A DNA stretch of 64,000 bases. Source: Maribacter luteus (GTDB lineage: Bacteria; Bacteroidota; Bacteroidia; Flavobacteriales; Flavobacteriaceae). Made by a program: the position numbers and the translations under genes. Where the stretch lies: contig NZ_WKJH01000021.1 in NCBI RefSeq assembly GCF_009674825.1, positions 159,044 through 223,043 on the forward strand, in the 5' to 3' direction. Below are positions 1 through 64,000 of the stretch, in pieces. The notes beneath the pieces are model-generated. The model was given only the letters and a program-made list of their open reading frames with translations, did not search any database and was not told the origin of the DNA. The stretch's first letter is position 1. Each line of letters begins with the position of its first letter.

Positions 1-1
1 T

Positions 2-118
2 GAAACCGACGCAGGAGGTTCATGAATACCTTAATTTTAAAATAAATAAGCCATGAATAAAACGAAACCGTAGGTTCACGAATTCCTGTTTAAGGAAATA
101 ACCAGCCATGAGATAAAC
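2..118. repeat. Two diverged ~57-bp direct repeats
   Basis: Two adjacent copies (about 2-60 and 63-118) share the order GAAACCG, AGGTTCA-GAAT, a run of AAATAA and GCCATGA, with small indels between them. The array may continue upstream of the window. No ORF was found across it. The origin is unknown. Confidence 0.4.
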
Positions 119-215
119 AAAAGAAACGACACTCCTTCGTTAGGTGCTCACAAAATAGAAGGAATTTTGTGACCGTCGCTATGGCCTAAATTATTTCCAA
201 GGCTTCAATAATTCT

Positions 216-381
216 TTACGGCCCAATCGCCTGCACTACAGAAGGAGATCGACCCCGAAATATACCATCTAAAGTTTCGGACAGTTCGTTGCAAATCAAT
301 GTTTCTATTTGGTTGGGAAGTTTATCTAAAATTTTTTCGGCCTATCCTTTCTTTTTCCAATTTCATAGCCTTGAGTTGCAT
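216..381 (-). pseudogene. Possible remnant of a small gene, frameshifted
   Basis: On the minus strand an ATG at 381 opens a short charged stretch (start MQLKAMKLEKERIG) that stops early. A second frame continues in register (KILDKLPNQIE through QAIGP) to a TAA at 216-218. Together they would make a protein of about 55 residues broken by one frameshift near 325. The family was not recognised. It lies downstream of the cupin gene. This could also be chance coding potential. Confidence 0.25.
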
Positions 382-395
382 TCGCAAGGTTGGTT

Positions 396-875
396 CTAGA
401 CCTTACTTTCGTAAGTAGTGATCACAAAAATGATTAGGGGGGAATCCCCGATATTTTTAATACCGTGAAACCCACTGCCTCTCATACTGGTAATGTTCCC
501 TCGTTCTACGTTGTATGTTTTTTCAGGGCTTTCCCAATTATCTTTTTCTAGGTATTGGCCTTTCCCGGAGATGATCACATACAGCTCTTGTTCTTTTCGG
601 GAACCGTGGGTATGGAAACCTACGGAATCCTTGGAAGTAGGTAAGATCATATAGGCCCCGATCCGGTTATGGACCAGCTCTTCTTTTTCCTCGAACATTT
701 GTAGGAGGTACACGGTGCCATCGCCCCCGTACATCTTGGGTCTTTTATCGTAGCGTATGACCCCTCTGGGCTTTTTGCCAAAGTGGATGGTGTTGAGGTG
801 TATATGTTCTTCGATCAGGGTTTTGAGATATGCTTTTTCACTCTCGGATACGTCTTCTCTTTTTGATGGGGTCAT
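396..875 (-). CDS. Cupin-domain protein
   Basis: A small single-domain cupin of 159 residues if started at the ATG at 875. That start is preferred because the longer reading from 920 would overlap the end of the upstream peptidase gene by 43 bases. The first cupin motif is visible as HTHGSRKEQELYVIISGKG, with metal-type His and Glu residues. A second motif near the C-terminus carries the His of GFHGIKN. There is no signal peptide, so it is probably cytoplasmic. Cupins of this size bind small ligands or act as isomerases or dioxygenases, and the sequence does not say which. It probably shares a transcript with the M23 gene upstream. Confidence 0.75.
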   Translation of the reverse strand: MTPSKREDVSESEKAYLKTLIEEHIHLNTIHFGKKPRGVIRYDKRPKMYGGDGTVYLLQMFEEKEELVHNRIGAYMILPTSKDSVGFHTHGSRKEQELYVIISGKGQYLEKDNWESPEKTYNVERGNITSMRGSGFHGIKNIGDSPLIIFVITTYESKV

Positions 876-877
876 AA

Positions 878-1507
878 TTATAAATATGCTATGGGGTTTA
901 AATAAAACATTTTTTTCCAACCTTGTTTGTCCGAATCCATTCTCCAGACATACGGAACCATGGTTACAATGGAATAGTGTAAATGTGGTGATTTTCCGGC
1001 AGCATTACCACTGGTTCCAACGGTTCCTAGGGTTGATTTTTTATTCACGAAAGTAAATGATGACGTTTTTAGGGCATTCAAATGGGCGTAATAATGGAGT
1101 CTCCATTTGGGTCCTAGGATCAAAACGATTTTCCCGCCCATGGGTATTTTCCCGGCATACAAAACCAGACCGATAGTTGAAGCATGGACGTTTGTTCCTG
1201 TTGCGGCAAAGATATCCACCCCTTTGTGGGTAACGGATTTCCCCCAAGGGTAAAACCAAAATGAGTTTGGGTTATAGTCCGATGTTGTTGCCCCTTGAAC
1301 AGGCATTTTCAATTGCTGTGGAATCAAAAAACCGAGGGTCAGGAGGGTCAGTAGCGTGAGTAGAACCTTTTTTCTTTTTCTCAATGTGGTCTCGGTTTTT
1401 GATTGGTGCGAACCGTTTAAATAGATCGTGTATGGCATTGTGGAACATGCTGTGATTAAGCCGTTACATCGTAGTATAAAGGTACTCATTTTTGGTTGTA
1501 GGACCAT
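878..1507 (-). CDS. M23 family metallopeptidase
   Basis: Peptidoglycan endopeptidase of the lysostaphin-like M23 family. The zinc-site pattern is complete: HxxxD (H94, D98 counted from the longest start), H138-Y-Y-A-H142 and H175-L-H177. A basic stretch followed by a leucine-rich hydrophobic segment (about residues 43-62) acts as a signal or anchor, placing the catalytic domain in the periplasm. The first 20-40 residues of the longest reading look non-coding, so the true start may be the ATG near 1438 or later. M23 enzymes normally cut peptide cross-links in cell-wall remodelling. The downstream cupin starts 3 bases after this stop, which suggests cotranscription. Confidence 0.82.
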   Translation of the reverse strand: MVLQPKMSTFILRCNGLITACSTMPYTIYLNGSHQSKTETTLRKRKKVLLTLLTLLTLGFLIPQQLKMPVQGATTSDYNPNSFWFYPWGKSVTHKGVDIFAATGTNVHASTIGLVLYAGKIPMGGKIVLILGPKWRLHYYAHLNALKTSSFTFVNKKSTLGTVGTSGNAAGKSPHLHYSIVTMVPYVWRMDSDKQGWKKMFYLNPIAYL

Positions 1508-1589
1508 ACAACTGGTGAATGGGAATGGTGTGTTCGTACTAAATCGTAGTGGATGGAAAGGGAAGGATATGGAGTGTTTTTTTATTTCC

Positions 1590-1709
1590 TTAACCTAGAA
1601 ATCTATTTTCATTATGAAATTTTAAAAATTCTATGTCAGGTAAAAATTTAGAGGGCAAAAAAATATCTCTATTATTATATTGGAAAAAGTATTTTTCGAG
1701 AGAATCGGT
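1590..1709 (-). pseudogene. Displaced C-terminal segment of the HNH nuclease
   Basis: Read one frame away from the upstream ORF, this stretch encodes 39 residues (TDSLEKYFFQYNNRDIFLP through NENRFLG) ending at a TAA at 1590-1592. It aligns with the C-terminus of the neighbouring paralog (VNDFFIKYDNQNIIKP through YQNIFIK). Nine instead of ten A in the tract at 1709-1718 would restore a single ORF of 256 codons, close to the paralog's 251. The cause could be a real mutation, a phase-variable tract or a sequencing error. Confidence 0.75.
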
Positions 1710-2361
1710 TTTTTTTTTGTTTCAATAAAGTATTTGACACTTTGATTTTGTAATTGGGTGTTATTGTAATTAAACCACGTTCAAATGCCTTATCATGTAG
1801 GGCATTGATGGCAATTCCGTTTCTAGGATTTAATCTATTTTTCTTATCGGTACTCCAAGGTTTTATATGGCCAGCGATTAATAGTTCACTTTGGTTTAAA
1901 CCAGTAATACAGCAAGTGTTATTGTAGGATGCTAAAATGGAGCTACGAAAAAAAGCTTGATTTACTCTCACTTCAATTACTTGTTCTCTTGTTTTTCCTT
2001 TGGGAAGATTATCTAAATCAATATTGTTAAGTTCTTCAATTGTTTTATTTTCAAATTTTGATAAAAGTTTTTCACTCTCATAAGGCAATTCCTCCCAGTT
2101 ATTGTAGAATTCATTCCAAATAACCTTATCCAATTTACTTGAATTGGAAGCGCCTTTAATTCCTCTTGCTTGTAAACTTGGGTCAAGGCTAGCAAAATTC
2201 ACTAATTTATAAGCTATAGAGCTTGGTGTTCTGCCAATCAACCCTGCTAAATGAACAACTTGTGGATTTGACCTGTGTAATCTGCCAAATGGGAGTTTGC
2301 AATAAAGGTTTATTGCTAAAATCAATTCATTTCTTGTCCAAAGTTTTTGACCTTTTTTCAT
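1675..2361 (-). CDS. HNH endonuclease, C-terminus frameshifted
   Basis: Predicted HNH nuclease of the restriction-endonuclease-like group. The core is intact: CCITGL, then GHIKPW (first His), NPRNG (Asn) and LHDKAFERG (last His). The N-terminal half has a short helix-turn-helix-like segment (WTRNELILAINLYCKLPFG). The gene is a paralog of the one at 3007-3762 and matches it from residue 1 to KVS near residue 208. After that a run of ten A (minus strand; 1709-1718) throws the reading into a frame that adds 14 unrelated residues and stops at 1675. The missing 39-residue C-terminal segment is still present in another frame. Whether the protein is active is unknown, but the HNH residues lie before the shift. 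Confidence 0.82.
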   Translation of the reverse strand: MKKGQKLWTRNELILAINLYCKLPFGRLHRSNPQVVHLAGLIGRTPSSIAYKLVNFASLDPSLQARGIKGASNSSKLDKVIWNEFYNNWEELPYESEKLLSKFENKTIEELNNIDLDNLPKGKTREQVIEVRVNQAFFRSSILASYNNTCCITGLNQSELLIAGHIKPWSTDKKNRLNPRNGIAINALHDKAFERGLITITPNYKIKVSNTLLKQKKNRFSRKILFPI

Positions 2362-2451
2362 TCAATAGCTTTTGTAATTTCTATTGTTTGTCGTTTGCAG
2401 ATTTTCTAAAGCTAGTTCATAACGGTTAATATAACAATCATAGCTCCGCAA

Positions 2452-2472
2452 GTGCGAGCGTCACGCTCGTAC
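2452..2472. repeat. REP-like palindrome, left copy
   Basis: A 21-base hairpin with a 9-bp stem (one G-T pair) and loop TCA; its core is CGAGCG-TCA-CGCTCG. It is GC-rich inside an AT-rich gap. It is related to the copy at 2701-2721 in inverted orientation, with 17 of 21 positions matching after reverse complementing. Confidence 0.6.
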
Positions 2473-2700
2473 CTTTCCAGTTCTTATTATGGGTGCTACC
2501 TTCAAAATTACATTATGCCGAAACATTCAATCGTTAACTATTCTTAAAACTATATTTTCTTGTACTACTGTACCTTCAATCAATTGGCGCTGATACAAAA
2601 CCTTTATTCTACCAAGTTATTGAAATTGTATTTTATGCTCATTTCTAATTTTTACTTTATAATTATTTAGGCCTTGTTAAAATCCTTCTTACGCTTACAG

Positions 2701-2721
2701 GCACAAGCGTGACGCTTGCGC
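2701..2721. repeat. REP-like palindrome, right copy
   Basis: A hairpin with core CAAGCG-TGA-CGCTTG and loop TGA, the reverse complement of the left copy's TCA loop. With the left copy it makes an inverted pair about 230 bases apart, in the style of a BIME or the ends of a small non-autonomous element. Confidence 0.6.
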
Positions 2722-2761
2722 CAGCGGGGGTCTTACCTTATAATTTGAAAAGGCATACAAC

Positions 2762-3010
2762 TTATTCTGCAATTTTTACTGTTGATAAAAACTGGTCTAG
2801 GTCATCTTCGGTACTAAAATGAAAATCACTTTCAGTTTTATCCTGAAAAAAATGTAATAAATCCATTTTACATTTAAATACTCTAAACGAGTTTCCTTCA
2901 TAATTATAAACAAAGAAGATTTTGTTCAAATCAACCTTTGATACAAGAACAGTTTCTATTGTTCTAGAGGCTCTTAAATATTTTAGGCTTATTGTTTGGA
3001 AATTATTCAT
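2762..3010 (-). CDS. Unknown 82-residue protein coupled to HNH nuclease
   Basis: A small protein of no recognised family. It has no signal peptide or membrane segment and no cysteine pair beyond a single Cys. The C-terminal third is acidic (STEDDLDQFLSTVKIAE). Its ATG overlaps the stop of the upstream HNH gene in an ATGA arrangement (3007-3010), so it is very likely translationally coupled to it. The other HNH copy has no such partner. An accessory or immunity-type role is possible, but that is inferred from position only. Confidence 0.6.
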   Translation of the reverse strand: MNNFQTISLKYLRASRTIETVLVSKVDLNKIFFVYNYEGNSFRVFKCKMDLLHFFQDKTESDFHFSTEDDLDQFLSTVKIAE

Positions 3011-3762
3011 TTGATGAAAATATTTTGATAATGATATTCCAAAAAATCTTGTGAGGGAACAAATCTTTCTGGTTTGATAATATTTTGATTGTCATATTTT
3101 ATAAAAAAATCGTTTACGGATTTTTCTTTTGAATAATCATCAAAATAATCTGAAACTTTGATTTTGAAGTCTGGTGTAACTGTAATGAATCCTTTGTCAA
3201 ACGCTTTGTCGTGAATTGAATTTAGACATAATCCGTTTTGGGGATTTGTTCTATTTGCTTTGTCTTTTGACCAAGGTTTTATATGACTAGCAACTAAAAA
3301 ATCAGGAATGGATAATCCTGTAATACAGCACTTTGAATTATAAGTCGATAATATTGTACTTCTGAAAAAATTCTGATTTACTCTTGACTTTATTGTAGTT
3401 TCTTTGTCTTTTCCTTCAGGAAATGATTCAAAGCTTCCTGTTTCAATTTCGCTGTTTTGAAATTTAGCGATCAATAGTTCACTTTCGAAAGCTAATTCCT
3501 CCCAATTTCCATTAAAATCATTCCAAACTTCTTCTTCAAGTTTACTCCCATTAGACAAACCCTTAATTCCTTGTTTTTTTAACTCTGGGTCAAGTCTTCC
3601 AAAATTGCCAATCTTCATATTTAATGCAGAAGGTGATCTGCCAATTATATCGGCATATTTTATAACGGTTGGGTTTGTCTTACTACTACTTTTGAATGGT
3701 ATTTTACAATACACATTAAAAGCAATGATGGTTTCTTCCCTTGTCCAATTGTTTTTTGTCAT
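3007..3762 (-). CDS. HNH endonuclease (intact paralog)
   Basis: Predicted HNH nuclease of 251 residues. It shows WTREETIIAFNVYCKIPF at the N-terminus, a central linker, then CCITGL, SHIKPW, NPQNGL and IHDKAFDKG forming the HNH site, and a hydrophobic-aromatic C-terminal tail. It is paralogous to the frameshifted gene at 1675-2361 over its whole length, so the pair arose by duplication or joint acquisition. Related proteins are annotated as predicted restriction endonucleases, but no methyltransferase or other restriction subunit lies nearby. The region is visibly more AT-rich than its neighbours, which fits horizontal acquisition. Confidence 0.85.
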   Translation of the reverse strand: MTKNNWTREETIIAFNVYCKIPFKSSSKTNPTVIKYADIIGRSPSALNMKIGNFGRLDPELKKQGIKGLSNGSKLEEEVWNDFNGNWEELAFESELLIAKFQNSEIETGSFESFPEGKDKETTIKSRVNQNFFRSTILSTYNSKCCITGLSIPDFLVASHIKPWSKDKANRTNPQNGLCLNSIHDKAFDKGFITVTPDFKIKVSDYFDDYSKEKSVNDFFIKYDNQNIIKPERFVPSQDFLEYHYQNIFIK

Positions 3763-4056
3763 GCTCTTATGTCAAGATGCGGATTTAAAAGGAAATCTTT
3801 AAAGCCATAAACCGAATTAAAAGTAGAATCATAAATTTCCTACAATTAAATGAGGTAAACAAACCCAAATAGATAAACCCAAAAAATACCCGATAAAAGG
3901 TTAAGGTTATCTATATTCGATTCATCGTCAGGGTTTAATCGTTTTATTTTATCTTATAAATATCCAAACAATATTTTACACCACCTTACAGATATCCGTA
4001 ATGGCAATACCTTTTTTTAGCAGTGGCCGGTGAATCACCTATGGGCTCAAGAAGTA
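3763..4056. other. Intergenic region without recognised gene
   Basis: An AT-rich stretch upstream of the HNH genes. No ORF, tRNA or clear repeat was seen. It should contain the promoter of the HNH pair on its left side, but no -7 box stands out. Confidence 0.5.
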
Positions 4057-4088
4057 TCTAAAAAACAAAACCGCCCTAATAGGCGGTT
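4057..4088 (-). terminator. Intrinsic terminator of the DUF1566 lipoprotein gene
   Basis: Read on the minus strand, a perfect AACCGCC/GGCGGTT stem with a 6-base loop is followed by TTGTTTTTT. It lies about 70 bases downstream of the stop of the gene at 4157-5392. Confidence 0.8.
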
Positions 4089-4156
4089 GTCCTAGGTATG
4101 ATCGTATCAAGTAAGGGCTAGGAAATATTGGGTGCCCTTTCTGTAAATAGATGATT

Positions 4157-5392
4157 TTAATGGGTCTCTGAACCCGTCTCTATATCGCGAACGCATCTGA
4201 CATAATTGTACACATAGCGCACATCGCCCTGAGGTCCAAAAAATTCGGGATAGTCATTGCTATCCCCACTTTTGGGATCGCTTCTTTGGCAGCCTGCCCC
4301 GTGAACATCCATCAATGTTCCGTTCATCATCCCTTGTCCTTCACCAAAGGCAATATAAACGGCACTGGCATACGGGTTTGCCCCATCTAAATGTGTTGTG
4401 CCCGTCCAAAAGTATGGATATTGGCCTGGGTTACCTTCGGGGTCATTGATTTCCGTCGTGTCAAAAATAGGATCTATAGCTGGGGAATTCGTTGTTTGTG
4501 GTGATCGCGTATAATCGACGATACTCTGAAGTTCCTTGGCATTGGGCAAACGCCAATCGGAATGGGTACCCAATTCAAGATTTTCGGCATAGGCCAAAGC
4601 TTCCTCCCAATCCCGGGCTACACCATCATCGGCCTTTTGCCACATTAATCCGGTAGCTTTATCACTTACGGTACCATCACCATTATCCACAAAAGAATTA
4701 TTGCCATAGTCGGTATTTCCCCTCACCATTCTAAAATACATGGTATTGGCACTTCCTGTAGCCTTCTTGTATTTCGGATAGCCCTTAATGCGCCCATCCA
4801 CAAAATTGACACCGAAAATGGTTTCATCGGAATCCATGGTAAGGCCTACGTATTCGGTCGATGACCAAGTCTGTGCATCGATCTCACGTTCCCCGATACC
4901 AACATCGCCCAAGGGTTGATTGAAATAATCGGTATCGATGAACATTTCAACCGCTTGTTCCCCCATGACCTGACCGGTAAATTGGATCAGGGAATACAGT
5001 TCCTTGATCGTTGGTACGCGCCAATCGGTATATCCGCTCAAAGTGGATGCATCTGCCTTGGCCATAGCTTCCTCGAGGGTGAGTTTTTCCCCCATGTCCT
5101 GTTCCCAAAGTAATCCGGTAACGTTATCGGTAATGGTCCCATCCCCATTATCGGTGTATGATGGGGTGTTTCCGGTGTAATTGGCGTCTTGGCCATAAAA
5201 GGCATCGCCATCCGATAGGGCTGAGGTTATTGCCAGATCGGTGTAGAAGGTTTCCACGCCGGTATCGACGATCGCATAGGGATAACTTAAATTCGTTTCT
5301 TCTACTTCTTTTTCCTGTGAAAGGGCTTCGTTTTTATCACATGCCAATACGCTTAAAAATCCAGCAACAAACAATACTCTTTTTACCCTCAT
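4157..5392 (-). CDS. DUF1566 (Lcl-type) two-domain lipoprotein
   Basis: Predicted surface or periplasmic lipoprotein of 411 residues. The lipobox is LSVLAC with Cys18. After a linker there are two copies of the DUF1566/Lcl C-terminal domain, about residues 75-215 and 235-405. Each opens with a matching DNGDGT motif (YTDNGDGTITD and FVDNGDGTVSD), then TGL-W and the DWR-P--KEL signature. The fold is related to C-type-lectin/formylglycine-like modules and is often found on surface proteins, but the ligand is unknown. Its terminator and the following gap suggest it is transcribed alone. Confidence 0.8.
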   Translation of the reverse strand: MRVKRVLFVAGFLSVLACDKNEALSQEKEVEETNLSYPYAIVDTGVETFYTDLAITSALSDGDAFYGQDANYTGNTPSYTDNGDGTITDNVTGLLWEQDMGEKLTLEEAMAKADASTLSGYTDWRVPTIKELYSLIQFTGQVMGEQAVEMFIDTDYFNQPLGDVGIGEREIDAQTWSSTEYVGLTMDSDETIFGVNFVDGRIKGYPKYKKATGSANTMYFRMVRGNTDYGNNSFVDNGDGTVSDKATGLMWQKADDGVARDWEEALAYAENLELGTHSDWRLPNAKELQSIVDYTRSPQTTNSPAIDPIFDTTEINDPEGNPGQYPYFWTGTTHLDGANPYASAVYIAFGEGQGMMNGTLMDVHGAGCQRSDPKSGDSNDYPEFFGPQGDVRYVYNYVRCVRDIETGSETH

Positions 5393-5556
5393 TTTTACAA
5401 CTTGAAACGGATTAACTTCCTTACTCTACTCTGACACTTGTTTTTTCGAAAGGTTTAAAAGTTTTATCAAGTTTCGGTATTTATTTTGCATTTGAGGGCA
5501 CTACTTGTGGAACGTATGGAATTGTATCTTCAAGGATATTTTTGTGCTGCCCTCTC

Positions 5557-6243
5557 TTACGCATCCCATTCAGGTTTGTAAGGGTCTATATTGAGCCCAA
5601 CGTGGCTTAATGCCCAAAATGTTTGGTCGGCCTGATCCAGCCGGTATATAAACAGGGTATAGGTGTCGGTAGGGTTTCTCACGAACCATAAACCTAAACC
5701 AACCTTGTTCAGAGCGTAATTATAATCTTTAAGGACGAGGGTATAGCTTACGGTAACATTTTCCGGATAATCGGATACCTTGGGCAATTCTGCCTTGATG
5801 TCATTGAAAGCCAGTCTTTTTTGAATGTGTTGGTATAGCTCCTCTATGCCCGCTTTCCAATCCAAATTAAAAAAATGGAAGTACTCCGGTTTTACCTGTT
5901 GGTCCATGAGTTTGGTCAAATAATGGAAACCTTGGTCATTTGGTTTTATGTCTTTGGATTTTACTTCCTCTATATTGGAAAACAGTTCATCCAATCGCTC
6001 CTTAGGGCACCCATGTATGAGAAAATCGGAAAGTTTACCATAATCGTTTTTTAGGGTATCCAATTTTAATTTCGTTGTACGATGTGGCATGAATTTATCT
6101 TCTTTTTTGGCCAATTGGATTGCTTTTTGTGGCTGTACGTTCTCTTTCGGTAAACTCTTGCCGGAAGCGAACAACCCTTTCATCTTATAAAAAAAGAAAG
6201 CGACAAGGGCCAAAACGACCATACTGAATATAACAATGCTCAT
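5557..6243 (-). CDS. Membrane-anchored protein of unknown function
   Basis: A 228-residue protein with one N-terminal membrane segment (about residues 3-20) and a soluble remainder with no recognised catalytic motif. The soluble part alternates charged helices with an aromatic-rich C-terminal sheet region (SYTLVLKDYNYAL, then TYTLFIYRLDQ). It sits in a run of single minus-strand genes of similar codon use, 71 bases from the next gene upstream. The family was not identified. Confidence 0.6.
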   Translation of the reverse strand: MSIVIFSMVVLALVAFFFYKMKGLFASGKSLPKENVQPQKAIQLAKKEDKFMPHRTTKLKLDTLKNDYGKLSDFLIHGCPKERLDELFSNIEEVKSKDIKPNDQGFHYLTKLMDQQVKPEYFHFFNLDWKAGIEELYQHIQKRLAFNDIKAELPKVSDYPENVTVSYTLVLKDYNYALNKVGLGLWFVRNPTDTYTLFIYRLDQADQTFWALSHVGLNIDPYKPEWDA

Positions 6244-6314
6244 AGGGGATTATTTATGTGTTTTTGATTAAGAACCATCTAGATTAAAAATAGGTTCGTT
6301 GTGTGGTGTTCGCT

Positions 6315-6881
6315 TTAGAGGTGGGCATGGACAATGACAACAGGGCTTTCAAGAATCCCTGCTATTCGGGTCAGGAAATCCTCGGTGAATGTCGGGGGCC
6401 AATTATAAAAACTGATTCCGACATTGCTAAAGGCCCATCTAAATTGCGATTCGGAACTGAACCTATATGCTGAAATAGGGGCGATGTTGCCACAATTTTC
6501 ACACTGGAATAGTCCGCTACCCCCTTTCGCCCACCGATCCATGGTTTCGGCCCAATTGGTACCGATTAGATTTTGTTGGCATTTTGGGCAAAGCACTTCG
6601 TCCAAACCATTGTTATACCCGTGAAATACCGTTCGCTCTGAAAAAATGTCGATATGGTTGTTATTTGTTCCTTCCACTTGGTTGAATTCATCCCCACAGC
6701 TTAGGATCTCCCTGTAATTAGGGCCAGGGGCAAATCGTTTAAATGGGGCGTTCGGATGGTTCTTCAGTTCGGTGCCGATCACTTTGTGGGTACTTAAATA
6801 CCGGGATAGTTTTGAGGCAACTTCGGCCGGATCTTCATATTCCAGTACTTGGGGAACAAACGAAACGATGGATTCACTCAT
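6315..6881 (-). CDS. Zinc-ribbon-containing protein of unknown function
   Basis: A soluble protein of 188 residues from the preferred ATG at 6881 (MSESIVSF); an earlier ATG at 6905 is possible. A CPKC pair and a CENC pair about 35 residues apart form a likely zinc ribbon in the middle of the chain. There is no signal peptide. Tryptophan and aromatic residues cluster around the ribbon. A binding role is likely, but the partner is unknown. It lies 71 bases upstream of the membrane-anchored gene and could share its transcript. Confidence 0.6.
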   Translation of the reverse strand: MSESIVSFVPQVLEYEDPAEVASKLSRYLSTHKVIGTELKNHPNAPFKRFAPGPNYREILSCGDEFNQVEGTNNNHIDIFSERTVFHGYNNGLDEVLCPKCQQNLIGTNWAETMDRWAKGGSGLFQCENCGNIAPISAYRFSSESQFRWAFSNVGISFYNWPPTFTEDFLTRIAGILESPVVIVHAHL

Positions 6882-7091
6882 TGAATATTGATTACATATG
6901 ACCACTAAATATAGCCACTATATTCGATGATAACCAAACTTTCGTCCATTACGCAGCATACATAGTGATCATAGCTGTTAAATCATATGCGGAAGTGTTC
7001 GGTATTTTAGTACTTGTCGAGTTTGGATTTTTAGGGGCGGAAATTGATAATGACTTGCAAATGGATCATTTGATTATTACTTTAAAGCATA

Positions 7092-7667
7092 TCACCCAAA
7101 AACGTTTGGGAGTAATTGCTTGTTTTTCTCTATTTCCTCCTTTGTAAAATGGTTTCCGGTCGTATGCATACGCTTTAACCCTGTTAGGTTTTTTATGGAT
7201 TCCGGTAGGTATTCCAAGGGATTGAAATCCAAGTCCAGTATTTTTAAATGGGTCAGATTCCCAATCGATTCCGGGAGGGTTAGGAGTCCGTTGGCCTTTA
7301 GACCAAGATACTCCAGTTGGGTCATGGCACCCAAATCCTCTGGGAGTTGGCCTAAATGATTTCCACCGATTTCCAGTACCCTTAATTTTGGCAGGGAAAT
7401 AATGAATTCCGGGATGGTCGTTAAATTATTGTGATGTACCCTTAAATACTGCAGATTCACCAATTGTCCTATCTCTTTCGGAAGCTCGTTCAACCCTTGG
7501 TCCCTTAGCTGTAATCCCTTTACACTTTCAGGGTTTTTTAAGGCCTCCTCCAAGGAAAAGTAGACGGTTATGGTGCCAATTTCGGTGTCCCATTCATCAT
7601 GGGTTTTCTTTTGGGAATGCACGGTATGGAAAAAAAGGAGTAGGCAAAATAAAATAGTTGGTTTCAT
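7092..7667 (-). CDS. Secreted leucine-rich repeat protein
   Basis: A short LRR protein of 191 residues from the ATG at 7667, which puts a clean signal peptide first (MKPTILFCLLLFFHTVHSQ). The longer reading from 7709 adds 14 residues without a role. About five LRR units of the LxxLxLxxNxLxxLP type follow (for example LEYLGLKANGLLTLP). These proteins present a curved binding surface, and the partner is unknown. It follows the PanE-like gene on the same strand with a 90-base gap. Confidence 0.8.
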   Translation of the reverse strand: MKPTILFCLLLFFHTVHSQKKTHDEWDTEIGTITVYFSLEEALKNPESVKGLQLRDQGLNELPKEIGQLVNLQYLRVHHNNLTTIPEFIISLPKLRVLEIGGNHLGQLPEDLGAMTQLEYLGLKANGLLTLPESIGNLTHLKILDLDFNPLEYLPESIKNLTGLKRMHTTGNHFTKEEIEKNKQLLPNVFG

Positions 7668-7757
7668 GAAAATCGGGTTTAAAAGTAGGTCAACCTTGTT
7701 TAAAGTCAAAGCACGGTTATCCTACTTCTTTATTATGTTTTTCAATAATGGTTTGAT

Positions 7758-8687
7758 CTATGGCTTTGGTTTTCTGGCTTTTATTTCCATGGGTAAAATG
7801 CAGTGGTAGACAAATTTATTTATAGGGGTATCAACGCCATATTTTTCCCCGAATTTTACGACCGTCCCGTTTTGGTACTCAATTTCGGAGGGTCGGCCTT
7901 GCCAAACATCACGGGTTAATGATGTCGTGGATTCATACGGGAAGGAATCTATGAAAGCCATTGTTTGGTCCACAATATCCGATTTCAGATGTACCCCGAC
8001 TTTTTGGGATAACACATAGATCTCGGTCAGTAAATCGAACATCATTTGTCTTGTCTCTTTAAGTTCCATTATCTCGCCATGTGTTGTTTTTGTAATCGCT
8101 AACAGGCCACTGACACAAATTGCCAAGAATTTTCCCCAAAGATCGGATGTGATGTCATTTGATATTTCCGAACGTATACCCGCCTTGGTAAAAAGGGTTT
8201 TTAATTCTTGAGATCGTTTTGCGTCCGTTTCAATAAGCTCTCCAAATACGATAATTGGATCTACTCCGAAATGGTTGATGGTTCCGGGGGATTCTATTTT
8301 GGAGATTATTCGGCATAAACCACCAAGGATATGTTTTTCATCGATTGCTTCTTTTAATTCCTCAGAGGCCAAGATTCCATTTTGTAAGGGTAGAACCATA
8401 CTGTCATCGTGGATTATACTTTTTAAATCCGTACTGATTTCCTTGATCTGCCATGCCTTAACACAAAGGATGATCAAATCGGATTTTCCGATTTTTGGAA
8501 TACTATCGGTTGCGGTTAAATGATCGGTATGGAAATCCCCAAGAATACTTTTTACCTGTAATCCGTTTTTTTGTATTGCTTTTAGATGTTCCCCTCGTGC
8601 CAAAAAGGTGACATCGAACCCTGCTTGGGCCAATTTAGCACCAAAGTATCCACCTACACCGCCTGTTCCGATTATTGCAATTTTCAT
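7758..8687 (-). CDS. 2-dehydropantoate 2-reductase family protein
   Basis: A ketopantoate reductase-type (PanE/ApbA) oxidoreductase of 309 residues. The N-terminal Rossmann motif GTGGVG (G7-G12) binds NADPH. The central LPLQNG, the DLWGKF lysine and the C-terminal RPSEIEYQNG segment are the usual substrate-side signatures. In pantothenate synthesis this enzyme reduces ketopantoate to pantoate. Many bacteria carry family members of other function, and no other pan gene is nearby, so the exact substrate is not certain. The gene stands alone on the minus strand. Confidence 0.85.
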   Translation of the reverse strand: MKIAIIGTGGVGGYFGAKLAQAGFDVTFLARGEHLKAIQKNGLQVKSILGDFHTDHLTATDSIPKIGKSDLIILCVKAWQIKEISTDLKSIIHDDSMVLPLQNGILASEELKEAIDEKHILGGLCRIISKIESPGTINHFGVDPIIVFGELIETDAKRSQELKTLFTKAGIRSEISNDITSDLWGKFLAICVSGLLAITKTTHGEIMELKETRQMMFDLLTEIYVLSQKVGVHLKSDIVDQTMAFIDSFPYESTTSLTRDVWQGRPSEIEYQNGTVVKFGEKYGVDTPINKFVYHCILPMEIKARKPKP

Positions 8688-8917
8688 CTAGTTACTATTT
8701 TCGTGGTATTGAGCCCCTTTTTCGTATATAAAGCAAGGGGTATCATTGAAGCTGATATCATTCACATATTACCAATTGTAAATTTCTGATATTGTCCATA
8801 GGCAAGCAAGTTAGGGCTGATATATTTCCAGATTTAAAAGTCTTACAAATAAGAACCAAAGTACACTTTTGGTTATTTTCCATCATTACATATATGAAGT
8901 TATGGATTTCCGGTTAT

Positions 8918-9856
8918 TTATTTTGTTGGTATCACGGGCTGAATGGTACCATCCTCATTGTAGAACAGTTTGTCAAAACATATAGATCGTCGAAAGGGGT
9001 GTGGGCTCCCTTCATGCCCCCAACCGAATTTTTCTTCCACCTCGGGGTGGTTGCGGTAATATAGATCCGAATTGTGGTAGAACATATACCATTGCCCTTT
9101 GTATTCCACGATCGAATGGTGGTTGGTGCCGCTGTTCATCTTAGGGAGTATCACACCTTTGTATTCAAAGGGTCCCAAGGGGTCATCACTCATGCAGTAT
9201 TTTATTTCACCACTTGTCCCAACATAGGAAAGGTAGTATTTACCGTTGTACTTATGCATCCAAATAGCTTCAAAAAAGTCATCGGTTCCCTCGAGCAAAT
9301 GCACTTCCCCGTCATAAGAGATCATATCCTCGTTGAGTTTTATCGCATTTACGACCAATTGACCCATGTAGAGATAGGCTTGCCCATCGGTATCGATAAA
9401 AACGGCGGGATCTATAAAATCGCGGTTACAGACCACCCCTTCCGAGTTGATGTGTATCAATGGGGCATTCAATGGGTCTTTAAACGGTCCGGTAGGGGAA
9501 TTACCTACCGCGACCCCGATCTTACTTTGTTCCACAGGATAATAAAAATAATAGTTACCGTTTCTTTGGATCGCATCCGGCGCCCAGGCCATTTTTTCTC
9601 CCCAGCTGATATCCTCCAAGGAAAAAGCTACCCCATGGTCGGTCCAGTTTTGCATATCGGTGGTCGAAAACACATGCCAGTCCTTCATAAAAAACCAAGA
9701 GGCATCATCTTCATCATGTGAAGGGTACACGTATAAGGTATCGTTGAATACCCTCGCCGAAGGGTCGGCGGTATACATATGGGTAATAAAAGGGTTCTGG
9801 GCGATAGCGCTATGTATAACCATCAGGAAAAGAATAGTGGAAATGCCATATTTCAT
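8918..9856 (-). CDS. Secreted GH43-family glycoside hydrolase
   Basis: A five-bladed beta-propeller glycosidase of family 43, 312 residues, with a signal peptide ending near AIAQ20 and no lipobox. The catalytic triad can be placed: D31 in TADPSARVF as base, D149 in FIDPAVFIDTDG as pKa modulator, and E196 in FFEAIWMHKYNGKYYL as acid. The HH of SGTNHHSIVEYKGQWYMFYH fits the usual metal or substrate His. Family members act on arabinose or xylose side chains of plant or algal glycans, and the exact specificity cannot be read. It stands alone, with no SusCD pair next to it. Confidence 0.87.
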   Translation of the reverse strand: MKYGISTILFLMVIHSAIAQNPFITHMYTADPSARVFNDTLYVYPSHDEDDASWFFMKDWHVFSTTDMQNWTDHGVAFSLEDISWGEKMAWAPDAIQRNGNYYFYYPVEQSKIGVAVGNSPTGPFKDPLNAPLIHINSEGVVCNRDFIDPAVFIDTDGQAYLYMGQLVVNAIKLNEDMISYDGEVHLLEGTDDFFEAIWMHKYNGKYYLSYVGTSGEIKYCMSDDPLGPFEYKGVILPKMNSGTNHHSIVEYKGQWYMFYHNSDLYYRNHPEVEEKFGWGHEGSPHPFRRSICFDKLFYNEDGTIQPVIPTK

Positions 9857-10043
9857 GGTGTCTTCGGTTTTTTTGGTGTACGAAAAAGTGTAAGGGTTGA
9901 ACGCTTGGTCCTTACCGGTTTTCTACCTTAAATTTCTGACAATTAATCGGGTTGACCACATCGATAGGGATTAATTTTTAAAATAACCGATAAAGGGTAG
10001 GGGAAGGTTATTGCCCTTACCTTTCCAGTATGTACCGATTCCT

Positions 10044-10051
10044 TACTTTTG
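10044..10051 (+). promoter_or_regulatory. Putative -7 box of nadE
   Basis: TACTTTTG matches the Bacteroidota -7 consensus TAnnTTTG and lies 35 bases before the nadE ATG. No convincing -33 TTG was found at standard spacing. Confidence 0.45.
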
Positions 10052-10086
10052 TAAACTGAAATACGTTTCCTTAATCCAACACAAGA

Positions 10087-12024
10087 ATGACCGATAAACT
10101 TACGATAGCCTTGGGACAAATGGATGTGGTGCCCGGCCGACCCCGATTGAATGTAGATAAAATGCTAAGCATGATCCAAGAAGCAAAGGAGCGATCCGTT
10201 GATTTGATCTGCTTCCCCGAAATGTGTGTGGGCGGTTATCTATTGGGCGATAAATTTCTTGAAGATGCTTATTGCGAGGAGCTCATGAGCTATAATGAGG
10301 AACTTTTGGCGGCCAGTGAAAACATTGCCATTGCCTATGGAAATATTTACGTAAATGAGTCGAACGAAGGTTATCACCCCAATAAAGATGGGCGTAGTAG
10401 AAAATATAATGCCGTATATGTGATGCAAAATGGCAAATATACCGAGCGTGTTCAGGAAAACGGAATCTTGCCTGTAGGGGTACAACCCAAGACGTTGTTG
10501 CCCAATTATCGGTTTTTCGATGATGAGCGCTATTTTTTCTCCTTACTCGATGTCGCCATGGACTATGGAAAGGAACTCGGGGAGCTGTTATCCCCATTCT
10601 TGATTTCAGTAGGGGATAAAAAAGTACCTGTGGGAATGGAACTGTGCGAAGACCTTTGGTGCCATGACTATAGGGCCAAAGGGGAACCTATAAACATTAC
10701 CAAAATACTCATTAAAGCCGGGGCCGAAGGCATCGTAAACCTATCGGCATCACCATGGACCTTTATGAAGAACAATGCGAGGGACAGGCGGGTGAAGTAT
10801 TTAAAGGAACAATCAGGGGCTTTTGTAAAGTACTATTATGTAAACTGTGTCGGTGTACAGAACAACGGAAAGAACGTGATAACCTTTGATGGGGGATCTA
10901 CGGTCTATAATGAAGAAGGGGATCCCTGTATCTTATCCAAAAAAGGTTGGGAAGAGGATTTAATGATCATTGATGAAAAGGCTTCGTTTTCCTCTAAAGA
11001 ACGGCCAACGGGAAATACGATCAGGGAAAAATACCTTGCCATTTTCAACGGACTGAAAAATTCAAGGAATATGTTGGGCGATGACCCCCATTTTGTCATT
11101 GGCCTGAGTGGAGGTATCGACAGCTCTTTGGTCGCGACCCTCTTGGTTCTGGCCTTTGGGAAAGACAAGGTCGTTGGGGTGAACATGCCCTCCCAATACA
11201 ATAGTGATAAGACCAAAGGGGCCGCAAAGGCCTTGGCGGAGAATTTGGGAATTGAATATCTGGTTCTTCCGATTGAGGACATGGTAAAGTCGAACACCCA
11301 TATTTTACAGCTGGACGGGAAACCGTTGAGTGAATTCAATTTGGAGAACGTACAGGCGAAAATACGTGGGGCTTCCATACTTTCGAACCTGTCCGCCAAA
11401 TACCGATACTTCTTTACCAACAATGGGAACAAAGTGGAAATTGCCCTAGGGTATGCCACCTTGTACGGCGATTGGGGAGGGGCGATTACCCCCATTGGTG
11501 ATCTTACCAAAACCGAAGTGGCCGATATGTGCCATTATATCAATGATGCGGTCTTCGGAAAAGAGATTATCCCAGAACTATTATTGCCCGATGCTCTATG
11601 GCGATTCGGGGAAGAACAGATACAACCGACCGCCGAGTTGAAAAGCAACCAGGTAGATCCCATGAAATTCGGTTACCATTGTCGGTTGTTGGAAGAAGCG
11701 ACCAACTTTCAGAAGAAAGGCATTGAGGATATCATGACCTGGTATGTTGAGGGCAACCTGCATGAAAAACTGGGAATAGGGATGGAAATGATGCTGCGAT
11801 GGAATATTGATGACCCCAAAGAATTCTTAAGGGACTTGGAATGGTTTTACGATACCATACAACGTAACGTTTTCAAGAGGGTACAGAGTCCACCGATCAT
11901 TCTCACGAGTAAATCCAGTTACGGTTATGACATCAGGGAATCGATCTTACCGGTATTGAAGACCAAAAGGTTCAAAGTATTGAAAGAAAAGATTCAGGCG
12001 ATGGATACCTATATGGCCAAGTAG
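10087..12024 (+). CDS. nadE: Glutamine-dependent NAD+ synthetase
   Basis: Final step of NAD synthesis: amidation of deamido-NAD using glutamine and ATP. It is a two-domain enzyme of 645 residues, the usual length for the glutamine-dependent form. The N-terminal nitrilase-like glutaminase (about 1-290) shows E45 in FPEMCVGGY, a Lys in the PKTLLPNY region and the nucleophile Cys in GMELCEDLW. The C-terminal synthetase (about 320-645) has the P-loop GLSGGIDSS. It is cytoplasmic, transcribed alone, and divergent from the GH43 gene. Confidence 0.96.
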   Translation: MTDKLTIALGQMDVVPGRPRLNVDKMLSMIQEAKERSVDLICFPEMCVGGYLLGDKFLEDAYCEELMSYNEELLAASENIAIAYGNIYVNESNEGYHPNKDGRSRKYNAVYVMQNGKYTERVQENGILPVGVQPKTLLPNYRFFDDERYFFSLLDVAMDYGKELGELLSPFLISVGDKKVPVGMELCEDLWCHDYRAKGEPINITKILIKAGAEGIVNLSASPWTFMKNNARDRRVKYLKEQSGAFVKYYYVNCVGVQNNGKNVITFDGGSTVYNEEGDPCILSKKGWEEDLMIIDEKASFSSKERPTGNTIREKYLAIFNGLKNSRNMLGDDPHFVIGLSGGIDSSLVATLLVLAFGKDKVVGVNMPSQYNSDKTKGAAKALAENLGIEYLVLPIEDMVKSNTHILQLDGKPLSEFNLENVQAKIRGASILSNLSAKYRYFFTNNGNKVEIALGYATLYGDWGGAITPIGDLTKTEVADMCHYINDAVFGKEIIPELLLPDALWRFGEEQIQPTAELKSNQVDPMKFGYHCRLLEEATNFQKKGIEDIMTWYVEGNLHEKLGIGMEMMLRWNIDDPKEFLRDLEWFYDTIQRNVFKRVQSPPIILTSKSSYGYDIRESILPVLKTKRFKVLKEKIQAMDTYMAK

Positions 12025-12235
12025 GGCGATGTTTGGTTTACATCAACCTATTTTGTAATGCATTACCTGTGTTTTAAGCGGTTATATGGGTTTTTAGTCC
12101 TTATTTCTTAGAAATATATCACAAATGTCACCGGTACTTTAACTCCAAAGGATAAATTATTCAAATTGTTGCGTTAATCTTTTGAATAGGAGCAATATCT
12201 ATGTTACTTTTATAGTACTATTAAACACTATAGAG

Positions 12236-12889
12236 ATGGCATTAACAAAACACACAAAAGGATCTTATACTGAAGTTACGTTCACAATTGCGGAGCATGA
12301 GGCCCCAAGTACGGCCCCGATTCTTCTTTTGGGGGATTTTAATGATTGGCAGACCAATGACAGTTCTTGTCAGATGGATAAAGATGGAGGCGCTTATGTA
12401 AAGCGTTTGAAACTAAAGAACGGTAAACGATATGAGTATCGTTATTTAAGTGAGGATAAAGGATGGTTCAACGACCATGCGGCCGATGCTTATGTGCCCT
12501 CGCCTTATGACGGAATAGATAACGGGGTGGTCGATTTGACCGCTGTGACCGAGAAAAAGAAGGTCGTAAAAAAAGCGGTAAAGAAACCCGTAAAGAAAAC
12601 AGCCAAGAAACCGGTTAAGAAAACCGTGAAGAAGGCCAAAAAGGACGATCTGAAAAAAATTGAGGGGATAGGTCCGAAAATAGCCTCTATTTTAACCGAT
12701 AAAGGCATTGGTACTTTTAAAAAATTGAGTGGGGCTTCGGTAAGCAAACTTGAAGGGATTTTAAAAGAAGCCGGACCTCGATATTCTATGCACAAACCAG
12801 GTTCATGGCCTAAACAGGCTAAATTGGCCGATCAAGGTAAATGGGACGAGTTGAAAAAATTACAGGATAAATTAGACGGAGGAAAATAA
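12236..12889 (+). CDS. CBM48-like domain fused to helix-hairpin-helix domain
   Basis: A 217-residue protein starting at the ATG at 12236; an ATG at 12182 would add 18 residues that look non-coding. Residues 1-90 form an early-set/CBM48-type domain (LLLGDFNDWQ, then YEYRYLSEDKGWFND) like the glycogen-binding modules of branching enzymes and AMPK-beta. A Lys-Pro-Ala-Val linker of repeated VKK and AKKP units follows (about 107-138). A helix-hairpin-helix segment comes last (IEGIGPKIASIL). The basic linker and HhH suggest nucleic-acid contact, while CBM48 suggests glycan contact. The function is unknown. Confidence 0.8.
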   Translation: MALTKHTKGSYTEVTFTIAEHEAPSTAPILLLGDFNDWQTNDSSCQMDKDGGAYVKRLKLKNGKRYEYRYLSEDKGWFNDHAADAYVPSPYDGIDNGVVDLTAVTEKKKVVKKAVKKPVKKTAKKPVKKTVKKAKKDDLKKIEGIGPKIASILTDKGIGTFKKLSGASVSKLEGILKEAGPRYSMHKPGSWPKQAKLADQGKWDELKKLQDKLDGGK

Positions 12890-12903
12890 TTTACTTCGTT
12901 GTT

Positions 12904-12944
12904 AACAAAAAAATAGCCCCAAGAATTTTCTTGGGGCTTTTTGT
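12904..12944. terminator. Bidirectional terminator between convergent genes
   Basis: AGCCCCAAGA/TCTTGGGGCT is a 10-bp perfect stem with a 4-base loop. It has T-rich sequence on the right and an A-run on the left. It serves the CBM48/HhH gene on plus and the isomerase operon on minus. Confidence 0.85.
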
Positions 12945-13038
12945 TTGATGTTTTGCAAATAACAACATGCATCGATTTATGAAGTGCTTCCTTTGATCGA
13001 ACTATTGAAATATGCATTAACGCTAAAGGTCAAGTCTT

Positions 13039-14133
13039 TTAACTTGGCGGATAACACAGCAATAATTTGGAGGTTATGTCAGATTTTAAGGTAATGTTTT
13101 CTATCGCCGCGGAGATGAAGATTTCATCACCTTGCGCATAGGAATATTCTTTTCCGTTACAAAGTAGTGTGCCTTCCCCATGGTACACCACGATCACATA
13201 AAAGCTTCCGGTAGCCTTTACCGTATATTCCCCGTCTAGATCCAGTTCACTAAGACCAAAGCAATCGGTATGTGTTTTATTGAAAATGGTGTTGAAGGTA
13301 AACCCTTCCGAAGCTTCTACAAGTTCAGGTTTCACCTTCCATTTGTCCATAGCCTCTTCGAGCGTATAATCGTTATAGTGGAAACAATCGAGCATCGTTT
13401 TTTCGCCCACCCCCTGATGGATCAGTTCATCGGTTATTTGAAGTCCGGCCGGTGTGGTTTTTTCAACCCGCATGGTATAATCGGTAGGTTCCTGTACTTC
13501 CATTAAAAAGCAGCCACTACCTATAGCGTGGGGTACTCCGCCATAGATCATAAAGGCGTCGCCCGGTTTTACCTCTATTTTGTGAAGGCTGTTCAACATA
13601 CCCTCTATATCTTGATCATAGAAATAGCCTTCCCACTGTTCCCGGGTAACCCCTTTCTTGAACCCCATGTAAATGACACTTTTTTCACCATCGATTTCGC
13701 GGGTGTTCAAAACATACCAGGATTCTGTTTTTCCGAAGGAGGAATTTAAAATTTCTTTCGCGTAGCGTTTATCGGGATGCACTTGAATGGTTAAGCGCTC
13801 TTGGGAATCGAGCATTTTTATCAATACCCCTGTCGTACCGAATTTTTCGGCCAATTTTTCACCTAAGTACAATTGCTTGTCCGAATCTATCAAATCTTTT
13901 AGAGGCAATAGTCCCGATGGGGTTTCAACTTTGGTAAGTCCTTCGTCCACAGGTCGATTCTTGCCCCTGGCGGTTACGGTGGACATGATCCATTCTTCGG
14001 GAAAACTATTATCTACTTCAGGAGAGTCTTTTTTCCAGCGATCGATCAAGGCACCGCCGGAATAGGTGCGCCAAACCCTATTGGTAACTTGTTTTAAAGG
14101 TATATGGGCGTATTGTTGTAAGTCTTTTTCCAT
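13039..14133 (-). CDS. manA: Mannose-6-phosphate isomerase, class I type
   Basis: Interconverts mannose-6-phosphate and fructose-6-phosphate. The sequence shows a 364-residue cupin-type isomerase with all four metal ligands of the class I enzyme in order: Q117 and H119 in TIQVHPD, E137 in KTESWYVL and H202 in GVPHAIGSG. The MEVQEPTDYT segment follows. It is cytoplasmic. The ATG lies 4 bases after the stop of the NRAMP-like transporter, so the two form an operon. It could feed mannose released by the N-glycan locus of this window into glycolysis, although it is 11 kb away. Confidence 0.88.
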   Translation of the reverse strand: MEKDLQQYAHIPLKQVTNRVWRTYSGGALIDRWKKDSPEVDNSFPEEWIMSTVTARGKNRPVDEGLTKVETPSGLLPLKDLIDSDKQLYLGEKLAEKFGTTGVLIKMLDSQERLTIQVHPDKRYAKEILNSSFGKTESWYVLNTREIDGEKSVIYMGFKKGVTREQWEGYFYDQDIEGMLNSLHKIEVKPGDAFMIYGGVPHAIGSGCFLMEVQEPTDYTMRVEKTTPAGLQITDELIHQGVGEKTMLDCFHYNDYTLEEAMDKWKVKPELVEASEGFTFNTIFNKTHTDCFGLSELDLDGEYTVKATGSFYVIVVYHGEGTLLCNGKEYSYAQGDEIFISAAIENITLKSDITSKLLLCYPPS

Positions 14134-14137
14134 TTTT

Positions 14138-15400
14138 TTAATTCATTAATTCTATTACTCCTTTAATTCCGGAGACCGATGTAAAAATCGCGAACAATAG
14201 GATAAGTGTCAATATAATATTGGAAACCTTACCCGCTTTATGTTCGCCCATAAGGTCTTTGCGATTTACCAGGTAAAATATACTTATCACGGTAAGGGGC
14301 AATATAATCGCATTCAACGCTTGGGAAATGATCATGACGAATACGGGTTGCGCATTGAATATGGGAACGACCAAGCCCAATAACGATATAAGAAAAACGA
14401 TAAGCCTGTATTTTGGTAAACTCATATCGCGTTTGGTTTCATTATAGTCACAAATGAGCCAAGGTAGCATCAGGATATTGGGGAATTGTGAAGACACACC
14501 TGCAGAAACTATACCCACGGCGAAGATCGATGTGGCAAAACTGCCGGCCAAAGGTTGCAAAAGTTCGATCATTTGTGAAGCTTTGGAGAGTTGAATGCCC
14601 TCTACGTATAAAGTGCCTGCGGCGGCGGCCATAATGGATCCACTGATAATGAACATCAGGGTCACCGAAAAAATGGCATCGTTCCTTTGTTTTTTTATAT
14701 CGGCCAATACCCAACCGGCTTCTTTTACCAAGGTCGTCCTAATGATGAAAAGACCTGAAAAAACCGTTGTGCCGATCAAGGAGGCAATAATCAAAAACGG
14801 ACTCTTATCACCACTTATCGTGTCGGGTACTTTAGGAATAAGTCCCTTTAAGATTTCTATGGGTGGCGGCATCATGATAAAAAAATTGAGGATAAAGCTG
14901 GCGGACATAATGGCCACAATCACAGCTAAGGCCCTTTCGAAAAATTCGGTTTTACCGTTCCAGAAGATATAATAGACCAGCGTTATAAAGAAAAGGGCGA
15001 AGTAGAGCGGTGATATGCCCCCATCCACAATGGTTTTTGACCATTCGTAGCAGATGTCGGCAACAATGCCCATAACCCCCATGACACTACCGCATACCCC
15101 AACGGTCAAGGCAATGATAAAGAAAATACCGACGGCAGGATGAATGTGTTTTTTAAAGGCCTGTAGGGCTGTCTCACCGGTTACCAAAGTATATCGGCCG
15201 TAAAGGTTGATCATGAAATAAGTGGTAAGACAAGAAGCAAGGATCGTCCAAAGCAAAGACATGCCATAGTCGGCCCCGGCCTTTGCCATCGAGGTAACGC
15301 TACCTGTACCAATATTTAATCCGAGTAAGAAAATACCGGGTAAAAAAAGTGCGACGTAGGCGGAGAGTTTAGATCGCCAAGTTTGTTTTTCAGATTGCAT
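14138..15400 (-). CDS. NRAMP-fold transporter lacking the metal-site motifs
   Basis: An integral membrane protein of 420 residues with about 11 helices. It resembles the NRAMP/MntH family in the order of segments around helix 1 (LPGIFLLGLNIGTGS, then KAGADYGMSLLW) and in VTGETALQAF. The DPGN metal motif of helix 1 is replaced by GTGS (31-34). The MPH motif of helix 6 is replaced by F214-S215-G216. It therefore probably does not carry Mn or Fe in the canonical way. It is the first gene of an operon with manA, which hints at a sugar-related or quite different substrate. That is an inference from position only. Confidence 0.75.
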   Translation of the reverse strand: MQSEKQTWRSKLSAYVALFLPGIFLLGLNIGTGSVTSMAKAGADYGMSLLWTILASCLTTYFMINLYGRYTLVTGETALQAFKKHIHPAVGIFFIIALTVGVCGSVMGVMGIVADICYEWSKTIVDGGISPLYFALFFITLVYYIFWNGKTEFFERALAVIVAIMSASFILNFFIMMPPPIEILKGLIPKVPDTISGDKSPFLIIASLIGTTVFSGLFIIRTTLVKEAGWVLADIKKQRNDAIFSVTLMFIISGSIMAAAAGTLYVEGIQLSKASQMIELLQPLAGSFATSIFAVGIVSAGVSSQFPNILMLPWLICDYNETKRDMSLPKYRLIVFLISLLGLVVPIFNAQPVFVMIISQALNAIILPLTVISIFYLVNRKDLMGEHKAGKVSNIILTLILLFAIFTSVSGIKGVIELMN

Positions 15401-15819
15401 TTAGGATTTTTTTATCAAAAAAAATTAAGCATGTGGGTCGGTTTGTCGTGTTACTTACATTATGCCTGTGAATTGTTTAAGCAAACAAGGTATGAAGATA
15501 GTCAACTATGCTGAATTAGGGTAATAAGACCATGTTTTAGTAAACGGTTTTTTGTTACGAAAATAACGATTGGGAACCCTGTTATTTAATAAGGACCTGT
15601 TTTATGCAGCCTCACTTATTCAGGAAGCGTGGGCATCTTGAAGATAACTGAAAAACCTCTTGTATGTTTTAGGGGTACAAACTTGGTGAATAGATTGTAT
15701 ATCACTTGTTCGTTCTTCGGGGGTTTGGTAAGGTTCAAAGAATTCTACCTGGGGTAAATCTTTCGTAGATAAAACCTTTCTATTTGTCGGGGAAAGACTC
15801 TAATTCGTTGATTGTGTTC
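15401..15819. other. Intergenic region between divergent genes
   Basis: About 420 bases between the transporter start and the EF-hand gene. No ORF or strong hairpin was recognised. It should hold the promoters for both directions; only the plus-strand one is visible (15820-15848). Confidence 0.5.
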
Positions 15820-15848
15820 TTGTTCTTAAGCTTCGGAAGATTACTTTG
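15820..15848 (+). promoter_or_regulatory. Putative promoter of EF-hand lipoprotein gene
   Basis: TTG at 15820-15822 and TACTTTG at 15842-15848 are separated by 19 bases, matching the Bacteroidota TTG-N19-TAnnTTTG layout except for one missing base in the -7 box. The ATG at 15873 follows 25 bases later. Confidence 0.4.
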
Positions 15849-15872
15849 CGTAAAAATTTTAAAAACATTCAA

Positions 15873-16154
15873 ATGAAATCGAAATATATTTTAATGGTCA
15901 TGGCATGTGTATTTTTCGTAGTTGCGTGTAATGGCAAAAAATCACAAAAACGGCAGAATGATCAAGAACCACCTTCCGCTGATGAAATTATAAAACATAT
16001 GGATGAAAATGGGGATGGAGTTCTTTCAAAAGATGAAGTACAAGGTCCTTTGAAGGAAATGTTCGCGGAAATAGATAGTAATAAAGACGGTTCCCTTTCA
16101 TTGGAGGAGATTGAAAAAGCGCCAAAACCAGAAGGAGGAAGGCCACAACGATAA
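15873..16154 (+). CDS. EF-hand lipoprotein
   Basis: A small calcium-binding lipoprotein of 93 residues. The ATG at 15873 is chosen because it directly begins the lipoprotein leader (MKSKYILMVMACVFFVVAC, Cys19). An upstream TTG at 15846 would add an unlikely basic extension. Two adjacent EF-hand loops are clear: DENGDGVLSKDE and DSNKDGSLSLEE. The tail is Pro/Gly/Arg-rich. The protein is probably anchored in the periplasm or outer membrane. The partner is unknown. The next gene follows after about 170 bases on the same strand. Confidence 0.85.
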   Translation: MKSKYILMVMACVFFVVACNGKKSQKRQNDQEPPSADEIIKHMDENGDGVLSKDEVQGPLKEMFAEIDSNKDGSLSLEEIEKAPKPEGGRPQR

Positions 16155-16327
16155 AGGGAATTTTTTTAAAATCCTAACGGGGCCATGCGTACAGTTCCCT
16201 CCAAGTACGGCGTTGCCCTGAAGGGATTGTAAATATCAAAGAGGAAAGTGTTGAGGAGGGTTTAATATTTGGAGACAAATATGATGTAAGGAATTTTCAA
16301 AGCAGAATGAAGTGAGGAATGGTTTAA

Positions 16328-16984
16328 ATGATACTTATGTTCGTTAGAAGCAGTAAAATATTACGATTGCTTGTTGTAGGACTATGGCTATTGGTTCCGA
16401 TAACGGTATTGGGCTACTCCCATCCAGAATCTAGTACTTCACTGTTTCAGGGAGAAAACGGTCAATGGATTCTCGAGATTCGGGCTGCACGTTCTGCTTT
16501 TGATGAGGTGGTGCAGGAAGAATATACGGTTGAAGGCTATTGCCCTCCCGAAGCATTTGAAGAATTGATTACCTCCTTGCTTTCTAATCATCTATCGCTT
16601 TATTTTAATGGTAGGAGCGTTACGCTAAACAACCCTATGGTCACTTTGGGAAACGAAGTCACCGTGAATTATAAAATAGATGACCCCGGCCAATTAGAAA
16701 CCGTGGATATCGAAAATACGTTTTTCCGACATATATACAATAGCAGAAGTGCTATGGTCGTATTGAGAAACGGGATGGAAAGAAATCTACTTATATTAGA
16801 TAGGAACAACGATTATATTGCCCACTTAACAATGGAAAATGACGGATTTGCGGTGGATGACGAACCCTATGGTATAGTGGGCAATTTTCAAAATATACTT
16901 TTTATAGTCGCTTTTGTGGTAACCTTAATGGCATTCGGATTGGTGGTGGGGTTAAAGCCTTTGCGTATAGCGAATGTCAGTTGA
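16328..16984 (+). CDS. Exported protein with C-terminal membrane segment
   Basis: An unrecognised protein of 218 residues. A signal peptide covers about residues 10-29 (RLLVVGLWLLVPITVLGYS). A beta-rich domain follows, starting SHPESSTSLF and containing YFNGRSVTLNNP. A single hydrophobic helix near the C-terminus (about 188-210) ends in a short basic tail. The topology is a periplasmic domain held in the inner membrane. The layout recalls small Bacteroidota exported proteins found next to HupE-type membrane proteins, but none is adjacent here. No function is assigned. Confidence 0.6.
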   Translation: MILMFVRSSKILRLLVVGLWLLVPITVLGYSHPESSTSLFQGENGQWILEIRAARSAFDEVVQEEYTVEGYCPPEAFEELITSLLSNHLSLYFNGRSVTLNNPMVTLGNEVTVNYKIDDPGQLETVDIENTFFRHIYNSRSAMVVLRNGMERNLLILDRNNDYIAHLTMENDGFAVDDEPYGIVGNFQNILFIVAFVVTLMAFGLVVGLKPLRIANVS

Positions 16985-17129
16985 TAAGAACCTAAATCCC
17001 TTACAACCGGAATACCGAAAAATTTAATCAATAAAGGGAAGTTTATTTTATGCATTCCTTTACTAGGGTACTTCCAATTTTGATATTATGATTGGCGAAA
17101 AAGGATGGAATATGTGTAGAGTAGACCCT

Positions 17130-18038
17130 TCAATTAAAACTGGTCCTAAATTTCATCGGTGATAGCTTTACTTTCTTTTTGAATAACTTACTAAATGATT
17201 GGGGATGCCCAAAACCCAACCCGTAGGCTATTTCACTTACCGTTAGTTCGGTGGTGGATAGTTTCTCTTTCGCTAAGGCAATCAATTTTTCGTGAATGTG
17301 CTGTTGTGCGCTTAGGCCAGTGAGCGATTTAAGTAAATTACTTAAATAGGAAGGTGATAGGTTCAATTGATCGGCAATGAATTTGACCGATGGTAGCCCA
17401 TTCTCAACCAAGTTTTCTTCCTTAAAATATGTACTCAATACTTTTTCGACCTGGATCAGTATATTATGGTTGCTTTTCTTGCGTGTGATGAATTGACGTT
17501 GGTAGTAGCGGTTCGCATATTGCAATAGTAGTTCAATCTGCGCAATGATGATGTGTTGGCTAAACTGATCCATATTGCCCTCTATTTCTTTTTTGATATT
17601 TAGAATGATACCTTCAATAAGGGTTTCTTCCTTTTTGGACATAAAGAGCGCCTCATTAATGTCGTAGTCGAAAAAATCATATTCCTTAATGGAGTTTGCC
17701 AAGGTGGTATTCCAAAAAAAATCGGGATGAATCAATAAAAGCCAACCAGAGGGTTTTAGGTTTTTCTTATTATTAGGTTCAATACTTAAACGCTGCCCTG
17801 GTGAGATAAAGGATAGGATTCCTTCGTTAAAATCATATTCTTGTTGTCCATAGCGAAGTGTGCCTACATTTCTTTTTATTCCGATTGAATAAAAATCGAA
17901 GGTCCAATGTTCCCCGATATATTCGGGAAGAATTTTCGTTTTCCCATAATCGATAAGACTCAACAAAGGGTGTATCGGACTAGATAGTCCCCTAATTTTA
18001 TGAAATTCGCTTATTGATTTTATTCTCCTGATTTTCAT
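17130..18038 (-). CDS. AraC-family transcriptional regulator
   Basis: A one-component regulator of 302 residues. The N-terminal 180 residues form a ligand-sensing region without a clear label. The C-terminal 100 residues carry the double helix-turn-helix of AraC/XylS proteins (FIADQLNLSPSYLSNLLK, then VSEIAYGLGFGHPQSFSKLF). The gene starts 16 bases after the SDR gene on the same strand, so it probably forms an operon with it and may control that reductase's expression. The inducer is unknown. Confidence 0.9.
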   Translation of the reverse strand: MKIRRIKSISEFHKIRGLSSPIHPLLSLIDYGKTKILPEYIGEHWTFDFYSIGIKRNVGTLRYGQQEYDFNEGILSFISPGQRLSIEPNNKKNLKPSGWLLLIHPDFFWNTTLANSIKEYDFFDYDINEALFMSKKEETLIEGIILNIKKEIEGNMDQFSQHIIIAQIELLLQYANRYYQRQFITRKKSNHNILIQVEKVLSTYFKEENLVENGLPSVKFIADQLNLSPSYLSNLLKSLTGLSAQQHIHEKLIALAKEKLSTTELTVSEIAYGLGFGHPQSFSKLFKKKVKLSPMKFRTSFN

Positions 18039-18054
18039 GGTTTAAAGGTACTGA

Positions 18055-18816
18055 TTATAAGAATATGCCACCTGAAACCTCAATGCGTTGGCCATTGATC
18101 CACCCGGCCTCCGGGGCGCAAAGGAAAGCGACCACCCCACCGATATCCGAAGCTTCCCCAATTCGGCCCAAAGCCGTAAGGTTTGCGATCGCATGTCTCT
18201 TTTGTTCGTTCTTCTTGTTCTCACCACCTCCAAAGTCGGTGCCAATGGCGCCCGGAGCAACAGTGTTCGCGGTGATTTTTCGGGATCCCAGTTCTTTCGC
18301 CAGATATCTGGTAAAAACCTCGACGGCCCCTTTAGCAGCCCCATAGGCCGATGACCCGGGAAAAGAAAACCGTGTTAGTCCAGATGAGATATTAATGATC
18401 CTTCCGCCATTGTTCATCAGCTTTAGGGCTTTTTGGGTCAAGAAAAACACCCCTTTTAAATGAATGTCGATCATTTCATCAAAATCATCTTCTGTTGTTT
18501 CCATAAAGGGCTTATAGATGCCTGTCCCGGCATTGTTCACCAAAAAATCAAAATGTGGCGTTCCGTATTCCTTGTTCAGGTAATCCGAAACGTTGCTAAA
18601 GAACGCATCGAATCCATCGCTGTTTGCGGTGTTCAATGGAAAGGCCTTTACTTTTCGGTCGAGTGCCCCGATTTCGGCAACAACATCGTTTGCAGCGGAA
18701 AGGTTGCTGTTATAGGTGAAAATAATGTCTGTTCCTTTTTTTGCCAGCGTAATGGCCATATCCCTGCCTAGGCCTCGACTGCCGCCTGTTATCAATGCGA
18801 TTTTATTGGTTGTCAT
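18055..18816 (-). CDS. SDR-family NAD(P)-dependent oxidoreductase
   Basis: A classical short-chain dehydrogenase/reductase of 253 residues. It shows the cofactor motif TGGSRGLG (T10-G17), NNAG at 94-97, catalytic Ser at 144/145, and Y158 and K162 in AYGAAKG. The C-terminal QRIEVSGG is the usual family ending. It is cytoplasmic, and its substrate cannot be read from sequence. It is the first gene of a two-gene unit with the AraC regulator. Confidence 0.9.
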   Translation of the reverse strand: MTTNKIALITGGSRGLGRDMAITLAKKGTDIIFTYNSNLSAANDVVAEIGALDRKVKAFPLNTANSDGFDAFFSNVSDYLNKEYGTPHFDFLVNNAGTGIYKPFMETTEDDFDEMIDIHLKGVFFLTQKALKLMNNGGRIINISSGLTRFSFPGSSAYGAAKGAVEVFTRYLAKELGSRKITANTVAPGAIGTDFGGGENKKNEQKRHAIANLTALGRIGEASDIGGVVAFLCAPEAGWINGQRIEVSGGIFL

Positions 18817-18930
18817 AGGTCTTGAATTTTGTTTCAGCTAAAGTCAATAAAAATTACAGTCCATAAGTAGCCAAATCATAGGTTGTTGTAGGCAGAACCA
18901 TGATTGATTAATTTTTGGGCCACAGGAGGT

Positions 18931-18976
18931 AGATAAAAAAAAGGGTCAACCAAATTATTGGTTGACCCTTTTTTAT
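18931..18976 (-). terminator. Terminator of the quinone reductase gene
   Basis: A 13-bp perfect stem (AAGGGTCAACCAA/TTGGTTGACCCTT) with a 4-base loop is flanked by an A-run on the left and T-rich sequence on the right. It can work both ways; on the minus strand it lies about 20 bases past the qorB-like stop. Confidence 0.88.
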
Positions 18977-18991
18977 TTATTAAACCGGATT

Positions 18992-19849
18992 TTAGACCGA
19001 TGCCATGTCCAAGGCTATTTTAACGGATTCAGCGATTGGCGTAGTAGGTCTACCCAAAATCTTTGATAATTGATAGGAATCATCAAATAGATCGTCTTTT
19101 GAGGCGCTAACGTCCCAACTTGCCAAACCTAAAGCCAAACCATCGGGTAGACCAATGTTTTTAAGGATATTGGCATATTCCTCTTCAGGGATGTTATTGT
19201 AGGGAATGGTTTTTCCACATTGTTCGGAGATTATCCCCGCCAAATCCTGTAAGGTATAATAAGAATCCCCAGCCAGCTCATAGGTTTTTCCTTTATGGCC
19301 TTCATCGGCAATTACGATGGCAGCTGCTTCTGCATAGTCCGCACGTGGGGCAGATGCTATTTTTCCCTTCCCTGCACTTCCTAGAAAAGCACCTCCTCCT
19401 ATTGCTCCGGGAATTGATGCGGTGTAGTTCTCTGAATACCATCCGTTACGAAGAAGGGTATAGTCAATACCCGATTCCTTCAATGCTTTTTCCGTGGCCA
19501 AATGTTCTCCAGCCAAGTTAAGACTTGAGGTTTCCAAATGTAAAAGACTTGTATAAACGATCCAATTGACCCCTGCCTCTTTTGCTGCATTTATGATATT
19601 GATATGCTGCTCTTTACGTTTGCCCAATTCACTTCCCGAAATGAGTAGTAAGCGGTCGATTCCTTGAAGGGCATTGGTCAGGATTTCAGGTTTACTGTAG
19701 TCAAACTTACGGACTTCAACCCCTAAGGCCGATGCTTTTTCAGTATTTCTGGCCAATGCGACGATACTATCGGATGAAACCCTATTTTTCAATTGTTCTA
19801 CAACAAAGTTCCCTAATTGGCCCGTGGCCCCTGTTATTGCAATTTTCAT
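18992..19849 (-). CDS. qorB: NAD(P)H:quinone oxidoreductase, QorB/YtfG type
   Basis: An NmrA-like atypical SDR of 285 residues. It follows the E. coli QorB (YtfG) pattern along its whole length: GATGQLG at 7-13, LLLISGSE, the AAKEAGVNWIVYTSLLH segment, YTLLRNGWYSENY, a KIASAPRADYAEAAA block and YELAGDS. The known family member reduces quinones with NADPH. It is cytoplasmic. An AraC-type gene lies 95 bases upstream on the same strand and may regulate it. The gene ends at its own strong terminator. Confidence 0.88.
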   Translation of the reverse strand: MKIAITGATGQLGNFVVEQLKNRVSSDSIVALARNTEKASALGVEVRKFDYSKPEILTNALQGIDRLLLISGSELGKRKEQHINIINAAKEAGVNWIVYTSLLHLETSSLNLAGEHLATEKALKESGIDYTLLRNGWYSENYTASIPGAIGGGAFLGSAGKGKIASAPRADYAEAAAIVIADEGHKGKTYELAGDSYYTLQDLAGIISEQCGKTIPYNNIPEEEYANILKNIGLPDGLALGLASWDVSASKDDLFDDSYQLSKILGRPTTPIAESVKIALDMASV

Positions 19850-19944
19850 AACTGTGCTTTTTAATGTTTAAATTTTACAGTTCAAAAGTACAGTAGGAGG
19901 TAAGGGTTGAAAAGGTAAAAAACTGCCGTCGTATGGTAAAATTG

Positions 19945-20802
19945 CTACTGACGTTGTTTTTGGTAATCGGTGGGCAACATGTTTACCCTTGTTTTAAAGT
20001 ATTTCGTAAAATTCGTAGGATCATCAAAACCTATTTCATAGGCAATTTCTTTTATGGTGAGTGTAGAATGGACCAATAAACGTTTGATTTCCAGTATAAC
20101 ACGGTCCTCGATAAGTTGTTTTGCGGTAGTGTTCGTATATGATTTTAAGGCATTGTTTATTTGTTTTGGGGTTACGTTCAGCTTTTGGCTGATATCAGCA
20201 ACCCGTATTTTGTAGTTGACGTTTTCATCCAATGTTTTTCGAAACCTCATGTATAGGTTGAGCGAGTCGTTACAGACAATTTCAACCCGTTCCCGTTTGT
20301 TGCGTTCTATTTGGATCAGAAAATTTTTAAGCAGATTGCGTTGGTATTCACCCGAGTCAAAAAGTAATCCCTTTTGTTGTTCGGTAATCATTTCCTTTAA
20401 GAGTGTCAGTACTTCCTTATTCGCGATATGGCTTTGTGGGTTAATAGCATGGTTGAATATAGTATAGTCGTAGAGGTAATGATAATCCTGTTCTTCCTTG
20501 ATCAGGAATTCAGGCGTGAAAAGAACAGCATAACCTTCTAGCTGTGGGTTATTGGAAAATCGTTGTACTTGCCCCATGGCAACCGGGATAACCGTGTTTT
20601 CGACATAGGCAATGGTTTCAAAATCAACTTCATGGATCCCACGTCCCTTGATGATAACAATAAGCTGATAGAAATTAAGGCGATGGGGGTCATATCCATT
20701 CTGGTCGGAGAAGTCAATGACTTTTTTTAGGGGGATTACCTCCAAACCTAAATTGGACTGATTGCTTTCAAAGTCAAATTCGGAAATTATTTCTTTGTCC
20801 AT
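19945..20802 (-). CDS. AraC-family transcriptional regulator
   Basis: A 285-residue regulator with an N-terminal cupin-like sensor (about 30-150; LIVIIKGRGIHEVDFE) and a C-terminal AraC double helix-turn-helix (ISQKLNVTPKQINNALK, then IKEIAYEIGFDDPTNFTKYF). It is upstream of the quinone reductase on the same strand, so that gene is the likely target. The effector is unknown. It differs from the AraC gene at 17130, which lacks a clear cupin. Confidence 0.9.
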   Translation of the reverse strand: MDKEIISEFDFESNQSNLGLEVIPLKKVIDFSDQNGYDPHRLNFYQLIVIIKGRGIHEVDFETIAYVENTVIPVAMGQVQRFSNNPQLEGYAVLFTPEFLIKEEQDYHYLYDYTIFNHAINPQSHIANKEVLTLLKEMITEQQKGLLFDSGEYQRNLLKNFLIQIERNKRERVEIVCNDSLNLYMRFRKTLDENVNYKIRVADISQKLNVTPKQINNALKSYTNTTAKQLIEDRVILEIKRLLVHSTLTIKEIAYEIGFDDPTNFTKYFKTRVNMLPTDYQKQRQ

Positions 20803-20946
20803 AAATGTAATTCAAACGGATATTTTTTTGAATGGCCTATATCAAATGACTAACTGTTTTACTTTCCCATTTGGCCAAATTTCCTATAAAAAGGAGTAGT
20901 AAGCAAATTAGGGTCATGAAAATCTTTATTTACTAAAGTGAAACAA

Positions 20947-21441
20947 TTAATTGATATGGTATAAGGACATTACCCTGTTCAAATCCAATGAGCCATTGAT
21001 TTCATAGAAATAGTCCAGTTGCCATTCTTGTGTTTTTATGGCCTGTTTATTATTGGCAATGTCCCATTTGGGATACACTCGGAATGCTCTTTTCCCTTCT
21101 TTGGTCTCGTTGGAGATAATACCATTTTTCAATAGTACGGATTTAGGAAATACGAATTGCCCTAACCTTTTGTCTGTACGTACATTCACCGTCAACAAAT
21201 CAAAATTGTCGGTATGGTTAAAAGGTTCTATGGGTCCTATGCCTTGGCGTTTCCAGAAGGTAACGAATTGTCCGGCTTTTTTAGGGGTGATCTTGGCACT
21301 CCTGCTTCTGATGTTCCGTTTGTTCAATTTAAAGTTGCAAGCGCCATATGCTTTGCTTTCGGGTTCTAGAATCAAATCGGATAGTACAAACTTAAGCTGG
21401 TCGTAAATATGGATTTTTATTTGGGAGAGGTTCTTGTCCAT
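20947..21441 (-). CDS. MepB-family protein
   Basis: A protein of 164 residues that matches the MepB family by its central signature (SAKITPKKAGQFVTFWKR, then GPIEPF, FDLLTVNV and GQFVFPK). MepB was named from the mepRAB locus of Staphylococcus aureus, where its role is still unclear. There is no signal peptide. The gene begins directly at the end of the upstream membrane-protein gene (no gap), so the two are cotranscribed. Their association is not known to me. Confidence 0.82.
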   Translation of the reverse strand: MDKNLSQIKIHIYDQLKFVLSDLILEPESKAYGACNFKLNKRNIRSRSAKITPKKAGQFVTFWKRQGIGPIEPFNHTDNFDLLTVNVRTDKRLGQFVFPKSVLLKNGIISNETKEGKRAFRVYPKWDIANNKQAIKTQEWQLDYFYEINGSLDLNRVMSLYHIN

Positions 21442-22452
21442 TTAATTTATGGGCTTCAAAGTTTTTGTAAATATTACAGCTTTTATCCATAGGAATGTTG
21501 GGAAGATCCAAAATACTAGCCAAATGGCCGTATGTCTTGGCATAATATGATAGCTATAATTTGCATAGTAAATACCTCCTGAAAAAATTAAGGCAAGGAA
21601 TGAATCTGTTTTTTTTATTTGTTCTCGGGAATACCGTTTGATGTGCATTTTGTTCGTATCCCTTATATCTTTCATTTGATCCTTTCCGTAAGGACGATAT
21701 TTGTCTGGGAGATAGGGAAAAAGCATGTAAAAATTTTGAAATATGTACATTAAGGAGACACCAAGTAAAAAATATTGAAGAATGTTAAGGGCGTCATTTA
21801 GCATTTTGTAATCTATAAAATAAGTGAATTTGTAGACCCGGTAAATATGGTCTATTCCGAATAGTATCATAATCAAAGAACTCCATATACTTAAAAATAA
21901 TCTGGAACTCCTTGTTAGGTTAAGGTATGTAAATGCATGAATGAAGGATACAATACAAAAAAATAGTCCAATAACTATTAAGATATAGGTAAGGGTGCTT
22001 GTTTTGTCCAAAAAACCAATATCCATTATCCAGTAAATAATTGAAATCGATTGTAAAAGGGTGATGCCTTCGGTAAGTTGAGGAATTATTTTTTTCTCAT
22101 GATAGGCCATAGAGATGATCACAAAGATGAAAATGAAGAAATATGGCCACATTTCAATATGATGTTCAAAACTGTAGTCATCTTCCCCCTTAGAGGGAAT
22201 AAAGGCGAAAGTACTTAATAGGAGTGCACTACTAATGATCAAGGCTATTCTTTTCCAATTTGAGGATAATCTTCTGTTTTCAAAAACAATTCCTAAAACC
22301 AGAGGAATAATCATTATCGAAACCAAACTGGTTTCGCTTTGGTATATTCGGTAGAATACAAATCCAAAAAATAGGCAAATAATTAATGCACCAATCGTGA
22401 GCAACAAATGTGTGTTGGAGAATTTTGTTTTTTTTCTTTTATTGATGGTCAT
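21442..22452 (-). CDS. Polytopic membrane protein of unknown function
   Basis: A 336-residue integral membrane protein with about ten hydrophobic helices spread over the whole chain and a charged loop near residues 245-275 (KYRPYGKDQMKDIRDTNK). No transporter or enzyme motif was recognised. It is followed without a gap by the mepB-like gene. Its codon use is AT-rich compared with the genes to the left. Confidence 0.65.
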   Translation of the reverse strand: MTINKRKKTKFSNTHLLLTIGALIICLFFGFVFYRIYQSETSLVSIMIIPLVLGIVFENRRLSSNWKRIALIISSALLLSTFAFIPSKGEDDYSFEHHIEMWPYFFIFIFVIISMAYHEKKIIPQLTEGITLLQSISIIYWIMDIGFLDKTSTLTYILIVIGLFFCIVSFIHAFTYLNLTRSSRLFLSIWSSLIMILFGIDHIYRVYKFTYFIDYKMLNDALNILQYFLLGVSLMYIFQNFYMLFPYLPDKYRPYGKDQMKDIRDTNKMHIKRYSREQIKKTDSFLALIFSGGIYYANYSYHIMPRHTAIWLVFWIFPTFLWIKAVIFTKTLKPIN

Positions 22453-22599
22453 AGGGTAATCACTAAAGCAATGTGGGATGTTGGTGTGAACTTAATTGCT
22501 TCCAAATTTTACTCCTTAAATTTCCCACAATTCAGAGAAGTGTGCAAGTATTGAAATAATAAGTTCTAAATAGCCCAAACAGATATACATTATATATGG

Positions 22600-23034
22600 T
22601 TAGCTTTGTAGAAAATCCTTTAACCTTTGCTTTATGAAATAGTTCCACCCCCCAACACAACTTTCCCTTTTGAACTCGGGAACATTTGTGGGGAAATCTT
22701 CAACGATTTCCATAGTGACTCTAAGGGTAACCCTATTCTTTTCTTCAATCAATTTAAAAGTAACGAAAGCATCTCCAGGATATTCGGCATATTTCCAGTT
22801 AAAGGTAATGCTCTGGTACGGTGTTACTTCCGTTATTTCCCAAAGATGGGTGAAAATTCGGTTCTCGTTTTTTACAACAAACCTGGTCTTAAAACCGACG
22901 ACAGGGGTAAACCCGTCGATATTATCGAAAAACCAATGCTTCATTTGCCCTACGTCGGTCAGGGCTTTCCATATATCCTCAACGGGACGCTTTAATTCCT
23001 GTTCAATGATTATGGGAGGATCAGTGGTTTTCAT
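22600..23034 (-). CDS. SRPBCC/AHSA1-family protein
   Basis: A small START-like fold protein of 144 residues. It has the AHSA1 pattern: PVEDIWKALTDVGQMKHWF near the N-terminus, a central TRFVVKNE strand, ITFNWKYAEYPGD and a long C-terminal helix with GGWNYFIKQRLKDF. The fold makes a deep hydrophobic cavity for a small ligand, which is unknown here. It is the third gene after the LytS/LytTR pair (23-base gap), so it may be part of their operon. Confidence 0.85.
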   Translation of the reverse strand: MKTTDPPIIIEQELKRPVEDIWKALTDVGQMKHWFFDNIDGFTPVVGFKTRFVVKNENRIFTHLWEITEVTPYQSITFNWKYAEYPGDAFVTFKLIEEKNRVTLRVTMEIVEDFPTNVPEFKRESCVGGWNYFIKQRLKDFLQS

Positions 23035-23057
23035 GGTTTTGTTATGGCTATTTAATT

Positions 23058-23768
23058 TTATTGAGTGTTCAATATTTTTGCCTTTACATCATTTAAATAA
23101 CTACGTCCTATGGTATAGCGCGTATTGTCGATTTCGAGACTATTGCCCTCAACCACTTGTACTTTGTCAATACAGATAGTAAAAGATCGGTGAATACGGA
23201 TGAATTGATCGGCCGGCAGCTCTTCGGTAAAACTGCTCAAGGTTTTATGAACGATATATTTACCCGTTGTGGTTTTTATCCGTATATAATCCTTTAAACT
23301 TTCCACGACCACTATTTCGTCCAAATAGATTTTCTGTAATTTCTTTTTGTCGACCTTGACGAAAATACTGGGGTGGTCATTGTTACTGGTGCGTTCGACC
23401 GTTCCGTGTGATTTTTTCAGTTTTAAGATACGGTTGACCGATTTTAAGAACCTGGGAAAAGGAATCGGTTTTACCAAATAATCAATGACTTCCAAATCAT
23501 AACTTTCCAAAGCGAATTCCTCATGTGCGGTGGTTATGACGATCATGGGGGCCTCGTGCAATGTTTTAAGGAACTCCAAACCATCTAAAATAGGCATGTT
23601 GATATCCAGAAAAATAATATCTACACTATGGCTCTGTAAATAGGTAGATGCATCCACGGCATTGGAGAACGTATCAACAAGTTCCAGTTCTTTAACCTGT
23701 TCTATATAATTCTTTATTACATTGATGGCCAATGGTTCATCATCTACAATAATCACTTTTAATTCCAT
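23058..23768 (-). CDS. LytTR-family response regulator
   Basis: Receiver domain (about 1-120) with phospho-acceptor D55 in IIFLDINMP and the switch Lys in YLVKPIPF, followed by a LytTR DNA-binding domain (about 135-236; VVESLKDYIRIKTTTGKY). Its ATG overlaps the kinase stop by one base (TAATG), so the pair is coupled. It is divergent from the N-glycan locus that starts at 25060 and could control it, but no binding site was identified. Confidence 0.92.
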   Translation of the reverse strand: MELKVIIVDDEPLAINVIKNYIEQVKELELVDTFSNAVDASTYLQSHSVDIIFLDINMPILDGLEFLKTLHEAPMIVITTAHEEFALESYDLEVIDYLVKPIPFPRFLKSVNRILKLKKSHGTVERTSNNDHPSIFVKVDKKKLQKIYLDEIVVVESLKDYIRIKTTTGKYIVHKTLSSFTEELPADQFIRIHRSFTICIDKVQVVEGNSLEIDNTRYTIGRSYLNDVKAKILNTQ

Positions 23769-24898
23769 TATACCTTTATCTTTAATTCAACATGAAATAC
23801 ATTGTCCCTCTCATAAATCTGTAGGTCATAATCGTTTTTGGCATAAGCCAATTCTAACCGTTTTTTTACATTCGATAGCCCTATGCCACCATTTTTAGAG
23901 GAAGGTTTTTTCTTCTTTCTTTTTTCAGGAATGGTATTCGAGACCTTGAATAAAAGAACATCGCCTTCGATTCTGATATTGACATCGATATACATTTTCC
24001 CAATACTTTGGCTGGCCCCGTGTTTAAAACAGTTTTCAATAAACGTTATAAGCAGCATGGGGGATATTTTCTTGTTCTCCAGATTGCCTGAGAGATTCAT
24101 GTTCACCACCAAGGAATCATTAAAACGTATCCGTTCCAAATCTATGTAATTCTGTATACAATCGATCTCTTTTTTTAGGTCTTGTTTTGGTTTGTTCGAC
24201 GCATATAAGAGATAGCGCATCAATTCCGACAGTTTTAGTACGACCTCCGGTGCCTTATCTGATTTTTCCAGAGTAAGGGAATAGATATTGTTCAAGGTGT
24301 TGAAAAAGAAATGGGGAGAAACCTGTGATCTCAAAAATTTTAATTCAGTGGTCAACTGCCGTTTTTCCAGATCGTGCAATTTATTGGTTTCCCGAAGCCA
24401 GTCCGCGGTGATTTTTATTGCTGTCACAAAGGATACCACGTACAATTCCCCGAGCATAGTGGTTATGGCATAGTTCAAGGTTAAGGTGTTTACAACCTCG
24501 GTCGCCTCTGGCATTACATTGGTACTGACGAAATAATACGTGAGATTGAATTTGACCAAGAGCATGATCAATAATGAGCCCAATACCAAGAGTGCGTAAG
24601 AGACGTATTTTTTATGGTAAACATACTTAGGCATAAGGTAATACACATTAAAATAGGAAAGGGCAATGTGTATGGGGAAACCGATAAGGTTTGTCTTTAA
24701 GGAATAGAGTAAATCACTATGAACATGACTCCATCTTAATGTGTTGAAAATAAAATAAATAGACCAAAATGTAATGTGGTGAACATAAGTGATGTCATAA
24801 TCTTTGGACATCTTTTTCCTGAAAAAACCATTAACCCGTTCGTTTACGGGGGCATGTTTTTGTACAGGATTTAGTTCATTTTTGATGACGTTGGGCAT
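23768..24898 (-). CDS. LytS-type sensor histidine kinase
   Basis: A membrane sensor kinase of 376 residues. About four hydrophobic helices lie between residues 40 and 165. The His_kinase box comes next with H196 in SQVSPHFFFNTLNN, then an HATPase region (ITFIENCFKHGAS, NGGIGLSNVKKRLEL). There is no periplasmic sensor domain of note, so the signal may be sensed in the membrane. It is the partner of the overlapping LytTR regulator. It is the left neighbour of the glycan locus, transcribed away from it. Confidence 0.92.
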   Translation of the reverse strand: MPNVIKNELNPVQKHAPVNERVNGFFRKKMSKDYDITYVHHITFWSIYFIFNTLRWSHVHSDLLYSLKTNLIGFPIHIALSYFNVYYLMPKYVYHKKYVSYALLVLGSLLIMLLVKFNLTYYFVSTNVMPEATEVVNTLTLNYAITTMLGELYVVSFVTAIKITADWLRETNKLHDLEKRQLTTELKFLRSQVSPHFFFNTLNNIYSLTLEKSDKAPEVVLKLSELMRYLLYASNKPKQDLKKEIDCIQNYIDLERIRFNDSLVVNMNLSGNLENKKISPMLLITFIENCFKHGASQSIGKMYIDVNIRIEGDVLLFKVSNTIPEKRKKKKPSSKNGGIGLSNVKKRLELAYAKNDYDLQIYERDNVFHVELKIKV

Positions 24899-25059
24899 TT
24901 GTCTGTCGTTGTTGGTCTAAAAATGTTCGGTTTGTAGTAAAAAGTACAAATATTTATGATGTCATAATTGCGGGGGTAAGTTACTTAAATTTTATAATAA
25001 TCCTTCCAATTATGATATTCCGAAGTGTTTTATCCGGATTTCTAAACTAACCAATAAAG

Positions 25060-27312
25060 ATGAAAAATTACTTGCTGTCAGCTTTTGTAACAATAGCTAT
25101 TATTTCCTCTTGTACTGAGAAAAAAGAAACCTTAGGACAATCAAAGAGTATTGTTGATTACGTGGATCCGTTCATTGGAACGGGAGGGCACGGGCATACT
25201 TATCCTGGGGCCACTTCGCCTTTTGGTCGGGTACAGCCAAGTCCTGACAACGGTACTACCGGTTGGGATTGGTGTTCGGGTTACCATATTACCGATTCCA
25301 TTATATCGGGTTTTGCACAATTGCACCTGAGTGGTACGGGTATAGGTGATTTGGCCGATGTGCTTTTGATGCCGACCAATTCGGAGATGGATCTAGGGTT
25401 GTTTGGAAAAAAAAGGGATTCTTTACCATATACATCCTATTTCTCACATAAAGATGAAGAAGCTTCCCCAGGGTATTATAAGGTACTTTTGAAAGATCCT
25501 GATATTGAGGTTGAGCTTACCGCTAATGATTATGTGGCGTATCATACATATACCTATAAATCGGCAGGTGAACCTTCTTTTGTTATCGATTTGGGATATG
25601 CGGTCAATTGGGACAAGCCACTCGAGAGTAGCATAAAGATGGAGGATAGTCGGCATATTGTCGGGTCTCGTTTTAGTACGGGTTGGGCAAAAAACCAAAA
25701 AGTGTTTTTTGCCATAGAAACTTCAAGCCCGATCATTCAACAGCGATTCATAGGGGATACATCGATAGGCATTGCGGCGACAGAAGTGAATGGTGTAAAA
25801 GCAGGAGGGCAGTTTTTCTTTAAGGATAATACGGAAAGTGTTGAGGTTAAAATTGCCGTATCATCGGTAAGTATCGAGAATGCCAAAGAGAATTTAAAGT
25901 TACAGGGCAGTTCAAGCTTTGGGGATGTGCGTGAAAAGACACAGGGGGATTGGAGTGGTCTTTTGTCCAACATCAAGGTAGAGACCTCGACAGATAGTTT
26001 AAAGACAATTTTTTATACGGCACTTTACCATGCCCAAGTGGCCCCGACCATATTCAATGATCTTAACGGGGAATTCAGAATGCAGAACGATAGTATTGCC
26101 AAAACTGATTTCAAGATGTATTCATCTTTATCCTTGTGGGATATCTATCGTGCGGAAACACCTTTGTTAAGTATTATGGATCCCAACCGATTAGACGATA
26201 TGGTCAAATCCATGTTGGCCTATTATGATGAGAGTGGGGTGTTGCCGGTATGGGTTTTATCCGGTAATGAAACAGGGACAATGCCCGGATACCACTCCGT
26301 TTCCATTATTGCCGAAGCCATTATGAAAGGACATTCGGCTTTTGATGTGCAAAAAGCATATGGTGCCATGAAAGAGACCATGATGGGCGATGAAAGGGGA
26401 TTGAAAGCGTATAAGAAATACGGATATATACCTTTTGAGGTAATGGATCAGTCCGTTTCCATAAGTCTTGAGTATGCCTATAATGATTGGTGTGTAGGGC
26501 AAGTGGCTAAGAAATTGGGCTACGAAGAAGATTTCAAATATTTTGATGAACGATCTAAAGCTTACCAGAACTTTTTCGACATCAGCTCAGGTTTCTTAAG
26601 GGGTAAATCGAAAGACGGAAAGAATTTTCACGAGCCTTTTGATCCCAAGTCATCAAACCACATAGAAGATACCGATTATACTGAGGGTAATGCTTGGCAA
26701 CATAGCTGGTATGTATTGCATGATGTAGACGGATTGATAAACCTACATGGAAGAAAAGAGTCTTTTGCCTTAATGGTAGAGCAGCTTTTTACTGAGGATT
26801 CCGATTTAAGTGGTCATAATGTTTCCCCGGATATCTCAGGACTCATAGGGCAATATGCCCATGGTAACGAACCGAGCCACCATATCGCCTATATGTTGAA
26901 CAAGGCAGGTGCCCCATGGCGTACCCAATATTGGGCACGAAAAATAATGGACACGCAATATAGTACTCAGCCAGACGGTTTGAGTGGAAATGAGGATTGT
27001 GGGCAAATGTCTGCGTGGTACATTATGAGTGCCATGGGTATTTATCCTATGAACCCAGCTTCGGGCGAATATGAAATAGGAAGTCCCATATTCGAAAAAA
27101 CCACCATTAAGTTATCCCAAGATAAGACTTTCGTGATATTGGCCCCTAATACATCAAAAGAGAACATCTATGTACAATCCGTAAAACTGAACGGAGAACC
27201 TCTTGATAAAACTTTCATTACCCATAACGATATTATTTCAGGTGGTACCCTAGAGTTCGAAATGGGCCCTGAACCTAATAAACATTGGGGAGTACAAACC
27301 GCAACTAAATAA
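25060..27312 (+). CDS. GH92 alpha-mannosidase, lipoprotein (copy 1)
   Basis: An exo-acting, calcium-dependent inverting alpha-mannosidase of family 92, 750 residues. It carries a lipobox with Cys18 (AIISSC), so it is membrane-anchored outside the cytoplasm. The N-terminal beta-sandwich starts DYVDPFIGTGGHGHTYPGA. The (alpha/alpha)6 domain carries TEGNAWQHSW with the likely acid Glu, YAHGNEPSHH, and GNEDCGQMSAWYI near the base position. It is the first gene of the N-glycan locus, with a 6-base gap to the symporter. The linkage trimmed (alpha-1,2, 1,3 or 1,6) cannot be read for certain. Confidence 0.95.
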   Translation: MKNYLLSAFVTIAIISSCTEKKETLGQSKSIVDYVDPFIGTGGHGHTYPGATSPFGRVQPSPDNGTTGWDWCSGYHITDSIISGFAQLHLSGTGIGDLADVLLMPTNSEMDLGLFGKKRDSLPYTSYFSHKDEEASPGYYKVLLKDPDIEVELTANDYVAYHTYTYKSAGEPSFVIDLGYAVNWDKPLESSIKMEDSRHIVGSRFSTGWAKNQKVFFAIETSSPIIQQRFIGDTSIGIAATEVNGVKAGGQFFFKDNTESVEVKIAVSSVSIENAKENLKLQGSSSFGDVREKTQGDWSGLLSNIKVETSTDSLKTIFYTALYHAQVAPTIFNDLNGEFRMQNDSIAKTDFKMYSSLSLWDIYRAETPLLSIMDPNRLDDMVKSMLAYYDESGVLPVWVLSGNETGTMPGYHSVSIIAEAIMKGHSAFDVQKAYGAMKETMMGDERGLKAYKKYGYIPFEVMDQSVSISLEYAYNDWCVGQVAKKLGYEEDFKYFDERSKAYQNFFDISSGFLRGKSKDGKNFHEPFDPKSSNHIEDTDYTEGNAWQHSWYVLHDVDGLINLHGRKESFALMVEQLFTEDSDLSGHNVSPDISGLIGQYAHGNEPSHHIAYMLNKAGAPWRTQYWARKIMDTQYSTQPDGLSGNEDCGQMSAWYIMSAMGIYPMNPASGEYEIGSPIFEKTTIKLSQDKTFVILAPNTSKENIYVQSVKLNGEPLDKTFITHNDIISGGTLEFEMGPEPNKHWGVQTATK

Positions 27313-27318
27313 GGTCGT

Positions 27319-29196
27319 ATGAACATTATAGATGTATCGATAATTCTTCTTTATGTTGTCCTTACCCTAGCTGTAGGTATTTGGGTATCTAAAAGGGCTT
27401 CAAAGGGTCTTAAATCTTATTTTTTAGGGGGCAACGGTATCAAATGGTATTATTTGGGTCTTAGTAACGGTTCGGGCATGTTCGATGTTTCCGGAACTGC
27501 CTGGATGGTAGGTATCCTGTTCCTTTATGGCGTAAAAAGTTTTATGTTCATGTGGTTATGGCCTGTATGGAACCAAATATTCATCATGATGTTCTTGGCC
27601 GTATGGATTCGGAGATCCAATATCATGACCGGTTCGGAATGGATGCTGACCCGTTTTGGTGATGACCGTGCAGGTAGGGCCGCCCATAGTATCGTGGCCA
27701 TTTTTGCCGTAGTCGCGGCCGTAGGGTTCATAGCCTATTTCTTTGAAGGGGTGGGTAAATTCATGACAGTTATTTTACCGTGGGATTTTGCATTGCAGGT
27801 CGGTGAATCTGTTTTGCTAAGTTCCGAGCAATCCTATGCTTTGATCATTATAGGTCTTACTACCTTGTATACGGTCAAAGGAGGTATGTTCTCCGTTGTC
27901 GCTACCGAGGTACTGCAATACGTTATTATGGTAATAGCCGGTATTTTAGTGGCCGGATATGCTTTTTATGAATTTTCGGATGTTCAGATCAATTCCATAA
28001 TATCGGATGAATGGAAAAATGTCAGTTTTGGATGGGAGTTGGGCGTACATTGGAGCGATAAGTTCGATTCATTCAACAAATTAATAGATTCAGAAGGATA
28101 TAAAATGTTCGGTGCTTTTATCGGCATGTCACTTTTTAAAGGTTTCTTTGCCAGTATTGCAGGCCCTACGCCTGGTTTTGACATGCAACGTATCCTTTCT
28201 ACCCGCACGGTTAAGGAAGCTGCCTATATGAGTGGTTTCACGGCCTTGGTGCTTTATATTCCTAGGTATTTGCTTATTGCGGGTATCGTGGTCATCGCAT
28301 TAGTGGTTCTTGGTCCCGGGATGGCGGCCGATGCCGGATTAACAGGGGCCGAATTGGAAGTTATACTTCCCAAGGTCATTAATTTTCATGTTCCAGTAGG
28401 GATCAAAGGGCTTCTTTTGGCTGGGTTGTTGGCAGCCTTCATGAGTACCTTTTCCGCATTCGTCAATGCAGGCCCGGCTTATATCGTGAATGATATCTAT
28501 AAGAAATATTTTAAACCCGTGGCTTCGGATAAACATTATATAAAAGCAAGTCATATTGCTTCGATCTTAGTGGTTGGTCTTGGGGTTTTTATGGGCTTCT
28601 TCGCAGAATCGATAAATTCACTCACCCTTTGGATAACCAGCGCTTTGTTCGGTGGTTATGTTGCTGCTAACTTTTTAAAATGGATATGGTGGCGCTTTAA
28701 TGGTTGGGGGTATTTCTGGGGTATGGCCTCTGGTTTGTTGATCGCGACCCTTCAGTTTATATTAGATCAGAACAAATCAAATTTGGAAGTGGGTACATGG
28801 TTGCATGATCTTGCCCAAATACCCGCCATTTACGTCTTTCCGATTATTTTTGCGGTGTCCCTGTTAGGGTCGTTCCTTGGTACCTTTTTAACTCCTGCCA
28901 CCCGTATGGAAACCTTGAAGGGTTTTTATAAGAACGTGCATCCATGGGGTTACTGGAAACCTGTTGTTGAAGCATTGAACAATGAAGGGGACCATATAAA
29001 AAAGAACGGCGAATTTTGGAAAGACATGGCAAATTGTGGTATAGGTATTATATGGCAGTCAAGTATGATCGTTTTACCGATATATTTCATGGTTAGGGAT
29101 TATCCCAAAACATGGGCGGCATTGGGTATTTTTCTGGTTACTTCGATAATCCTGAAGTATACTTGGTTGGACAAAATCAGAAAAATCCCGAATTAA
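27319..29196 (+). CDS. Sodium:solute symporter (SSS family)
   Basis: An inner-membrane transporter of 625 residues with 13-14 helices. The N-terminal helix pattern IDVSIILLYVVLTLAVGIW, the KGLKSYFLGG segment and GLSNGSGMFDVSGTAWM in the sodium-site region mark the SSS family. It probably imports a sugar made by the flanking enzymes. Free mannose or Man-GlcNAc is likely, since the next gene is a cytoplasmic mannosyl-GlcNAc phosphorylase. The gap to that gene is 32 bases. Confidence 0.9.
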   Translation: MNIIDVSIILLYVVLTLAVGIWVSKRASKGLKSYFLGGNGIKWYYLGLSNGSGMFDVSGTAWMVGILFLYGVKSFMFMWLWPVWNQIFIMMFLAVWIRRSNIMTGSEWMLTRFGDDRAGRAAHSIVAIFAVVAAVGFIAYFFEGVGKFMTVILPWDFALQVGESVLLSSEQSYALIIIGLTTLYTVKGGMFSVVATEVLQYVIMVIAGILVAGYAFYEFSDVQINSIISDEWKNVSFGWELGVHWSDKFDSFNKLIDSEGYKMFGAFIGMSLFKGFFASIAGPTPGFDMQRILSTRTVKEAAYMSGFTALVLYIPRYLLIAGIVVIALVVLGPGMAADAGLTGAELEVILPKVINFHVPVGIKGLLLAGLLAAFMSTFSAFVNAGPAYIVNDIYKKYFKPVASDKHYIKASHIASILVVGLGVFMGFFAESINSLTLWITSALFGGYVAANFLKWIWWRFNGWGYFWGMASGLLIATLQFILDQNKSNLEVGTWLHDLAQIPAIYVFPIIFAVSLLGSFLGTFLTPATRMETLKGFYKNVHPWGYWKPVVEALNNEGDHIKKNGEFWKDMANCGIGIIWQSSMIVLPIYFMVRDYPKTWAALGIFLVTSIILKYTWLDKIRKIPN

Positions 29197-29228
29197 ATTG
29201 TATAAATTAAATAAAAGAAAGAGATAGA

Positions 29229-30191
29229 ATGAAAATTCCTTGGCAAGATAGACCTGATAATTGTAATGATGTACTTTGGCGGTATAGTGAGAATCCCATT
29301 ATCAATAGGAACGATATACCTTCATCCAATAGTATTTTCAATAGTGCGGTCGTACCTTTCGAAGATGGCTTTGCCGGTGTGTTCCGATGCGATAACAAAG
29401 CCGTTCAAATGAATATTTTTGCGGGTTTCAGTAAAGATGGTATACATTGGGAGATAAATCACGAACCCATTCAGATGCAGGCCGGAAATACCGGAATGAT
29501 AGAATCTGATTATAAATATGATCCCAGGGTCGTGTTCATCGAGGATAGATATTGGGTTACATGGTGCAATGGGTATCACGGACCAACCATTGGTATCGCC
29601 TATACTTTTGATTTTAAGGAATTCTTTCAGTGTGAGAATGCCTTTTTACCTTTTAATAGAAATGGGGTATTGTTTCCTGATAAAATTAATGGGCGTTATG
29701 CGATGCTAAGTCGCCCCAGCGATAATGGCCATACACCTTTTGGGGATATTTATGTGAGTTTCAGTCCGGATATGAAGTACTGGGGCGAACATAGATGTGT
29801 TATGAAAGTGACCCCTTTTGAAGATAGTGCTTGGCAGAGTTGTAAGATCGGTGCGGGTACCGTTCCCATCCATACCAACGAAGGTTGGCTCATTTTCTAC
29901 CATGGGGTTATCAATACCTGTAACGGTTTCCGTTATTCCGTTGGTTCGGCAATATTGGACGAGAACGAACCTGATAAGGTCAAATATAGAACACAGCCCT
30001 ACTTATTGGCTCCTACTGAATTATATGAGCAAGTAGGTGATGTACCCAATGTGGTATTCCCTTGTGCGGCCTTACATTCTATAGAAGAAGATAAAGTGGC
30101 GCTTTATTATGGCGCGGCAGATACCGTTACCGCAATGGCATTCGGGCGTATTTCGGAAATCCTGGAATTTACAAAGAAGAATAGCCTTTAA
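29229..30191 (+). CDS. GH130 beta-1,4-mannosyl-GlcNAc phosphorylase
   Basis: Phosphorolysis of Man-beta-1,4-GlcNAc to mannose-1-phosphate and GlcNAc. The 320-residue chain has no signal peptide, so it works in the cytoplasm. It matches the GH130 subfamily that acts on N-glycan cores: [18 protein letters not shown] with catalytic D98, [40 protein letters not shown] and [14 protein letters not shown]. It accounts for the last step of N-glycan breakdown in this locus and is the strongest single pointer to the Man-GlcNAc substrate. Confidence 0.93.
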
Positions 30192-30206
30192 CGCAATACC
30201 CTAGTT

Positions 30207-31286
30207 ATGGATCACGAGTTGAATACCAAGAAAATAATCAGCCTAATACTTCTTTTGTTGTACATGGGGACTGTTTGGCTGGTGGCACAAGAAGCACCTA
30301 GGCAGTATGTGTCTTTTAAAACTGTGGATAAAATAAAAATTGACGGTTTAGGCAATGAGGATTCTTGGGAAAAAGCCGAATGGAGTGATTCTTTTATTGA
30401 TATAGAAGGAAAAAAAGAACCTACTTATAAGACCCAAATGAAAATGGTTTGGGATGAAGATTACCTGTATTTCTTAGCAAAAATGGAAGAGCCAAACGTT
30501 TGGGGAACATTAAAGCAAAGGGACACGGTCATTTTCTATAACAACGATTTCGAGATTTTTATCGATCCCGATGGGGATACCCATAATTATATGGAGTTTG
30601 AAATGAATGCCTTGAATACGGTTTGGGATCTTTTCTTGACGAAACCTTACCGAAATCAAGGTAAAGTACTTGATAATTGGGACATTCAAGGTGTAATGAC
30701 GGCGGTACATGTAGATGGCACCTTGAATAATCCCAATGATATAGATACGGGTTGGAGCGTGGAGATCGGGATTCCATGGGATGTTCTGAAAGAAGCAAAC
30801 TCCCATAATAACATCCCTGTCAACGAATTCTGGCGTTTTGGTTTTTCAAGGGTCAATTGGGATTTTGTTGTGACCGATGGAAGGTATTCCAGGAAAAAAG
30901 ATGCAACCGGTAAATATTTACCGGAATACAATTGGGTTTGGTCCCCGCAATGGGTAATAAATATGCATGAGCCCGAAAAATGGGGGTATGTTTATTTTTC
31001 TGAGAAGCAGGTTGGGTCAAAAGATGTTTTTACAATACCCGAAGATGAGCATGTTAAATGGTACCTCTACGAATTGTACCGTGATTTGATCAATAGTGAT
31101 AAACAGGAAGTTGCTTGGAAAAAAGCGGACGGACAGGTTTTTAGGGAGTCAAAAAAAATCTTGGGAAAAAAGATAACCCCAATATTGGAAAACCAGAAAT
31201 CAGGGTTTCTTCTTTGGGCAAAAAGTCCGTTTACGGGAAAAACTTTGATGATCAAGGATGATGGTAAATTTTTAAGTGTAGATTAA
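30207..31286 (+). CDS. Secreted CBM9-like carbohydrate-binding protein
   Basis: An exported protein of 359 residues with a hydrophobic leader (about residues 10-28, ending LVAQ). A family-9-like carbohydrate-binding beta-sandwich follows (about 35-240; DGLGNEDSWEKAEWSDSF, NNDFEIFIDPDGD and GWSVEIGIPWDVL). The C-terminal 100 residues are helical and of unknown role. No catalytic residues are recognised. It sits between the GH130 and GH92 genes with gaps of 15 and 4 bases, so it belongs to the operon and may hold glycans or glycopeptides in the periplasm. Confidence 0.8.
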   Translation: MDHELNTKKIISLILLLLYMGTVWLVAQEAPRQYVSFKTVDKIKIDGLGNEDSWEKAEWSDSFIDIEGKKEPTYKTQMKMVWDEDYLYFLAKMEEPNVWGTLKQRDTVIFYNNDFEIFIDPDGDTHNYMEFEMNALNTVWDLFLTKPYRNQGKVLDNWDIQGVMTAVHVDGTLNNPNDIDTGWSVEIGIPWDVLKEANSHNNIPVNEFWRFGFSRVNWDFVVTDGRYSRKKDATGKYLPEYNWVWSPQWVINMHEPEKWGYVYFSEKQVGSKDVFTIPEDEHVKWYLYELYRDLINSDKQEVAWKKADGQVFRESKKILGKKITPILENQKSGFLLWAKSPFTGKTLMIKDDGKFLSVD

Positions 31287-31290
31287 TTTT

Positions 31291-33546
31291 ATGCGTATAT
31301 ACAGAATTGTATTTTTTGTTTTTACAGGACTACTGTTCCAAACATCTTGCAAGAAAAAGGGGCAACCCATTGTAGAGGAAAATTTGACCCAATTTGTAAA
31401 TCCTTTTATAGGTACAGATGGTCCGGGTAATACCTATCCCGGTGCGACCGTGCCTTATGGGATGGTTCAGTTGAGCCCAGATATAGGAATCCCGGGATGG
31501 GATAGGATTGCCGGTTATTATTATCAAGATACCATAATCAGTGGTTTCTCGCATACGCATCTTACCGGTACGGGTGCCGGGGATCTTTATGATATTTTGG
31601 TCATGCCATCAAACAGCAGGTCGTCTAAAAGAATCAAGGAAAACGGATACCGGCCTTACTCAACCTTTGACCATGAAAAAGAGAGTGCTTCTCCGGGATA
31701 TTATTCGGTTGATTTGTTGGATTTTGATATAAAAGCGGAAATGACGGCAACCAAAAGGGTAGGTGTACAAAGGTATACTTTCCCTGCCGATGACAGTACC
31801 AAGGTAACTGTGGATCTTGGTTATGCACTTAACTGGGATAAACCGACCGATACTTATGTAGAGGTGGTCAATGATTCATTTATAAGGGGGTACCGGATGT
31901 CGGCAGGTTGGGCCAAGGACCAACGCCTTTACTTTTCAATGCATTTTTCAAAACCCTTCAGAAGTTATGTGGTTTATAAAGACGGTCAGGAAGTAAATGC
32001 GCCCGTCAAAGGTGTCAATACGAAAATTGAGTTGAACTATGCTATGGTCGATCGTGAGCATTTGATTATCAAAACCGGACTTTCAACAGCTGGTTTTGAA
32101 GGTGCGGATGCTGCAGTAGCTGAAGAAACCAAGGGTTTTTGTTTTGATTGTTATAAAGAAAGTGCCAAAGAGGTGTGGCAGCAAGAACTATCGAAAATAC
32201 GGGTTAGTAGCAACGATAGGGACAAAAAAGGTACATTCTATACTATGATGTATCAATCGATGTTGGCACCCACCTTGTTGAGCGATTTGGATGGAAAATA
32301 TAAAGCGGCCAATGATACTATTGGTGTAGCACAAGGTTTTGATCGGTACGATACTTTTTCCCTCTGGGATACTTTTCGGGCCGCGCATCCATTATACACG
32401 ATAATCCAACAAGAAAAGGTAGCTGATATGGTAAAATCCATGTTGGCGCATTATAAGGAAACTGGGATTTTACCGGTTTGGTCCATGCAAGGTAATGAAA
32501 CGAATATGATGATCGGTTACCATGCGGTGCCGGTAATTGTCGATGCTTATTTCAAAGGGTTTGCTTTTGACAAGGAATTGGCATATAAGGCATGTAAGGA
32601 AAGTGCAATGGTCAATGATCGCCAAATAGATGTTTATCGGGAAAAGGGATTCATTCCTGTGGATGACGGGCACGAGAATTGGTCGGTATCCAAGACGATG
32701 GAGTATGCCTATGATGATTGGTGTATTGCGATGTTCGCCAAGGATTTAGGTCATGAACAGGATTATAAGGAATTTTTGAAACGTTCCGAAAATTGGAAGA
32801 ACCTTTATAATGAAAAGACCTCATGGTTACAGCCAAAAAATGAAAATGGCAGTTTTATTACACCATTTGTTCCCAAGGAATACTCACCCTATTTCTGTGA
32901 AAGTAACGCCTGGCAATACTATTGGTACGTACCTCAGGATATAGAAGGGCTTATAACTAAAACAGGGGGTAAGGAGCGTTTTAACCAAAAGCTCGATTCC
33001 ATGTTCACCTATTATCCCAAAGCTGGTGACAAACTCCCGATTTTCAGTACGGGAATGATCGGGCAATATGCCCATGGGAACGAACCCAGCCATCATGTGG
33101 CATATCTTTATAATTATTTAGATCAACCATCGAAGACACAGACTTTGGTGCGACAAATTCTGAAAGAACAATATGCCAATGCGCCAAATGGCCATTGTGG
33201 TAATGAAGATTGTGGGCAAATGTCGTCATGGTATATTTTTGGGGCACTTGGTTTCTATCCTGTAAATCCGGCACAAGGCATTTATGATTTGGGTATACCT
33301 TTGTTCAAAGAGGTTGAAGTTGAAGTGGGAGAAGGTAAAATACTCAGGATTATCCAGAAGAATTTCTCGGCAGAAAACAAATACGTTGAATCCGTAATTT
33401 TAAATGGGGAAACATTGGATAGGAATTTCATCACACATAGCGAAGTCATTTCGGGTGGTGAATTGGTTTATGTGATGACCAACGACCCTGAGAATGTGGA
33501 TGGGAAAAAATTGAAATCCCCCGAAAAAAATAAAATATATAGATAA
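31291..33546 (+). CDS. GH92 alpha-mannosidase, lipoprotein (copy 2)
   Basis: A 751-residue family 92 enzyme with lipobox FQTSC (Cys20). It has the same domain order as copy 1: FVNPFIGTDGPGNTYPGA at the start of the beta-sandwich, CESNAWQYYWYV with the likely acid Glu, YAHGNEPSHH, and GNEDCGQMSSWYI. Copies 1 and 2 are the closest relatives among the four, sharing the GNEPSHH block. It overlaps the operon tightly (4-base gap before, 2 after). Confidence 0.95.
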   Translation: MRIYRIVFFVFTGLLFQTSCKKKGQPIVEENLTQFVNPFIGTDGPGNTYPGATVPYGMVQLSPDIGIPGWDRIAGYYYQDTIISGFSHTHLTGTGAGDLYDILVMPSNSRSSKRIKENGYRPYSTFDHEKESASPGYYSVDLLDFDIKAEMTATKRVGVQRYTFPADDSTKVTVDLGYALNWDKPTDTYVEVVNDSFIRGYRMSAGWAKDQRLYFSMHFSKPFRSYVVYKDGQEVNAPVKGVNTKIELNYAMVDREHLIIKTGLSTAGFEGADAAVAEETKGFCFDCYKESAKEVWQQELSKIRVSSNDRDKKGTFYTMMYQSMLAPTLLSDLDGKYKAANDTIGVAQGFDRYDTFSLWDTFRAAHPLYTIIQQEKVADMVKSMLAHYKETGILPVWSMQGNETNMMIGYHAVPVIVDAYFKGFAFDKELAYKACKESAMVNDRQIDVYREKGFIPVDDGHENWSVSKTMEYAYDDWCIAMFAKDLGHEQDYKEFLKRSENWKNLYNEKTSWLQPKNENGSFITPFVPKEYSPYFCESNAWQYYWYVPQDIEGLITKTGGKERFNQKLDSMFTYYPKAGDKLPIFSTGMIGQYAHGNEPSHHVAYLYNYLDQPSKTQTLVRQILKEQYANAPNGHCGNEDCGQMSSWYIFGALGFYPVNPAQGIYDLGIPLFKEVEVEVGEGKILRIIQKNFSAENKYVESVILNGETLDRNFITHSEVISGGELVYVMTNDPENVDGKKLKSPEKNKIYR

Positions 33547-33548
33547 TT

Positions 33549-35897
33549 ATGGGAACAGGAAGACATTTGAAAATCGGCATTTCCGTTATTATGGCCATGT
33601 TTCTCTTTACGGCCTGCAATGAGGCGGATTCTAAAACGGTTGTTACGGAAAGTAGTGAAGAACAAGATCTATTGGGTTTCGTTAATCCGTTGATGGGGAC
33701 CGATTCCGATTTTAGTCTTTCGAACGGGAATACCTATCCGGCAATCGCAACACCATGGGGAATGAATTTTTGGACACCCATGACCTCAAAAATGGGTGAC
33801 GGGTGGACGTATAAGTACCACGACAAAAAAATAAGGGGAATCAAGCAAACGCACCAACCTAGTCCGTGGATCAACGATTATGCGGCCTTTTCCTTAATGG
33901 CGGTAACAGGCGATTTAAAATATCAGGAAGATGAGCGGGAGTCATTTTTCTCACATAAGGCGGAGACCGTACGACCAGATTATTACAGCGTGTATTTGGC
34001 AGATTATGATGTAGTCGCCGAGGTTTCCCCAACAGAACGGGCGGCACATTTTAAATTCACCTTTCCGGAAGACCAATCTTATATTCTTTTAGATGGATTT
34101 TTCAAAGGCTCAATGGTCAAGATAATCCCAGAAGAACGAAAGATTATCGGGTATTGTCGAAATAATAGTGGGGGAGTTCCTGAGAATTTCCATAACTATT
34201 TTGTGGCTGAATTCGATACGGATTTTGAACTGAACCATACCTGGGGCGACAATTGGAAATTGAGTGAAAATTCAAAAGAAAATGAAGGTGACCATGTTGG
34301 GGCGATAGTTGGTTTTAAAACAAAAAGAGGTCAGGAAATTCATGTAAAAGTAGCATCCTCTTTTATAAGCCCCGAGCAAGCACAGTTGAATTTGGATAGG
34401 GAAATCGGGGAAGATACTTTTGAAACCACTAAAGAAAAAGCCACGGCGGCTTGGCAAAAAGAACTTAGTAAAATCCAAATAGAAGATGACAATATAGATC
34501 ATATAAGAACTTTTTATTCTTGTTTGTATCGCGTATTGTTATTTCCAAGAAAAATGTACGAATTGGATAAGTCCAACGAAATTGTACACTATAGCCCCTA
34601 TAATGGCAAGGTTTTGCCGGGATATATGTTCACTGATAACGGATTTTGGGACACCTTCAGAGCGGTTTTCCCATTTTTTAATCTAATGTATCCGGAACAG
34701 AATGGCCATATCATGGAAGGTTTGGTGAATACGTATAAAGAATCGGGTTGGCTGCCAGAATGGGCCAGTCCGGGTCATAGGGATTGTATGATCGGTTCAA
34801 ACTCATCACCGATTATTGCCGATGCCTTTTTAAAGGGGATCGATATGGGCGATAGTGAGGTGTTGCTCGAGGCCATGGTCAAAAATGCTACAACATCGGA
34901 GAACAGGCCATTGTCTAATGGGAATGTTATTCGTTCCGTAGGTAGGGAAGGGATAGATTATTATAATGAATTAGGTTATGTACCTTACGATGTGGGCATT
35001 AACGAAAATGCGGCCCGAACCTTGGAATATGCCTATGCGGATTTCACCATTGGGCAAATGGCAACGAAATTGGGAAAAACCGAATTGGCCGATACGTTCT
35101 ATAAACGTTCCATGAATTATAAAAACCTCTTTGATCCATCTACAAAATGGATGCGTGGTAAAAATGAGGACGGCACTTTTCAAAGTCCGTTCAATCCCTT
35201 GAAATGGGGAGATGCCTTTACCGAAGGAAACAGTATTCATTATACCTGGTCAGTATTCCATGATATAAATGGATTGATCGGATTAATGGGAGGGAAAAAA
35301 GACTTTGAAAACCAGTTGGATGCCGTGTTTGATATGCCCCCCGATTTTGATGATTCCTATTACGGGTTTACCATTCATGAGATACGGGAGATGCAGATCA
35401 TGAACATGGGTAACTATGCGCATGGGAACCAACCCATACAGCACATGATTTATTTGTACAATTACGCCAATGCATCGTATAAAGCACAGGAAAAAATAAG
35501 AACCGTATTGACCAAATTGTATTCCGCCACTCCTGACGGATATTGTGGTGATGAGGACAATGGGCAAACGTCTGCTTGGTACGTATTCAGCTCTCTTGGT
35601 TTTTATCCGGTTACACCTGGTGTGGATGAATATGTTATTGGAAGTCCTTTGTTCAAAAAAGCCAGTATTTCTTTGGAAAACGGCAATCGTTTTGAAATTA
35701 CTGCTCCTGATAACAGCAAGAATGATTTTTACATAAAATCGGCAAGTTTGAACGGTGTGGATTACAATAAGTCCTATATAAAATATGAAGACATTATAAA
35801 GGGAGGCACATTGCAGTTCACAATGGATAATCAACCCAATAAAGAATGGGCAAGTGATGAGTCGTCGGTGCCCTATTCATTAAGTAATCCAAAATAG
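33549..35897 (+). CDS. GH92 family enzyme, divergent (copy 3)
   Basis: A 782-residue family 92 protein with lipobox LFTAC (Cys23). The fold markers are present (FVNPLMGTDSDF, YAHGNQPIQH, GDEDNGQTSAWYV). The acid-site block reads FTEGNSIHYTW instead of EGNAWQY, and the HGNEPSHH block is HGNQPIQH. The Glu is kept, so it is probably active, but with a changed sugar pocket. It may act on a different linkage from copies 1 and 2, for example an alpha-1,3 or 1,6 branch. This is inference from the motif only. Confidence 0.92.
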   Translation: MGTGRHLKIGISVIMAMFLFTACNEADSKTVVTESSEEQDLLGFVNPLMGTDSDFSLSNGNTYPAIATPWGMNFWTPMTSKMGDGWTYKYHDKKIRGIKQTHQPSPWINDYAAFSLMAVTGDLKYQEDERESFFSHKAETVRPDYYSVYLADYDVVAEVSPTERAAHFKFTFPEDQSYILLDGFFKGSMVKIIPEERKIIGYCRNNSGGVPENFHNYFVAEFDTDFELNHTWGDNWKLSENSKENEGDHVGAIVGFKTKRGQEIHVKVASSFISPEQAQLNLDREIGEDTFETTKEKATAAWQKELSKIQIEDDNIDHIRTFYSCLYRVLLFPRKMYELDKSNEIVHYSPYNGKVLPGYMFTDNGFWDTFRAVFPFFNLMYPEQNGHIMEGLVNTYKESGWLPEWASPGHRDCMIGSNSSPIIADAFLKGIDMGDSEVLLEAMVKNATTSENRPLSNGNVIRSVGREGIDYYNELGYVPYDVGINENAARTLEYAYADFTIGQMATKLGKTELADTFYKRSMNYKNLFDPSTKWMRGKNEDGTFQSPFNPLKWGDAFTEGNSIHYTWSVFHDINGLIGLMGGKKDFENQLDAVFDMPPDFDDSYYGFTIHEIREMQIMNMGNYAHGNQPIQHMIYLYNYANASYKAQEKIRTVLTKLYSATPDGYCGDEDNGQTSAWYVFSSLGFYPVTPGVDEYVIGSPLFKKASISLENGNRFEITAPDNSKNDFYIKSASLNGVDYNKSYIKYEDIIKGGTLQFTMDNQPNKEWASDESSVPYSLSNPK

Positions 35898-35948
35898 GTT
35901 TTGGTTTTGATGGACTTTGATCGTTAAAAACATATAACTAAAAATGTT

Positions 35949-37265
35949 ATGAAAAATAGGGCATTACTGGTAGTTTTTATATTGGTTTTCGGCTTGCTTT
36001 GCGCTTCGGTTTTAGCTCAGAACGCCTCGGTCAAGTCTGGGGACAAAACTACTTCAAAAGACCTTTTTGGCGGTAGTTTGATGGTTGCTGAAAATATCCC
36101 AAGTCCCATAGAAAATAATTCACCTTTACAGGAGCCAAAAGAATTCAGCGTTGAGGTTTTTAAAGATCAGCTAGTAAATTTTGGGGGTGAAACAGGTGAT
36201 ACCGTTACGGTAAAAAGGCTGCAAAATGGGCGTGTTGTTTATAAAAAAATTAAAGTCCCTGTCTATAAGAAGGGAACCGATGTTTCGATTGAGGTCAAAC
36301 TAAGGTCCAATGGGGACAAATGGGATAAATCCGGCTCTTGTTTTGTGGTTACGAACCCGGAACTCATAGATGTTATCGATGTTTCTTTGGGTAAGGAAAA
36401 GTTTCCTGCAAACTCATTTGGGGACAAGGGTTTTGGAGGGGTGTTAAAGACCAATGAATATGTACCTGCCTTGGAATTAATGCGTTTTATGTCTCCGTTC
36501 GGAGTGGGGCATTACAGTGATGAAAAAAAGTATCCCAAAATTAAATATAATAGACCGGTTTATATCCCCAAATGGGAAAACGAAGTAGTTTGGGAGAAGG
36601 ATATCTCGGAGCTCGAATCTGTGGTAACCGGAGAGTTTTATATTGGAGTATGGATAGATACTTGGACTCCGGATGGATATTCCGTTGATGTATCTTTAAA
36701 ATATTCAGGAAGGCCTAGGCCTAAATTAAAAGTTTTGCCCTTACTGAATACGGTGTATTATGTTGAAGGACAAAAAATACCCGATTTCTTTGCCGCCAAG
36801 ACCCTTGATTTGAACTTTAGCACAAACCAGGAAATGAGGAATGTGAAGTTGTATTATACGACAACAGGGCATGGGGGTCATAGTGGGGGAGATGAATTCA
36901 TTAAATTGAAAAACGAAGTGTTTTTTGATTCAAAATTGGTGTTTGGCAAAATTCCATGGAGGGATGATTGTGCATCATTCAGAAGGTTTAATCCATCTTC
37001 CGGGGTATGGACGAAAAAAGATTCCGCATATGCTTACAATGAAAATTTTGAACGGGAATTTAAGGAGATTGAAGAGCGTTTAGCTTCTTCGGACCTATCA
37101 AGGTCAAATTGGTGCCCCGGTTCCAGTGTAATGCCTTATAGGATTCCATTGGGTGCACTCAAAAAAGGATTGCACGGATTACAAGTTAAAATACCTGGGA
37201 CAGCCAATAAAAAGGATCAATTCAATCATTGGCTTGTTTCTGCATATATAACATACACAGAGTAA
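35949..37265 (+). CDS. PNGase F-type peptide N-glycosidase
   Basis: An amidase that would cut the bond between Asn and the first GlcNAc of N-glycans. The 438-residue chain has a signal peptide (ending VLAQ24), an N-terminal extension to about residue 110 like that of type II PNGases, then the two jelly-roll domains. Aligned to Elizabethkingia PNGase F by eye: D126 in DKWDKSG for the essential Asp60, D237 in WIDTW for Glu118, E316 in GGDEF for Glu206, and W388-C389-P390-G391 for the GWCPG segment. The Glu118 to Asp change is unusual. It is the probable first enzyme of the locus and acts outside the cytoplasm. Confidence 0.85.
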   Translation: MKNRALLVVFILVFGLLCASVLAQNASVKSGDKTTSKDLFGGSLMVAENIPSPIENNSPLQEPKEFSVEVFKDQLVNFGGETGDTVTVKRLQNGRVVYKKIKVPVYKKGTDVSIEVKLRSNGDKWDKSGSCFVVTNPELIDVIDVSLGKEKFPANSFGDKGFGGVLKTNEYVPALELMRFMSPFGVGHYSDEKKYPKIKYNRPVYIPKWENEVVWEKDISELESVVTGEFYIGVWIDTWTPDGYSVDVSLKYSGRPRPKLKVLPLLNTVYYVEGQKIPDFFAAKTLDLNFSTNQEMRNVKLYYTTTGHGGHSGGDEFIKLKNEVFFDSKLVFGKIPWRDDCASFRRFNPSSGVWTKKDSAYAYNENFEREFKEIEERLASSDLSRSNWCPGSSVMPYRIPLGALKKGLHGLQVKIPGTANKKDQFNHWLVSAYITYTE

Positions 37266-37314
37266 CTTAGAATATAGATTCATTAAGGGTATAAGAAATT
37301 AAAAATCAGGGAGC

Positions 37315-39540
37315 ATGAAGAATAAACTAACAGTGGTATTTTTGTTGATCATTAGTATTTCGTTGGCCCAAAAGTCCCCTGTTGACTATGTGAATCCTTT
37401 TATAGGCACCTCCAATTTCGGAACCACCAATCCAGGCCCGATTGCCGTTCGTGGTATGGCGAATGTTTCTCCGTTTAATGTGGCAGGGCCTCAAAATCTA
37501 CCGTTAGAGAAAGACAGTCGATGGCTTTCTACCCCTTATGTACATGAAAACACCTTTTTAACAGGTTTTAGCCATGTGAACCTGAGTGGAGTGGGTTGCC
37601 CTGAACTAGGGGTGATTTTGGCGATGCCGACTACAGGAGCCATTGTGACCGACCACTTGGAGTATGGCAGTACCTATTCCAATGAGATAAGTCAGGTAGG
37701 TTATTATTCCAATATTTTGGATAAATATGATATTAAGGCCGAAGCCACGGCTACTACAAGGGTTGGGGTCAGTAAGTATTCGTATCCTGCTGGGGAGTCG
37801 AATATTCTACTGAATTTAGGTTTGGGGCTTACCAATGAGGAAGGCGCAAGTATTAGAGTAGTATCAGCCACTGAAATCGAGGGAGTACGTTCCGTAGGTT
37901 CCTTTTGTTACTATAAACCGGAAGAAGCTTACCCTGTATATTTCGTGGCACGTTTTTCCAGACCTGCCGATGAATTTGGGGTTTGGAAAAAACCAACAAC
38001 ATACAAAGGGGTAGAATCTGAATGGATGGGATATAATGGTAAAACCCGATTGATGAAAGGTTTTACCAAAGAAGTAGTCGGTGATAGCATCGGTGCTTAT
38101 ATGCGATATAATTTTGAAAGTCCGACCGAGGTTGAAATGAAAATCGGTATTTCATATGTAAGCTTGGACAATGCAAGGGAGAATTTGGAGAAGGAAACCT
38201 CGGGAAGGACTTTTAATGAAATTTTACTTGATGCCCGTAAAAAATGGAACCAATACCTGTCCAAAATAGAGGTTGAAGGTGGTAGCGAAGAGGATAAGAC
38301 CATTTTTTACACCGCTCTGTACCACACCTTGATTCACCCCAATACCTTAAACGATTTCAATGGGGACTACCCTAAAATGAAAACACGGGAAACCTTAAAT
38401 ACAAAAGGCACCCGATTCACTGTATTTTCCCTTTGGGATACCTATCGAAATCTGCACCAATTAATGGGTTTGGTATATCCCAAGCAGCAATCGGATATGG
38501 TGAAGAGTATGCTGCAGATCTATGATGAAAGCGGTTGGCTTCCCAAATGGGAATTGAATGCCACTGAGACCACGACCATGGTCGGGGATCCGGCCGGAAT
38601 CATTATTGCCGATACATATTTGAAGGGCATCCGTGATTTTGATGTGGAAAAGGCCTATAAGGCCATGCTTAAAAGCGCTGGGCAGTTAGAGGACAATCCA
38701 CTACGTCCCGGCCTTCAGGATTATATCGAAAAAGGATACCTCACTACAAAAACCACCAATAGTGGTTCGGTATCCACCACCCAAGAGTATAATATTGCCG
38801 ATTATGCCATTGCCCAATTGGCAAGGGAATTGGGTAAGAAGGACGATTATAAACGCTTTTCGAAACGGGCAATTTCATATCGGAAACTGTTCGATAAGGA
38901 ATTCAACCTCCTTAGGCCCCGAAATGATGATGGTAGTTGGCTAACACCTTATAACCCTGAGTCTGGGGCCAATTTTGAAAAAAACCTCGGTTTCATAGAA
39001 GGCAATGCATGGCAATATACCTTTATGGTTCCCCATGATATTAAAGGGTTGATGAAATTGATGGGAGGAGCAAAACCTTTTGCCCAGCGCTTACAGGATG
39101 TTTTTGATAAGGGGCAGTTTGATATGGCCAATGAACCGGATATTGCCTATCCGTATCTCTTCAATTACGTGAAAGGCCAAGAATATAGGACCCAGAAAAT
39201 GGTTTCCGGTTTATTGAGCAAGCATTTTAAAAACAGTCCTGATGGTATTCCCGGTAATGACGATACGGGCACCATGTCGGCCTGGGCGGTTTTTTCCATG
39301 ATGGGCATATATCCTGTGAATCCCGCAGAACCCATGTATGCTTTGACCAAACCTAAGTTCGATAAAATCACCATTCATTTGGATGGGGAATATTATAAGG
39401 ATAAGGCTTTGGTAATCAAATCCGGTAAATCTTTCAAAGGAGAGGCTATTCAAAGAATCAGTATCGATAGCAAGCCCTTGAAAGGGTACTTTATTAGTCA
39501 TCAGGATTTGGTGGGCACTTCAGAAATTTTCATAGATTAG
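37315..39540 (+). CDS. GH92 family enzyme, divergent (copy 4)
   Basis: A 741-residue family 92 enzyme with a type I signal peptide (ISLAQ) and no lipobox, unlike the other three copies, so it may be freely periplasmic. Family marks are present: DYVNPFIGTSNFGTTNPG, IEGNAWQYTF with the acid Glu, and GNDDTGTMSAWAVF. The PSHH block is replaced by NEPDIAYPYLF, which suggests another linkage specificity. It is the last enzyme of the run; a 446-base gap separates it from susC. Confidence 0.93.
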   Translation: MKNKLTVVFLLIISISLAQKSPVDYVNPFIGTSNFGTTNPGPIAVRGMANVSPFNVAGPQNLPLEKDSRWLSTPYVHENTFLTGFSHVNLSGVGCPELGVILAMPTTGAIVTDHLEYGSTYSNEISQVGYYSNILDKYDIKAEATATTRVGVSKYSYPAGESNILLNLGLGLTNEEGASIRVVSATEIEGVRSVGSFCYYKPEEAYPVYFVARFSRPADEFGVWKKPTTYKGVESEWMGYNGKTRLMKGFTKEVVGDSIGAYMRYNFESPTEVEMKIGISYVSLDNARENLEKETSGRTFNEILLDARKKWNQYLSKIEVEGGSEEDKTIFYTALYHTLIHPNTLNDFNGDYPKMKTRETLNTKGTRFTVFSLWDTYRNLHQLMGLVYPKQQSDMVKSMLQIYDESGWLPKWELNATETTTMVGDPAGIIIADTYLKGIRDFDVEKAYKAMLKSAGQLEDNPLRPGLQDYIEKGYLTTKTTNSGSVSTTQEYNIADYAIAQLARELGKKDDYKRFSKRAISYRKLFDKEFNLLRPRNDDGSWLTPYNPESGANFEKNLGFIEGNAWQYTFMVPHDIKGLMKLMGGAKPFAQRLQDVFDKGQFDMANEPDIAYPYLFNYVKGQEYRTQKMVSGLLSKHFKNSPDGIPGNDDTGTMSAWAVFSMMGIYPVNPAEPMYALTKPKFDKITIHLDGEYYKDKALVIKSGKSFKGEAIQRISIDSKPLKGYFISHQDLVGTSEIFID

Positions 39541-39986
39541 ATATTGTTGAAGGGGTGATGGTTTTCACTCGATAATTCAGTGGTACTCGGGATGTTGAGT
39601 AGTCAAGCTTTATGGCTTTATTCCTCGTACTGGAACTATGGGGTAATTCTATGTTTCTTTTTTACGGGGTTTACTTGAAAAAAAGGGTGTCTTGCAAAAT
39701 TTGTCATCGTTTTACTGTTAAATTATGGTGCTCTAATTTGTGATAAATTAGGTTATTACGACCTAGGAGAAAAGAATAAGAGGCGCCTATCATAGTATTT
39801 TAAATCAATACCTTTTTAAAGAACTGTTCTTTAGCTTTTCTACTTAGTTATTGGTCGAAAACATTTCAAAATCAGGGGTGGAATTTCAAATTTAGTGTAT
39901 TAACATTATTTTAATAATATTTTAAGGTGTTGTTAATATTTAATTGAGGAAATCAGAAATCATTTAACTAACAAAACTATTCTAGT
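39541..39986. other. Leader region upstream of susC-like gene
   Basis: A 446-base AT-rich gap inside the locus, the longest between its genes. It probably carries a separate promoter or a long 5' leader for susCD. An AT-rich palindrome (AAAGAA/TTCTTT) sits near 39819-39833. No ORF was found, and no exact TAnnTTTG box at standard spacing could be chosen. Confidence 0.5.
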
Positions 39987-42900
39987 ATGAATCAAAAATT
40001 TAATTATGTATTGCTGTTTGTTGCGTTGCTCTTTATCCAAGGAGCAATAGCCCAAACCGTATCAGGTACGGTTATCGATAATTATGGTACGCCTGTTCCC
40101 AGTGTCAATGTGATTGAAAAAGGCACAACAAATGGTACATCGACGGATTTTGACGGAAACTATTCTCTTGATGTTTCCGATCTCTCAGGTACATTGGTAT
40201 TTTCTTCCTTGGGTTTTGTGAGCCAGGAAATTAGTATTGGGGGTAAATCTTCAATAAATGTTACATTAACAGAAGATGTGGAGCAGCTAGGTGAAGTGGT
40301 GGTTACCGCTTTGGGTATTAAAAGGGAAAAGAAGGCTTTAGGTTATTCGGTTCAGGAAGTTTCAGGTGATGATATTTCAAGTGCAGGGGATGGTAATGTT
40401 ACAACTGCTTTGCAAGGAAAAGTAGCAGGGGTGAACATCACAACTACTGGAGGTATCGGAGGTAATTCAAGAATTGAATTAAGAGGTAACAGTTCCCTTG
40501 CGGACAACAATGATGTATTGTGGGTCGTTGATGGTGTGCCTTTTTCTTCAGGTGATACCAGTGATGGTGGTATTTGGGGAGGTACTTCCAATGGTGGAGG
40601 CCTTTTAGATATCAACCCAGAGGATATTCAATCTATGTCAGTGCTAAAAGGAGGTAGTGCAGCAGCTTTATATGGCTCTCGAGGTGCTAATGGTGTTGTT
40701 GTCATTACCACAAAACAAGGGAGCAAATCTCAAGGTTTAGGGATTTCGTATACTGGTAGTGTTGTTGCTTCAAATGCAGCATATTTTTTGGATTTGCAAG
40801 AAGAATTCGGTCAGGGGTCCGAGGGTGTTTATGATAGATTAGGTACTTCTAGCTGGGGTCCGCAATTCGATGGTGAGGCAAGAGAGGCCTGGACAGGGGA
40901 AATGTTGCCTTATGTAGCTGAGAAAGATAGGTTGAAAAACTTTACAAGGACAGGGGTGACCAGTAGGCATTCCGTTTCTCTTTCTAATGGAGGGGAAAAA
41001 GGTTCTTATCGAGCCACTATTTCTAAAGATTGGACAGAAGGAATTTATGCCAACAATGAAATAAAGAAAACAAATTTTGATTTAAAGGCTTCTTACGAGA
41101 TTAACCCATGGCTTAATATTGACTCTAAGATTTCTTATATTAATACTAAGGGGCAGCAACGTCCGGAAATAGGTTATTATAGTGTGGTTTCTTATTTTAA
41201 TTCAATGCCTATGAACATAAGGCTTCAAGATTTGAGTCCAGGATACGAGATTATTGGTGGCGAACATGTTGAGACCTTATATACAACTGCAAATGCAAAC
41301 TATCGAAACCCTTATTTTTTACAGGAACAAGTAGTTAATAATGATGAGCGTAATCGTTTCTTTGGTAATTTTACCGCGAACATATCCTTAACGGATGCTT
41401 TGAAACTACGATTACGGTATGGTCTCGATAACTATAGGTATGAGACAGAAAGTGGTTATCTCTACGGGGATAATGTTAGTGACCAGAAGCCTAATTATAA
41501 TACAGGGGAAAAATTCTTCTCCGAAGAAAACATGGAATTATTGTTGACCTACAATAAAGATCTTAGTGAAGATTTTAATTTAGGGGTCAGTGCAGGAGCA
41601 AATAAAATGTACAGTGATTCTGATGAGTTGTCTGCGAGCTCTGGAAAATTGATTTCAGAAGAAACCTACTTTTTGTCAGGAGCTGAAGATTCTTCAACAA
41701 TAAGCGCAACTGAAAATTTTACAGAACGCGAAATACAATCTGTATATGGTTTTGTGGATTTATCGTATAAAGGCTATTTGTTTTTAAATGCGACTGCAAG
41801 AAATGACTGGTCCTCAACCTTACCAGATGATAATAACTCATATTTTTATCCCTCGGTGAACCTTAGTGGTTTGGTTTCCGAAATGGTTGAAATGCCCGAT
41901 TGGGTTCAATATTTCAAGTTGAGGGGTTCATGGGCTCAAGTAGGTAAGGATACCGATCCATACAATACTTCCCAAGTATATACCTTAGGTTCGGGAAGAT
42001 TTAATTTGACTACATCCAGTGAGCCCAATTTATTGGTCAATAGTGATTTGAAACCTGAAATTTCAACTTCTTCAGAAGTTGGGGCAGAGCTTAGGTTGTT
42101 CAAAGGGATTTTAGGAATCGATTTTACATATTATTCAGAAGATACAGAGAACCAAATCGTAATTGTTGATCTTGATCAAAGTACAGGTTATCAAGGTAAA
42201 TACGATAACCTTGGTTTGGTTGTAAACAGGGGTATAGAGCTTATGACCACGATTACCCCTATTAGAAAGGAAGATTTCAGGTTTGATATCACCTTGAATT
42301 ATGCGAAGAACAAGGGTGAAGTGAAAGAATTGGTGACTGCTGAAGATGATGATGAGTTTTATACTTTTATTGAAGACAACGGAGGTGTCCAGGTAAGGGG
42401 AACAGAAGGAGAGAAAATGGGAGACATTTTCGGTTATGCTTATGAAAGAAGTGATGACGGTCAGATTATCGTCGATGAAGATGGTTTGCCTGTAAGGGCG
42501 GCCGAAAGACAGGTTCTTGGTAATATTCAACCTGACTTTACTGGTTCTATAGGACTTAATGTCAATTACAAGAACTTTTTCATAAGTGCGTTGTTAGGAA
42601 TGCAAGAAGGTGGTGAAATCTATTCTTTGACAGAAGCCAGTGCTGTGGGCTCAGGAAATGCCTTAAGAACTGCAGAAAACGATAGAATGGCATTTTTCGT
42701 TGATGGTGTAATGGCAGATGGTTCATCTCCTACACAAATTGTTTCGGCCCAAGAATATTGGGGTAGGGTTTCAGGAATAACAGAGGAATTTATCTACGAT
42801 GCCTCATATATGAAACTGAGAGAGGTTTCTATAGGTTACAATTTACCATTGTCACTTTTCGGAGGAGAGTCTAATTTCATTAGAGAAGCTAGAATATCAT

Positions 42901-43055
42901 TGATAGGGCGTGATTTGTTTTATATTTATAGGGATACACCGGGAACTGTTCCGGATGCCAGTGCATTTAGCACATCATACGGTGCTAAGGCATTTGATTT
43001 TTCTCCTGTACCGGTAACAAGATCGGTTGGTTGTTCTGTAAACCTTAAATTTTAA
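39987..43055 (+). CDS. SusC/RagA-family TonB-dependent outer-membrane transporter
   Basis: A 22-strand TonB-dependent porin that imports glycans, 1022 residues. After the signal peptide (ending AIAQ23) come a carboxypeptidase-regulatory-like domain (VSGTVIDNYGTPVPSVNV), then the plug (GDGNVTTALQGKVAGVNI, YGSRGANGVVVITTK) and the barrel. There is no STN domain before the plug, so it does not signal to an anti-sigma factor. It pairs with the SusD 11 bases downstream and presumably takes up the N-glycan released by the PNGase. Confidence 0.96.
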   Translation: MNQKFNYVLLFVALLFIQGAIAQTVSGTVIDNYGTPVPSVNVIEKGTTNGTSTDFDGNYSLDVSDLSGTLVFSSLGFVSQEISIGGKSSINVTLTEDVEQLGEVVVTALGIKREKKALGYSVQEVSGDDISSAGDGNVTTALQGKVAGVNITTTGGIGGNSRIELRGNSSLADNNDVLWVVDGVPFSSGDTSDGGIWGGTSNGGGLLDINPEDIQSMSVLKGGSAAALYGSRGANGVVVITTKQGSKSQGLGISYTGSVVASNAAYFLDLQEEFGQGSEGVYDRLGTSSWGPQFDGEAREAWTGEMLPYVAEKDRLKNFTRTGVTSRHSVSLSNGGEKGSYRATISKDWTEGIYANNEIKKTNFDLKASYEINPWLNIDSKISYINTKGQQRPEIGYYSVVSYFNSMPMNIRLQDLSPGYEIIGGEHVETLYTTANANYRNPYFLQEQVVNNDERNRFFGNFTANISLTDALKLRLRYGLDNYRYETESGYLYGDNVSDQKPNYNTGEKFFSEENMELLLTYNKDLSEDFNLGVSAGANKMYSDSDELSASSGKLISEETYFLSGAEDSSTISATENFTEREIQSVYGFVDLSYKGYLFLNATARNDWSSTLPDDNNSYFYPSVNLSGLVSEMVEMPDWVQYFKLRGSWAQVGKDTDPYNTSQVYTLGSGRFNLTTSSEPNLLVNSDLKPEISTSSEVGAELRLFKGILGIDFTYYSEDTENQIVIVDLDQSTGYQGKYDNLGLVVNRGIELMTTITPIRKEDFRFDITLNYAKNKGEVKELVTAEDDDEFYTFIEDNGGVQVRGTEGEKMGDIFGYAYERSDDGQIIVDEDGLPVRAAERQVLGNIQPDFTGSIGLNVNYKNFFISALLGMQEGGEIYSLTEASAVGSGNALRTAENDRMAFFVDGVMADGSSPTQIVSAQEYWGRVSGITEEFIYDASYMKLREVSIGYNLPLSLFGGESNFIREARISLIGRDLFYIYRDTPGTVPDASAFSTSYGAKAFDFSPVPVTRSVGCSVNLKF

Positions 43056-43066
43056 TAGTTAAAAAC

Positions 43067-44605
43067 ATGAAAAAAAGAATAATATTTTTAGGAATGGTGC
43101 TATTGACTTTTGTGGTTGGTTGTACTGAGGATTTTGAAGAGATGAATACGCCTAGTAATGTAATTACGAAGGTTGATCCTTCTTATGTGATTAATGGGAT
43201 GTTCCAAAATCCACTTAGTAATTATCAAAGGAACATTAATCTATACCCTGATTTTTATTCCCAGTACTGGTCAAATATCGTGTCAGGTTTTGAATCACCA
43301 CGATATGAGTATGTTGATGGGTGGATAGGAAATCAATGGAATGAGTTTTATACGGGTCCTTTAGCGGATTATAATGCACAAATCGGTTTTTACGGAGAGG
43401 ATCCCGCATATACCAATGTACTGGCCCAAATGGAAATTTGGATGTGTGCCGAATGGCAAAGAATGACTGATACTTATGGTGATATCCCTTATTTTGGGGC
43501 AGGTACCGGAGAGACTGTTCCATACAATTCACAGCAAGAAATTTATTATGACCTTATAAGTAGATTGAAAGTGGCTGTTGATGCTATTGATTCTGATGAT
43601 TCCTCCCAATATGCCTTTCCAGCTAATTATGACCTTATTTATTCTGGAGATTTGGAAAAATGGAAGCGATTTGGTAATTCATTGCGATTAAGATTGGCCA
43701 TGAGAATGTCCAATGTTGATCCTGATAAAGCACGTACCGAGGCTGCCGCAGCTATAGCTGATGGAGTAATGACAAGTAATGCGGATGGAGCCCATATTCC
43801 ATTGTGGAGTTCGGGTTGGTATGATTATCATCATCAAATGGCTTGGAACTGGGATAATACAAGGGCATCTAGAACCTTTACAGATTATTTATACGGCCAA
43901 TCAAGTGTAGGTGAGGATCCTCGGGCATGGAAATGGTTTACCTATAAAGATGATGACGATGTACTTGCAGATGAGAGTGTTATCACAGGTATCGAAAATG
44001 GATATAATACTTTACCCGCAAATGCTAAGGCATATGCAACTATTAATTTGGATGGAGGTTATGTAGGCTTTGTAGGTGATGGGGCCGATATCCTAATGTA
44101 TATGCCTTATATGTTTTATTCAGAAACCGTGTTTTTGAAAGCAGAGGCGGCCCTTAGGGGATGGACAGCTGGAGATGCTAATGGACTATATATTGAAGGT
44201 GTACAGGCGTCTATGGATTATGTTGGGGTAGATGCAACATCAGCCAGCGATTATATTAGTGGTTTACCAAGTTTGACAGGGCCTAACGAAGAACAATTAA
44301 AACAATTGATTACCCAAAAATATATTGCCAATTTTCCAAATGGATCTGAAGCATGGGCAGATTTCAGAAGAACCGACTATCCAGACATTTCTCTGCCATT
44401 GGATGGTGTAAGTGGTAGTTCTAGTGTCGCAGCTGATACATGGGTGAAACGAATTAGGTATCCTGATAATCAGCATAGTTTAAATAGTATCAGTATGCCA
44501 AGTACCCAAAATACCGTCGATAGTGATAGGATGGACATACGACTATGGTGGGATACTGCCGATACCAAAACAAAATCTGGTGGTTTAATGAGTAGCAACT
44601 TTTAA
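43067..44605 (+). CDS. SusD/RagB-family glycan-binding lipoprotein
   Basis: A 512-residue surface lipoprotein (lipobox FVVGC, Cys19) that forms the lid of the SusC channel. Typical features are the N-terminal segment after the lipobox, the MEIWMCAEWQRMTDTYGDIP TPR region, GNSLRLRLAMRMS, and the C-terminal KYIANFPNGSEAWADFRRT block. The ligand is inferred to be N-glycan from the neighbours, not read from the sequence. It is cotranscribed with susC and the LamG gene. Confidence 0.95.
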   Translation: MKKRIIFLGMVLLTFVVGCTEDFEEMNTPSNVITKVDPSYVINGMFQNPLSNYQRNINLYPDFYSQYWSNIVSGFESPRYEYVDGWIGNQWNEFYTGPLADYNAQIGFYGEDPAYTNVLAQMEIWMCAEWQRMTDTYGDIPYFGAGTGETVPYNSQQEIYYDLISRLKVAVDAIDSDDSSQYAFPANYDLIYSGDLEKWKRFGNSLRLRLAMRMSNVDPDKARTEAAAAIADGVMTSNADGAHIPLWSSGWYDYHHQMAWNWDNTRASRTFTDYLYGQSSVGEDPRAWKWFTYKDDDDVLADESVITGIENGYNTLPANAKAYATINLDGGYVGFVGDGADILMYMPYMFYSETVFLKAEAALRGWTAGDANGLYIEGVQASMDYVGVDATSASDYISGLPSLTGPNEEQLKQLITQKYIANFPNGSEAWADFRRTDYPDISLPLDGVSGSSSVAADTWVKRIRYPDNQHSLNSISMPSTQNTVDSDRMDIRLWWDTADTKTKSGGLMSSNF

Positions 44606-44621
44606 CCTTTAAAAAAGTATT

Positions 44622-46481
44622 ATGAAAATTAAAAATAGAATAAATAAAATTGCGATAGGTCTATTATCGGTGACCATGGCTCTTTTCCTGGTAATTTCTT
44701 GTGATGATGATGACGATTCTACAGGAAGTTTCAGTCTTACTGAATTGGAAAGTGTTATTTCCCAAGCAGAAGCATTGATATCGGAAAGTGAAGAAGGTAT
44801 AAATGCAGGTGATTATCAACCTGGTTCCAAGGCTGAATTGGAAAGTGTTGTTACTTGGGTAAATTGGAGAATAAACAATTCTAAATCTCAAGAAAACATC
44901 GATGATGCTGCTTACAAATTGAATGCGGCCATTGAGACCTTCTTAGCTAGTACTGTCTCACCCGCAATGCCATGGATTCAACAAGAAAATGATACCTATA
45001 TTAGAATTTCCGATAATATCAAAACGGTATTAGACGGGGCTTTCACGATTGAAACGCAAGTGTATGCAGTTGATCTTAACCAAAAAGGGTACTCGAACAA
45101 CTTGTTTTCTGCAGAACAGTCTGGACCCGATAGTGGCTTTGGAGTCAGGTATTTCGGTACGGGAAATATTCAGATCGTAACAGGTGATGGAAGTACTTGG
45201 TTAGATTCTGGCGATCAAGCTGCCGGTAAGATGGTTGGTGGTGAATGGATTGATCTTGCTTATACCAATTCCGGCTCTGAGCAAAAACTATATATTAATG
45301 GTGAATTAGTTGCTGAACAAAGTCATACGCACCTTTTGGCTGCAGATGTTTCTTTCGTAATAGGTAACAGTCCAACTTGGACAGATCGTGTCGTTAATGC
45401 TTTGGTAAGGGAATTTAAAATATGGGATACTGTATTGGATCAAAGTACTATTCAAGGTAATATTGGATCTTCAGTTGATGGGACCGAAGCTAATTTGGAA
45501 TGTTACTTCCCGTTTGGGTCTGATTTAGGGTCTAGTTTCAGTGATGCTACAGGCAATTATACGGCCACCTTGGAGGGCTCAATTGATTGGGTTTCTGAAC
45601 CGCCGGTGATTATATTGGATTATACGAATTTAAATGCCGCAATTGAGGAGATTACGGAGTTCAGGTCAAGTGTCGAAGAGGGTACTGAGGATGGTGATTA
45701 TCCAGTAGGAACATTGGATTATCTTGATGAATTGATAGCTGAAGCAAATGAAGCTTTGGAAAGTGAAGGTAGGCAAACAGCTTTGGACGATATGGCTACA
45801 TCACTATCATCAGCCATAACTTTGATCAATAGTATGTTGGTAGGGGATACTGACGGTATTTATATTGACCGGGATAATGCTGATGCAATTGGTCTACAGA
45901 TTACACCAAATTATACACCTCAAGGGGATTATACAGTAGAATTCGATGTAAAGGTTGAGTCATTGTTCGGTTATGGTACTGGCGAATTCTTTAATAACGG
46001 AACATTTGGAGTTTGGGTCTACGGATATGAGGAGCTTACCGAAGAAAATGTGTTGAATTCTGGAGGATTATGGAACTTTACCGATGCCGGAGCAGGTTGG
46101 CAAGGGCCAGATACGGACCCACTTGCTATTTCAGTTGATCAATGGCAACATGTGGCAATTGTACATGATGATGCAGCTCGTACAACAACACTGTATGTAG
46201 ATGGAGAACAAATGGGGCAAGATTCTGATATAGGAGCACCAAATGTTTCTGGATGGGGTGAGATTTGGCTCGGTAATGGCTGGGGTAAAATGGATGGATT
46301 TATTAAGGATTTCCGACTATGGGACGTAGCTAGATCACAAGGTGAATTGGATGCTGAGATTTCTGGCAATGAAACGGGCTTGCACATTTATTTCCCATTG
46401 GATAAGGTTAATGGAGTTAAGTTTGCAGATGAGACCGGTAATTATAGTGCGGAAATGAGAGGAATAGAATGGAATAATTAA
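44622..46481 (+). CDS. LamG-domain surface lipoprotein (SGBP candidate)
   Basis: A 619-residue lipoprotein (Cys27 in FLVISC) at the position where surface glycan-binding proteins sit in such loci. It is internally duplicated. A helical FIVAR-like unit (about 37-110; QPGSKAELESVV) plus a LamG/concanavalin-like domain (about 112-290) is followed by a second helical unit (about 320-395; YPVGTLDYLDELIAEA) plus a second LamG domain (about 400-615). The LamG parts end with FIKDFRLWDVARSQ- and VREFKIWDTVLDQ-type strands. It probably captures glycan or glycoprotein on the cell surface. Confidence 0.82.
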   Translation: MKIKNRINKIAIGLLSVTMALFLVISCDDDDDSTGSFSLTELESVISQAEALISESEEGINAGDYQPGSKAELESVVTWVNWRINNSKSQENIDDAAYKLNAAIETFLASTVSPAMPWIQQENDTYIRISDNIKTVLDGAFTIETQVYAVDLNQKGYSNNLFSAEQSGPDSGFGVRYFGTGNIQIVTGDGSTWLDSGDQAAGKMVGGEWIDLAYTNSGSEQKLYINGELVAEQSHTHLLAADVSFVIGNSPTWTDRVVNALVREFKIWDTVLDQSTIQGNIGSSVDGTEANLECYFPFGSDLGSSFSDATGNYTATLEGSIDWVSEPPVIILDYTNLNAAIEEITEFRSSVEEGTEDGDYPVGTLDYLDELIAEANEALESEGRQTALDDMATSLSSAITLINSMLVGDTDGIYIDRDNADAIGLQITPNYTPQGDYTVEFDVKVESLFGYGTGEFFNNGTFGVWVYGYEELTEENVLNSGGLWNFTDAGAGWQGPDTDPLAISVDQWQHVAIVHDDAARTTTLYVDGEQMGQDSDIGAPNVSGWGEIWLGNGWGKMDGFIKDFRLWDVARSQGELDAEISGNETGLHIYFPLDKVNGVKFADETGNYSAEMRGIEWNN

Positions 46482-46517
46482 ACTTCCAAATCTATTTTTA
46501 GATTGATTCTTATAAAA

Positions 46518-46551
46518 TTAGGGGCGGGTTTTTCCTGCCTCTAATTTTTTT
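46518..46551 (+). terminator. Terminator of the glycan locus
   Basis: TTAGGGGCGGG pairs with CCTGCCTCTAA (two G-T pairs) across a 5-base loop, followed by TTTTTTT. It is 37 bases past the LamG lipoprotein stop and closes the operon. Confidence 0.85.
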
Positions 46552-46616
46552 AAGCCTATAAGGTTAAAAACAGGCACCAATCGAAATTTTTCAGTTTTTA
46601 ACCTATAATCCATTTT

Positions 46617-46961
46617 TTAACTTAGTTGCTTTTCGATACGTTTTATAGATAGGCAACCGAGTACTAGGATAATTGTAGGTATTATCATGCAATAAATCGA
46701 AAAGACTCCCATGTGGTACATGAGCATCTGATTTATTGATATGAACGCTGCATAAGCATATATAGCCCAATTTTGCATATGCCAAAATGCAATCATGCAT
46801 GCCATGATAATCAATGCGCAAAGAATCAGATAGGGAGGATACCAGCTGTCAATGAGGTAGTCGGGCATTGTATATATAGAGAAAATAACGAGTAAGATTT
46901 CAATAAAACCAAGAGTACAGATTATAATAATGGGCAAAGGTCTTTTTGTTTCATCCATCAT
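46617..46961 (-). CDS. Small four-helix membrane protein
   Basis: A 114-residue protein with about four membrane helices (PIIIICTLGFIEILLVIF, YLILCALIIMACMIAFW, YAYAAFISINQMLMY and IYCMIIPTIILVLG) and a short basic C-terminus. The family was not recognised. It lies between the convergent glycan locus and the LuxR regulator, 253 bases from the latter, and probably has its own promoter. Confidence 0.6.
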   Translation of the reverse strand: MMDETKRPLPIIIICTLGFIEILLVIFSIYTMPDYLIDSWYPPYLILCALIIMACMIAFWHMQNWAIYAYAAFISINQMLMYHMGVFSIYCMIIPTIILVLGCLSIKRIEKQLS

Positions 46962-47214
46962 GGGGACACTAATGTTTTAATATGATACAAAAGGTATTGA
47001 TCGTAGGTGTTAATTTCTACTTTCAATCGAATTGGTATACTCGTAAATAATCATTTTCCGGTGAAAACCAAGATGTAAGGATTATCCTTGTACAAGTTCT
47101 GATATTAATTAATGCAAAGGAAATAAAGAAAGAAAAATACCTGAAAACCAGTAGTGATAACTACCGGTAAATCGGTATTGCTTAATAGAGGTGGAAAGTA
47201 GTTGTTAGGTAGGT

Positions 47215-47850
47215 TCAGATCAAATGTTTTTCTATAGCGACTTTGATCAATGAAGCAGCATTTGAAACTTCCAGTTTTTGCATCAGGTTACGCCTGTGAG
47301 TTTCTACGGTCAGGGGGCTTATAAATAATTCCTCAGCAATTTTATTGGTGGTTTTACCTTCGGCGATTAAGGTGAGAATGTGCTTTTCCCTTCGCGTTAG
47401 TTTTGGCAAATCGCCACTTTCCTGTGTAACCGAATCTGCAAGTATTTTTTGAATTTCACTACTAAAATAGAAATCACCTTGGTGCACTTGTGTTATGGCG
47501 TCGACCAGCTCCTCTCCGGTCACATTTTTTAAAAGGTACCCTTTGACACCCTTTTTGATCATTTGATTGATTATGCTGGGTTCACTATACGTACTTAAGC
47601 CTATGATACCGATATTGGATTTGATATTTAGGATTTTGGGTACCATTTCAACCCCATTTATATCGGGCAAGTTCACATCGAGTAATACAATATCGGCAGA
47701 ATTTTTCTCTAAATAGGTAAGGGTGTCGGTTCCGTTCATAAATTGGTTTTTTATGAGAACACGTTTATCGTCACTTAGTAAGGTTTTAAGCCCTTCGATC
47801 ACCATAGGGTGGTCATCAATTATTATGATATGTATAGGTTTATGTTGCAT
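47215..47850 (-). CDS. LuxR/NarL-family response regulator
   Basis: A two-component regulator of 211 residues. The receiver domain has D58 in IVLLDVNLP and the Lys of GYLLKNVTG. The LuxR-type helix-turn-helix lies at about 148-205 (LTRREKHILTLIAEGKTTN, then LFISPLTVETHRRNLMQKL). It overlaps the kinase gene by 11 bases, so they are coupled. It is the nearest regulator to the right side of the glycan locus and is a candidate to control it. Confidence 0.93.
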   Translation of the reverse strand: MQHKPIHIIIIDDHPMVIEGLKTLLSDDKRVLIKNQFMNGTDTLTYLEKNSADIVLLDVNLPDINGVEMVPKILNIKSNIGIIGLSTYSEPSIINQMIKKGVKGYLLKNVTGEELVDAITQVHQGDFYFSSEIQKILADSVTQESGDLPKLTRREKHILTLIAEGKTTNKIAEELFISPLTVETHRRNLMQKLEVSNAASLIKVAIEKHLI

Positions 47851-49843
47851 CTAGGTTAATTTGAACATTTGCAGTGGTACCTTCATTCATTTCGGAATGA
47901 AATTCCAACTTACCATTTAAATAAGCTACCCTTGTTTTAAGGTTTGAAAGACCCATGCCTTTAACTATACTTGTACGGTCTTCATTCTCAAAGCCTATTC
48001 CATTGTCCTCAACGGTAATGTCGACTTTATTGATGTCCCTAATGAATTGAACCAATATTTCCGAGGCTTTGGCATGTTTTATGGCATTGTTTATCAGTTC
48101 TTGCATTATGCGGTACATGGTAACTTGTTGATTTAAGTCAATCCCTTTTTCCGTACCATAAAATTGTAGGGTAACCTTCGTGTCGCTACCCGTTCTACTA
48201 CTACAGTAATCCTTTAAAGCGGCTTTTAGACCAAACTTGAACAAGGTTTCTGGCATCATATTTCGGGCAATGGTACGAAGTTCGGTCAAAGAATCGTCAA
48301 GGTCTTTCATGACTTTCTTGAGTTTTGCCCCAGGGTATTCCTTTGGCTCATCCTTGTTTAATTTTGAGAGATTCAGGCTGATGCCGGATAATCTTCCGCC
48401 AAGGCCATCATGCAAGTCTATGGCAAGCCTTTTCCGCTCATTCTCTTGACCTTCTATCATGGCCAAGAAGAGCTGTTTTTGTTGTTCTTGTTTTAAAAGA
48501 GAAACTTCCGATTCTTGTTGTTGCTCCTTTTTTCGTGCCTTTCTGAGCTGGCTGTTATAACCGTAGTAACCAATAAATAGAACAAGGGCAAGAACACTTG
48601 CTATTGCCCAAAGCATATAGTTTTGTGATTTTTTCTTTTCAAGGGCAAGGGCCGTTTCACTTTTCTCATTCTTCAATGCTAGGATTTCTTTCTCTTTGGT
48701 GGCGGTTTTATACTGTATCTCGAGCTCTTGCATATCATTTTCCAATTCACTGGCTCTAACACTGTCCAAAGCGGTCACGTAACCTTTTAAGTAGTTATAC
48801 GCCTGCTGATAATCGTTGAGTCCGGCTTCGTATTTTGCCAATTTATAATATGAACCTATTTTGTCATTAACGGAATGTTCGTTATCAGAAAAGTTTATAT
48901 ATTTTAAAGTGTACGCTTTGGCCTCTTTAAAATTGCCCATTTTATCATAGATATCCGCATATCTCTGATAGAGTAACTTGAAATAATAATTTGATTTATG
49001 GTCTTTATAATATTCAGAGGATCGGTCAAGGGCTTTTAATGCCTTGTCAAATTCGCCGGATCTTCCGTAGTAAAATCCGAGCTCCCCATAATAAAGGCCA
49101 ACATAAAAAGAATTCGGAATCTTATCCAAATTTGTTTTGGCGATATCGAGTACTGACTTCATTCGATCCAGCGAATCCATTTGAGCCAATGAAGTAGCAA
49201 AGGATAAACTGTGGTAAATGATGTCTTCAGGGTTTCCTATTTCTTTAAATTGTTCCTGGCTAATTTTGAACATTTCATAGGCCTTGTCAAAACGGGACAT
49301 GTTATTGTATTTGATCGCTAAATTCGTATTCCCATTGGCCACGAACATTTTGTCTCCCATTTTCTGTGCTATCGGAATGGTCTTTGACACATATGCGATT
49401 TCTTTTTCTACATTTCCTTCATATCCATAGGCCACGCCTAAATTGTACTGACCGCGTAACCATATTTTCATGTTTTGCGTCGACGAATCCTTAGCTATAA
49501 GTTTATCAGCAAAATCATTTCCTATTTTAAAATGTTTTTTTGCATTTTCAACATCAAAATAATCAAGATAACCACCAGCCAGATTAATATGGGAATCGGC
49601 TGCACCTTTCAGGTAATTGATCTTTTTGCTTAAGGCAATGGCCTTAAAGCCATTTTCAAAGCATTTTAGGGAATCTATACCCCCATAACTTCTGGCCAGT
49701 TCACTTAGGATGTTTACCCTGGTGGTGTCATGCGCTGCAGTCCTTAGGGCACTTTCAAGACTGTCGATACGCGTTTCCCGTCCTGTTTGGGACATACCGG
49801 TCAATGAAATGAATAGAATTATGGTGAATAGTGTTAAACGCAT
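47840..49843 (-). CDS. TPR-containing sensor histidine kinase
   Basis: A 667-residue kinase. A signal peptide (about 1-20) leads to a periplasmic region with several TPR units (about 50-350). A coiled-coil-like stretch and one membrane helix (409-428) follow. Next is the HisKA_3 box (KRLAIDLHDGLGGRLSG, H478) and an HATPase domain (QELINNAIKHAKAS, DNGIGFE). TPR-based kinases of this type are common in Bacteroidota. The sensed signal is unknown. It is the partner of the LuxR regulator. Confidence 0.93.
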   Translation of the reverse strand: MRLTLFTIILFISLTGMSQTGRETRIDSLESALRTAAHDTTRVNILSELARSYGGIDSLKCFENGFKAIALSKKINYLKGAADSHINLAGGYLDYFDVENAKKHFKIGNDFADKLIAKDSSTQNMKIWLRGQYNLGVAYGYEGNVEKEIAYVSKTIPIAQKMGDKMFVANGNTNLAIKYNNMSRFDKAYEMFKISQEQFKEIGNPEDIIYHSLSFATSLAQMDSLDRMKSVLDIAKTNLDKIPNSFYVGLYYGELGFYYGRSGEFDKALKALDRSSEYYKDHKSNYYFKLLYQRYADIYDKMGNFKEAKAYTLKYINFSDNEHSVNDKIGSYYKLAKYEAGLNDYQQAYNYLKGYVTALDSVRASELENDMQELEIQYKTATKEKEILALKNEKSETALALEKKKSQNYMLWAIASVLALVLFIGYYGYNSQLRKARKKEQQQESEVSLLKQEQQKQLFLAMIEGQENERKRLAIDLHDGLGGRLSGISLNLSKLNKDEPKEYPGAKLKKVMKDLDDSLTELRTIARNMMPETLFKFGLKAALKDYCSSRTGSDTKVTLQFYGTEKGIDLNQQVTMYRIMQELINNAIKHAKASEILVQFIRDINKVDITVEDNGIGFENEDRTSIVKGMGLSNLKTRVAYLNGKLEFHSEMNEGTTANVQINLDAT

Positions 49844-50093
49844 TAAGTCGATTGAATACTTTATTTGAAAAGTGCCAATATACTATAACTATATGTTACA
49901 ATGAATTTCCGGTCATCAATTTAAGGGAAAACCAGTAGGGAAAAATAGAAAATGCACAAAAGCTAATTTAAAAGAGATTACTGGTCACTAAAGGATATAA
50001 ACCATAGAAGAAATTACACCCATGAATCATAAAGGATAATATAGCGCATAAGAACGTAATTGCAAACTAATATTTCTCTTATTGCGATACTTA
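49844..50093. other. Intergenic region, no gene seen
   Basis: An AT-rich 250-base stretch upstream of the TPR kinase and downstream of the XRE gene. It should hold the kinase promoter. Nothing else was recognised. Confidence 0.45.
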
Positions 50094-50122
50094 ATAAAAA
50101 AGCCATGATATTAGTCATGGCT
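50094..50122 (-). terminator. Terminator of the XRE regulator gene
   Basis: On the minus strand AGCCATGA/TCATGGCT (8-bp perfect stem, 6-base loop) is followed by a T-run. It lies about 25 bases past the XRE stop. Confidence 0.82.
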
Positions 50123-50147
50123 CTAAATTATACATTGTTTGTAGAGA

Positions 50148-50561
50148 TTAATCATATGCTATTCCCGATTGCTTAAGCAGAAGATTAAGTTTTTGTTCAA
50201 TCCTGTCCAATTGATTCGGGGTTTCTAAATATCTCTGAATGGTGTTTAACGTAACATCATTTTTAGGCTTTATGTTAAGTAACTCCATCTGTTCCTTCAC
50301 TTCATTATCATTTAACAATATTGGAAGATGGTCGTACTTCAAATATTTGTGGTTTACATTAGGAAAAGCTTTGATAATCCTCTCTATCATTCCGTTGGAT
50401 ATATTATTTACACCATTTTTAATATGGTAAATAGCTCCATGACTCGTTCCTACTTTTTCAGCTAAGTAATTAGCTGAAATTCCAAGCGCTTGAAGTAAAT
50501 CCTCCATCTTCTTGGAATCTTTAGATGCGTCATTGTTCTCGTTGTTTTTTGTTTTTTGCAT
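50148..50561 (-). CDS. XRE-type helix-turn-helix regulator
   Basis: A 137-residue protein with an N-terminal Cro/CI-like helix-turn-helix at about 22-75 (ISANYLAEKVGTSHGAIYHI, then IIKAFPNVNHKYL) and a C-terminal helical tail (PNQLDRIEQKLNLLLKQ) that may dimerise. AT-rich codon use and the nearby tRNA hint at past transfer, but no integrase is present. A small ORF lies 21 bases upstream on the same strand. Confidence 0.8.
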   Translation of the reverse strand: MQKTKNNENNDASKDSKKMEDLLQALGISANYLAEKVGTSHGAIYHIKNGVNNISNGMIERIIKAFPNVNHKYLKYDHLPILLNDNEVKEQMELLNIKPKNDVTLNTIQRYLETPNQLDRIEQKLNLLLKQSGIAYD

Positions 50562-50582
50562 GGTTCTGTTTTTACTGTTTTG

Positions 50583-50795
50583 TTATTTAAAATGGTTTCG
50601 TTTGATTCTAAATTTACTGTCTGACCTACTAAATTCCTTGTTAAGGAATAAGTAATTAGAAGCGTCAACTATAGTAGTTCTAAAAGTCTCGTTGTCATCA
50701 TAGATATTTGTTGGGTGGTTAAATTCAATAACCAGATTTTTTAATTCTCTTGAAGCAGTATATGGGCTCAGTCTTTTCAATTCAATGTTTATCAT
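50583..50795 (-). CDS. Small hypothetical protein upstream of XRE gene
   Basis: A 70-residue ORF with no recognised domain, basic at its C-terminus (SDSKFRIKRNHFK). The position is 21 bases upstream of the XRE gene on the same strand, and the frame has protein-like composition. Coding status is uncertain. Confidence 0.4.
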   Translation of the reverse strand: MINIELKRLSPYTASRELKNLVIEFNHPTNIYDDNETFRTTIVDASNYLFLNKEFSRSDSKFRIKRNHFK

Positions 50796-50959
50796 TTTCC
50801 CAAAAAAGATTTAAAGACTAGTAGTGCTTTTCGTTATATGAAATACAAATATAGTATAAAAGTATTCATATACAAATATAATTTTAGTACAGTTTTTTGA
50901 ATATTTCTTTTGTTACAGAAAAGCTGTGCAAATACAGAGCAGAAATAGTTGTTAGGAAT

Positions 50960-50984
50960 AAAAAAAGCCCCAAAATAGGGGCTT
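50960..50984 (-). terminator. Terminator downstream of tRNA-Arg
   Basis: On the minus strand AGCCCC-TATTTT-GGGGCT is followed by TTTTTTT. It lies 15 bases after the 3' end of the tRNA. Confidence 0.85.
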
Positions 50985-50998
50985 GTGGAGGATGTTAG

Positions 50999-51072
50999 TG
51001 ACCTCGACAGGATTCAAACCTGTAACCTTCTGAGCCGTAATCAGATGCGCTATTCAGTTGCGCCACGAGGCC
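50999..51072 (-). tRNA. tRNA-Arg (anticodon ACG)
   Basis: The cloverleaf can be drawn on the minus strand. The acceptor GGCCTCG pairs with CGAGGTC (one G-U) with discriminator A. The anticodon stem is TCTGA/TCAGA around loop TTACGGC. The T-loop arm contains GGTTTGAATCC. Anticodon ACG reads CGN arginine codons. The CCA end is not encoded. Confidence 0.93.
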
Positions 51073-51135
51073 TTTTATAGGGGTGCAAATATATTTCTTT
51101 TTACCTTTACAACAAAATATGCTTAATCTATTTCT

Positions 51136-51648
51136 ATGAATTTAAAAACCTTTATCCGTGATATTCCAGATTTTCCATCAAAAGGTGTTGTGTTTAGGGA
51201 TATCACCCCACTTTTGAAAGACCCGAAGGCCATTAGGTATACCCAAGAAGCTTTATTAGACCTTGTAGGTGGTCTCAAAGTGGATAAGGTAGTTGGTATG
51301 GAGAGTAGGGGGTTCTTTTTTGCCCCAATGTTGGCAGCGCGGTTAGAAGCTGGTTTTGTTCCCGTTCGTAAACCTGGGAAATTGCCTTATAACACCATTC
51401 AGCAAAGCTATAATTTAGAATATGGCAGTGATGTCCTCGAAATGCATTCAGACGCCATACAAAAGGGAGATAGGGTTCTGGTTCATGATGATGTCCTGGC
51501 TACCGGAGGTACGGCTAAGGCTACCTGTGAATTAATAGAGAAAATGGGGGGTGAAATTGTGCAATGTAATTTTTTATTGGAACTCGATTTTCTAAACGGA
51601 AAGGATAAACTCCTTAAATTCGAAGTGAATTCCTTGTTACATTATTGA
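51136..51648 (+). CDS. apt: Adenine phosphoribosyltransferase
   Basis: Purine salvage: adenine plus PRPP gives AMP. The 170-residue length is normal. The N-terminal IPDFPSKGVVFRDITPLL, the MESRGFFF segment, VPVRKPGKLPY and the PRPP loop VLVHDDVLATGGTA are all in place. It is cytoplasmic. It is divergent from tRNA-Arg and overlaps the convergent small gene by 7 bases at its 3' end. Confidence 0.95.
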   Translation: MNLKTFIRDIPDFPSKGVVFRDITPLLKDPKAIRYTQEALLDLVGGLKVDKVVGMESRGFFFAPMLAARLEAGFVPVRKPGKLPYNTIQQSYNLEYGSDVLEMHSDAIQKGDRVLVHDDVLATGGTAKATCELIEKMGGEIVQCNFLLELDFLNGKDKLLKFEVNSLLHY

Positions 51649-51788
51649 TCCAGTGCCCTAGTGGTAACGAAATAACGCCAGCCGATAAGAGCCAATTGAA
51701 ATTTAGAAGCTTTTGCCAAGTCTAGCCCTTGTTTTGTGAACGAAGGCAGAAGAAATTTATTGACTTTTGCCAATAGTCTGAATATCAT
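51642..51788 (-). CDS. Small conserved basic protein
   Basis: A 48-residue ORF from the preferred ATG at 51788 (MIFRLLAKVNKFLLPSF); a longer reading from 51842 runs back into the terminator hairpin. The sequence is basic and amphipathic, with KASKFQLALIGWRYFVTTRAL at its end. Very similar short proteins are widespread in Flavobacteria, and some databases label them SsrA-binding protein, which the sequence does not support. The function is unknown. It overlaps the 3' end of apt by 7 bases on the opposite strand. Confidence 0.65.
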   Translation of the reverse strand: MIFRLLAKVNKFLLPSFTKQGLDLAKASKFQLALIGWRYFVTTRALDQ

Positions 51789-51821
51789 GGTAATTTGGTT
51801 TGATAGATGTTTCAAATGTAT

Positions 51822-51854
51822 AAAAAAAACCTTGACGGTCATGTCAAGGTTTTT
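51822..51854. terminator. Bidirectional-type terminator hairpin
   Basis: AACCTTGAC/GTCAAGGTT is a 9-bp perfect stem with a 6-base loop, A-run on the left and T-run on the right. On the minus strand it would end a transcript coming from 51855-52365, where only a degraded ORF is seen. Confidence 0.75.
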
Positions 51855-52059
51855 GTGTTCGAGGGTTTTGGTTTCCGATTACAATTTGCTCTTCTGTTAA
51901 ATCGTATAGCTGGGCACTTTCTTGCTTTTGGCAATTTGCCGATCGTGCCAACGATGATGAAAAGTAATCCTGTGTTGAAAATCGCAATTTGTAGTATTAA
52001 AAACTGAGCAATAAAATGAATAGTATTGCTGAAACCAGAAGTTTAATTAATGTTATCAT
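51844..52059 (-). pseudogene. Possible degraded small membrane protein gene
   Basis: From an ATG at 52059 the frame gives a hydrophobic start (MITLIKLLVSAILFILLLSF) and then a TAA. Further on, the same frame gives a hydrophilic, protein-like end (ESAQLYDLTEEQIVIGNQNP) closing at 51844-51846. A second frame carries a hydrophobic middle (FLILQIAIFNTGLLFIIVG). Together these resemble one small membrane protein broken by frameshifts, next to a terminator. Chance cannot be excluded. Confidence 0.3.
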
Positions 52060-52365
52060 TTGAAGGGTTTTGATGATTATTAGGTTTTAATTATAATCGA
52101 TTATTCAAATAAGGTATAAAATTAAAATAGTCACTTCCAAAGAAATTGAAGGGATTTGATACAAGTGAATATAGTATTGTAAGTAAAATGATGGTATATA
52201 TTTCGATTATTGTGCTTTGTTCTACAATTAAATTTAGAAATGTAATAATAATACAGCTAATACATTTTAATATGTAACAATTGAAGGGGGTTTTTATGTT
52301 TGTTTTGTTCGGTGTAGGCTAATTTCATTCATAAAATAACTTTTTTAGGGTGTTTCATTTCTAGG
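52060..52365. other. AT-rich intergenic region
   Basis: About 300 bases of very AT-rich sequence between the degraded ORF and the M56 terminator. No gene or strong repeat was recognised. Confidence 0.5.
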
Positions 52366-52400
52366 CCAAAAAAAACCGACCCAATTTATGGAGTCGGTTA
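52366..52400 (-). terminator. Terminator of the BlaI/M56 operon
   Basis: On the minus strand AACCGAC and GTCGGTT pair around a 12-base loop, followed by TTTTTTTT. It lies about 30 bases past the M56 stop. Confidence 0.8.
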
Positions 52401-52427
52401 TAATTATGTTTTATGATGATTTTTTGG

Positions 52428-54134
52428 TTATTCTTCTTTTTTCGTGATTATTTCAATAACCCCGTTTTCACCTTTTTTACCATACTTTTCTTTTGCCGAG
52501 CCGTCTTTTAAAACATTTATAGATTCAATGCTCGATGGGTCAATGGAATGCATTTCCTTTTTGTTCGTTTCCCTACCATCTATAACAATCAGGGGTTCTT
52601 TATTGTCATCTTTATGAATGTAGGTTATTTCTCTTTCTTTTACAGAGGTTCCATTTGATAGCTTATCTTCATTTTTTTCTGATACCTTCAGGATAAAGTT
52701 ACTTTCAGGTTCGGGTCCCTCTGTTTTCCTTATCTTAATATGTTTTTCCGTTGTACCATCTTTTTCCTTTAGGGATTCAAATTCTTTTCGACTTACCTTT
52801 TTACCGTTGACCTTAATGGTTTCTTTACCGTTTTCATTGGTGATTTCAATGGTTTTATGTTCCTTTTTGTTTCCGTCCGCAGAAATCCATATTACTTCAT
52901 CGGTATCTTCGTCTAGTTCATTTGATATTTCTTTTTCGGTTTGATAATGAAGATCTTCGTTTTTGCCAATTGAGAATGAATGTGTGTCTTCATTGTAAAC
53001 GATATGTATAGGCTCTATTCCTTCGTTATCGCTGGAGAAATTTGAAGAACTTTTGGTTTTCTTCCCCTCTTTGTTGGTCGTAGAGAAATTTACGGCTATA
53101 TCAATGATTTCGTTCTCGGAATTGTGAACAACCGTATAAGAAAAATCGACACCTTTTTTTAAAAGGTCCTTTTTTAATTTCAATAACTCCTTATCCGTTG
53201 TGTTCTTTGTTATGATGATTTCGATCAATTTTGAAAGTTCCGTTTTAGATGATTGATCGGATTGTGTTATGGGTACGTAAATGGTTTCTGTATTGAAACT
53301 GACCATGAAGATGGCAAGTAACGGAAGTATCAGCATTATTTTAAAACTATTGCTTTTTTTCGATTTTGATTTGTTTAACATGACGATTCGTTTTTTGATT
53401 AATGAATTATAAAAATGATTGACGATTGGGGCGCAAAATTGATTGCCCGATACTTTTAACAAGGTATATTGGTAGTTCTTGATAGATGGTATTTCTTTTG
53501 TGGCACTTTCATCGGCCAAAAACTCGAGATTTTGTTTTATGTTGGTTTTGTATAACCAGCTGAACGGATTCATCCAGGTGAAAATAGTAATGATATGACA
53601 TAAAATCACGTCTATGGAATGCCACTGCGAACTATGGGCCTTTTCATGTTTTATAATGGTTGATAACTCCCCCTGTGAATAACGTTCAGGATTATAAAAA
53701 ATATAATTGAAAAAGGAAAATGGAGCAATATTCCTACTGATTTTTACATGATGGAACCTTCCCTGCTTTATTACGGAATTGTTTTTGATTAACCTTGATA
53801 GCGATATTAATTGAATTATGAAGTTAATGCCGAGAATCAGGACACCTATGAGATATATGATAGAGAATATTGTTACCCAATTATTAAGGTTGGTCGATTC
53901 CTCGACTGATTCACCCGAAATCTGATTTACGGTTTCTTCAATCGGGATTGTGGTAATTTCAACATAATCGGTCAATGTAACAAAGGGTAGGATAAAGGCC
54001 GTGAGGATGCCGGCAATCAGAAAATGTCTGTTGATCTTGAAAAAGGTCTCATTCTTCAAGAGGAACTGATAGGCCAAATAAAACAGCGCTAGAACAATTG
54101 ACACTTTTAGTAGGTATGTTAATAGGGCTTCCAT
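52428..54134 (-). CDS. BlaR1-like M56 peptidase with TonB-plug-like tail
   Basis: A membrane metallopeptidase of 568 residues. Membrane helices lie near 5-25, 38-55, 88-110 and 280-295. The zinc motif is HEKAH (H163-H167), read as the HExxH form of family M56. Residues 300-510 are long, charged and rich in Lys, Glu and Ser. The last 50 residues are a TonB-receptor plug-like piece (VIDGRETNKKEMHSIDP, then INVLKDGSAKEKYGKKG). It overlaps the BlaI gene by one base. By analogy to BlaR1 it would sense an outside signal and cut the BlaI repressor. Confidence 0.88.
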   Translation of the reverse strand: MEALLTYLLKVSIVLALFYLAYQFLLKNETFFKINRHFLIAGILTAFILPFVTLTDYVEITTIPIEETVNQISGESVEESTNLNNWVTIFSIIYLIGVLILGINFIIQLISLSRLIKNNSVIKQGRFHHVKISRNIAPFSFFNYIFYNPERYSQGELSTIIKHEKAHSSQWHSIDVILCHIITIFTWMNPFSWLYKTNIKQNLEFLADESATKEIPSIKNYQYTLLKVSGNQFCAPIVNHFYNSLIKKRIVMLNKSKSKKSNSFKIMLILPLLAIFMVSFNTETIYVPITQSDQSSKTELSKLIEIIITKNTTDKELLKLKKDLLKKGVDFSYTVVHNSENEIIDIAVNFSTTNKEGKKTKSSSNFSSDNEGIEPIHIVYNEDTHSFSIGKNEDLHYQTEKEISNELDEDTDEVIWISADGNKKEHKTIEITNENGKETIKVNGKKVSRKEFESLKEKDGTTEKHIKIRKTEGPEPESNFILKVSEKNEDKLSNGTSVKEREITYIHKDDNKEPLIVIDGRETNKKEMHSIDPSSIESINVLKDGSAKEKYGKKGENGVIEIITKKEE

Positions 54135-54493
54135 TACTTTTTCTTTTCGATAAGGTCTATGATTTCCTTGAGTTCCTTGACTGATATCTTTTCTTCTTTG
54201 GCAAAAAAGGAAACCATACTTTTATATGAATTGTCAAAATATTCGGCCAGTTTGGAATTGACGAAATTTTTGCGATAGTCTTCAAGACTGACCAAAGGGT
54301 AATATCTATGGGTCTTACCAAAAGCTTCATATCCTACGTAATTCTTTTCCTCAAGGTTTCGTACAATAGTAGAAAGGGTATTATAATGGGGTTTCTTGCC
54401 TTTGATATCGGCCATTATATCTTTTACGAACGCTTTTTTAAGGCGCCAAAGAATTATCATGACCTCTTCTTCTTTATTGGTTAATTTTTGCAT
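54134..54493 (-). CDS. BlaI/MecI-family transcriptional repressor
   Basis: A winged-helix repressor of 119 residues with the BlaI pattern: TNKEEEVMIILWRLKKAFV, DIMADIKGKKPHYNTLSTIV and a dimerising C-terminal helix. In known systems the partner M56 protease inactivates it. The stop overlaps the start of the M56 gene (TAATG), so both are made together. Target genes are unknown; no beta-lactamase is nearby. Confidence 0.93.
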   Translation of the reverse strand: MQKLTNKEEEVMIILWRLKKAFVKDIMADIKGKKPHYNTLSTIVRNLEEKNYVGYEAFGKTHRYYPLVSLEDYRKNFVNSKLAEYFDNSYKSMVSFFAKEEKISVKELKEIIDLIEKKK

Positions 54494-54655
54494 TGGTGAT
54501 GAATATTTTATCCAAACATAAAACGTTTTCAGTAGTTATGCAACTAAATTAATAGTTAATTAACTATAAAAATAGTTATATGGGTATTTTTCAAATTGCT
54601 GGATTCCTATTAGGAAACAAAAATCTTAGGTTATATTTGTTTAAATGACTTCTTA

Positions 54656-55594
54656 ATGCAGAACATTCTTTTCATAATCCTGGGTTTAACATTTTTGATT
54701 GCAGGGGGTAATTGGCTTTTAAGATCGGCGGTAGCACTTTCTTTACGGTTGAACATTCCAAAAATCGTTATCGGAATGACCATTGTGTCTTTTGCTACTT
54801 CGGCCCCGGAGCTTATTGTTAGTATTAAGGCCGCTGTTGATGGTTTTCCCGATTTGGCCCTGGGAAATGTGGTTGGGTCCAATATCGCAAATTTAGGCTT
54901 GGTTTTGGCCGTAATACTGTTGTTGGGAAGTATTGATGTAAAGAAAAGTTTCTATACAACGGATTGGCCTATTATGATGTTGGCTTCCTTACTCTTTTTT
55001 GGCTTTATTTTTTTTGATGGTGTTTTGGTGCGCTACGAGGGTATAATTATGGTTGTTGGCCTATTTCTTTTTCTGGTCTATCTTTTAAAATATCAAAAAA
55101 CCGCTGTTGTAGATGAGGCAAAAGATGATGATATGCCATTGCCATTGTATAAGGCGGTTTTGTTTTTGGGGCTTGGTGGGCTCGCTTTATGGGGTGGTTC
55201 GGAATTATTGGTGAAAGGGTCTGTAGGTCTTGCGAACAATTACGGTGTTAGTGAACGTATAATAGGCATAACCATAGTGTCTATAGGGACAAGTATTCCA
55301 GAATTGGCTGCTTCGATAATAGCCATAATCAAAAAGGAAAAGGCGATTTCTTTAGGAAACCTAATAGGTTCCAATATTTTTAATATAATGGCCGTATTGG
55401 GTATTACCTCGTTGATCACGCCCATAAAAGTGATGGATCAAGGATTACTCGGAAATGATATCTTTTGGATGCTTGGTATTTCATTTTTGATCTTGCCATT
55501 GGTGTTCTTTCCGAAAGGCCTTCGATTGGGGTGGAGAGACGGATTGGTGCTCCTTGTTGTTTACTGTTCGTTTATTTATTTTACGATACAATGA
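54656..55594 (+). CDS. Calcium/sodium antiporter (CaCA, YrbG-like)
   Basis: An inner-membrane cation exchanger of 312 residues with about ten helices. The two inverted alpha-repeats are clear: TSAPELIVSIKAAVDGFPD then GNVVGSNIANLGL, and GTSIPELAASIIAII then GNLIGSNIFNIMAVLG. Those acidic and Asn residues line the ion site. It exports calcium using the sodium gradient in known members. It is transcribed alone and convergent with the GSII gene. Confidence 0.93.
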   Translation: MQNILFIILGLTFLIAGGNWLLRSAVALSLRLNIPKIVIGMTIVSFATSAPELIVSIKAAVDGFPDLALGNVVGSNIANLGLVLAVILLLGSIDVKKSFYTTDWPIMMLASLLFFGFIFFDGVLVRYEGIIMVVGLFLFLVYLLKYQKTAVVDEAKDDDMPLPLYKAVLFLGLGGLALWGGSELLVKGSVGLANNYGVSERIIGITIVSIGTSIPELAASIIAIIKKEKAISLGNLIGSNIFNIMAVLGITSLITPIKVMDQGLLGNDIFWMLGISFLILPLVFFPKGLRLGWRDGLVLLVVYCSFIYFTIQ

Positions 55595-55595
55595 A

Positions 55596-55627
55596 TAAAA
55601 AAAACCCTGACGAAGAATCATCAGGGC
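55596..55627 (-). terminator. Terminator of the GSII gene
   Basis: CCCTGA/TCAGGG stem with a 10-base loop, followed on the minus strand by TTTTTTTT. It lies about 40 bases past the glutamine synthetase stop. Confidence 0.78.
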
Positions 55628-55666
55628 GTATGGATAAAAAACAATTAATTCATTTCTGTATTTTAA

Positions 55667-56689
55667 TTAAATCTTAGCGGATTTAACGGTTTTAATGATT
55701 CTGCCCGCAATTTTGTATGGATCACCATTAGAAGCAGGTCGTCTATCTTCTAACCAACCTTTGTATCCTTTTTCAACAGCAATCAATGGAATACGGATAG
55801 ATGCCCCTCTGTCGGAAACGCCCCAAGAGAAATCCGTAATGGCAGCTGTTTCGTGTAAACCTGTTAAACGTTGGTCGTTAAATTCACCGTAAACGGCAAT
55901 GTGCTCATCAACAACATCACGGAAAGCTTCGCAAATAGCGGCGTAAACTTCTTTATCTCCACAAGTTCTTAATGTGGTGTTAGAGAAGTTGGCATGCATA
56001 CCTGAACCATTCCAGTCCATATCCCTTCCAAGAGGTTTTGGGTGGTATTCAATATAGTAACCATACTTTTCAGTTAGCCTGTCCAGTAAATATCTTGCAA
56101 TCCATAATTCATCACCGGCTTTTTTGGCTCCTTTGGCAAATAATTGGAATTCCCATTGTCCGCAAGCAACTTCTTGGTTTATACCTTCAAAATTCAAACC
56201 AGCCTCAATACAAAGGTCAGCATGTTCTTCGACCAATTGTCTTCCGTGGGTGTTCAATCCACCAACAGAGCAGTAATATAATCCTTGTGGAGCAGGGTAT
56301 CCACCTCTAGGGAAACCTAAAGGTAAGTCGGTTTCTCTGTCCATGATAAAATATTCTTGTTCAAAACCAAACCAGAAATCATCATCTTCATCATCAATAG
56401 TAGCTCTACCGTTAGATTCGTGTGGTGTGCCGTCTGCATTGTAAACCTCGGTCATAACCAACCATCCGTTGATGCGCTCTGGATCTGGGTAAATCGCTAC
56501 TGGTACCAACAAACAGTCGGAAGAATCACCTGTGGCCTGTTTTGTTGAAGATCCGTCAAATGACCAATTCCCCAACTCTTCTAAAGTTCCTTTGAAGTCT
56601 TCGTGCTCTTCAACTTTAGTTTTACTTCTCATGTTTTGGGTTGGGAAATAACCATCTAACCAAATGTATTCTAATTTAATCTTTGCCAT
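55667..56689 (-). CDS. Glutamine synthetase, GSII (eukaryote-like) type
   Basis: Forms glutamine from glutamate, ammonia and ATP. The 340-residue size and motifs fit the short GSII class: EYIWLDGYFPTQNMRSK at the N-terminus, NWSFDGSST, GFEQEYFIMD and NGSGMHANFS with metal and ATP ligands, and DRGASIRIPL. It is cytoplasmic. It is divergent from the GSIII gene, and a shared upstream region may regulate both by nitrogen status. Confidence 0.94.
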   Translation of the reverse strand: MAKIKLEYIWLDGYFPTQNMRSKTKVEEHEDFKGTLEELGNWSFDGSSTKQATGDSSDCLLVPVAIYPDPERINGWLVMTEVYNADGTPHESNGRATIDDEDDDFWFGFEQEYFIMDRETDLPLGFPRGGYPAPQGLYYCSVGGLNTHGRQLVEEHADLCIEAGLNFEGINQEVACGQWEFQLFAKGAKKAGDELWIARYLLDRLTEKYGYYIEYHPKPLGRDMDWNGSGMHANFSNTTLRTCGDKEVYAAICEAFRDVVDEHIAVYGEFNDQRLTGLHETAAITDFSWGVSDRGASIRIPLIAVEKGYKGWLEDRRPASNGDPYKIAGRIIKTVKSAKI

Positions 56690-56723
56690 AATATGGGTTG
56701 TTTATTAAAAATTTTAAGACAAA

Positions 56724-56731
56724 CAAAAATA
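56724..56731 (-). promoter_or_regulatory. Putative -7 box of the GSII gene
   Basis: On the minus strand TATTTTTG matches TAnnTTTG. It lies 35 bases before the ATG at 56689. Confidence 0.45.
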
Positions 56732-56871
56732 TGTTTTTCTATGAATTTATCTAATTTTTAGGGGGGTAATTATCAACAAATAATCAATAATTTGATTTAC
56801 CCCTGTTTTTTTTGGGGTATTTTATAAAAAAGTAATTATAACCTTGTTTTAATTATTAATTCCTTAATCAT

Positions 56872-56879
56872 TATTTTTG
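56872..56879 (+). promoter_or_regulatory. Putative -7 box of the GSIII gene
   Basis: TATTTTTG matches TAnnTTTG and lies 18 bases before the ATG at 56897. It is the same octamer as in the divergent GSII promoter. No -33 TTG at standard spacing was found. Confidence 0.45.
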
Positions 56880-56896
56880 TCCAAATTATTTTAAAT

Positions 56897-59083
56897 ATGT
56901 CCAAAATAAGGTTTACCGCTATCTCTGAAAGTCAATCCCGCACACCATTGACCATAGATGAAAATGGAAGGCGTTCCGAGCATTTTGCAACCAATGTCTT
57001 CAATGAGGAAAAAATGTTGCAATTTTTGACCAAAGAGGCTTATGACAGCGTAAAAGGGGCCATTTTTTCAGGTTCCAAGATCGATCGTAAAATCGCCGAT
57101 CAGGTGGCCGAGGCTATGAAATGTTGGGCTATTAATATGGGTGCAACGCACTATACCCATTGGTTTCAACCGTTAACGGGGACCACAGCGGAAAAACATG
57201 ATGCTTTTTTCGATTTATTGCCAGATGGTAGGGCTTTGGAAAAATTCGGGGGTGGACAATTGGTGCAGCAAGAACCGGATGCTTCGAGCTTTCCTCATGG
57301 GGGTATTAGAAATACTTTCGAGGCTAGGGGCTATACCGCTTGGGATCCTACTTCCCCAGCATTTTTATATGGGACAACACTATGTATACCAACGATTTTC
57401 GTTGCGTACACGGGAGAGGCACTTGATAATAAAGCACCATTGCTCAGGGCATTAAGTGCAGTGGATTCAGCGGCTACCGGAGTGGCCAAATATTTTGATA
57501 AGAATGTATCCAAAGTAAACGCGACTTTGGGATGGGAACAAGAATATTTTTTGATAGATGAATCCTTGGCCATGTCCAGACCGGATCTTGTAATGACCGG
57601 GCGTACTTTGGTAGGACAAACGGCAGCAAAGGGTCAACAGCTCGATGATCACTATTTTGGTGTCATTCCCAGTCGGGTATTGAGTTTTATGCGTCATTTG
57701 GAAAAGGAATGTACCAAATTGGGTATCCCCGTAAAAACCAGACATAACGAAGTTGCACCCAATCAATTTGAATTGGCACCTGTTTTTGAGGAAGCCAATC
57801 TGGCCGTGGATCACAATCTATTACTAATGGATGTGATGGACAAAGTGGCCGAGTCCCATAAATTGAAAGTACTGTTTCATGAAAAACCTTTTGCAGGGAT
57901 AAACGGTTCGGGAAAACACAACAATTGGTCTTTGGCCACCGATACTGGTGTAAATTTATTGAGTCCGGGGTCAACTCCGATGAAGAACCTTCAGTTCCTT
58001 ACTTTTTTTGTGAATACGATCAAGGCAGTGGATACCTATGAAGAGCTTTTGCGTTCTTCCATAGCTTCGGCGAGTAATGATCATAGGTTAGGGGCGAATG
58101 AAGCACCGCCTGCCATATTCTCCATATTCATTGGAAAGCAATTGAGCAGTGTACTTGATGAACTGGAGGGTGTATCCAAGGGCAAGTTGTCGCCAGAGGA
58201 AAAAACCGAACTTAAATTGAACGTAGTAGGTAAGATTCCTGAAATTATGCTCGATAATACGGATCGTAACAGAACGTCACCTTTCGCCTTTACCGGGAAT
58301 AAGTTCGAAATGCGCGGTGTGGGGTCAAAAACCAATTGTGCCAAGCCAATGATGGTTTTAAATACCATCGTCGCCAAACAATTGAACGATTTTAAAAAGG
58401 AGGTTGATGTGCTCATCGATAAAAAGAACCTTAAAAAAGACGAGGCCATATTCAACGTTTTAAGGGAGTATATAAAAACCTCCAAAAGAATACGGTTCGA
58501 TGGTGATGGGTATAGCCAAGAATGGGAGAAAGAAGCGAAGAAAAGAAAACTGAGCAACAATAGGACCACCCCTGATGCCATTCAGGTTTTGACAGCAAAG
58601 GATAGTCTTGAGCTTTTCAATGCGATGAACGTAATGAGCGAGGTTGAGGTCAGGGCAAGACAGGAGGTTGAGCTGGAGTCGTACATCATGCACTTACAGA
58701 TAGAAGGTAGGGTGTTCAATGAGCTGGTTTATGGGTATGTGATACCGGCTGCAATAGAATATCAGAATATTTTGTTGGCCAATGTTGGTGGACTTAAAGA
58801 AATTTATGGGGCCGGGTATAAAAAACTGTCCGATAGCCAATTAGATATAATTCAAAGGATTTCAGGTCATCTGGAGATACTGAAGACCAAGACCGATGCG
58901 ATGGTCAATGAGCGTAAAAAAGCAAATGTCATTGCTGACAGTAAGAGTAAGGCCGATGCTTATTGTAATAAGGTGAAACCATATTTTGATGAAATACGCT
59001 ATCACTGTGATAAATTGGAACGATTGGTCAGTGATAAGCATTGGCCATTGACCAAGTATAGGGAGTTGCTTTTTGTAAAATAA
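56897..59083 (+). CDS. glnN: Glutamine synthetase type III
   Basis: A long-form glutamine synthetase of 728 residues, the usual GSIII size. Family segments include THYTHWFQPLTGTTAEKHD, GWEQEYFLIDE, RHNEVAPNQFELAP, GINGSGKHNNWS and the ETNKFEMRGVGSK-like block TGNKFEMRGVGS. It makes large oligomers in known Bacteroidota. Having both GSII and GSIII side by side gives two routes for ammonia assimilation. Confidence 0.96.
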   Translation: MSKIRFTAISESQSRTPLTIDENGRRSEHFATNVFNEEKMLQFLTKEAYDSVKGAIFSGSKIDRKIADQVAEAMKCWAINMGATHYTHWFQPLTGTTAEKHDAFFDLLPDGRALEKFGGGQLVQQEPDASSFPHGGIRNTFEARGYTAWDPTSPAFLYGTTLCIPTIFVAYTGEALDNKAPLLRALSAVDSAATGVAKYFDKNVSKVNATLGWEQEYFLIDESLAMSRPDLVMTGRTLVGQTAAKGQQLDDHYFGVIPSRVLSFMRHLEKECTKLGIPVKTRHNEVAPNQFELAPVFEEANLAVDHNLLLMDVMDKVAESHKLKVLFHEKPFAGINGSGKHNNWSLATDTGVNLLSPGSTPMKNLQFLTFFVNTIKAVDTYEELLRSSIASASNDHRLGANEAPPAIFSIFIGKQLSSVLDELEGVSKGKLSPEEKTELKLNVVGKIPEIMLDNTDRNRTSPFAFTGNKFEMRGVGSKTNCAKPMMVLNTIVAKQLNDFKKEVDVLIDKKNLKKDEAIFNVLREYIKTSKRIRFDGDGYSQEWEKEAKKRKLSNNRTTPDAIQVLTAKDSLELFNAMNVMSEVEVRARQEVELESYIMHLQIEGRVFNELVYGYVIPAAIEYQNILLANVGGLKEIYGAGYKKLSDSQLDIIQRISGHLEILKTKTDAMVNERKKANVIADSKSKADAYCNKVKPYFDEIRYHCDKLERLVSDKHWPLTKYRELLFVK

Positions 59084-59130
59084 CCATGGCTTAAAGGGTA
59101 ATTCTATAATCTTCTAAGTTTAAGAATGAA

Positions 59131-59158
59131 AAGCTCACGATTCGTGGGCTTTTTTTTA
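59131..59158 (+). terminator. Terminator of the GSIII gene
   Basis: AAGCTCACG/CGTGGGCTT (one G-T pair) with a 3-base loop, followed by eight T. It lies about 50 bases past the stop. Confidence 0.83.
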
Positions 59159-59168
59159 ACTAATCCAT

Positions 59169-59176
59169 TATTTTTG
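59169..59176 (+). promoter_or_regulatory. Putative -7 box of purM
   Basis: TATTTTTG fits TAnnTTTG and lies 17 bases before the purM ATG, just after the GSIII terminator. Confidence 0.4.
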
Positions 59177-59192
59177 CCACAAATAAATTCTC

Positions 59193-60374
59193 ATGGGGTC
59201 ATCGAATAGCGAAAGGTATAAACAAAGAGGGGTTTCGGCTTCAAAAGAAGATGTGCATAATGCCATCAAGAATATTGATAAAGGACTTTTTCCTAAGGCT
59301 TTCTGTAAAATAGTACCGGATTACCTCACCAATGACGAGGATTATTGTTTGGTAATGCATGCCGATGGGGCAGGAACAAAATCGTCCTTGGCCTATATGT
59401 ATTGGAAAGAGACCGGCGATGTTTCGGTATGGAAAGGTATTGCGCAAGATGCATTGATCATGAATATCGATGATCTGATCTGTGTGGGTGCCACCGATAA
59501 TATCCTATTGTCCTCTACCATAGGCCGTAATAAGAATTTGATTCCTGGGGAAGTAATTTCAGCAATCATCAATGGCACTGAGGAATTGATCGCTGATTTG
59601 GCCGAACATGGCATGGTAATCCACTCTACGGGAGGGGAAACCGCCGATGTAGGTGATTTGGTGCGAACCATAATTGTGGATTCTACCGTAACGGCAAGAT
59701 TAAAGCGTAAAAACGTAATTGACAATGCCAATATAAAGGCCGGGGATGTTATCGTTGGCTTGGAGTCTTTTGGACAAGCCGTTTATGAGAAAGAGTATAA
59801 TGGCGGTATGGGCAGTAATGGGTTAACCTCGGCAAGGCACGATGTCTTTGCCAAGTACTTGGCTGAAAAATATCCCGAAAGTTTTGATGCCGCCGTGCCT
59901 GATGATTTAGTGTATTCCGGTAAAACTAGATTGACCGATGAAGTGCCGGGAGCTCCTTTGGATGCCGGTAAATTAGTGTTGTCACCGACCCGTACCTATG
60001 CGCCGATCGTAAAAAAGATATTGTCCAAGTATAACGCTACGGATATTCATGGTATGGTACATTGTAGTGGAGGCGCACAAACAAAGATCCTTCATTTTGT
60101 TGATAATCTGCATATTGTAAAAGATAATCTGTTCCCTATTCCTCCTTTGTTCAAATTGATCCAAGAGCAGTCAGGCACCGATTGGCGCGAAATGTACCAA
60201 GTTTTCAATTGTGGACATCGTTTGGAAATCTATGCTAATGAGACTGTGGCACAGGAATTGATTAATATTTCAAAAGAATTCGGTGTTGATGCAAGGATTA
60301 TTGGTAGGGTAGAAGGTAATCCGTCTAAAAAACTTACCATAAAAAGTGAATTCGGCACTTTTGTTTATTCATGA
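59193..60374 (+). CDS. purM: Phosphoribosylformylglycinamidine cyclo-ligase
   Basis: AIR synthetase of purine biosynthesis: FGAM plus ATP gives AIR. The 393-residue length is longer than the enterobacterial enzyme but usual for Bacteroidota. The sequence shows the HADGAGTKSSLAYMYW nucleotide region, GIAQDALIMNIDDLICVGAT, GGETADVGDLVR, and GMVHCSGGAQTKILHF in the C-terminal half. It is cytoplasmic and transcribed alone. Confidence 0.93.
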   Translation: MGSSNSERYKQRGVSASKEDVHNAIKNIDKGLFPKAFCKIVPDYLTNDEDYCLVMHADGAGTKSSLAYMYWKETGDVSVWKGIAQDALIMNIDDLICVGATDNILLSSTIGRNKNLIPGEVISAIINGTEELIADLAEHGMVIHSTGGETADVGDLVRTIIVDSTVTARLKRKNVIDNANIKAGDVIVGLESFGQAVYEKEYNGGMGSNGLTSARHDVFAKYLAEKYPESFDAAVPDDLVYSGKTRLTDEVPGAPLDAGKLVLSPTRTYAPIVKKILSKYNATDIHGMVHCSGGAQTKILHFVDNLHIVKDNLFPIPPLFKLIQEQSGTDWREMYQVFNCGHRLEIYANETVAQELINISKEFGVDARIIGRVEGNPSKKLTIKSEFGTFVYS

Positions 60375-60554
60375 TAGTTGATTAAAGCACTTGTGTTTTT
60401 GGTTTATGTTCAACGTAGGGTAAATTTTTGTTCTAGGCTTATTTACAGGTGTTTTGAGCTGAATAGGGGTTGCTCGTTGAGTAGTTGGCCGACTTTATGA
60501 TTTCTCTTATACGATTCATTTAAATAAGACGTTGATAGTAGTAAAACCAATGCT

Positions 60555-60995
60555 ATGGAAAGAAAGGAATTTCTAAGGACTTTAGGGGCCGGTGCCGCTT
60601 TTGCGTTGACTTTTCCTTGTTTACAAGGATGTTCTAAGGATGACGAGAACGGGGATAAGGTCGAAACGCCCACAGGAATTGATTTTACCATTGATCTCAA
60701 CTCTACCGAAGGTCAGGCATTGGCCGAAAATGGAAGTTTTATTTTAAAGGAATTGGTGGTCGTAGTGAAAGATCTGGATGGTAATTTCGTTGCTGCAACA
60801 CAAATCTGTAGCCATGAGTCATATGATCAAGTGAGGTATCTAACCAATGACGGGGGTATCTTCTATTGCGATGTCCATGGTTCAAGGTTCGCATTGGATG
60901 GGGAGCCTTTGAATCAAGTTGATAGTACTACTGCCAAACCCTTGAAAATCTATAATACCGAACTCAATGGGGATATACTTCGGGTTTATGAATAG
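60555..60995 (+). CDS. Rieske [2Fe-2S] lipoprotein
   Basis: A 146-residue exported electron-transfer protein. The N-terminal ERKEFLRTLGAGAAFAL has a Tat-like look, and LQGC (Cys26) is a lipobox. The cluster ligands are C85-S-H87 and C105-D-V-H108. It is short, with no oxygenase domain, so it is a free Rieske protein in the periplasm or outer membrane. It heads the redox cluster, 29 bases before the thioredoxin-like gene, and probably passes electrons to a partner that is not visible here. Confidence 0.88.
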   Translation: MERKEFLRTLGAGAAFALTFPCLQGCSKDDENGDKVETPTGIDFTIDLNSTEGQALAENGSFILKELVVVVKDLDGNFVAATQICSHESYDQVRYLTNDGGIFYCDVHGSRFALDGEPLNQVDSTTAKPLKIYNTELNGDILRVYE

Positions 60996-61024
60996 TCCTA
61001 GTTTAATCTTAATACTTTTTTAGT

Positions 61025-61459
61025 TTGAAAAAGTTGTTTTTTATTTTGTTTCTAATGAGTTCAATTGTTGTTTCTGCCCAAGATTGGCAGGCCGACTATG
61101 CCCATGCCGTATCCATTTCCCAAAAAGAGAACAAGCCTATTGTCCTTGTTTTTTCCGGGTCAGATTGGTGTGCCCCTTGTATTAAATTGGAACGTGATAT
61201 TTGGCAATCACAAGAGTTTATTAAATATTCCAAAGAGAACTATGTGCTTTATAGAGCCGATTTCCCTAGGAAAAAGAGCAATCAATTGCCTCCGGAAATG
61301 GCTCAGCAGAATAGTAAATTGGCGGAAACCTTTAATCGTAATGGTTATTTTCCTTTAGTTGTGGTCTTAAACCCGTATGAAGAGGTCCTGGGGACTACCG
61401 GTTATAAAAAAATATCACCGGATCAATACATCTCAATGCTAAACTCATTTATAAAGTGA
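61025..61459 (+). CDS. Exported thioredoxin-like protein (TTG start)
   Basis: A 144-residue thioredoxin-fold protein with a signal peptide (KKLFFILFLMSSIVVSAQ) and the redox motif W48-C49-A50-P51-C52, plus the cis-Pro of GYFPLVVV. No in-frame ATG lies upstream of the signal peptide, so TTG at 61025 is the likely start. It probably keeps cysteines reduced or oxidised outside the cytoplasm. The next gene starts inside its stop (GTGA overlap at 61456-61459). Confidence 0.85.
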   Translation: MKKLFFILFLMSSIVVSAQDWQADYAHAVSISQKENKPIVLVFSGSDWCAPCIKLERDIWQSQEFIKYSKENYVLYRADFPRKKSNQLPPEMAQQNSKLAETFNRNGYFPLVVVLNPYEEVLGTTGYKKISPDQYISMLNSFIK

Positions 61460-62451
61460 GAAAACTGCTCCCCCTGTTTTTTGTTTTCTTCTTCGTTATA
61501 GGCTTTGGCCAAGAACGAAAATATGTGACCGTTCATAAGACCCAAAAATTAATGGGAAGTCGTTTTGATATTACGGTGGTGGCTGCAAATGAGGAAATCG
61601 GATATATTAATATAGATGAAGCTGTAGCTGAGATAAAACGTATAGAAAAGTTGATTTCTTCATGGGACCCCGATTCGGAAACTGCCCTGATCAATAAAAA
61701 TGCTGGTATTAAACCCGTAAAAGTTAGTCTGGAATTATTTAAGCTTATAGAACGTACGAAACAGATATCTGAAATTACCGATGGTGCCTTTGATATTTCA
61801 TATTCCTCAATGGATGGTATTTGGAAATTCGATGGTAGCATGACCAATATGCCTACTAAGGATGAAATAAAAAAATCGATGGCCAAGGTCGGTTATGAAC
61901 AAATAATATTGGATTCGAATGAACAAACGGTATTCTTAAAACAAAAAGGAATGAAAATTTCTTTTGGGGCCATTGGTAAGGGGTATGCCGCTGATAAGAC
62001 CAAAGAATTATTGGTGTCTAAACAAGTAGTGGCAGGTATAATAAACGCATCTGGCGACCTTACTACTTGGGGTACAAAAGCAAGTGGTGAAAAATGGTTG
62101 ATAGGAATAGCTAACCCTTTAAGTAAGGATAAGATCTTTTCGTGGTTGCCCATTGTTGAGTCTTCGGTCGCTACTTCCGGTAATTACGAAAAATTCGTCA
62201 TGTTCGATGGTAAAAAATATACCCATATCATAGATCCGCGAACGGGTTACCCCTCACAAGGAGTGAATAGCGTATCTATTTTCTCTAAAAGTGCCGAACT
62301 CTGTGATGCCTTGGCTACAGCGGTTTTTATTATGGGAAAAGATGCCGGTCTCTCTTTGATCAATCAATTGGGGGGTACTGAGGTGATCTTGGTAGACAGT
62401 AATAATAAAATACATAAAAGTAGTGGTATCCTATTCGATAATAATCCATAA
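61456..62451 (+). CDS. apbE: FAD:protein FMN transferase (GTG start)
   Basis: Attaches FMN covalently to a Thr or Ser of target proteins outside the cytoplasm. The 331-residue protein has a signal peptide (ending GFGQ) and the family blocks MGSRFDITVV, ISFGAIGKGYAAD, INASGDLTTWG and HIIDPRTGYPS, then CDALATAVFIMG. GTG at 61456 is the only start that keeps the signal peptide. No classical FMN-acceptor motif protein is nearby, so its substrate is open. Confidence 0.92.
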   Translation: MRKLLPLFFVFFFVIGFGQERKYVTVHKTQKLMGSRFDITVVAANEEIGYINIDEAVAEIKRIEKLISSWDPDSETALINKNAGIKPVKVSLELFKLIERTKQISEITDGAFDISYSSMDGIWKFDGSMTNMPTKDEIKKSMAKVGYEQIILDSNEQTVFLKQKGMKISFGAIGKGYAADKTKELLVSKQVVAGIINASGDLTTWGTKASGEKWLIGIANPLSKDKIFSWLPIVESSVATSGNYEKFVMFDGKKYTHIIDPRTGYPSQGVNSVSIFSKSAELCDALATAVFIMGKDAGLSLINQLGGTEVILVDSNNKIHKSSGILFDNNP

Positions 62452-62460
62452 TTTTAAATC

Positions 62461-62670
62461 ATGAAAAAAATCGTATTTCTATTGGCATTTGCTGCTTTAT
62501 CTACCTCTTGTGTGGTGGTTAGGGAATATGATAAAGTGTACCTGAATGATGAGGAAATGGTCTTAAGTGCCAAAAGTTCTGAACGTTTTGAGACCAATTT
62601 CCAAGTGTATCGTGAAGCTGCCGCAGGTGCAAACGGAGGTAAATCCGGAGGAGGTTGTGGTTGTAACTAA
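62461..62670 (+). CDS. DUF4266 small lipoprotein
   Basis: A 69-residue lipoprotein (LSTSC, Cys17) with a conserved core REYDKVYLNDEEM and a Gly- and Cys-rich tail ending GGGCGCN. DUF4266 proteins typically stand next to DUF3570 and ApbE genes, as here. Function unknown; the terminal Cys pair might bind metal or a cofactor. It is 9 bases after apbE. Confidence 0.82.
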   Translation: MKKIVFLLAFAALSTSCVVVREYDKVYLNDEEMVLSAKSSERFETNFQVYREAAAGANGGKSGGGCGCN

Positions 62671-62727
62671 GTAAGATTGGGATTCAACTTTTTAATAAAA
62701 GCGCCGTTATATAATTCGATATTTCTT

Positions 62728-64000
62728 TTGAAAAAGCTAAGTGTACTATTTCTCTTTTTGGTCTTCAACTTGGGTCTTGCCCAGGAAGATCCGTCAAATG
62801 CCTATCAAAAACGGGTTCTTGAGGCTGCAGAGGTTGATTTGCTCTTCAGTTATTATAATCAAGATGGAGAAAACGCTGCGGTAACAGGTGGGGAAGGAAC
62901 CGAGGAATTAACAGATGCCACATCGAGTATTGTGGTTAAAATGCCATTGAACCCTGATGATGTACTTACAGTTGATGTGGGTATTTCGGCCTATTCGTCA
63001 GCATCCTCAAGTAATATAGATCCTTTTGATAAAGTTAGTAGTACAGCGAGTCCGTTCAGTGCCTCTTCCGGTGCATCACAAAGCGATGCTTTGGTGCATT
63101 TTAATCCTACCTATGAACATAGTTCCAAAGACAGGAATTCGGTTTATTCGGCACAAGCATACGTGTCTAGGGAATACGATTACTTTTCCATTGGTTTCGG
63201 TGGTGGGTATACACGCATGTTCAATGAGAAGAATACGCAGTTAGGTGCAAGTTTTCAAGTTTATTTGGATAGTTGGAATCCCCAATACCCAATTGAATTA
63301 CGGGAAGGGTTCTTTGATTCGCGTATAACGGGTACGGGTACTTATGATCCTGGTTTTGTGGAGTTCGATGATGAGACACGAAATACGTATTCACTTTCTT
63401 TAAGTTTGTCTCAGATTTTGGGCAAACGGGTGCAGGGTTCTGTTTTTATGGATTTTGTGAGTCAGAGCGGCCTGTTGAGTACACCCCATCAACGGGTGTA
63501 TTTCAGTGATGTCAATGATTTTTTCATTGAGGATTTTCAACTGGCCGATGGTGTGGAGCGATTACCGGATTCCCGTTTTAAAATTCCTATCGGGGCCCGT
63601 CTTAATTATTATATGAACGATTTGATCGTACTACGTGGTTATTATCGTTATTATTCCGATGATTGGGGAATTACTGCGCATACCGCAAGTTTGGAGGTGC
63701 CCATTAAGTTGAATGATAAGTTTACGCTTTACCCGAATTATCGTTTTTATAGCCAGACAGCGGCCGATTATTTTTATGGGAAGGAAATTGCGGTTTCCAC
63801 CCTTGATTACTACACTTCCGATTATGATCTTTCCGCCTTCGATTCCCATCAATATGGCATGGGGGTACGTTATAAGGATATTTTTGCAGGAACCAAGGTT
63901 TTTACTTTCGGTTTAAAGACCATTGATCTACGTTTTAATGCATATGATCGTAGTGACGGCCTCTCTTCTTATATTTTTAGTCTAGGCACTACTTTTGTTG
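62728..64000 (+). CDS. DUF3570 outer-membrane protein (TTG start, partial)
   Basis: An open frame from TTG at 62728 to the window end, more than 424 residues and probably close to complete. It begins with a signal peptide (KKLSVLFLFLVFNLGLAQ) and then reads KRVLEAAEVDLLFSYYNQDG. Beta-strand-rich sequence with many aromatic and Gly residues follows, ending in LSSYIFSLGTTFV, as in an outer-membrane beta-barrel. The order with DUF4266 and ApbE identifies it as the DUF3570 protein. No in-frame ATG precedes the signal peptide, so TTG is the likely start. Confidence 0.85.
   Translation, partial: MKKLSVLFLFLVFNLGLAQEDPSNAYQKRVLEAAEVDLLFSYYNQDGENAAVTGGEGTEELTDATSSIVVKMPLNPDDVLTVDVGISAYSSASSSNIDPFDKVSSTASPFSASSGASQSDALVHFNPTYEHSSKDRNSVYSAQAYVSREYDYFSIGFGGGYTRMFNEKNTQLGASFQVYLDSWNPQYPIELREGFFDSRITGTGTYDPGFVEFDDETRNTYSLSLSLSQILGKRVQGSVFMDFVSQSGLLSTPHQRVYFSDVNDFFIEDFQLADGVERLPDSRFKIPIGARLNYYMNDLIVLRGYYRYYSDDWGITAHTASLEVPIKLNDKFTLYPNYRFYSQTAADYFYGKEIAVSTLDYYTSDYDLSAFDSHQYGMGVRYKDIFAGTKVFTFGLKTIDLRFNAYDRSDGLSSYIFSLGTTFV

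Follow-up and report, generated by a model that had tools for sequence, protein, structure and literature searches.

Although PNGase F is in routine laboratory use, the part it plays in a bacterial food chain is seldom clear. The high-mannose PUL of Bacteroides thetaiotaomicron (BT3983-BT3994) comprises SusC/SusD, a surface mannose-binding protein and periplasmic mannosidases acting on alpha1,2 (BT3990), alpha1,3 (BT3991) and alpha1,6 (BT3994) linkages, as described in PMC7021837 and PMC10154615, with release at the cell surface by the GH18 ENGase BT3987. In marine Flavobacteriia, "sulfatase-free GH92-rich PULs" combining GH92 and GH130 genes were described together with GH20 and GH18, and sometimes with a CBM9-containing gene (PMC6794258); the passages of that paper on these PULs do not mention PNGase, and the term "N-glycan" is found nowhere in its text.

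The window analyzed here, a stretch of 64,000 nucleotides from Maribacter luteus, contains a block of eleven plus-strand genes (25060-46481) that, judging from their sequences, is probably a PUL-type locus for N-glycans lacking core alpha1,3-fucose, most likely of the high-mannose type, in which a PNGase F-type amidase would be the only known release enzyme. As in the high-mannose PUL of B. thetaiotaomicron, SusC/SusD goes together with a set of predicted mannosidases, and one of these GH92 proteins (GH92c) is related to BT3990, while the counterpart of the mannose-binding protein, a LamG protein, is only putative. Unlike that PUL, the operon includes an exported PNGase, GH18 and GH85 not being found genome-wide, as well as a GH130 and a symporter. 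GH92, GH130, the absence of sulfatase and, with some of them, a CBM9-type gene are shared with the marine PULs, from which the locus differs by lacking both GH20 and GH18. The analysis suggests that this marine PUL type may be read as N-glycan PULs.

Organization of the locus

All eleven open reading frames were present, and the families originally predicted for them were recovered with Pfam scores above the curated cut-offs. Intergenic gaps within the block were of 2-51 bp, except for 446 bp before the SusC gene, where tblastn with proteins of relatives revealed no remnant of lost genes such as GH18 or GH47. The four GH92 proteins, each with catalytic and N-terminal GH92 domains (543-580 bits to PF07971), represent 4 of the 8 GH92 matches in the genome. 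When ten of the eleven proteins (SusC left out) were run against NCBIfam, only these four scored above cut-off; the symporter and GH130 fell below every cut-off, and the PNGase, CBM9-like, SusD and LamG proteins had no match.

The SusC-type TonB-dependent transporter (39987-43055; Plug PF07715, 73 bits; CarbopepD PF13715, 59 bits) is followed by a SusD-type surface lipoprotein (43067-44605; PF12741, 277 bits; lipobox Cys19, then TEDFEE) and by a LamG/DUF4972 lipoprotein (44622-46481; Laminin_G_3 PF13385, 120 bits; PF16342, 33.6 bits; lipobox Cys27, then DDDDD), a probable surface glycan-binding protein. Signal peptides and lipoboxes, here and below, are the calls of a simple script that missed the lipobox of GH92b. 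The SusD and LamG proteins would capture glycopeptide on the cell surface for import by SusC. Where found in related GH130 loci, SusC and SusD were variable (34-87% and 29-89% identity, respectively), so the imported glycan may vary.

A two-component pair absent from the original prediction (23058-24898, minus strand) lies 161 bp upstream of the operon and diverges from it. It is formed by a LytS-type histidine kinase (23768-24898; PF06580, 90.9 bits) and a LytR-type response regulator with receiver and LytTR domains (23058-23768; PF00072, PF04397), and probably controls the operon. With adjacent SusC/SusD genes (39987-44605), CAZymes and LytS/LytR nearby, the locus shows the features by which Bacteroidota PULs are defined. 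In 5 of the 40 GH130 loci fetched (L015, L034, L038, L049 and L056), a divergent LytS homologue (54-67% identity) flanks the block, many of the 40 ending before the LytS position; three more weak matches (29-34%; L053, L055 and L057) were located elsewhere. A Bacteroidota-type promoter motif, searched for in five stretches with one regular expression, gave no match. Gene duplication at 18992-20802 was ruled out, the two 285-aa proteins there being unrelated.

PNGase and the predicted release step

The amidase gene (35949-37265) encodes both N-glycanase domains (N-glycanase_N PF09112, 197 bits; N-glycanase_C PF09113, 174 bits) and an apparent type I signal peptide, and its product matched the solved structures 4qhb (369 bits) and 3ks7 (367 bits). 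Its Asp237 (IDTW) aligns with Gly of PNGF-II and 7zgn and falls at the position of PNGase F Glu118, which was set from the alignment and PMC9522356 by way of PNGF-II, because PNGase F itself did not appear in the profile search of the PDB. Asp was found there in 18/18 aligned sequences, that of the window included. By this Asp in place of Gly and by both N-glycanase domains, the enzyme is assigned to group 1, like the Bacteroides group-1 PNGases (BF0811; PMC9522356), which also combine these two Pfam domains with Asp at the Glu118 site and an apparent signal peptide I. An N-terminal extension of ~40 residues is shared with three Maribacter sequences (L009-L011) and was seen in none of the other aligned sequences. 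Given its family and signal peptide, the exported enzyme would cleave the GlcNAc-Asn bond in the periplasm.

Across the whole host genome, which is 99.96% complete, GH18 and GH85 had zero matches and the PNGase F-type had one; as predicted originally, none of the eleven locus proteins matched GH18, GH85, GH20, GH29 or GH33 (Pfam, E 0.001). The genome-wide lack of GH18 and GH85 matches, the conserved group-1 Asp and a GH130 closest to Uhgb_MP all support the earlier proposal of release by PNGase rather than ENGase, and by genome content this strain would be a compact case, with PNGase as the only known release enzyme.

The proposed high-mannose target held in part: the locus encodes four GH92 and no other exo-glycosidase, but group-1 PNGases also act on complex N-glycans (PMC9522356), and the predicted substrates of the window enzyme are both high-mannose and complex N-glycans, not those with core alpha1,3-fucose. 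The term high-mannose is thus used because the locus has no other exo-enzymes. Since group-1 PNGases release complex N-glycans, and since GH20 (three genes, four matches, one gene being in two pieces) and GH29 are encoded elsewhere in the genome, a complex substrate could be shared by two loci. The window locus would then be the mannose-core half only, and a cluster on contig C24 (two GH20, GH29, GH92, a sulfatase, a GDSL-like esterase and GH43) would help to serve alpha1,6-core-fucosylated or hybrid glycans of marine animals or algae. In line with this, GH163-type, GH29 and GH20 genes adjoin the same block in related loci; however, the C24 cluster lies on a different contig and includes a sulfatase, whereas four GH92 with no other exo-glycosidase fit mannose-only antennae. 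We consider such a division of labor unlikely and prefer a high-mannose substrate.

Possible release enzymes in related loci

Among 397 genomes, a group-1-length PNGase was found in 34, GH130 in 65 and both in 26 (Fisher p 1.9e-16, phylogeny ignored), and in 22 genomes the two genes share a contig and are no more than 40 kb apart. These counts include only the 41 PNGase matches of at least 153 bits, types 1 and 2 being told apart by whether the frame was shorter or longer than 500 aa, a proxy; six matches scoring 97.8-107.8 bits, of which two belong to the GH130 genomes G115 and G311, and everything at 70.5 bits or less were counted as no PNGase, and every discarded match was above the Pfam cut-off. 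Among the 65 surveyed genomes of the family with this GH130, only that of the window has such a PNGase without GH18 and without a close GHL10 (a score of 530 bits or more, reached by 65 of 100 matches); GH85 was searched for in the window's genome only. Predicted reliance on PNGase with none of the usual endo-cutting enzymes is uncommon among relatives; the type of gene set itself is known. The compactness originally ascribed to the locus is real here, but it is a trait of this strain and not of the locus type, as related loci often add GH18, GHL10, AGA, GH20, GH29 or GH163.

The gene for the CBM9-like exported protein (30207-31286; CBM9_1 PF06452, 40 bits, residues 45-196) has homologues within 217 bp of 61/66 GH130 genes (CBM9 counts: 89 of 110 matches, at least 470 bits). 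They directly follow GH130 in 35/40 fetched GH130 loci. All fetched loci together are a non-random sample (17 obtained via the PNGase search and 38 hand-chosen, mostly from GH18-free genomes); most end at about 20 kb, and only some of their ORFs are labelled. In relatives, this gene is paired with a GHL10 enzyme. The AlphaFold model of the window protein (mean pLDDT 76) had CBM9 7nwn as its best fold match (E 6.8e-10), and we propose a role as a glycan-binding partner. Sixteen genomes were GHL10-only, five of them with a PNGase match of the weak class (G117, G152, G339, G348 and G374); the CBM9 and GHL10 searches scored no more than five first-look candidates in each genome, so a copy may have been missed. 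The replacement of GH18 by GHL10 in the slot after CBM9 was dropped after the 397-genome search, because both co-occur (26/65 GH130 genomes) and can adjoin (L068).

A glycosylasparaginase-like gene was found beside GHL10 only (17/25 loci vs. 0/14), which suggests that GHL10 is a further N-glycan-releasing endo-enzyme. A broader picture can be offered tentatively, as a possibility short of an even chance: N-glycan loci of Flavobacteriaceae would have an interchangeable release step, often a GHL10/DUF4015 TIM-barrel lipoprotein which, with its CBM9-like partner, would constitute a further class of endo-beta-N-acetylglucosaminidase, leaving a GlcNAc-Asn stub for the glycosylasparaginase. The window strain, with no GHL10 partner, GH18 or GH85, would keep the CBM9-like protein, rely on PNGase alone and take up the intact Man-GlcNAc2 core by Na+ symport for phosphorolysis in the cytoplasm. 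The pairing of CBM9 with GHL10, with a glycosylasparaginase-like gene linked to it, points directly to a candidate for a new deglycosylating enzyme.

The host genome does encode GHL10-domain proteins unlinked to the locus, on contigs C6 (scoring 274 bits against the close GHL10 family) and C19, and conservation links CBM9-like genes to GH130 as well as, in relatives, to GHL10; the chitobiose core might then be cut by another protein, such as one of these or the CBM9-like protein, with PNGase trimming leftovers. Nevertheless, no CBM9-like gene was found less than 400 kb from any of 22 distant GHL10 matches (the C6 gene being one of them), the C19 gene belongs to an amino-sugar cluster, and the modeled CBM9-like protein resembles a carbohydrate-binding fold, not an enzyme. 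This alternative is thus given hardly any weight, and PNGase is retained as the release enzyme.

Predicted mannose removal, uptake and the chitobiose step

The best solved relatives of GH92a (25060-27312; PF07971, 570 bits), a lipoprotein with lipobox Cys18, were 7zgm (593 bits) and 6f8z (582 bits), while GH92b (31291-33546; PF07971, 576 bits) matched 6f8z with 620 bits. As 6F8Z (BT3130) is an alpha1,3-mannosidase (PMC9522356) and 7zgm is, we infer, the B. massiliensis GH92 alpha1,3-mannosidase of the same paper, both are probable alpha1,3-mannosidases. GH92c (33549-35897; GH92 catalytic and N-terminal domains) scored 1053 bits to 2wvx/2wzs (BT3990), with which its Trp86 and the Ile-His-Glu at 609 align; in our reading these are the alpha1,2 set described in PMC9522356, Trp of the N-domain and His-Glu of the C-domain, and GH92c is classified on sequence grounds as a BT3990-type alpha1,2-mannosidase. 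The divergent GH92d (37315-39540; PF07971, 543 bits), with only 387 bits to its best solved match, 7zgm, carries ANEPDIAY in place of HGNEPSHH/HGNQPIQH and is perhaps a candidate for alpha1,6 linkages. Thus arranged, GH92c would take off alpha1,2-mannose, GH92a and GH92b alpha1,3-mannose and perhaps GH92d alpha1,6-mannose.

The leftover Man-beta1,4-GlcNAc2 would reach the cytoplasm through the SSS Na+/solute symporter (27319-29196; PF00474, 93.8 bits), whose gene directly precedes GH130 in 37/40 fetched loci and which we propose as the importer; the locus would therefore predict a Na+-coupled importer for Man-GlcNAc2. GH130 (29229-30191; PF04041, 230 bits) has a non-hydrophobic N-terminus and no evident signal peptide. 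Among solved GH130 structures, it was closest to Uhgb_MP, a Man-chitobiose phosphorylase (4udg; PMC8950772), with 503 bits over 317 aligned residues, the two differing by a shorter N-terminus, and the next protein was 5ayd (456 bits). No NCBIfam equivalog exceeded its cut-off, the best matches being mannobiose phosphorylases far below it (BtaManbiosPhlase, 180 of 550 bits). GH130 is accordingly described as a predicted beta-1,4-mannosyl-(chitobiose/GlcNAc) phosphorylase. Of the Man-GlcNAc phosphorylase originally proposed, the family stands, but the substrate should be Man-GlcNAc2, because PNGase leaves both GlcNAc; like Uhgb_MP, the enzyme would yield mannose-1-phosphate and chitobiose.

The GH130 relatives also include beta-1,4-mannooligosaccharide phosphorylases such as 5ayd, and GH92-rich PULs have been assigned to alpha-mannose-rich polysaccharides as well (PMC6794258), so that the target might be a free, fungal or algal alpha-mannan or a manno-oligosaccharide, with GH130 acting on beta-1,4-manno-oligosaccharides and PNGase as a passenger. 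This is improbable in view of the PNGase-GH130 association over 397 genomes, the group-1 Asp kept in all aligned PNGases, and the lack of Pfam matches to GH76, GH99, GH125 or sulfatase in the eleven genes. N-glycans are hence kept as the substrate.

No gene of the locus accounts for the breakdown of the chitobiose so formed, and this must be handled elsewhere; as all three GH20 proteins also look exported, this last step is a conjecture. The most likely cutter would be a cytoplasmic NagZ-type GH3 on contig C19 (KHFPGHGDT-DSH), which has no evident signal peptide and whose neighbors are a NagB/PIG-L-like fusion and an MFS transporter. A GH94 on contig C18 was rejected as a chitobiose phosphorylase, scoring 1360 bits to cellobiose phosphorylase vs. 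532 to chitobiose phosphorylase. Another GH94-like gene, on contig C21, adjoins an MFS transporter.

Locus architecture and the release enzyme

The original prediction of eleven plus-strand genes at 25060-46481 was borne out in coordinates and strand by the ORF listing (intergenic gaps, in order, of 6, 32, 15, 4, 2, 51, 49, 446, 11 and 16 bp), and Pfam searches recovered the families it had named: four two-domain GH92 proteins (GH92a to GH92d in gene order), SSF, GH130, CBM9_1, N-glycanase_N/C, SusC-type, SusD-like and Laminin_G_3/DUF4972. Within the locus, only the GH92 proteins scored above the NCBIfam cut-off. The window spans positions 159044-223043 of contig C18 in a 4.65 Mb genome (99.96% complete), and four of the eight GH92 matches found genome-wide lie inside the locus. 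Several minus-strand genes surround it: a LuxR-type response regulator and a TPR histidine kinase directly downstream (47215-49843), a mannose-6-phosphate isomerase-like cupin protein 11 kb off (13039-14133), and a BlaR1-type M56 peptidase (52428-54134) whose C-terminal TonB plug match fell below the cut-off (23.7 vs. 23.9 bits).

The logic of the locus is that of the B. theta high-mannose PUL, in which, however, release is performed by a GH18 ENGase (excerpts of PMC7021837). Marine "sulfatase-free GH92-rich PULs" are described as containing GH92, GH130, GH20, GH18 and sometimes CBM9 (passages of PMC6794258); the word N-glycan does not occur in the text of that paper, and no open-licence literature combining Maribacter, N-glycan and PNGase was found, PMC9522356 being the one open-licence paper found to bring together PNGase, GH92, GH130, N-glycan and polysaccharide utilisation. 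The locus is a known PUL type in changed form, and the CBM9-GHL10 lead from its neighbours is stronger than the window itself.

Neither GH18 nor GH85 had any match across the whole genome, and PF09113 had a single one. The PNGase scored higher against the solved structures 4qhb and 3ks7 (369 and 367 bits) than against PNGF-II 4r4x and 7zgn (221 and 202 bits). Its Asp237 (IDTW) aligned with a Gly of 4r4x and 7zgn (IGNY/IGNW), and Asp occupied this position in all 18 aligned PNGase sequences, including its own. The position of PNGaseF Glu118 is given as Asp in group 1 and Gly in group 2, and BF0811 (group 1) as freeing N-glycans of the high-mannose and complex types but not those of plants (sections of PMC9522356); PDB entries were matched to individual proteins of that study partly by inference. 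The N-terminus of the PNGase resembled a type I signal peptide in a simple hydrophobicity script, and its closest named homologues were from Maribacter (80-85% identity; fetched loci L009-L011).

Mannose trimming and the chitobiose core

For B. theta, three mannosidases are described that take off alpha1,2-mannose, alpha1,3-mannose and the first mannose in alpha1,6 linkage (parts of PMC10154615 and PMC7021837). GH92c matched BT3990 structures with 1053 bits and carried the IHE motif and the Trp, while GH92a and GH92b shared 41% identity and had 7zgm and 6f8z as nearest structures, the latter being an alpha1,3-mannosidase (excerpt of PMC9522356). GH92d was the outlier among the four (best structure score 387 bits), with ANEPDIAY replacing HGNEPSHH/HGNQPIQH; removal of alpha1,6-mannose would fall to this enzyme.

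After PNGase release the core keeps two GlcNAc (passage in PMC10154615). The GH130, which lacked an evident export signal, matched Uhgb_MP with 503 bits, a protein classed as a Man-chitobiose phosphorylase (excerpt of PMC8950772). Among 40 fetched GH130 loci, two with identical GH130, the SSS symporter lay directly 5' of GH130 in 37 and CBM9 directly 3' in 35. Removal of mannose from the core would take place in the cytoplasm. All three GH20 proteins of the genome look exported, and could cut chitobiose only once the mannose is off. The best candidate for cytoplasmic chitobiose cleavage is a GH3 protein on contig C19 with no evident signal peptide and a KHFPGHGDT-DSH motif, which we take to be NagZ-type. 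It stands in a consecutive series (L093, 2440-8813) with a Glucosamine_iso/PIG-L domain fusion, a different GHL10 protein and an MFS transporter, a cluster that looks like amino-sugar or peptidoglycan recycling. A GH94 on C18, also considered for this step, was set aside as a cellobiose phosphorylase, judging by sequence. Elsewhere in the genome, a minus-strand cluster on C24 (L031, 5273-18220) encodes GH20, GH29, GH92, sulfatase, GH20, a GDSL-like esterase and GH43; no SusC/D was found among the eight ORFs searched there.

Distribution among Flavobacteriaceae

Of 397 family genomes, 65 carried GH130 of the window type, 88 a CBM9-like gene (at least 470 bits) and 78 GH18; strong PNGase matches (at least 153 bits) were of group-1 length (below 500 aa, a proxy) in 34 and of type-2 length (above 500 aa) in seven, three genomes having both. 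Group-1-length PNGase and GH130 co-occurred in 26 genomes (Fisher p 1.9e-16, uncorrected for kinship), at most 40 kb apart in 22, and a CBM9-like gene lay within 217 bp of 61 of the 66 GH130 genes. Among the 65 GH130 genomes, only that of the window combined a group-1-length PNGase with lack of both GH18 and close GHL10 (at least 530 bits); 16 had close GHL10 but neither GH18 nor strong PNGase (GH85 outside this count), and five had none of the release candidates GH18, group-1-length PNGase and close GHL10.

The M. polysiphoniae locus carries a GH47 at the place of the 446-bp gap, and that of M. arenosus GH18, DUF4838 (presumably GH163) and GH29; no relics of genes present in neighbour-species loci were found in the gap. 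In the other two same-genus survey genomes (G032 and G258), GH18 lay about 2.6 kb from the PNGase.

The CBM9-GHL10 pair and glycosylasparaginase

A TIM-barrel lipoprotein of the GHL10/DUF4015 type, about 370 aa long and encoded near the CBM9-like gene, typically 3' of it (L012 3219-4319, L016 6229-7371, L068 7776-8885 and others), was present in 26 of the 40 fetched GH130 loci, but not in the window's locus. Across the 397 genomes, 62 of 65 close GHL10 matches had a CBM9-like gene no more than 3 kb away (47 of them no more than 300 bp), and 11 of 13 from a second, more distant clade had one at 75 bp or less; still more distant matches, among them the C6 copy of the window's genome, were near one in 0 of 22 cases. 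The CBM9-like protein has a predicted CBM9 fold (model mean pLDDT 76; match to 7nwn, E 6.8e-10).

A PF01112 glycosylasparaginase-like (Asparaginase_2) gene, found at L012 6604-7590 and in 17 further GH130 loci (one duplicate), occurred in 17 of 25 GH130 loci with GHL10 but in none of the 14 that lacked it (Fisher p 2.5e-5; non-redundant, chosen sample, uncorrected for kinship). In the same non-redundant loci no comparable association with PNGase (p 0.21) or GH18 (p 0.36) was seen. The window genome's own copy lies outside the locus, on C15, and is 62% identical to that of L012. Since the substrate of glycosylasparaginase, GlcNAc-Asn, is the stub of an endo-cut, we hypothesise that the GHL10 group beside CBM9-like genes is an endo-beta-N-acetylglucosaminidase, possibly a new N-glycan endo-enzyme; no open-licence literature tying GHL10, PF02638 or DUF187 to N-glycan was found.

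The nearest fold to the GHL10 model (mean pLDDT 81) was Cwp19 (E 8e-13), followed by beta-amylases, with PgaB at rank 8, so that the substrate is not fixed by fold alone. D. radiodurans DogH, reported with GHL10, is said in a study's title to act on starch, which speaks against a single activity for the family; E. coli DigH is presumably a further member. DigH cleaves denuded peptidoglycan glycans (excerpt of PMC12288456), and the Cwp19 GHL10 domain is described as a peptidoglycan lytic transglycosylase (passage in PMC6016235).

The CBM9-like gene occurred without GH130 in 24 genomes. In ten such regions fetched, GHL10 and SusC adjoined it in L064 and L066, and GHL10 and GH92 genes in L058. 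In L066 (12220-14592) and L068 (12245-16112), a few genes separated the CBM9-GHL10 pair from Planctomycete-type PSD1/PSCyt genes and, in L068, also from a DUF1501 gene.
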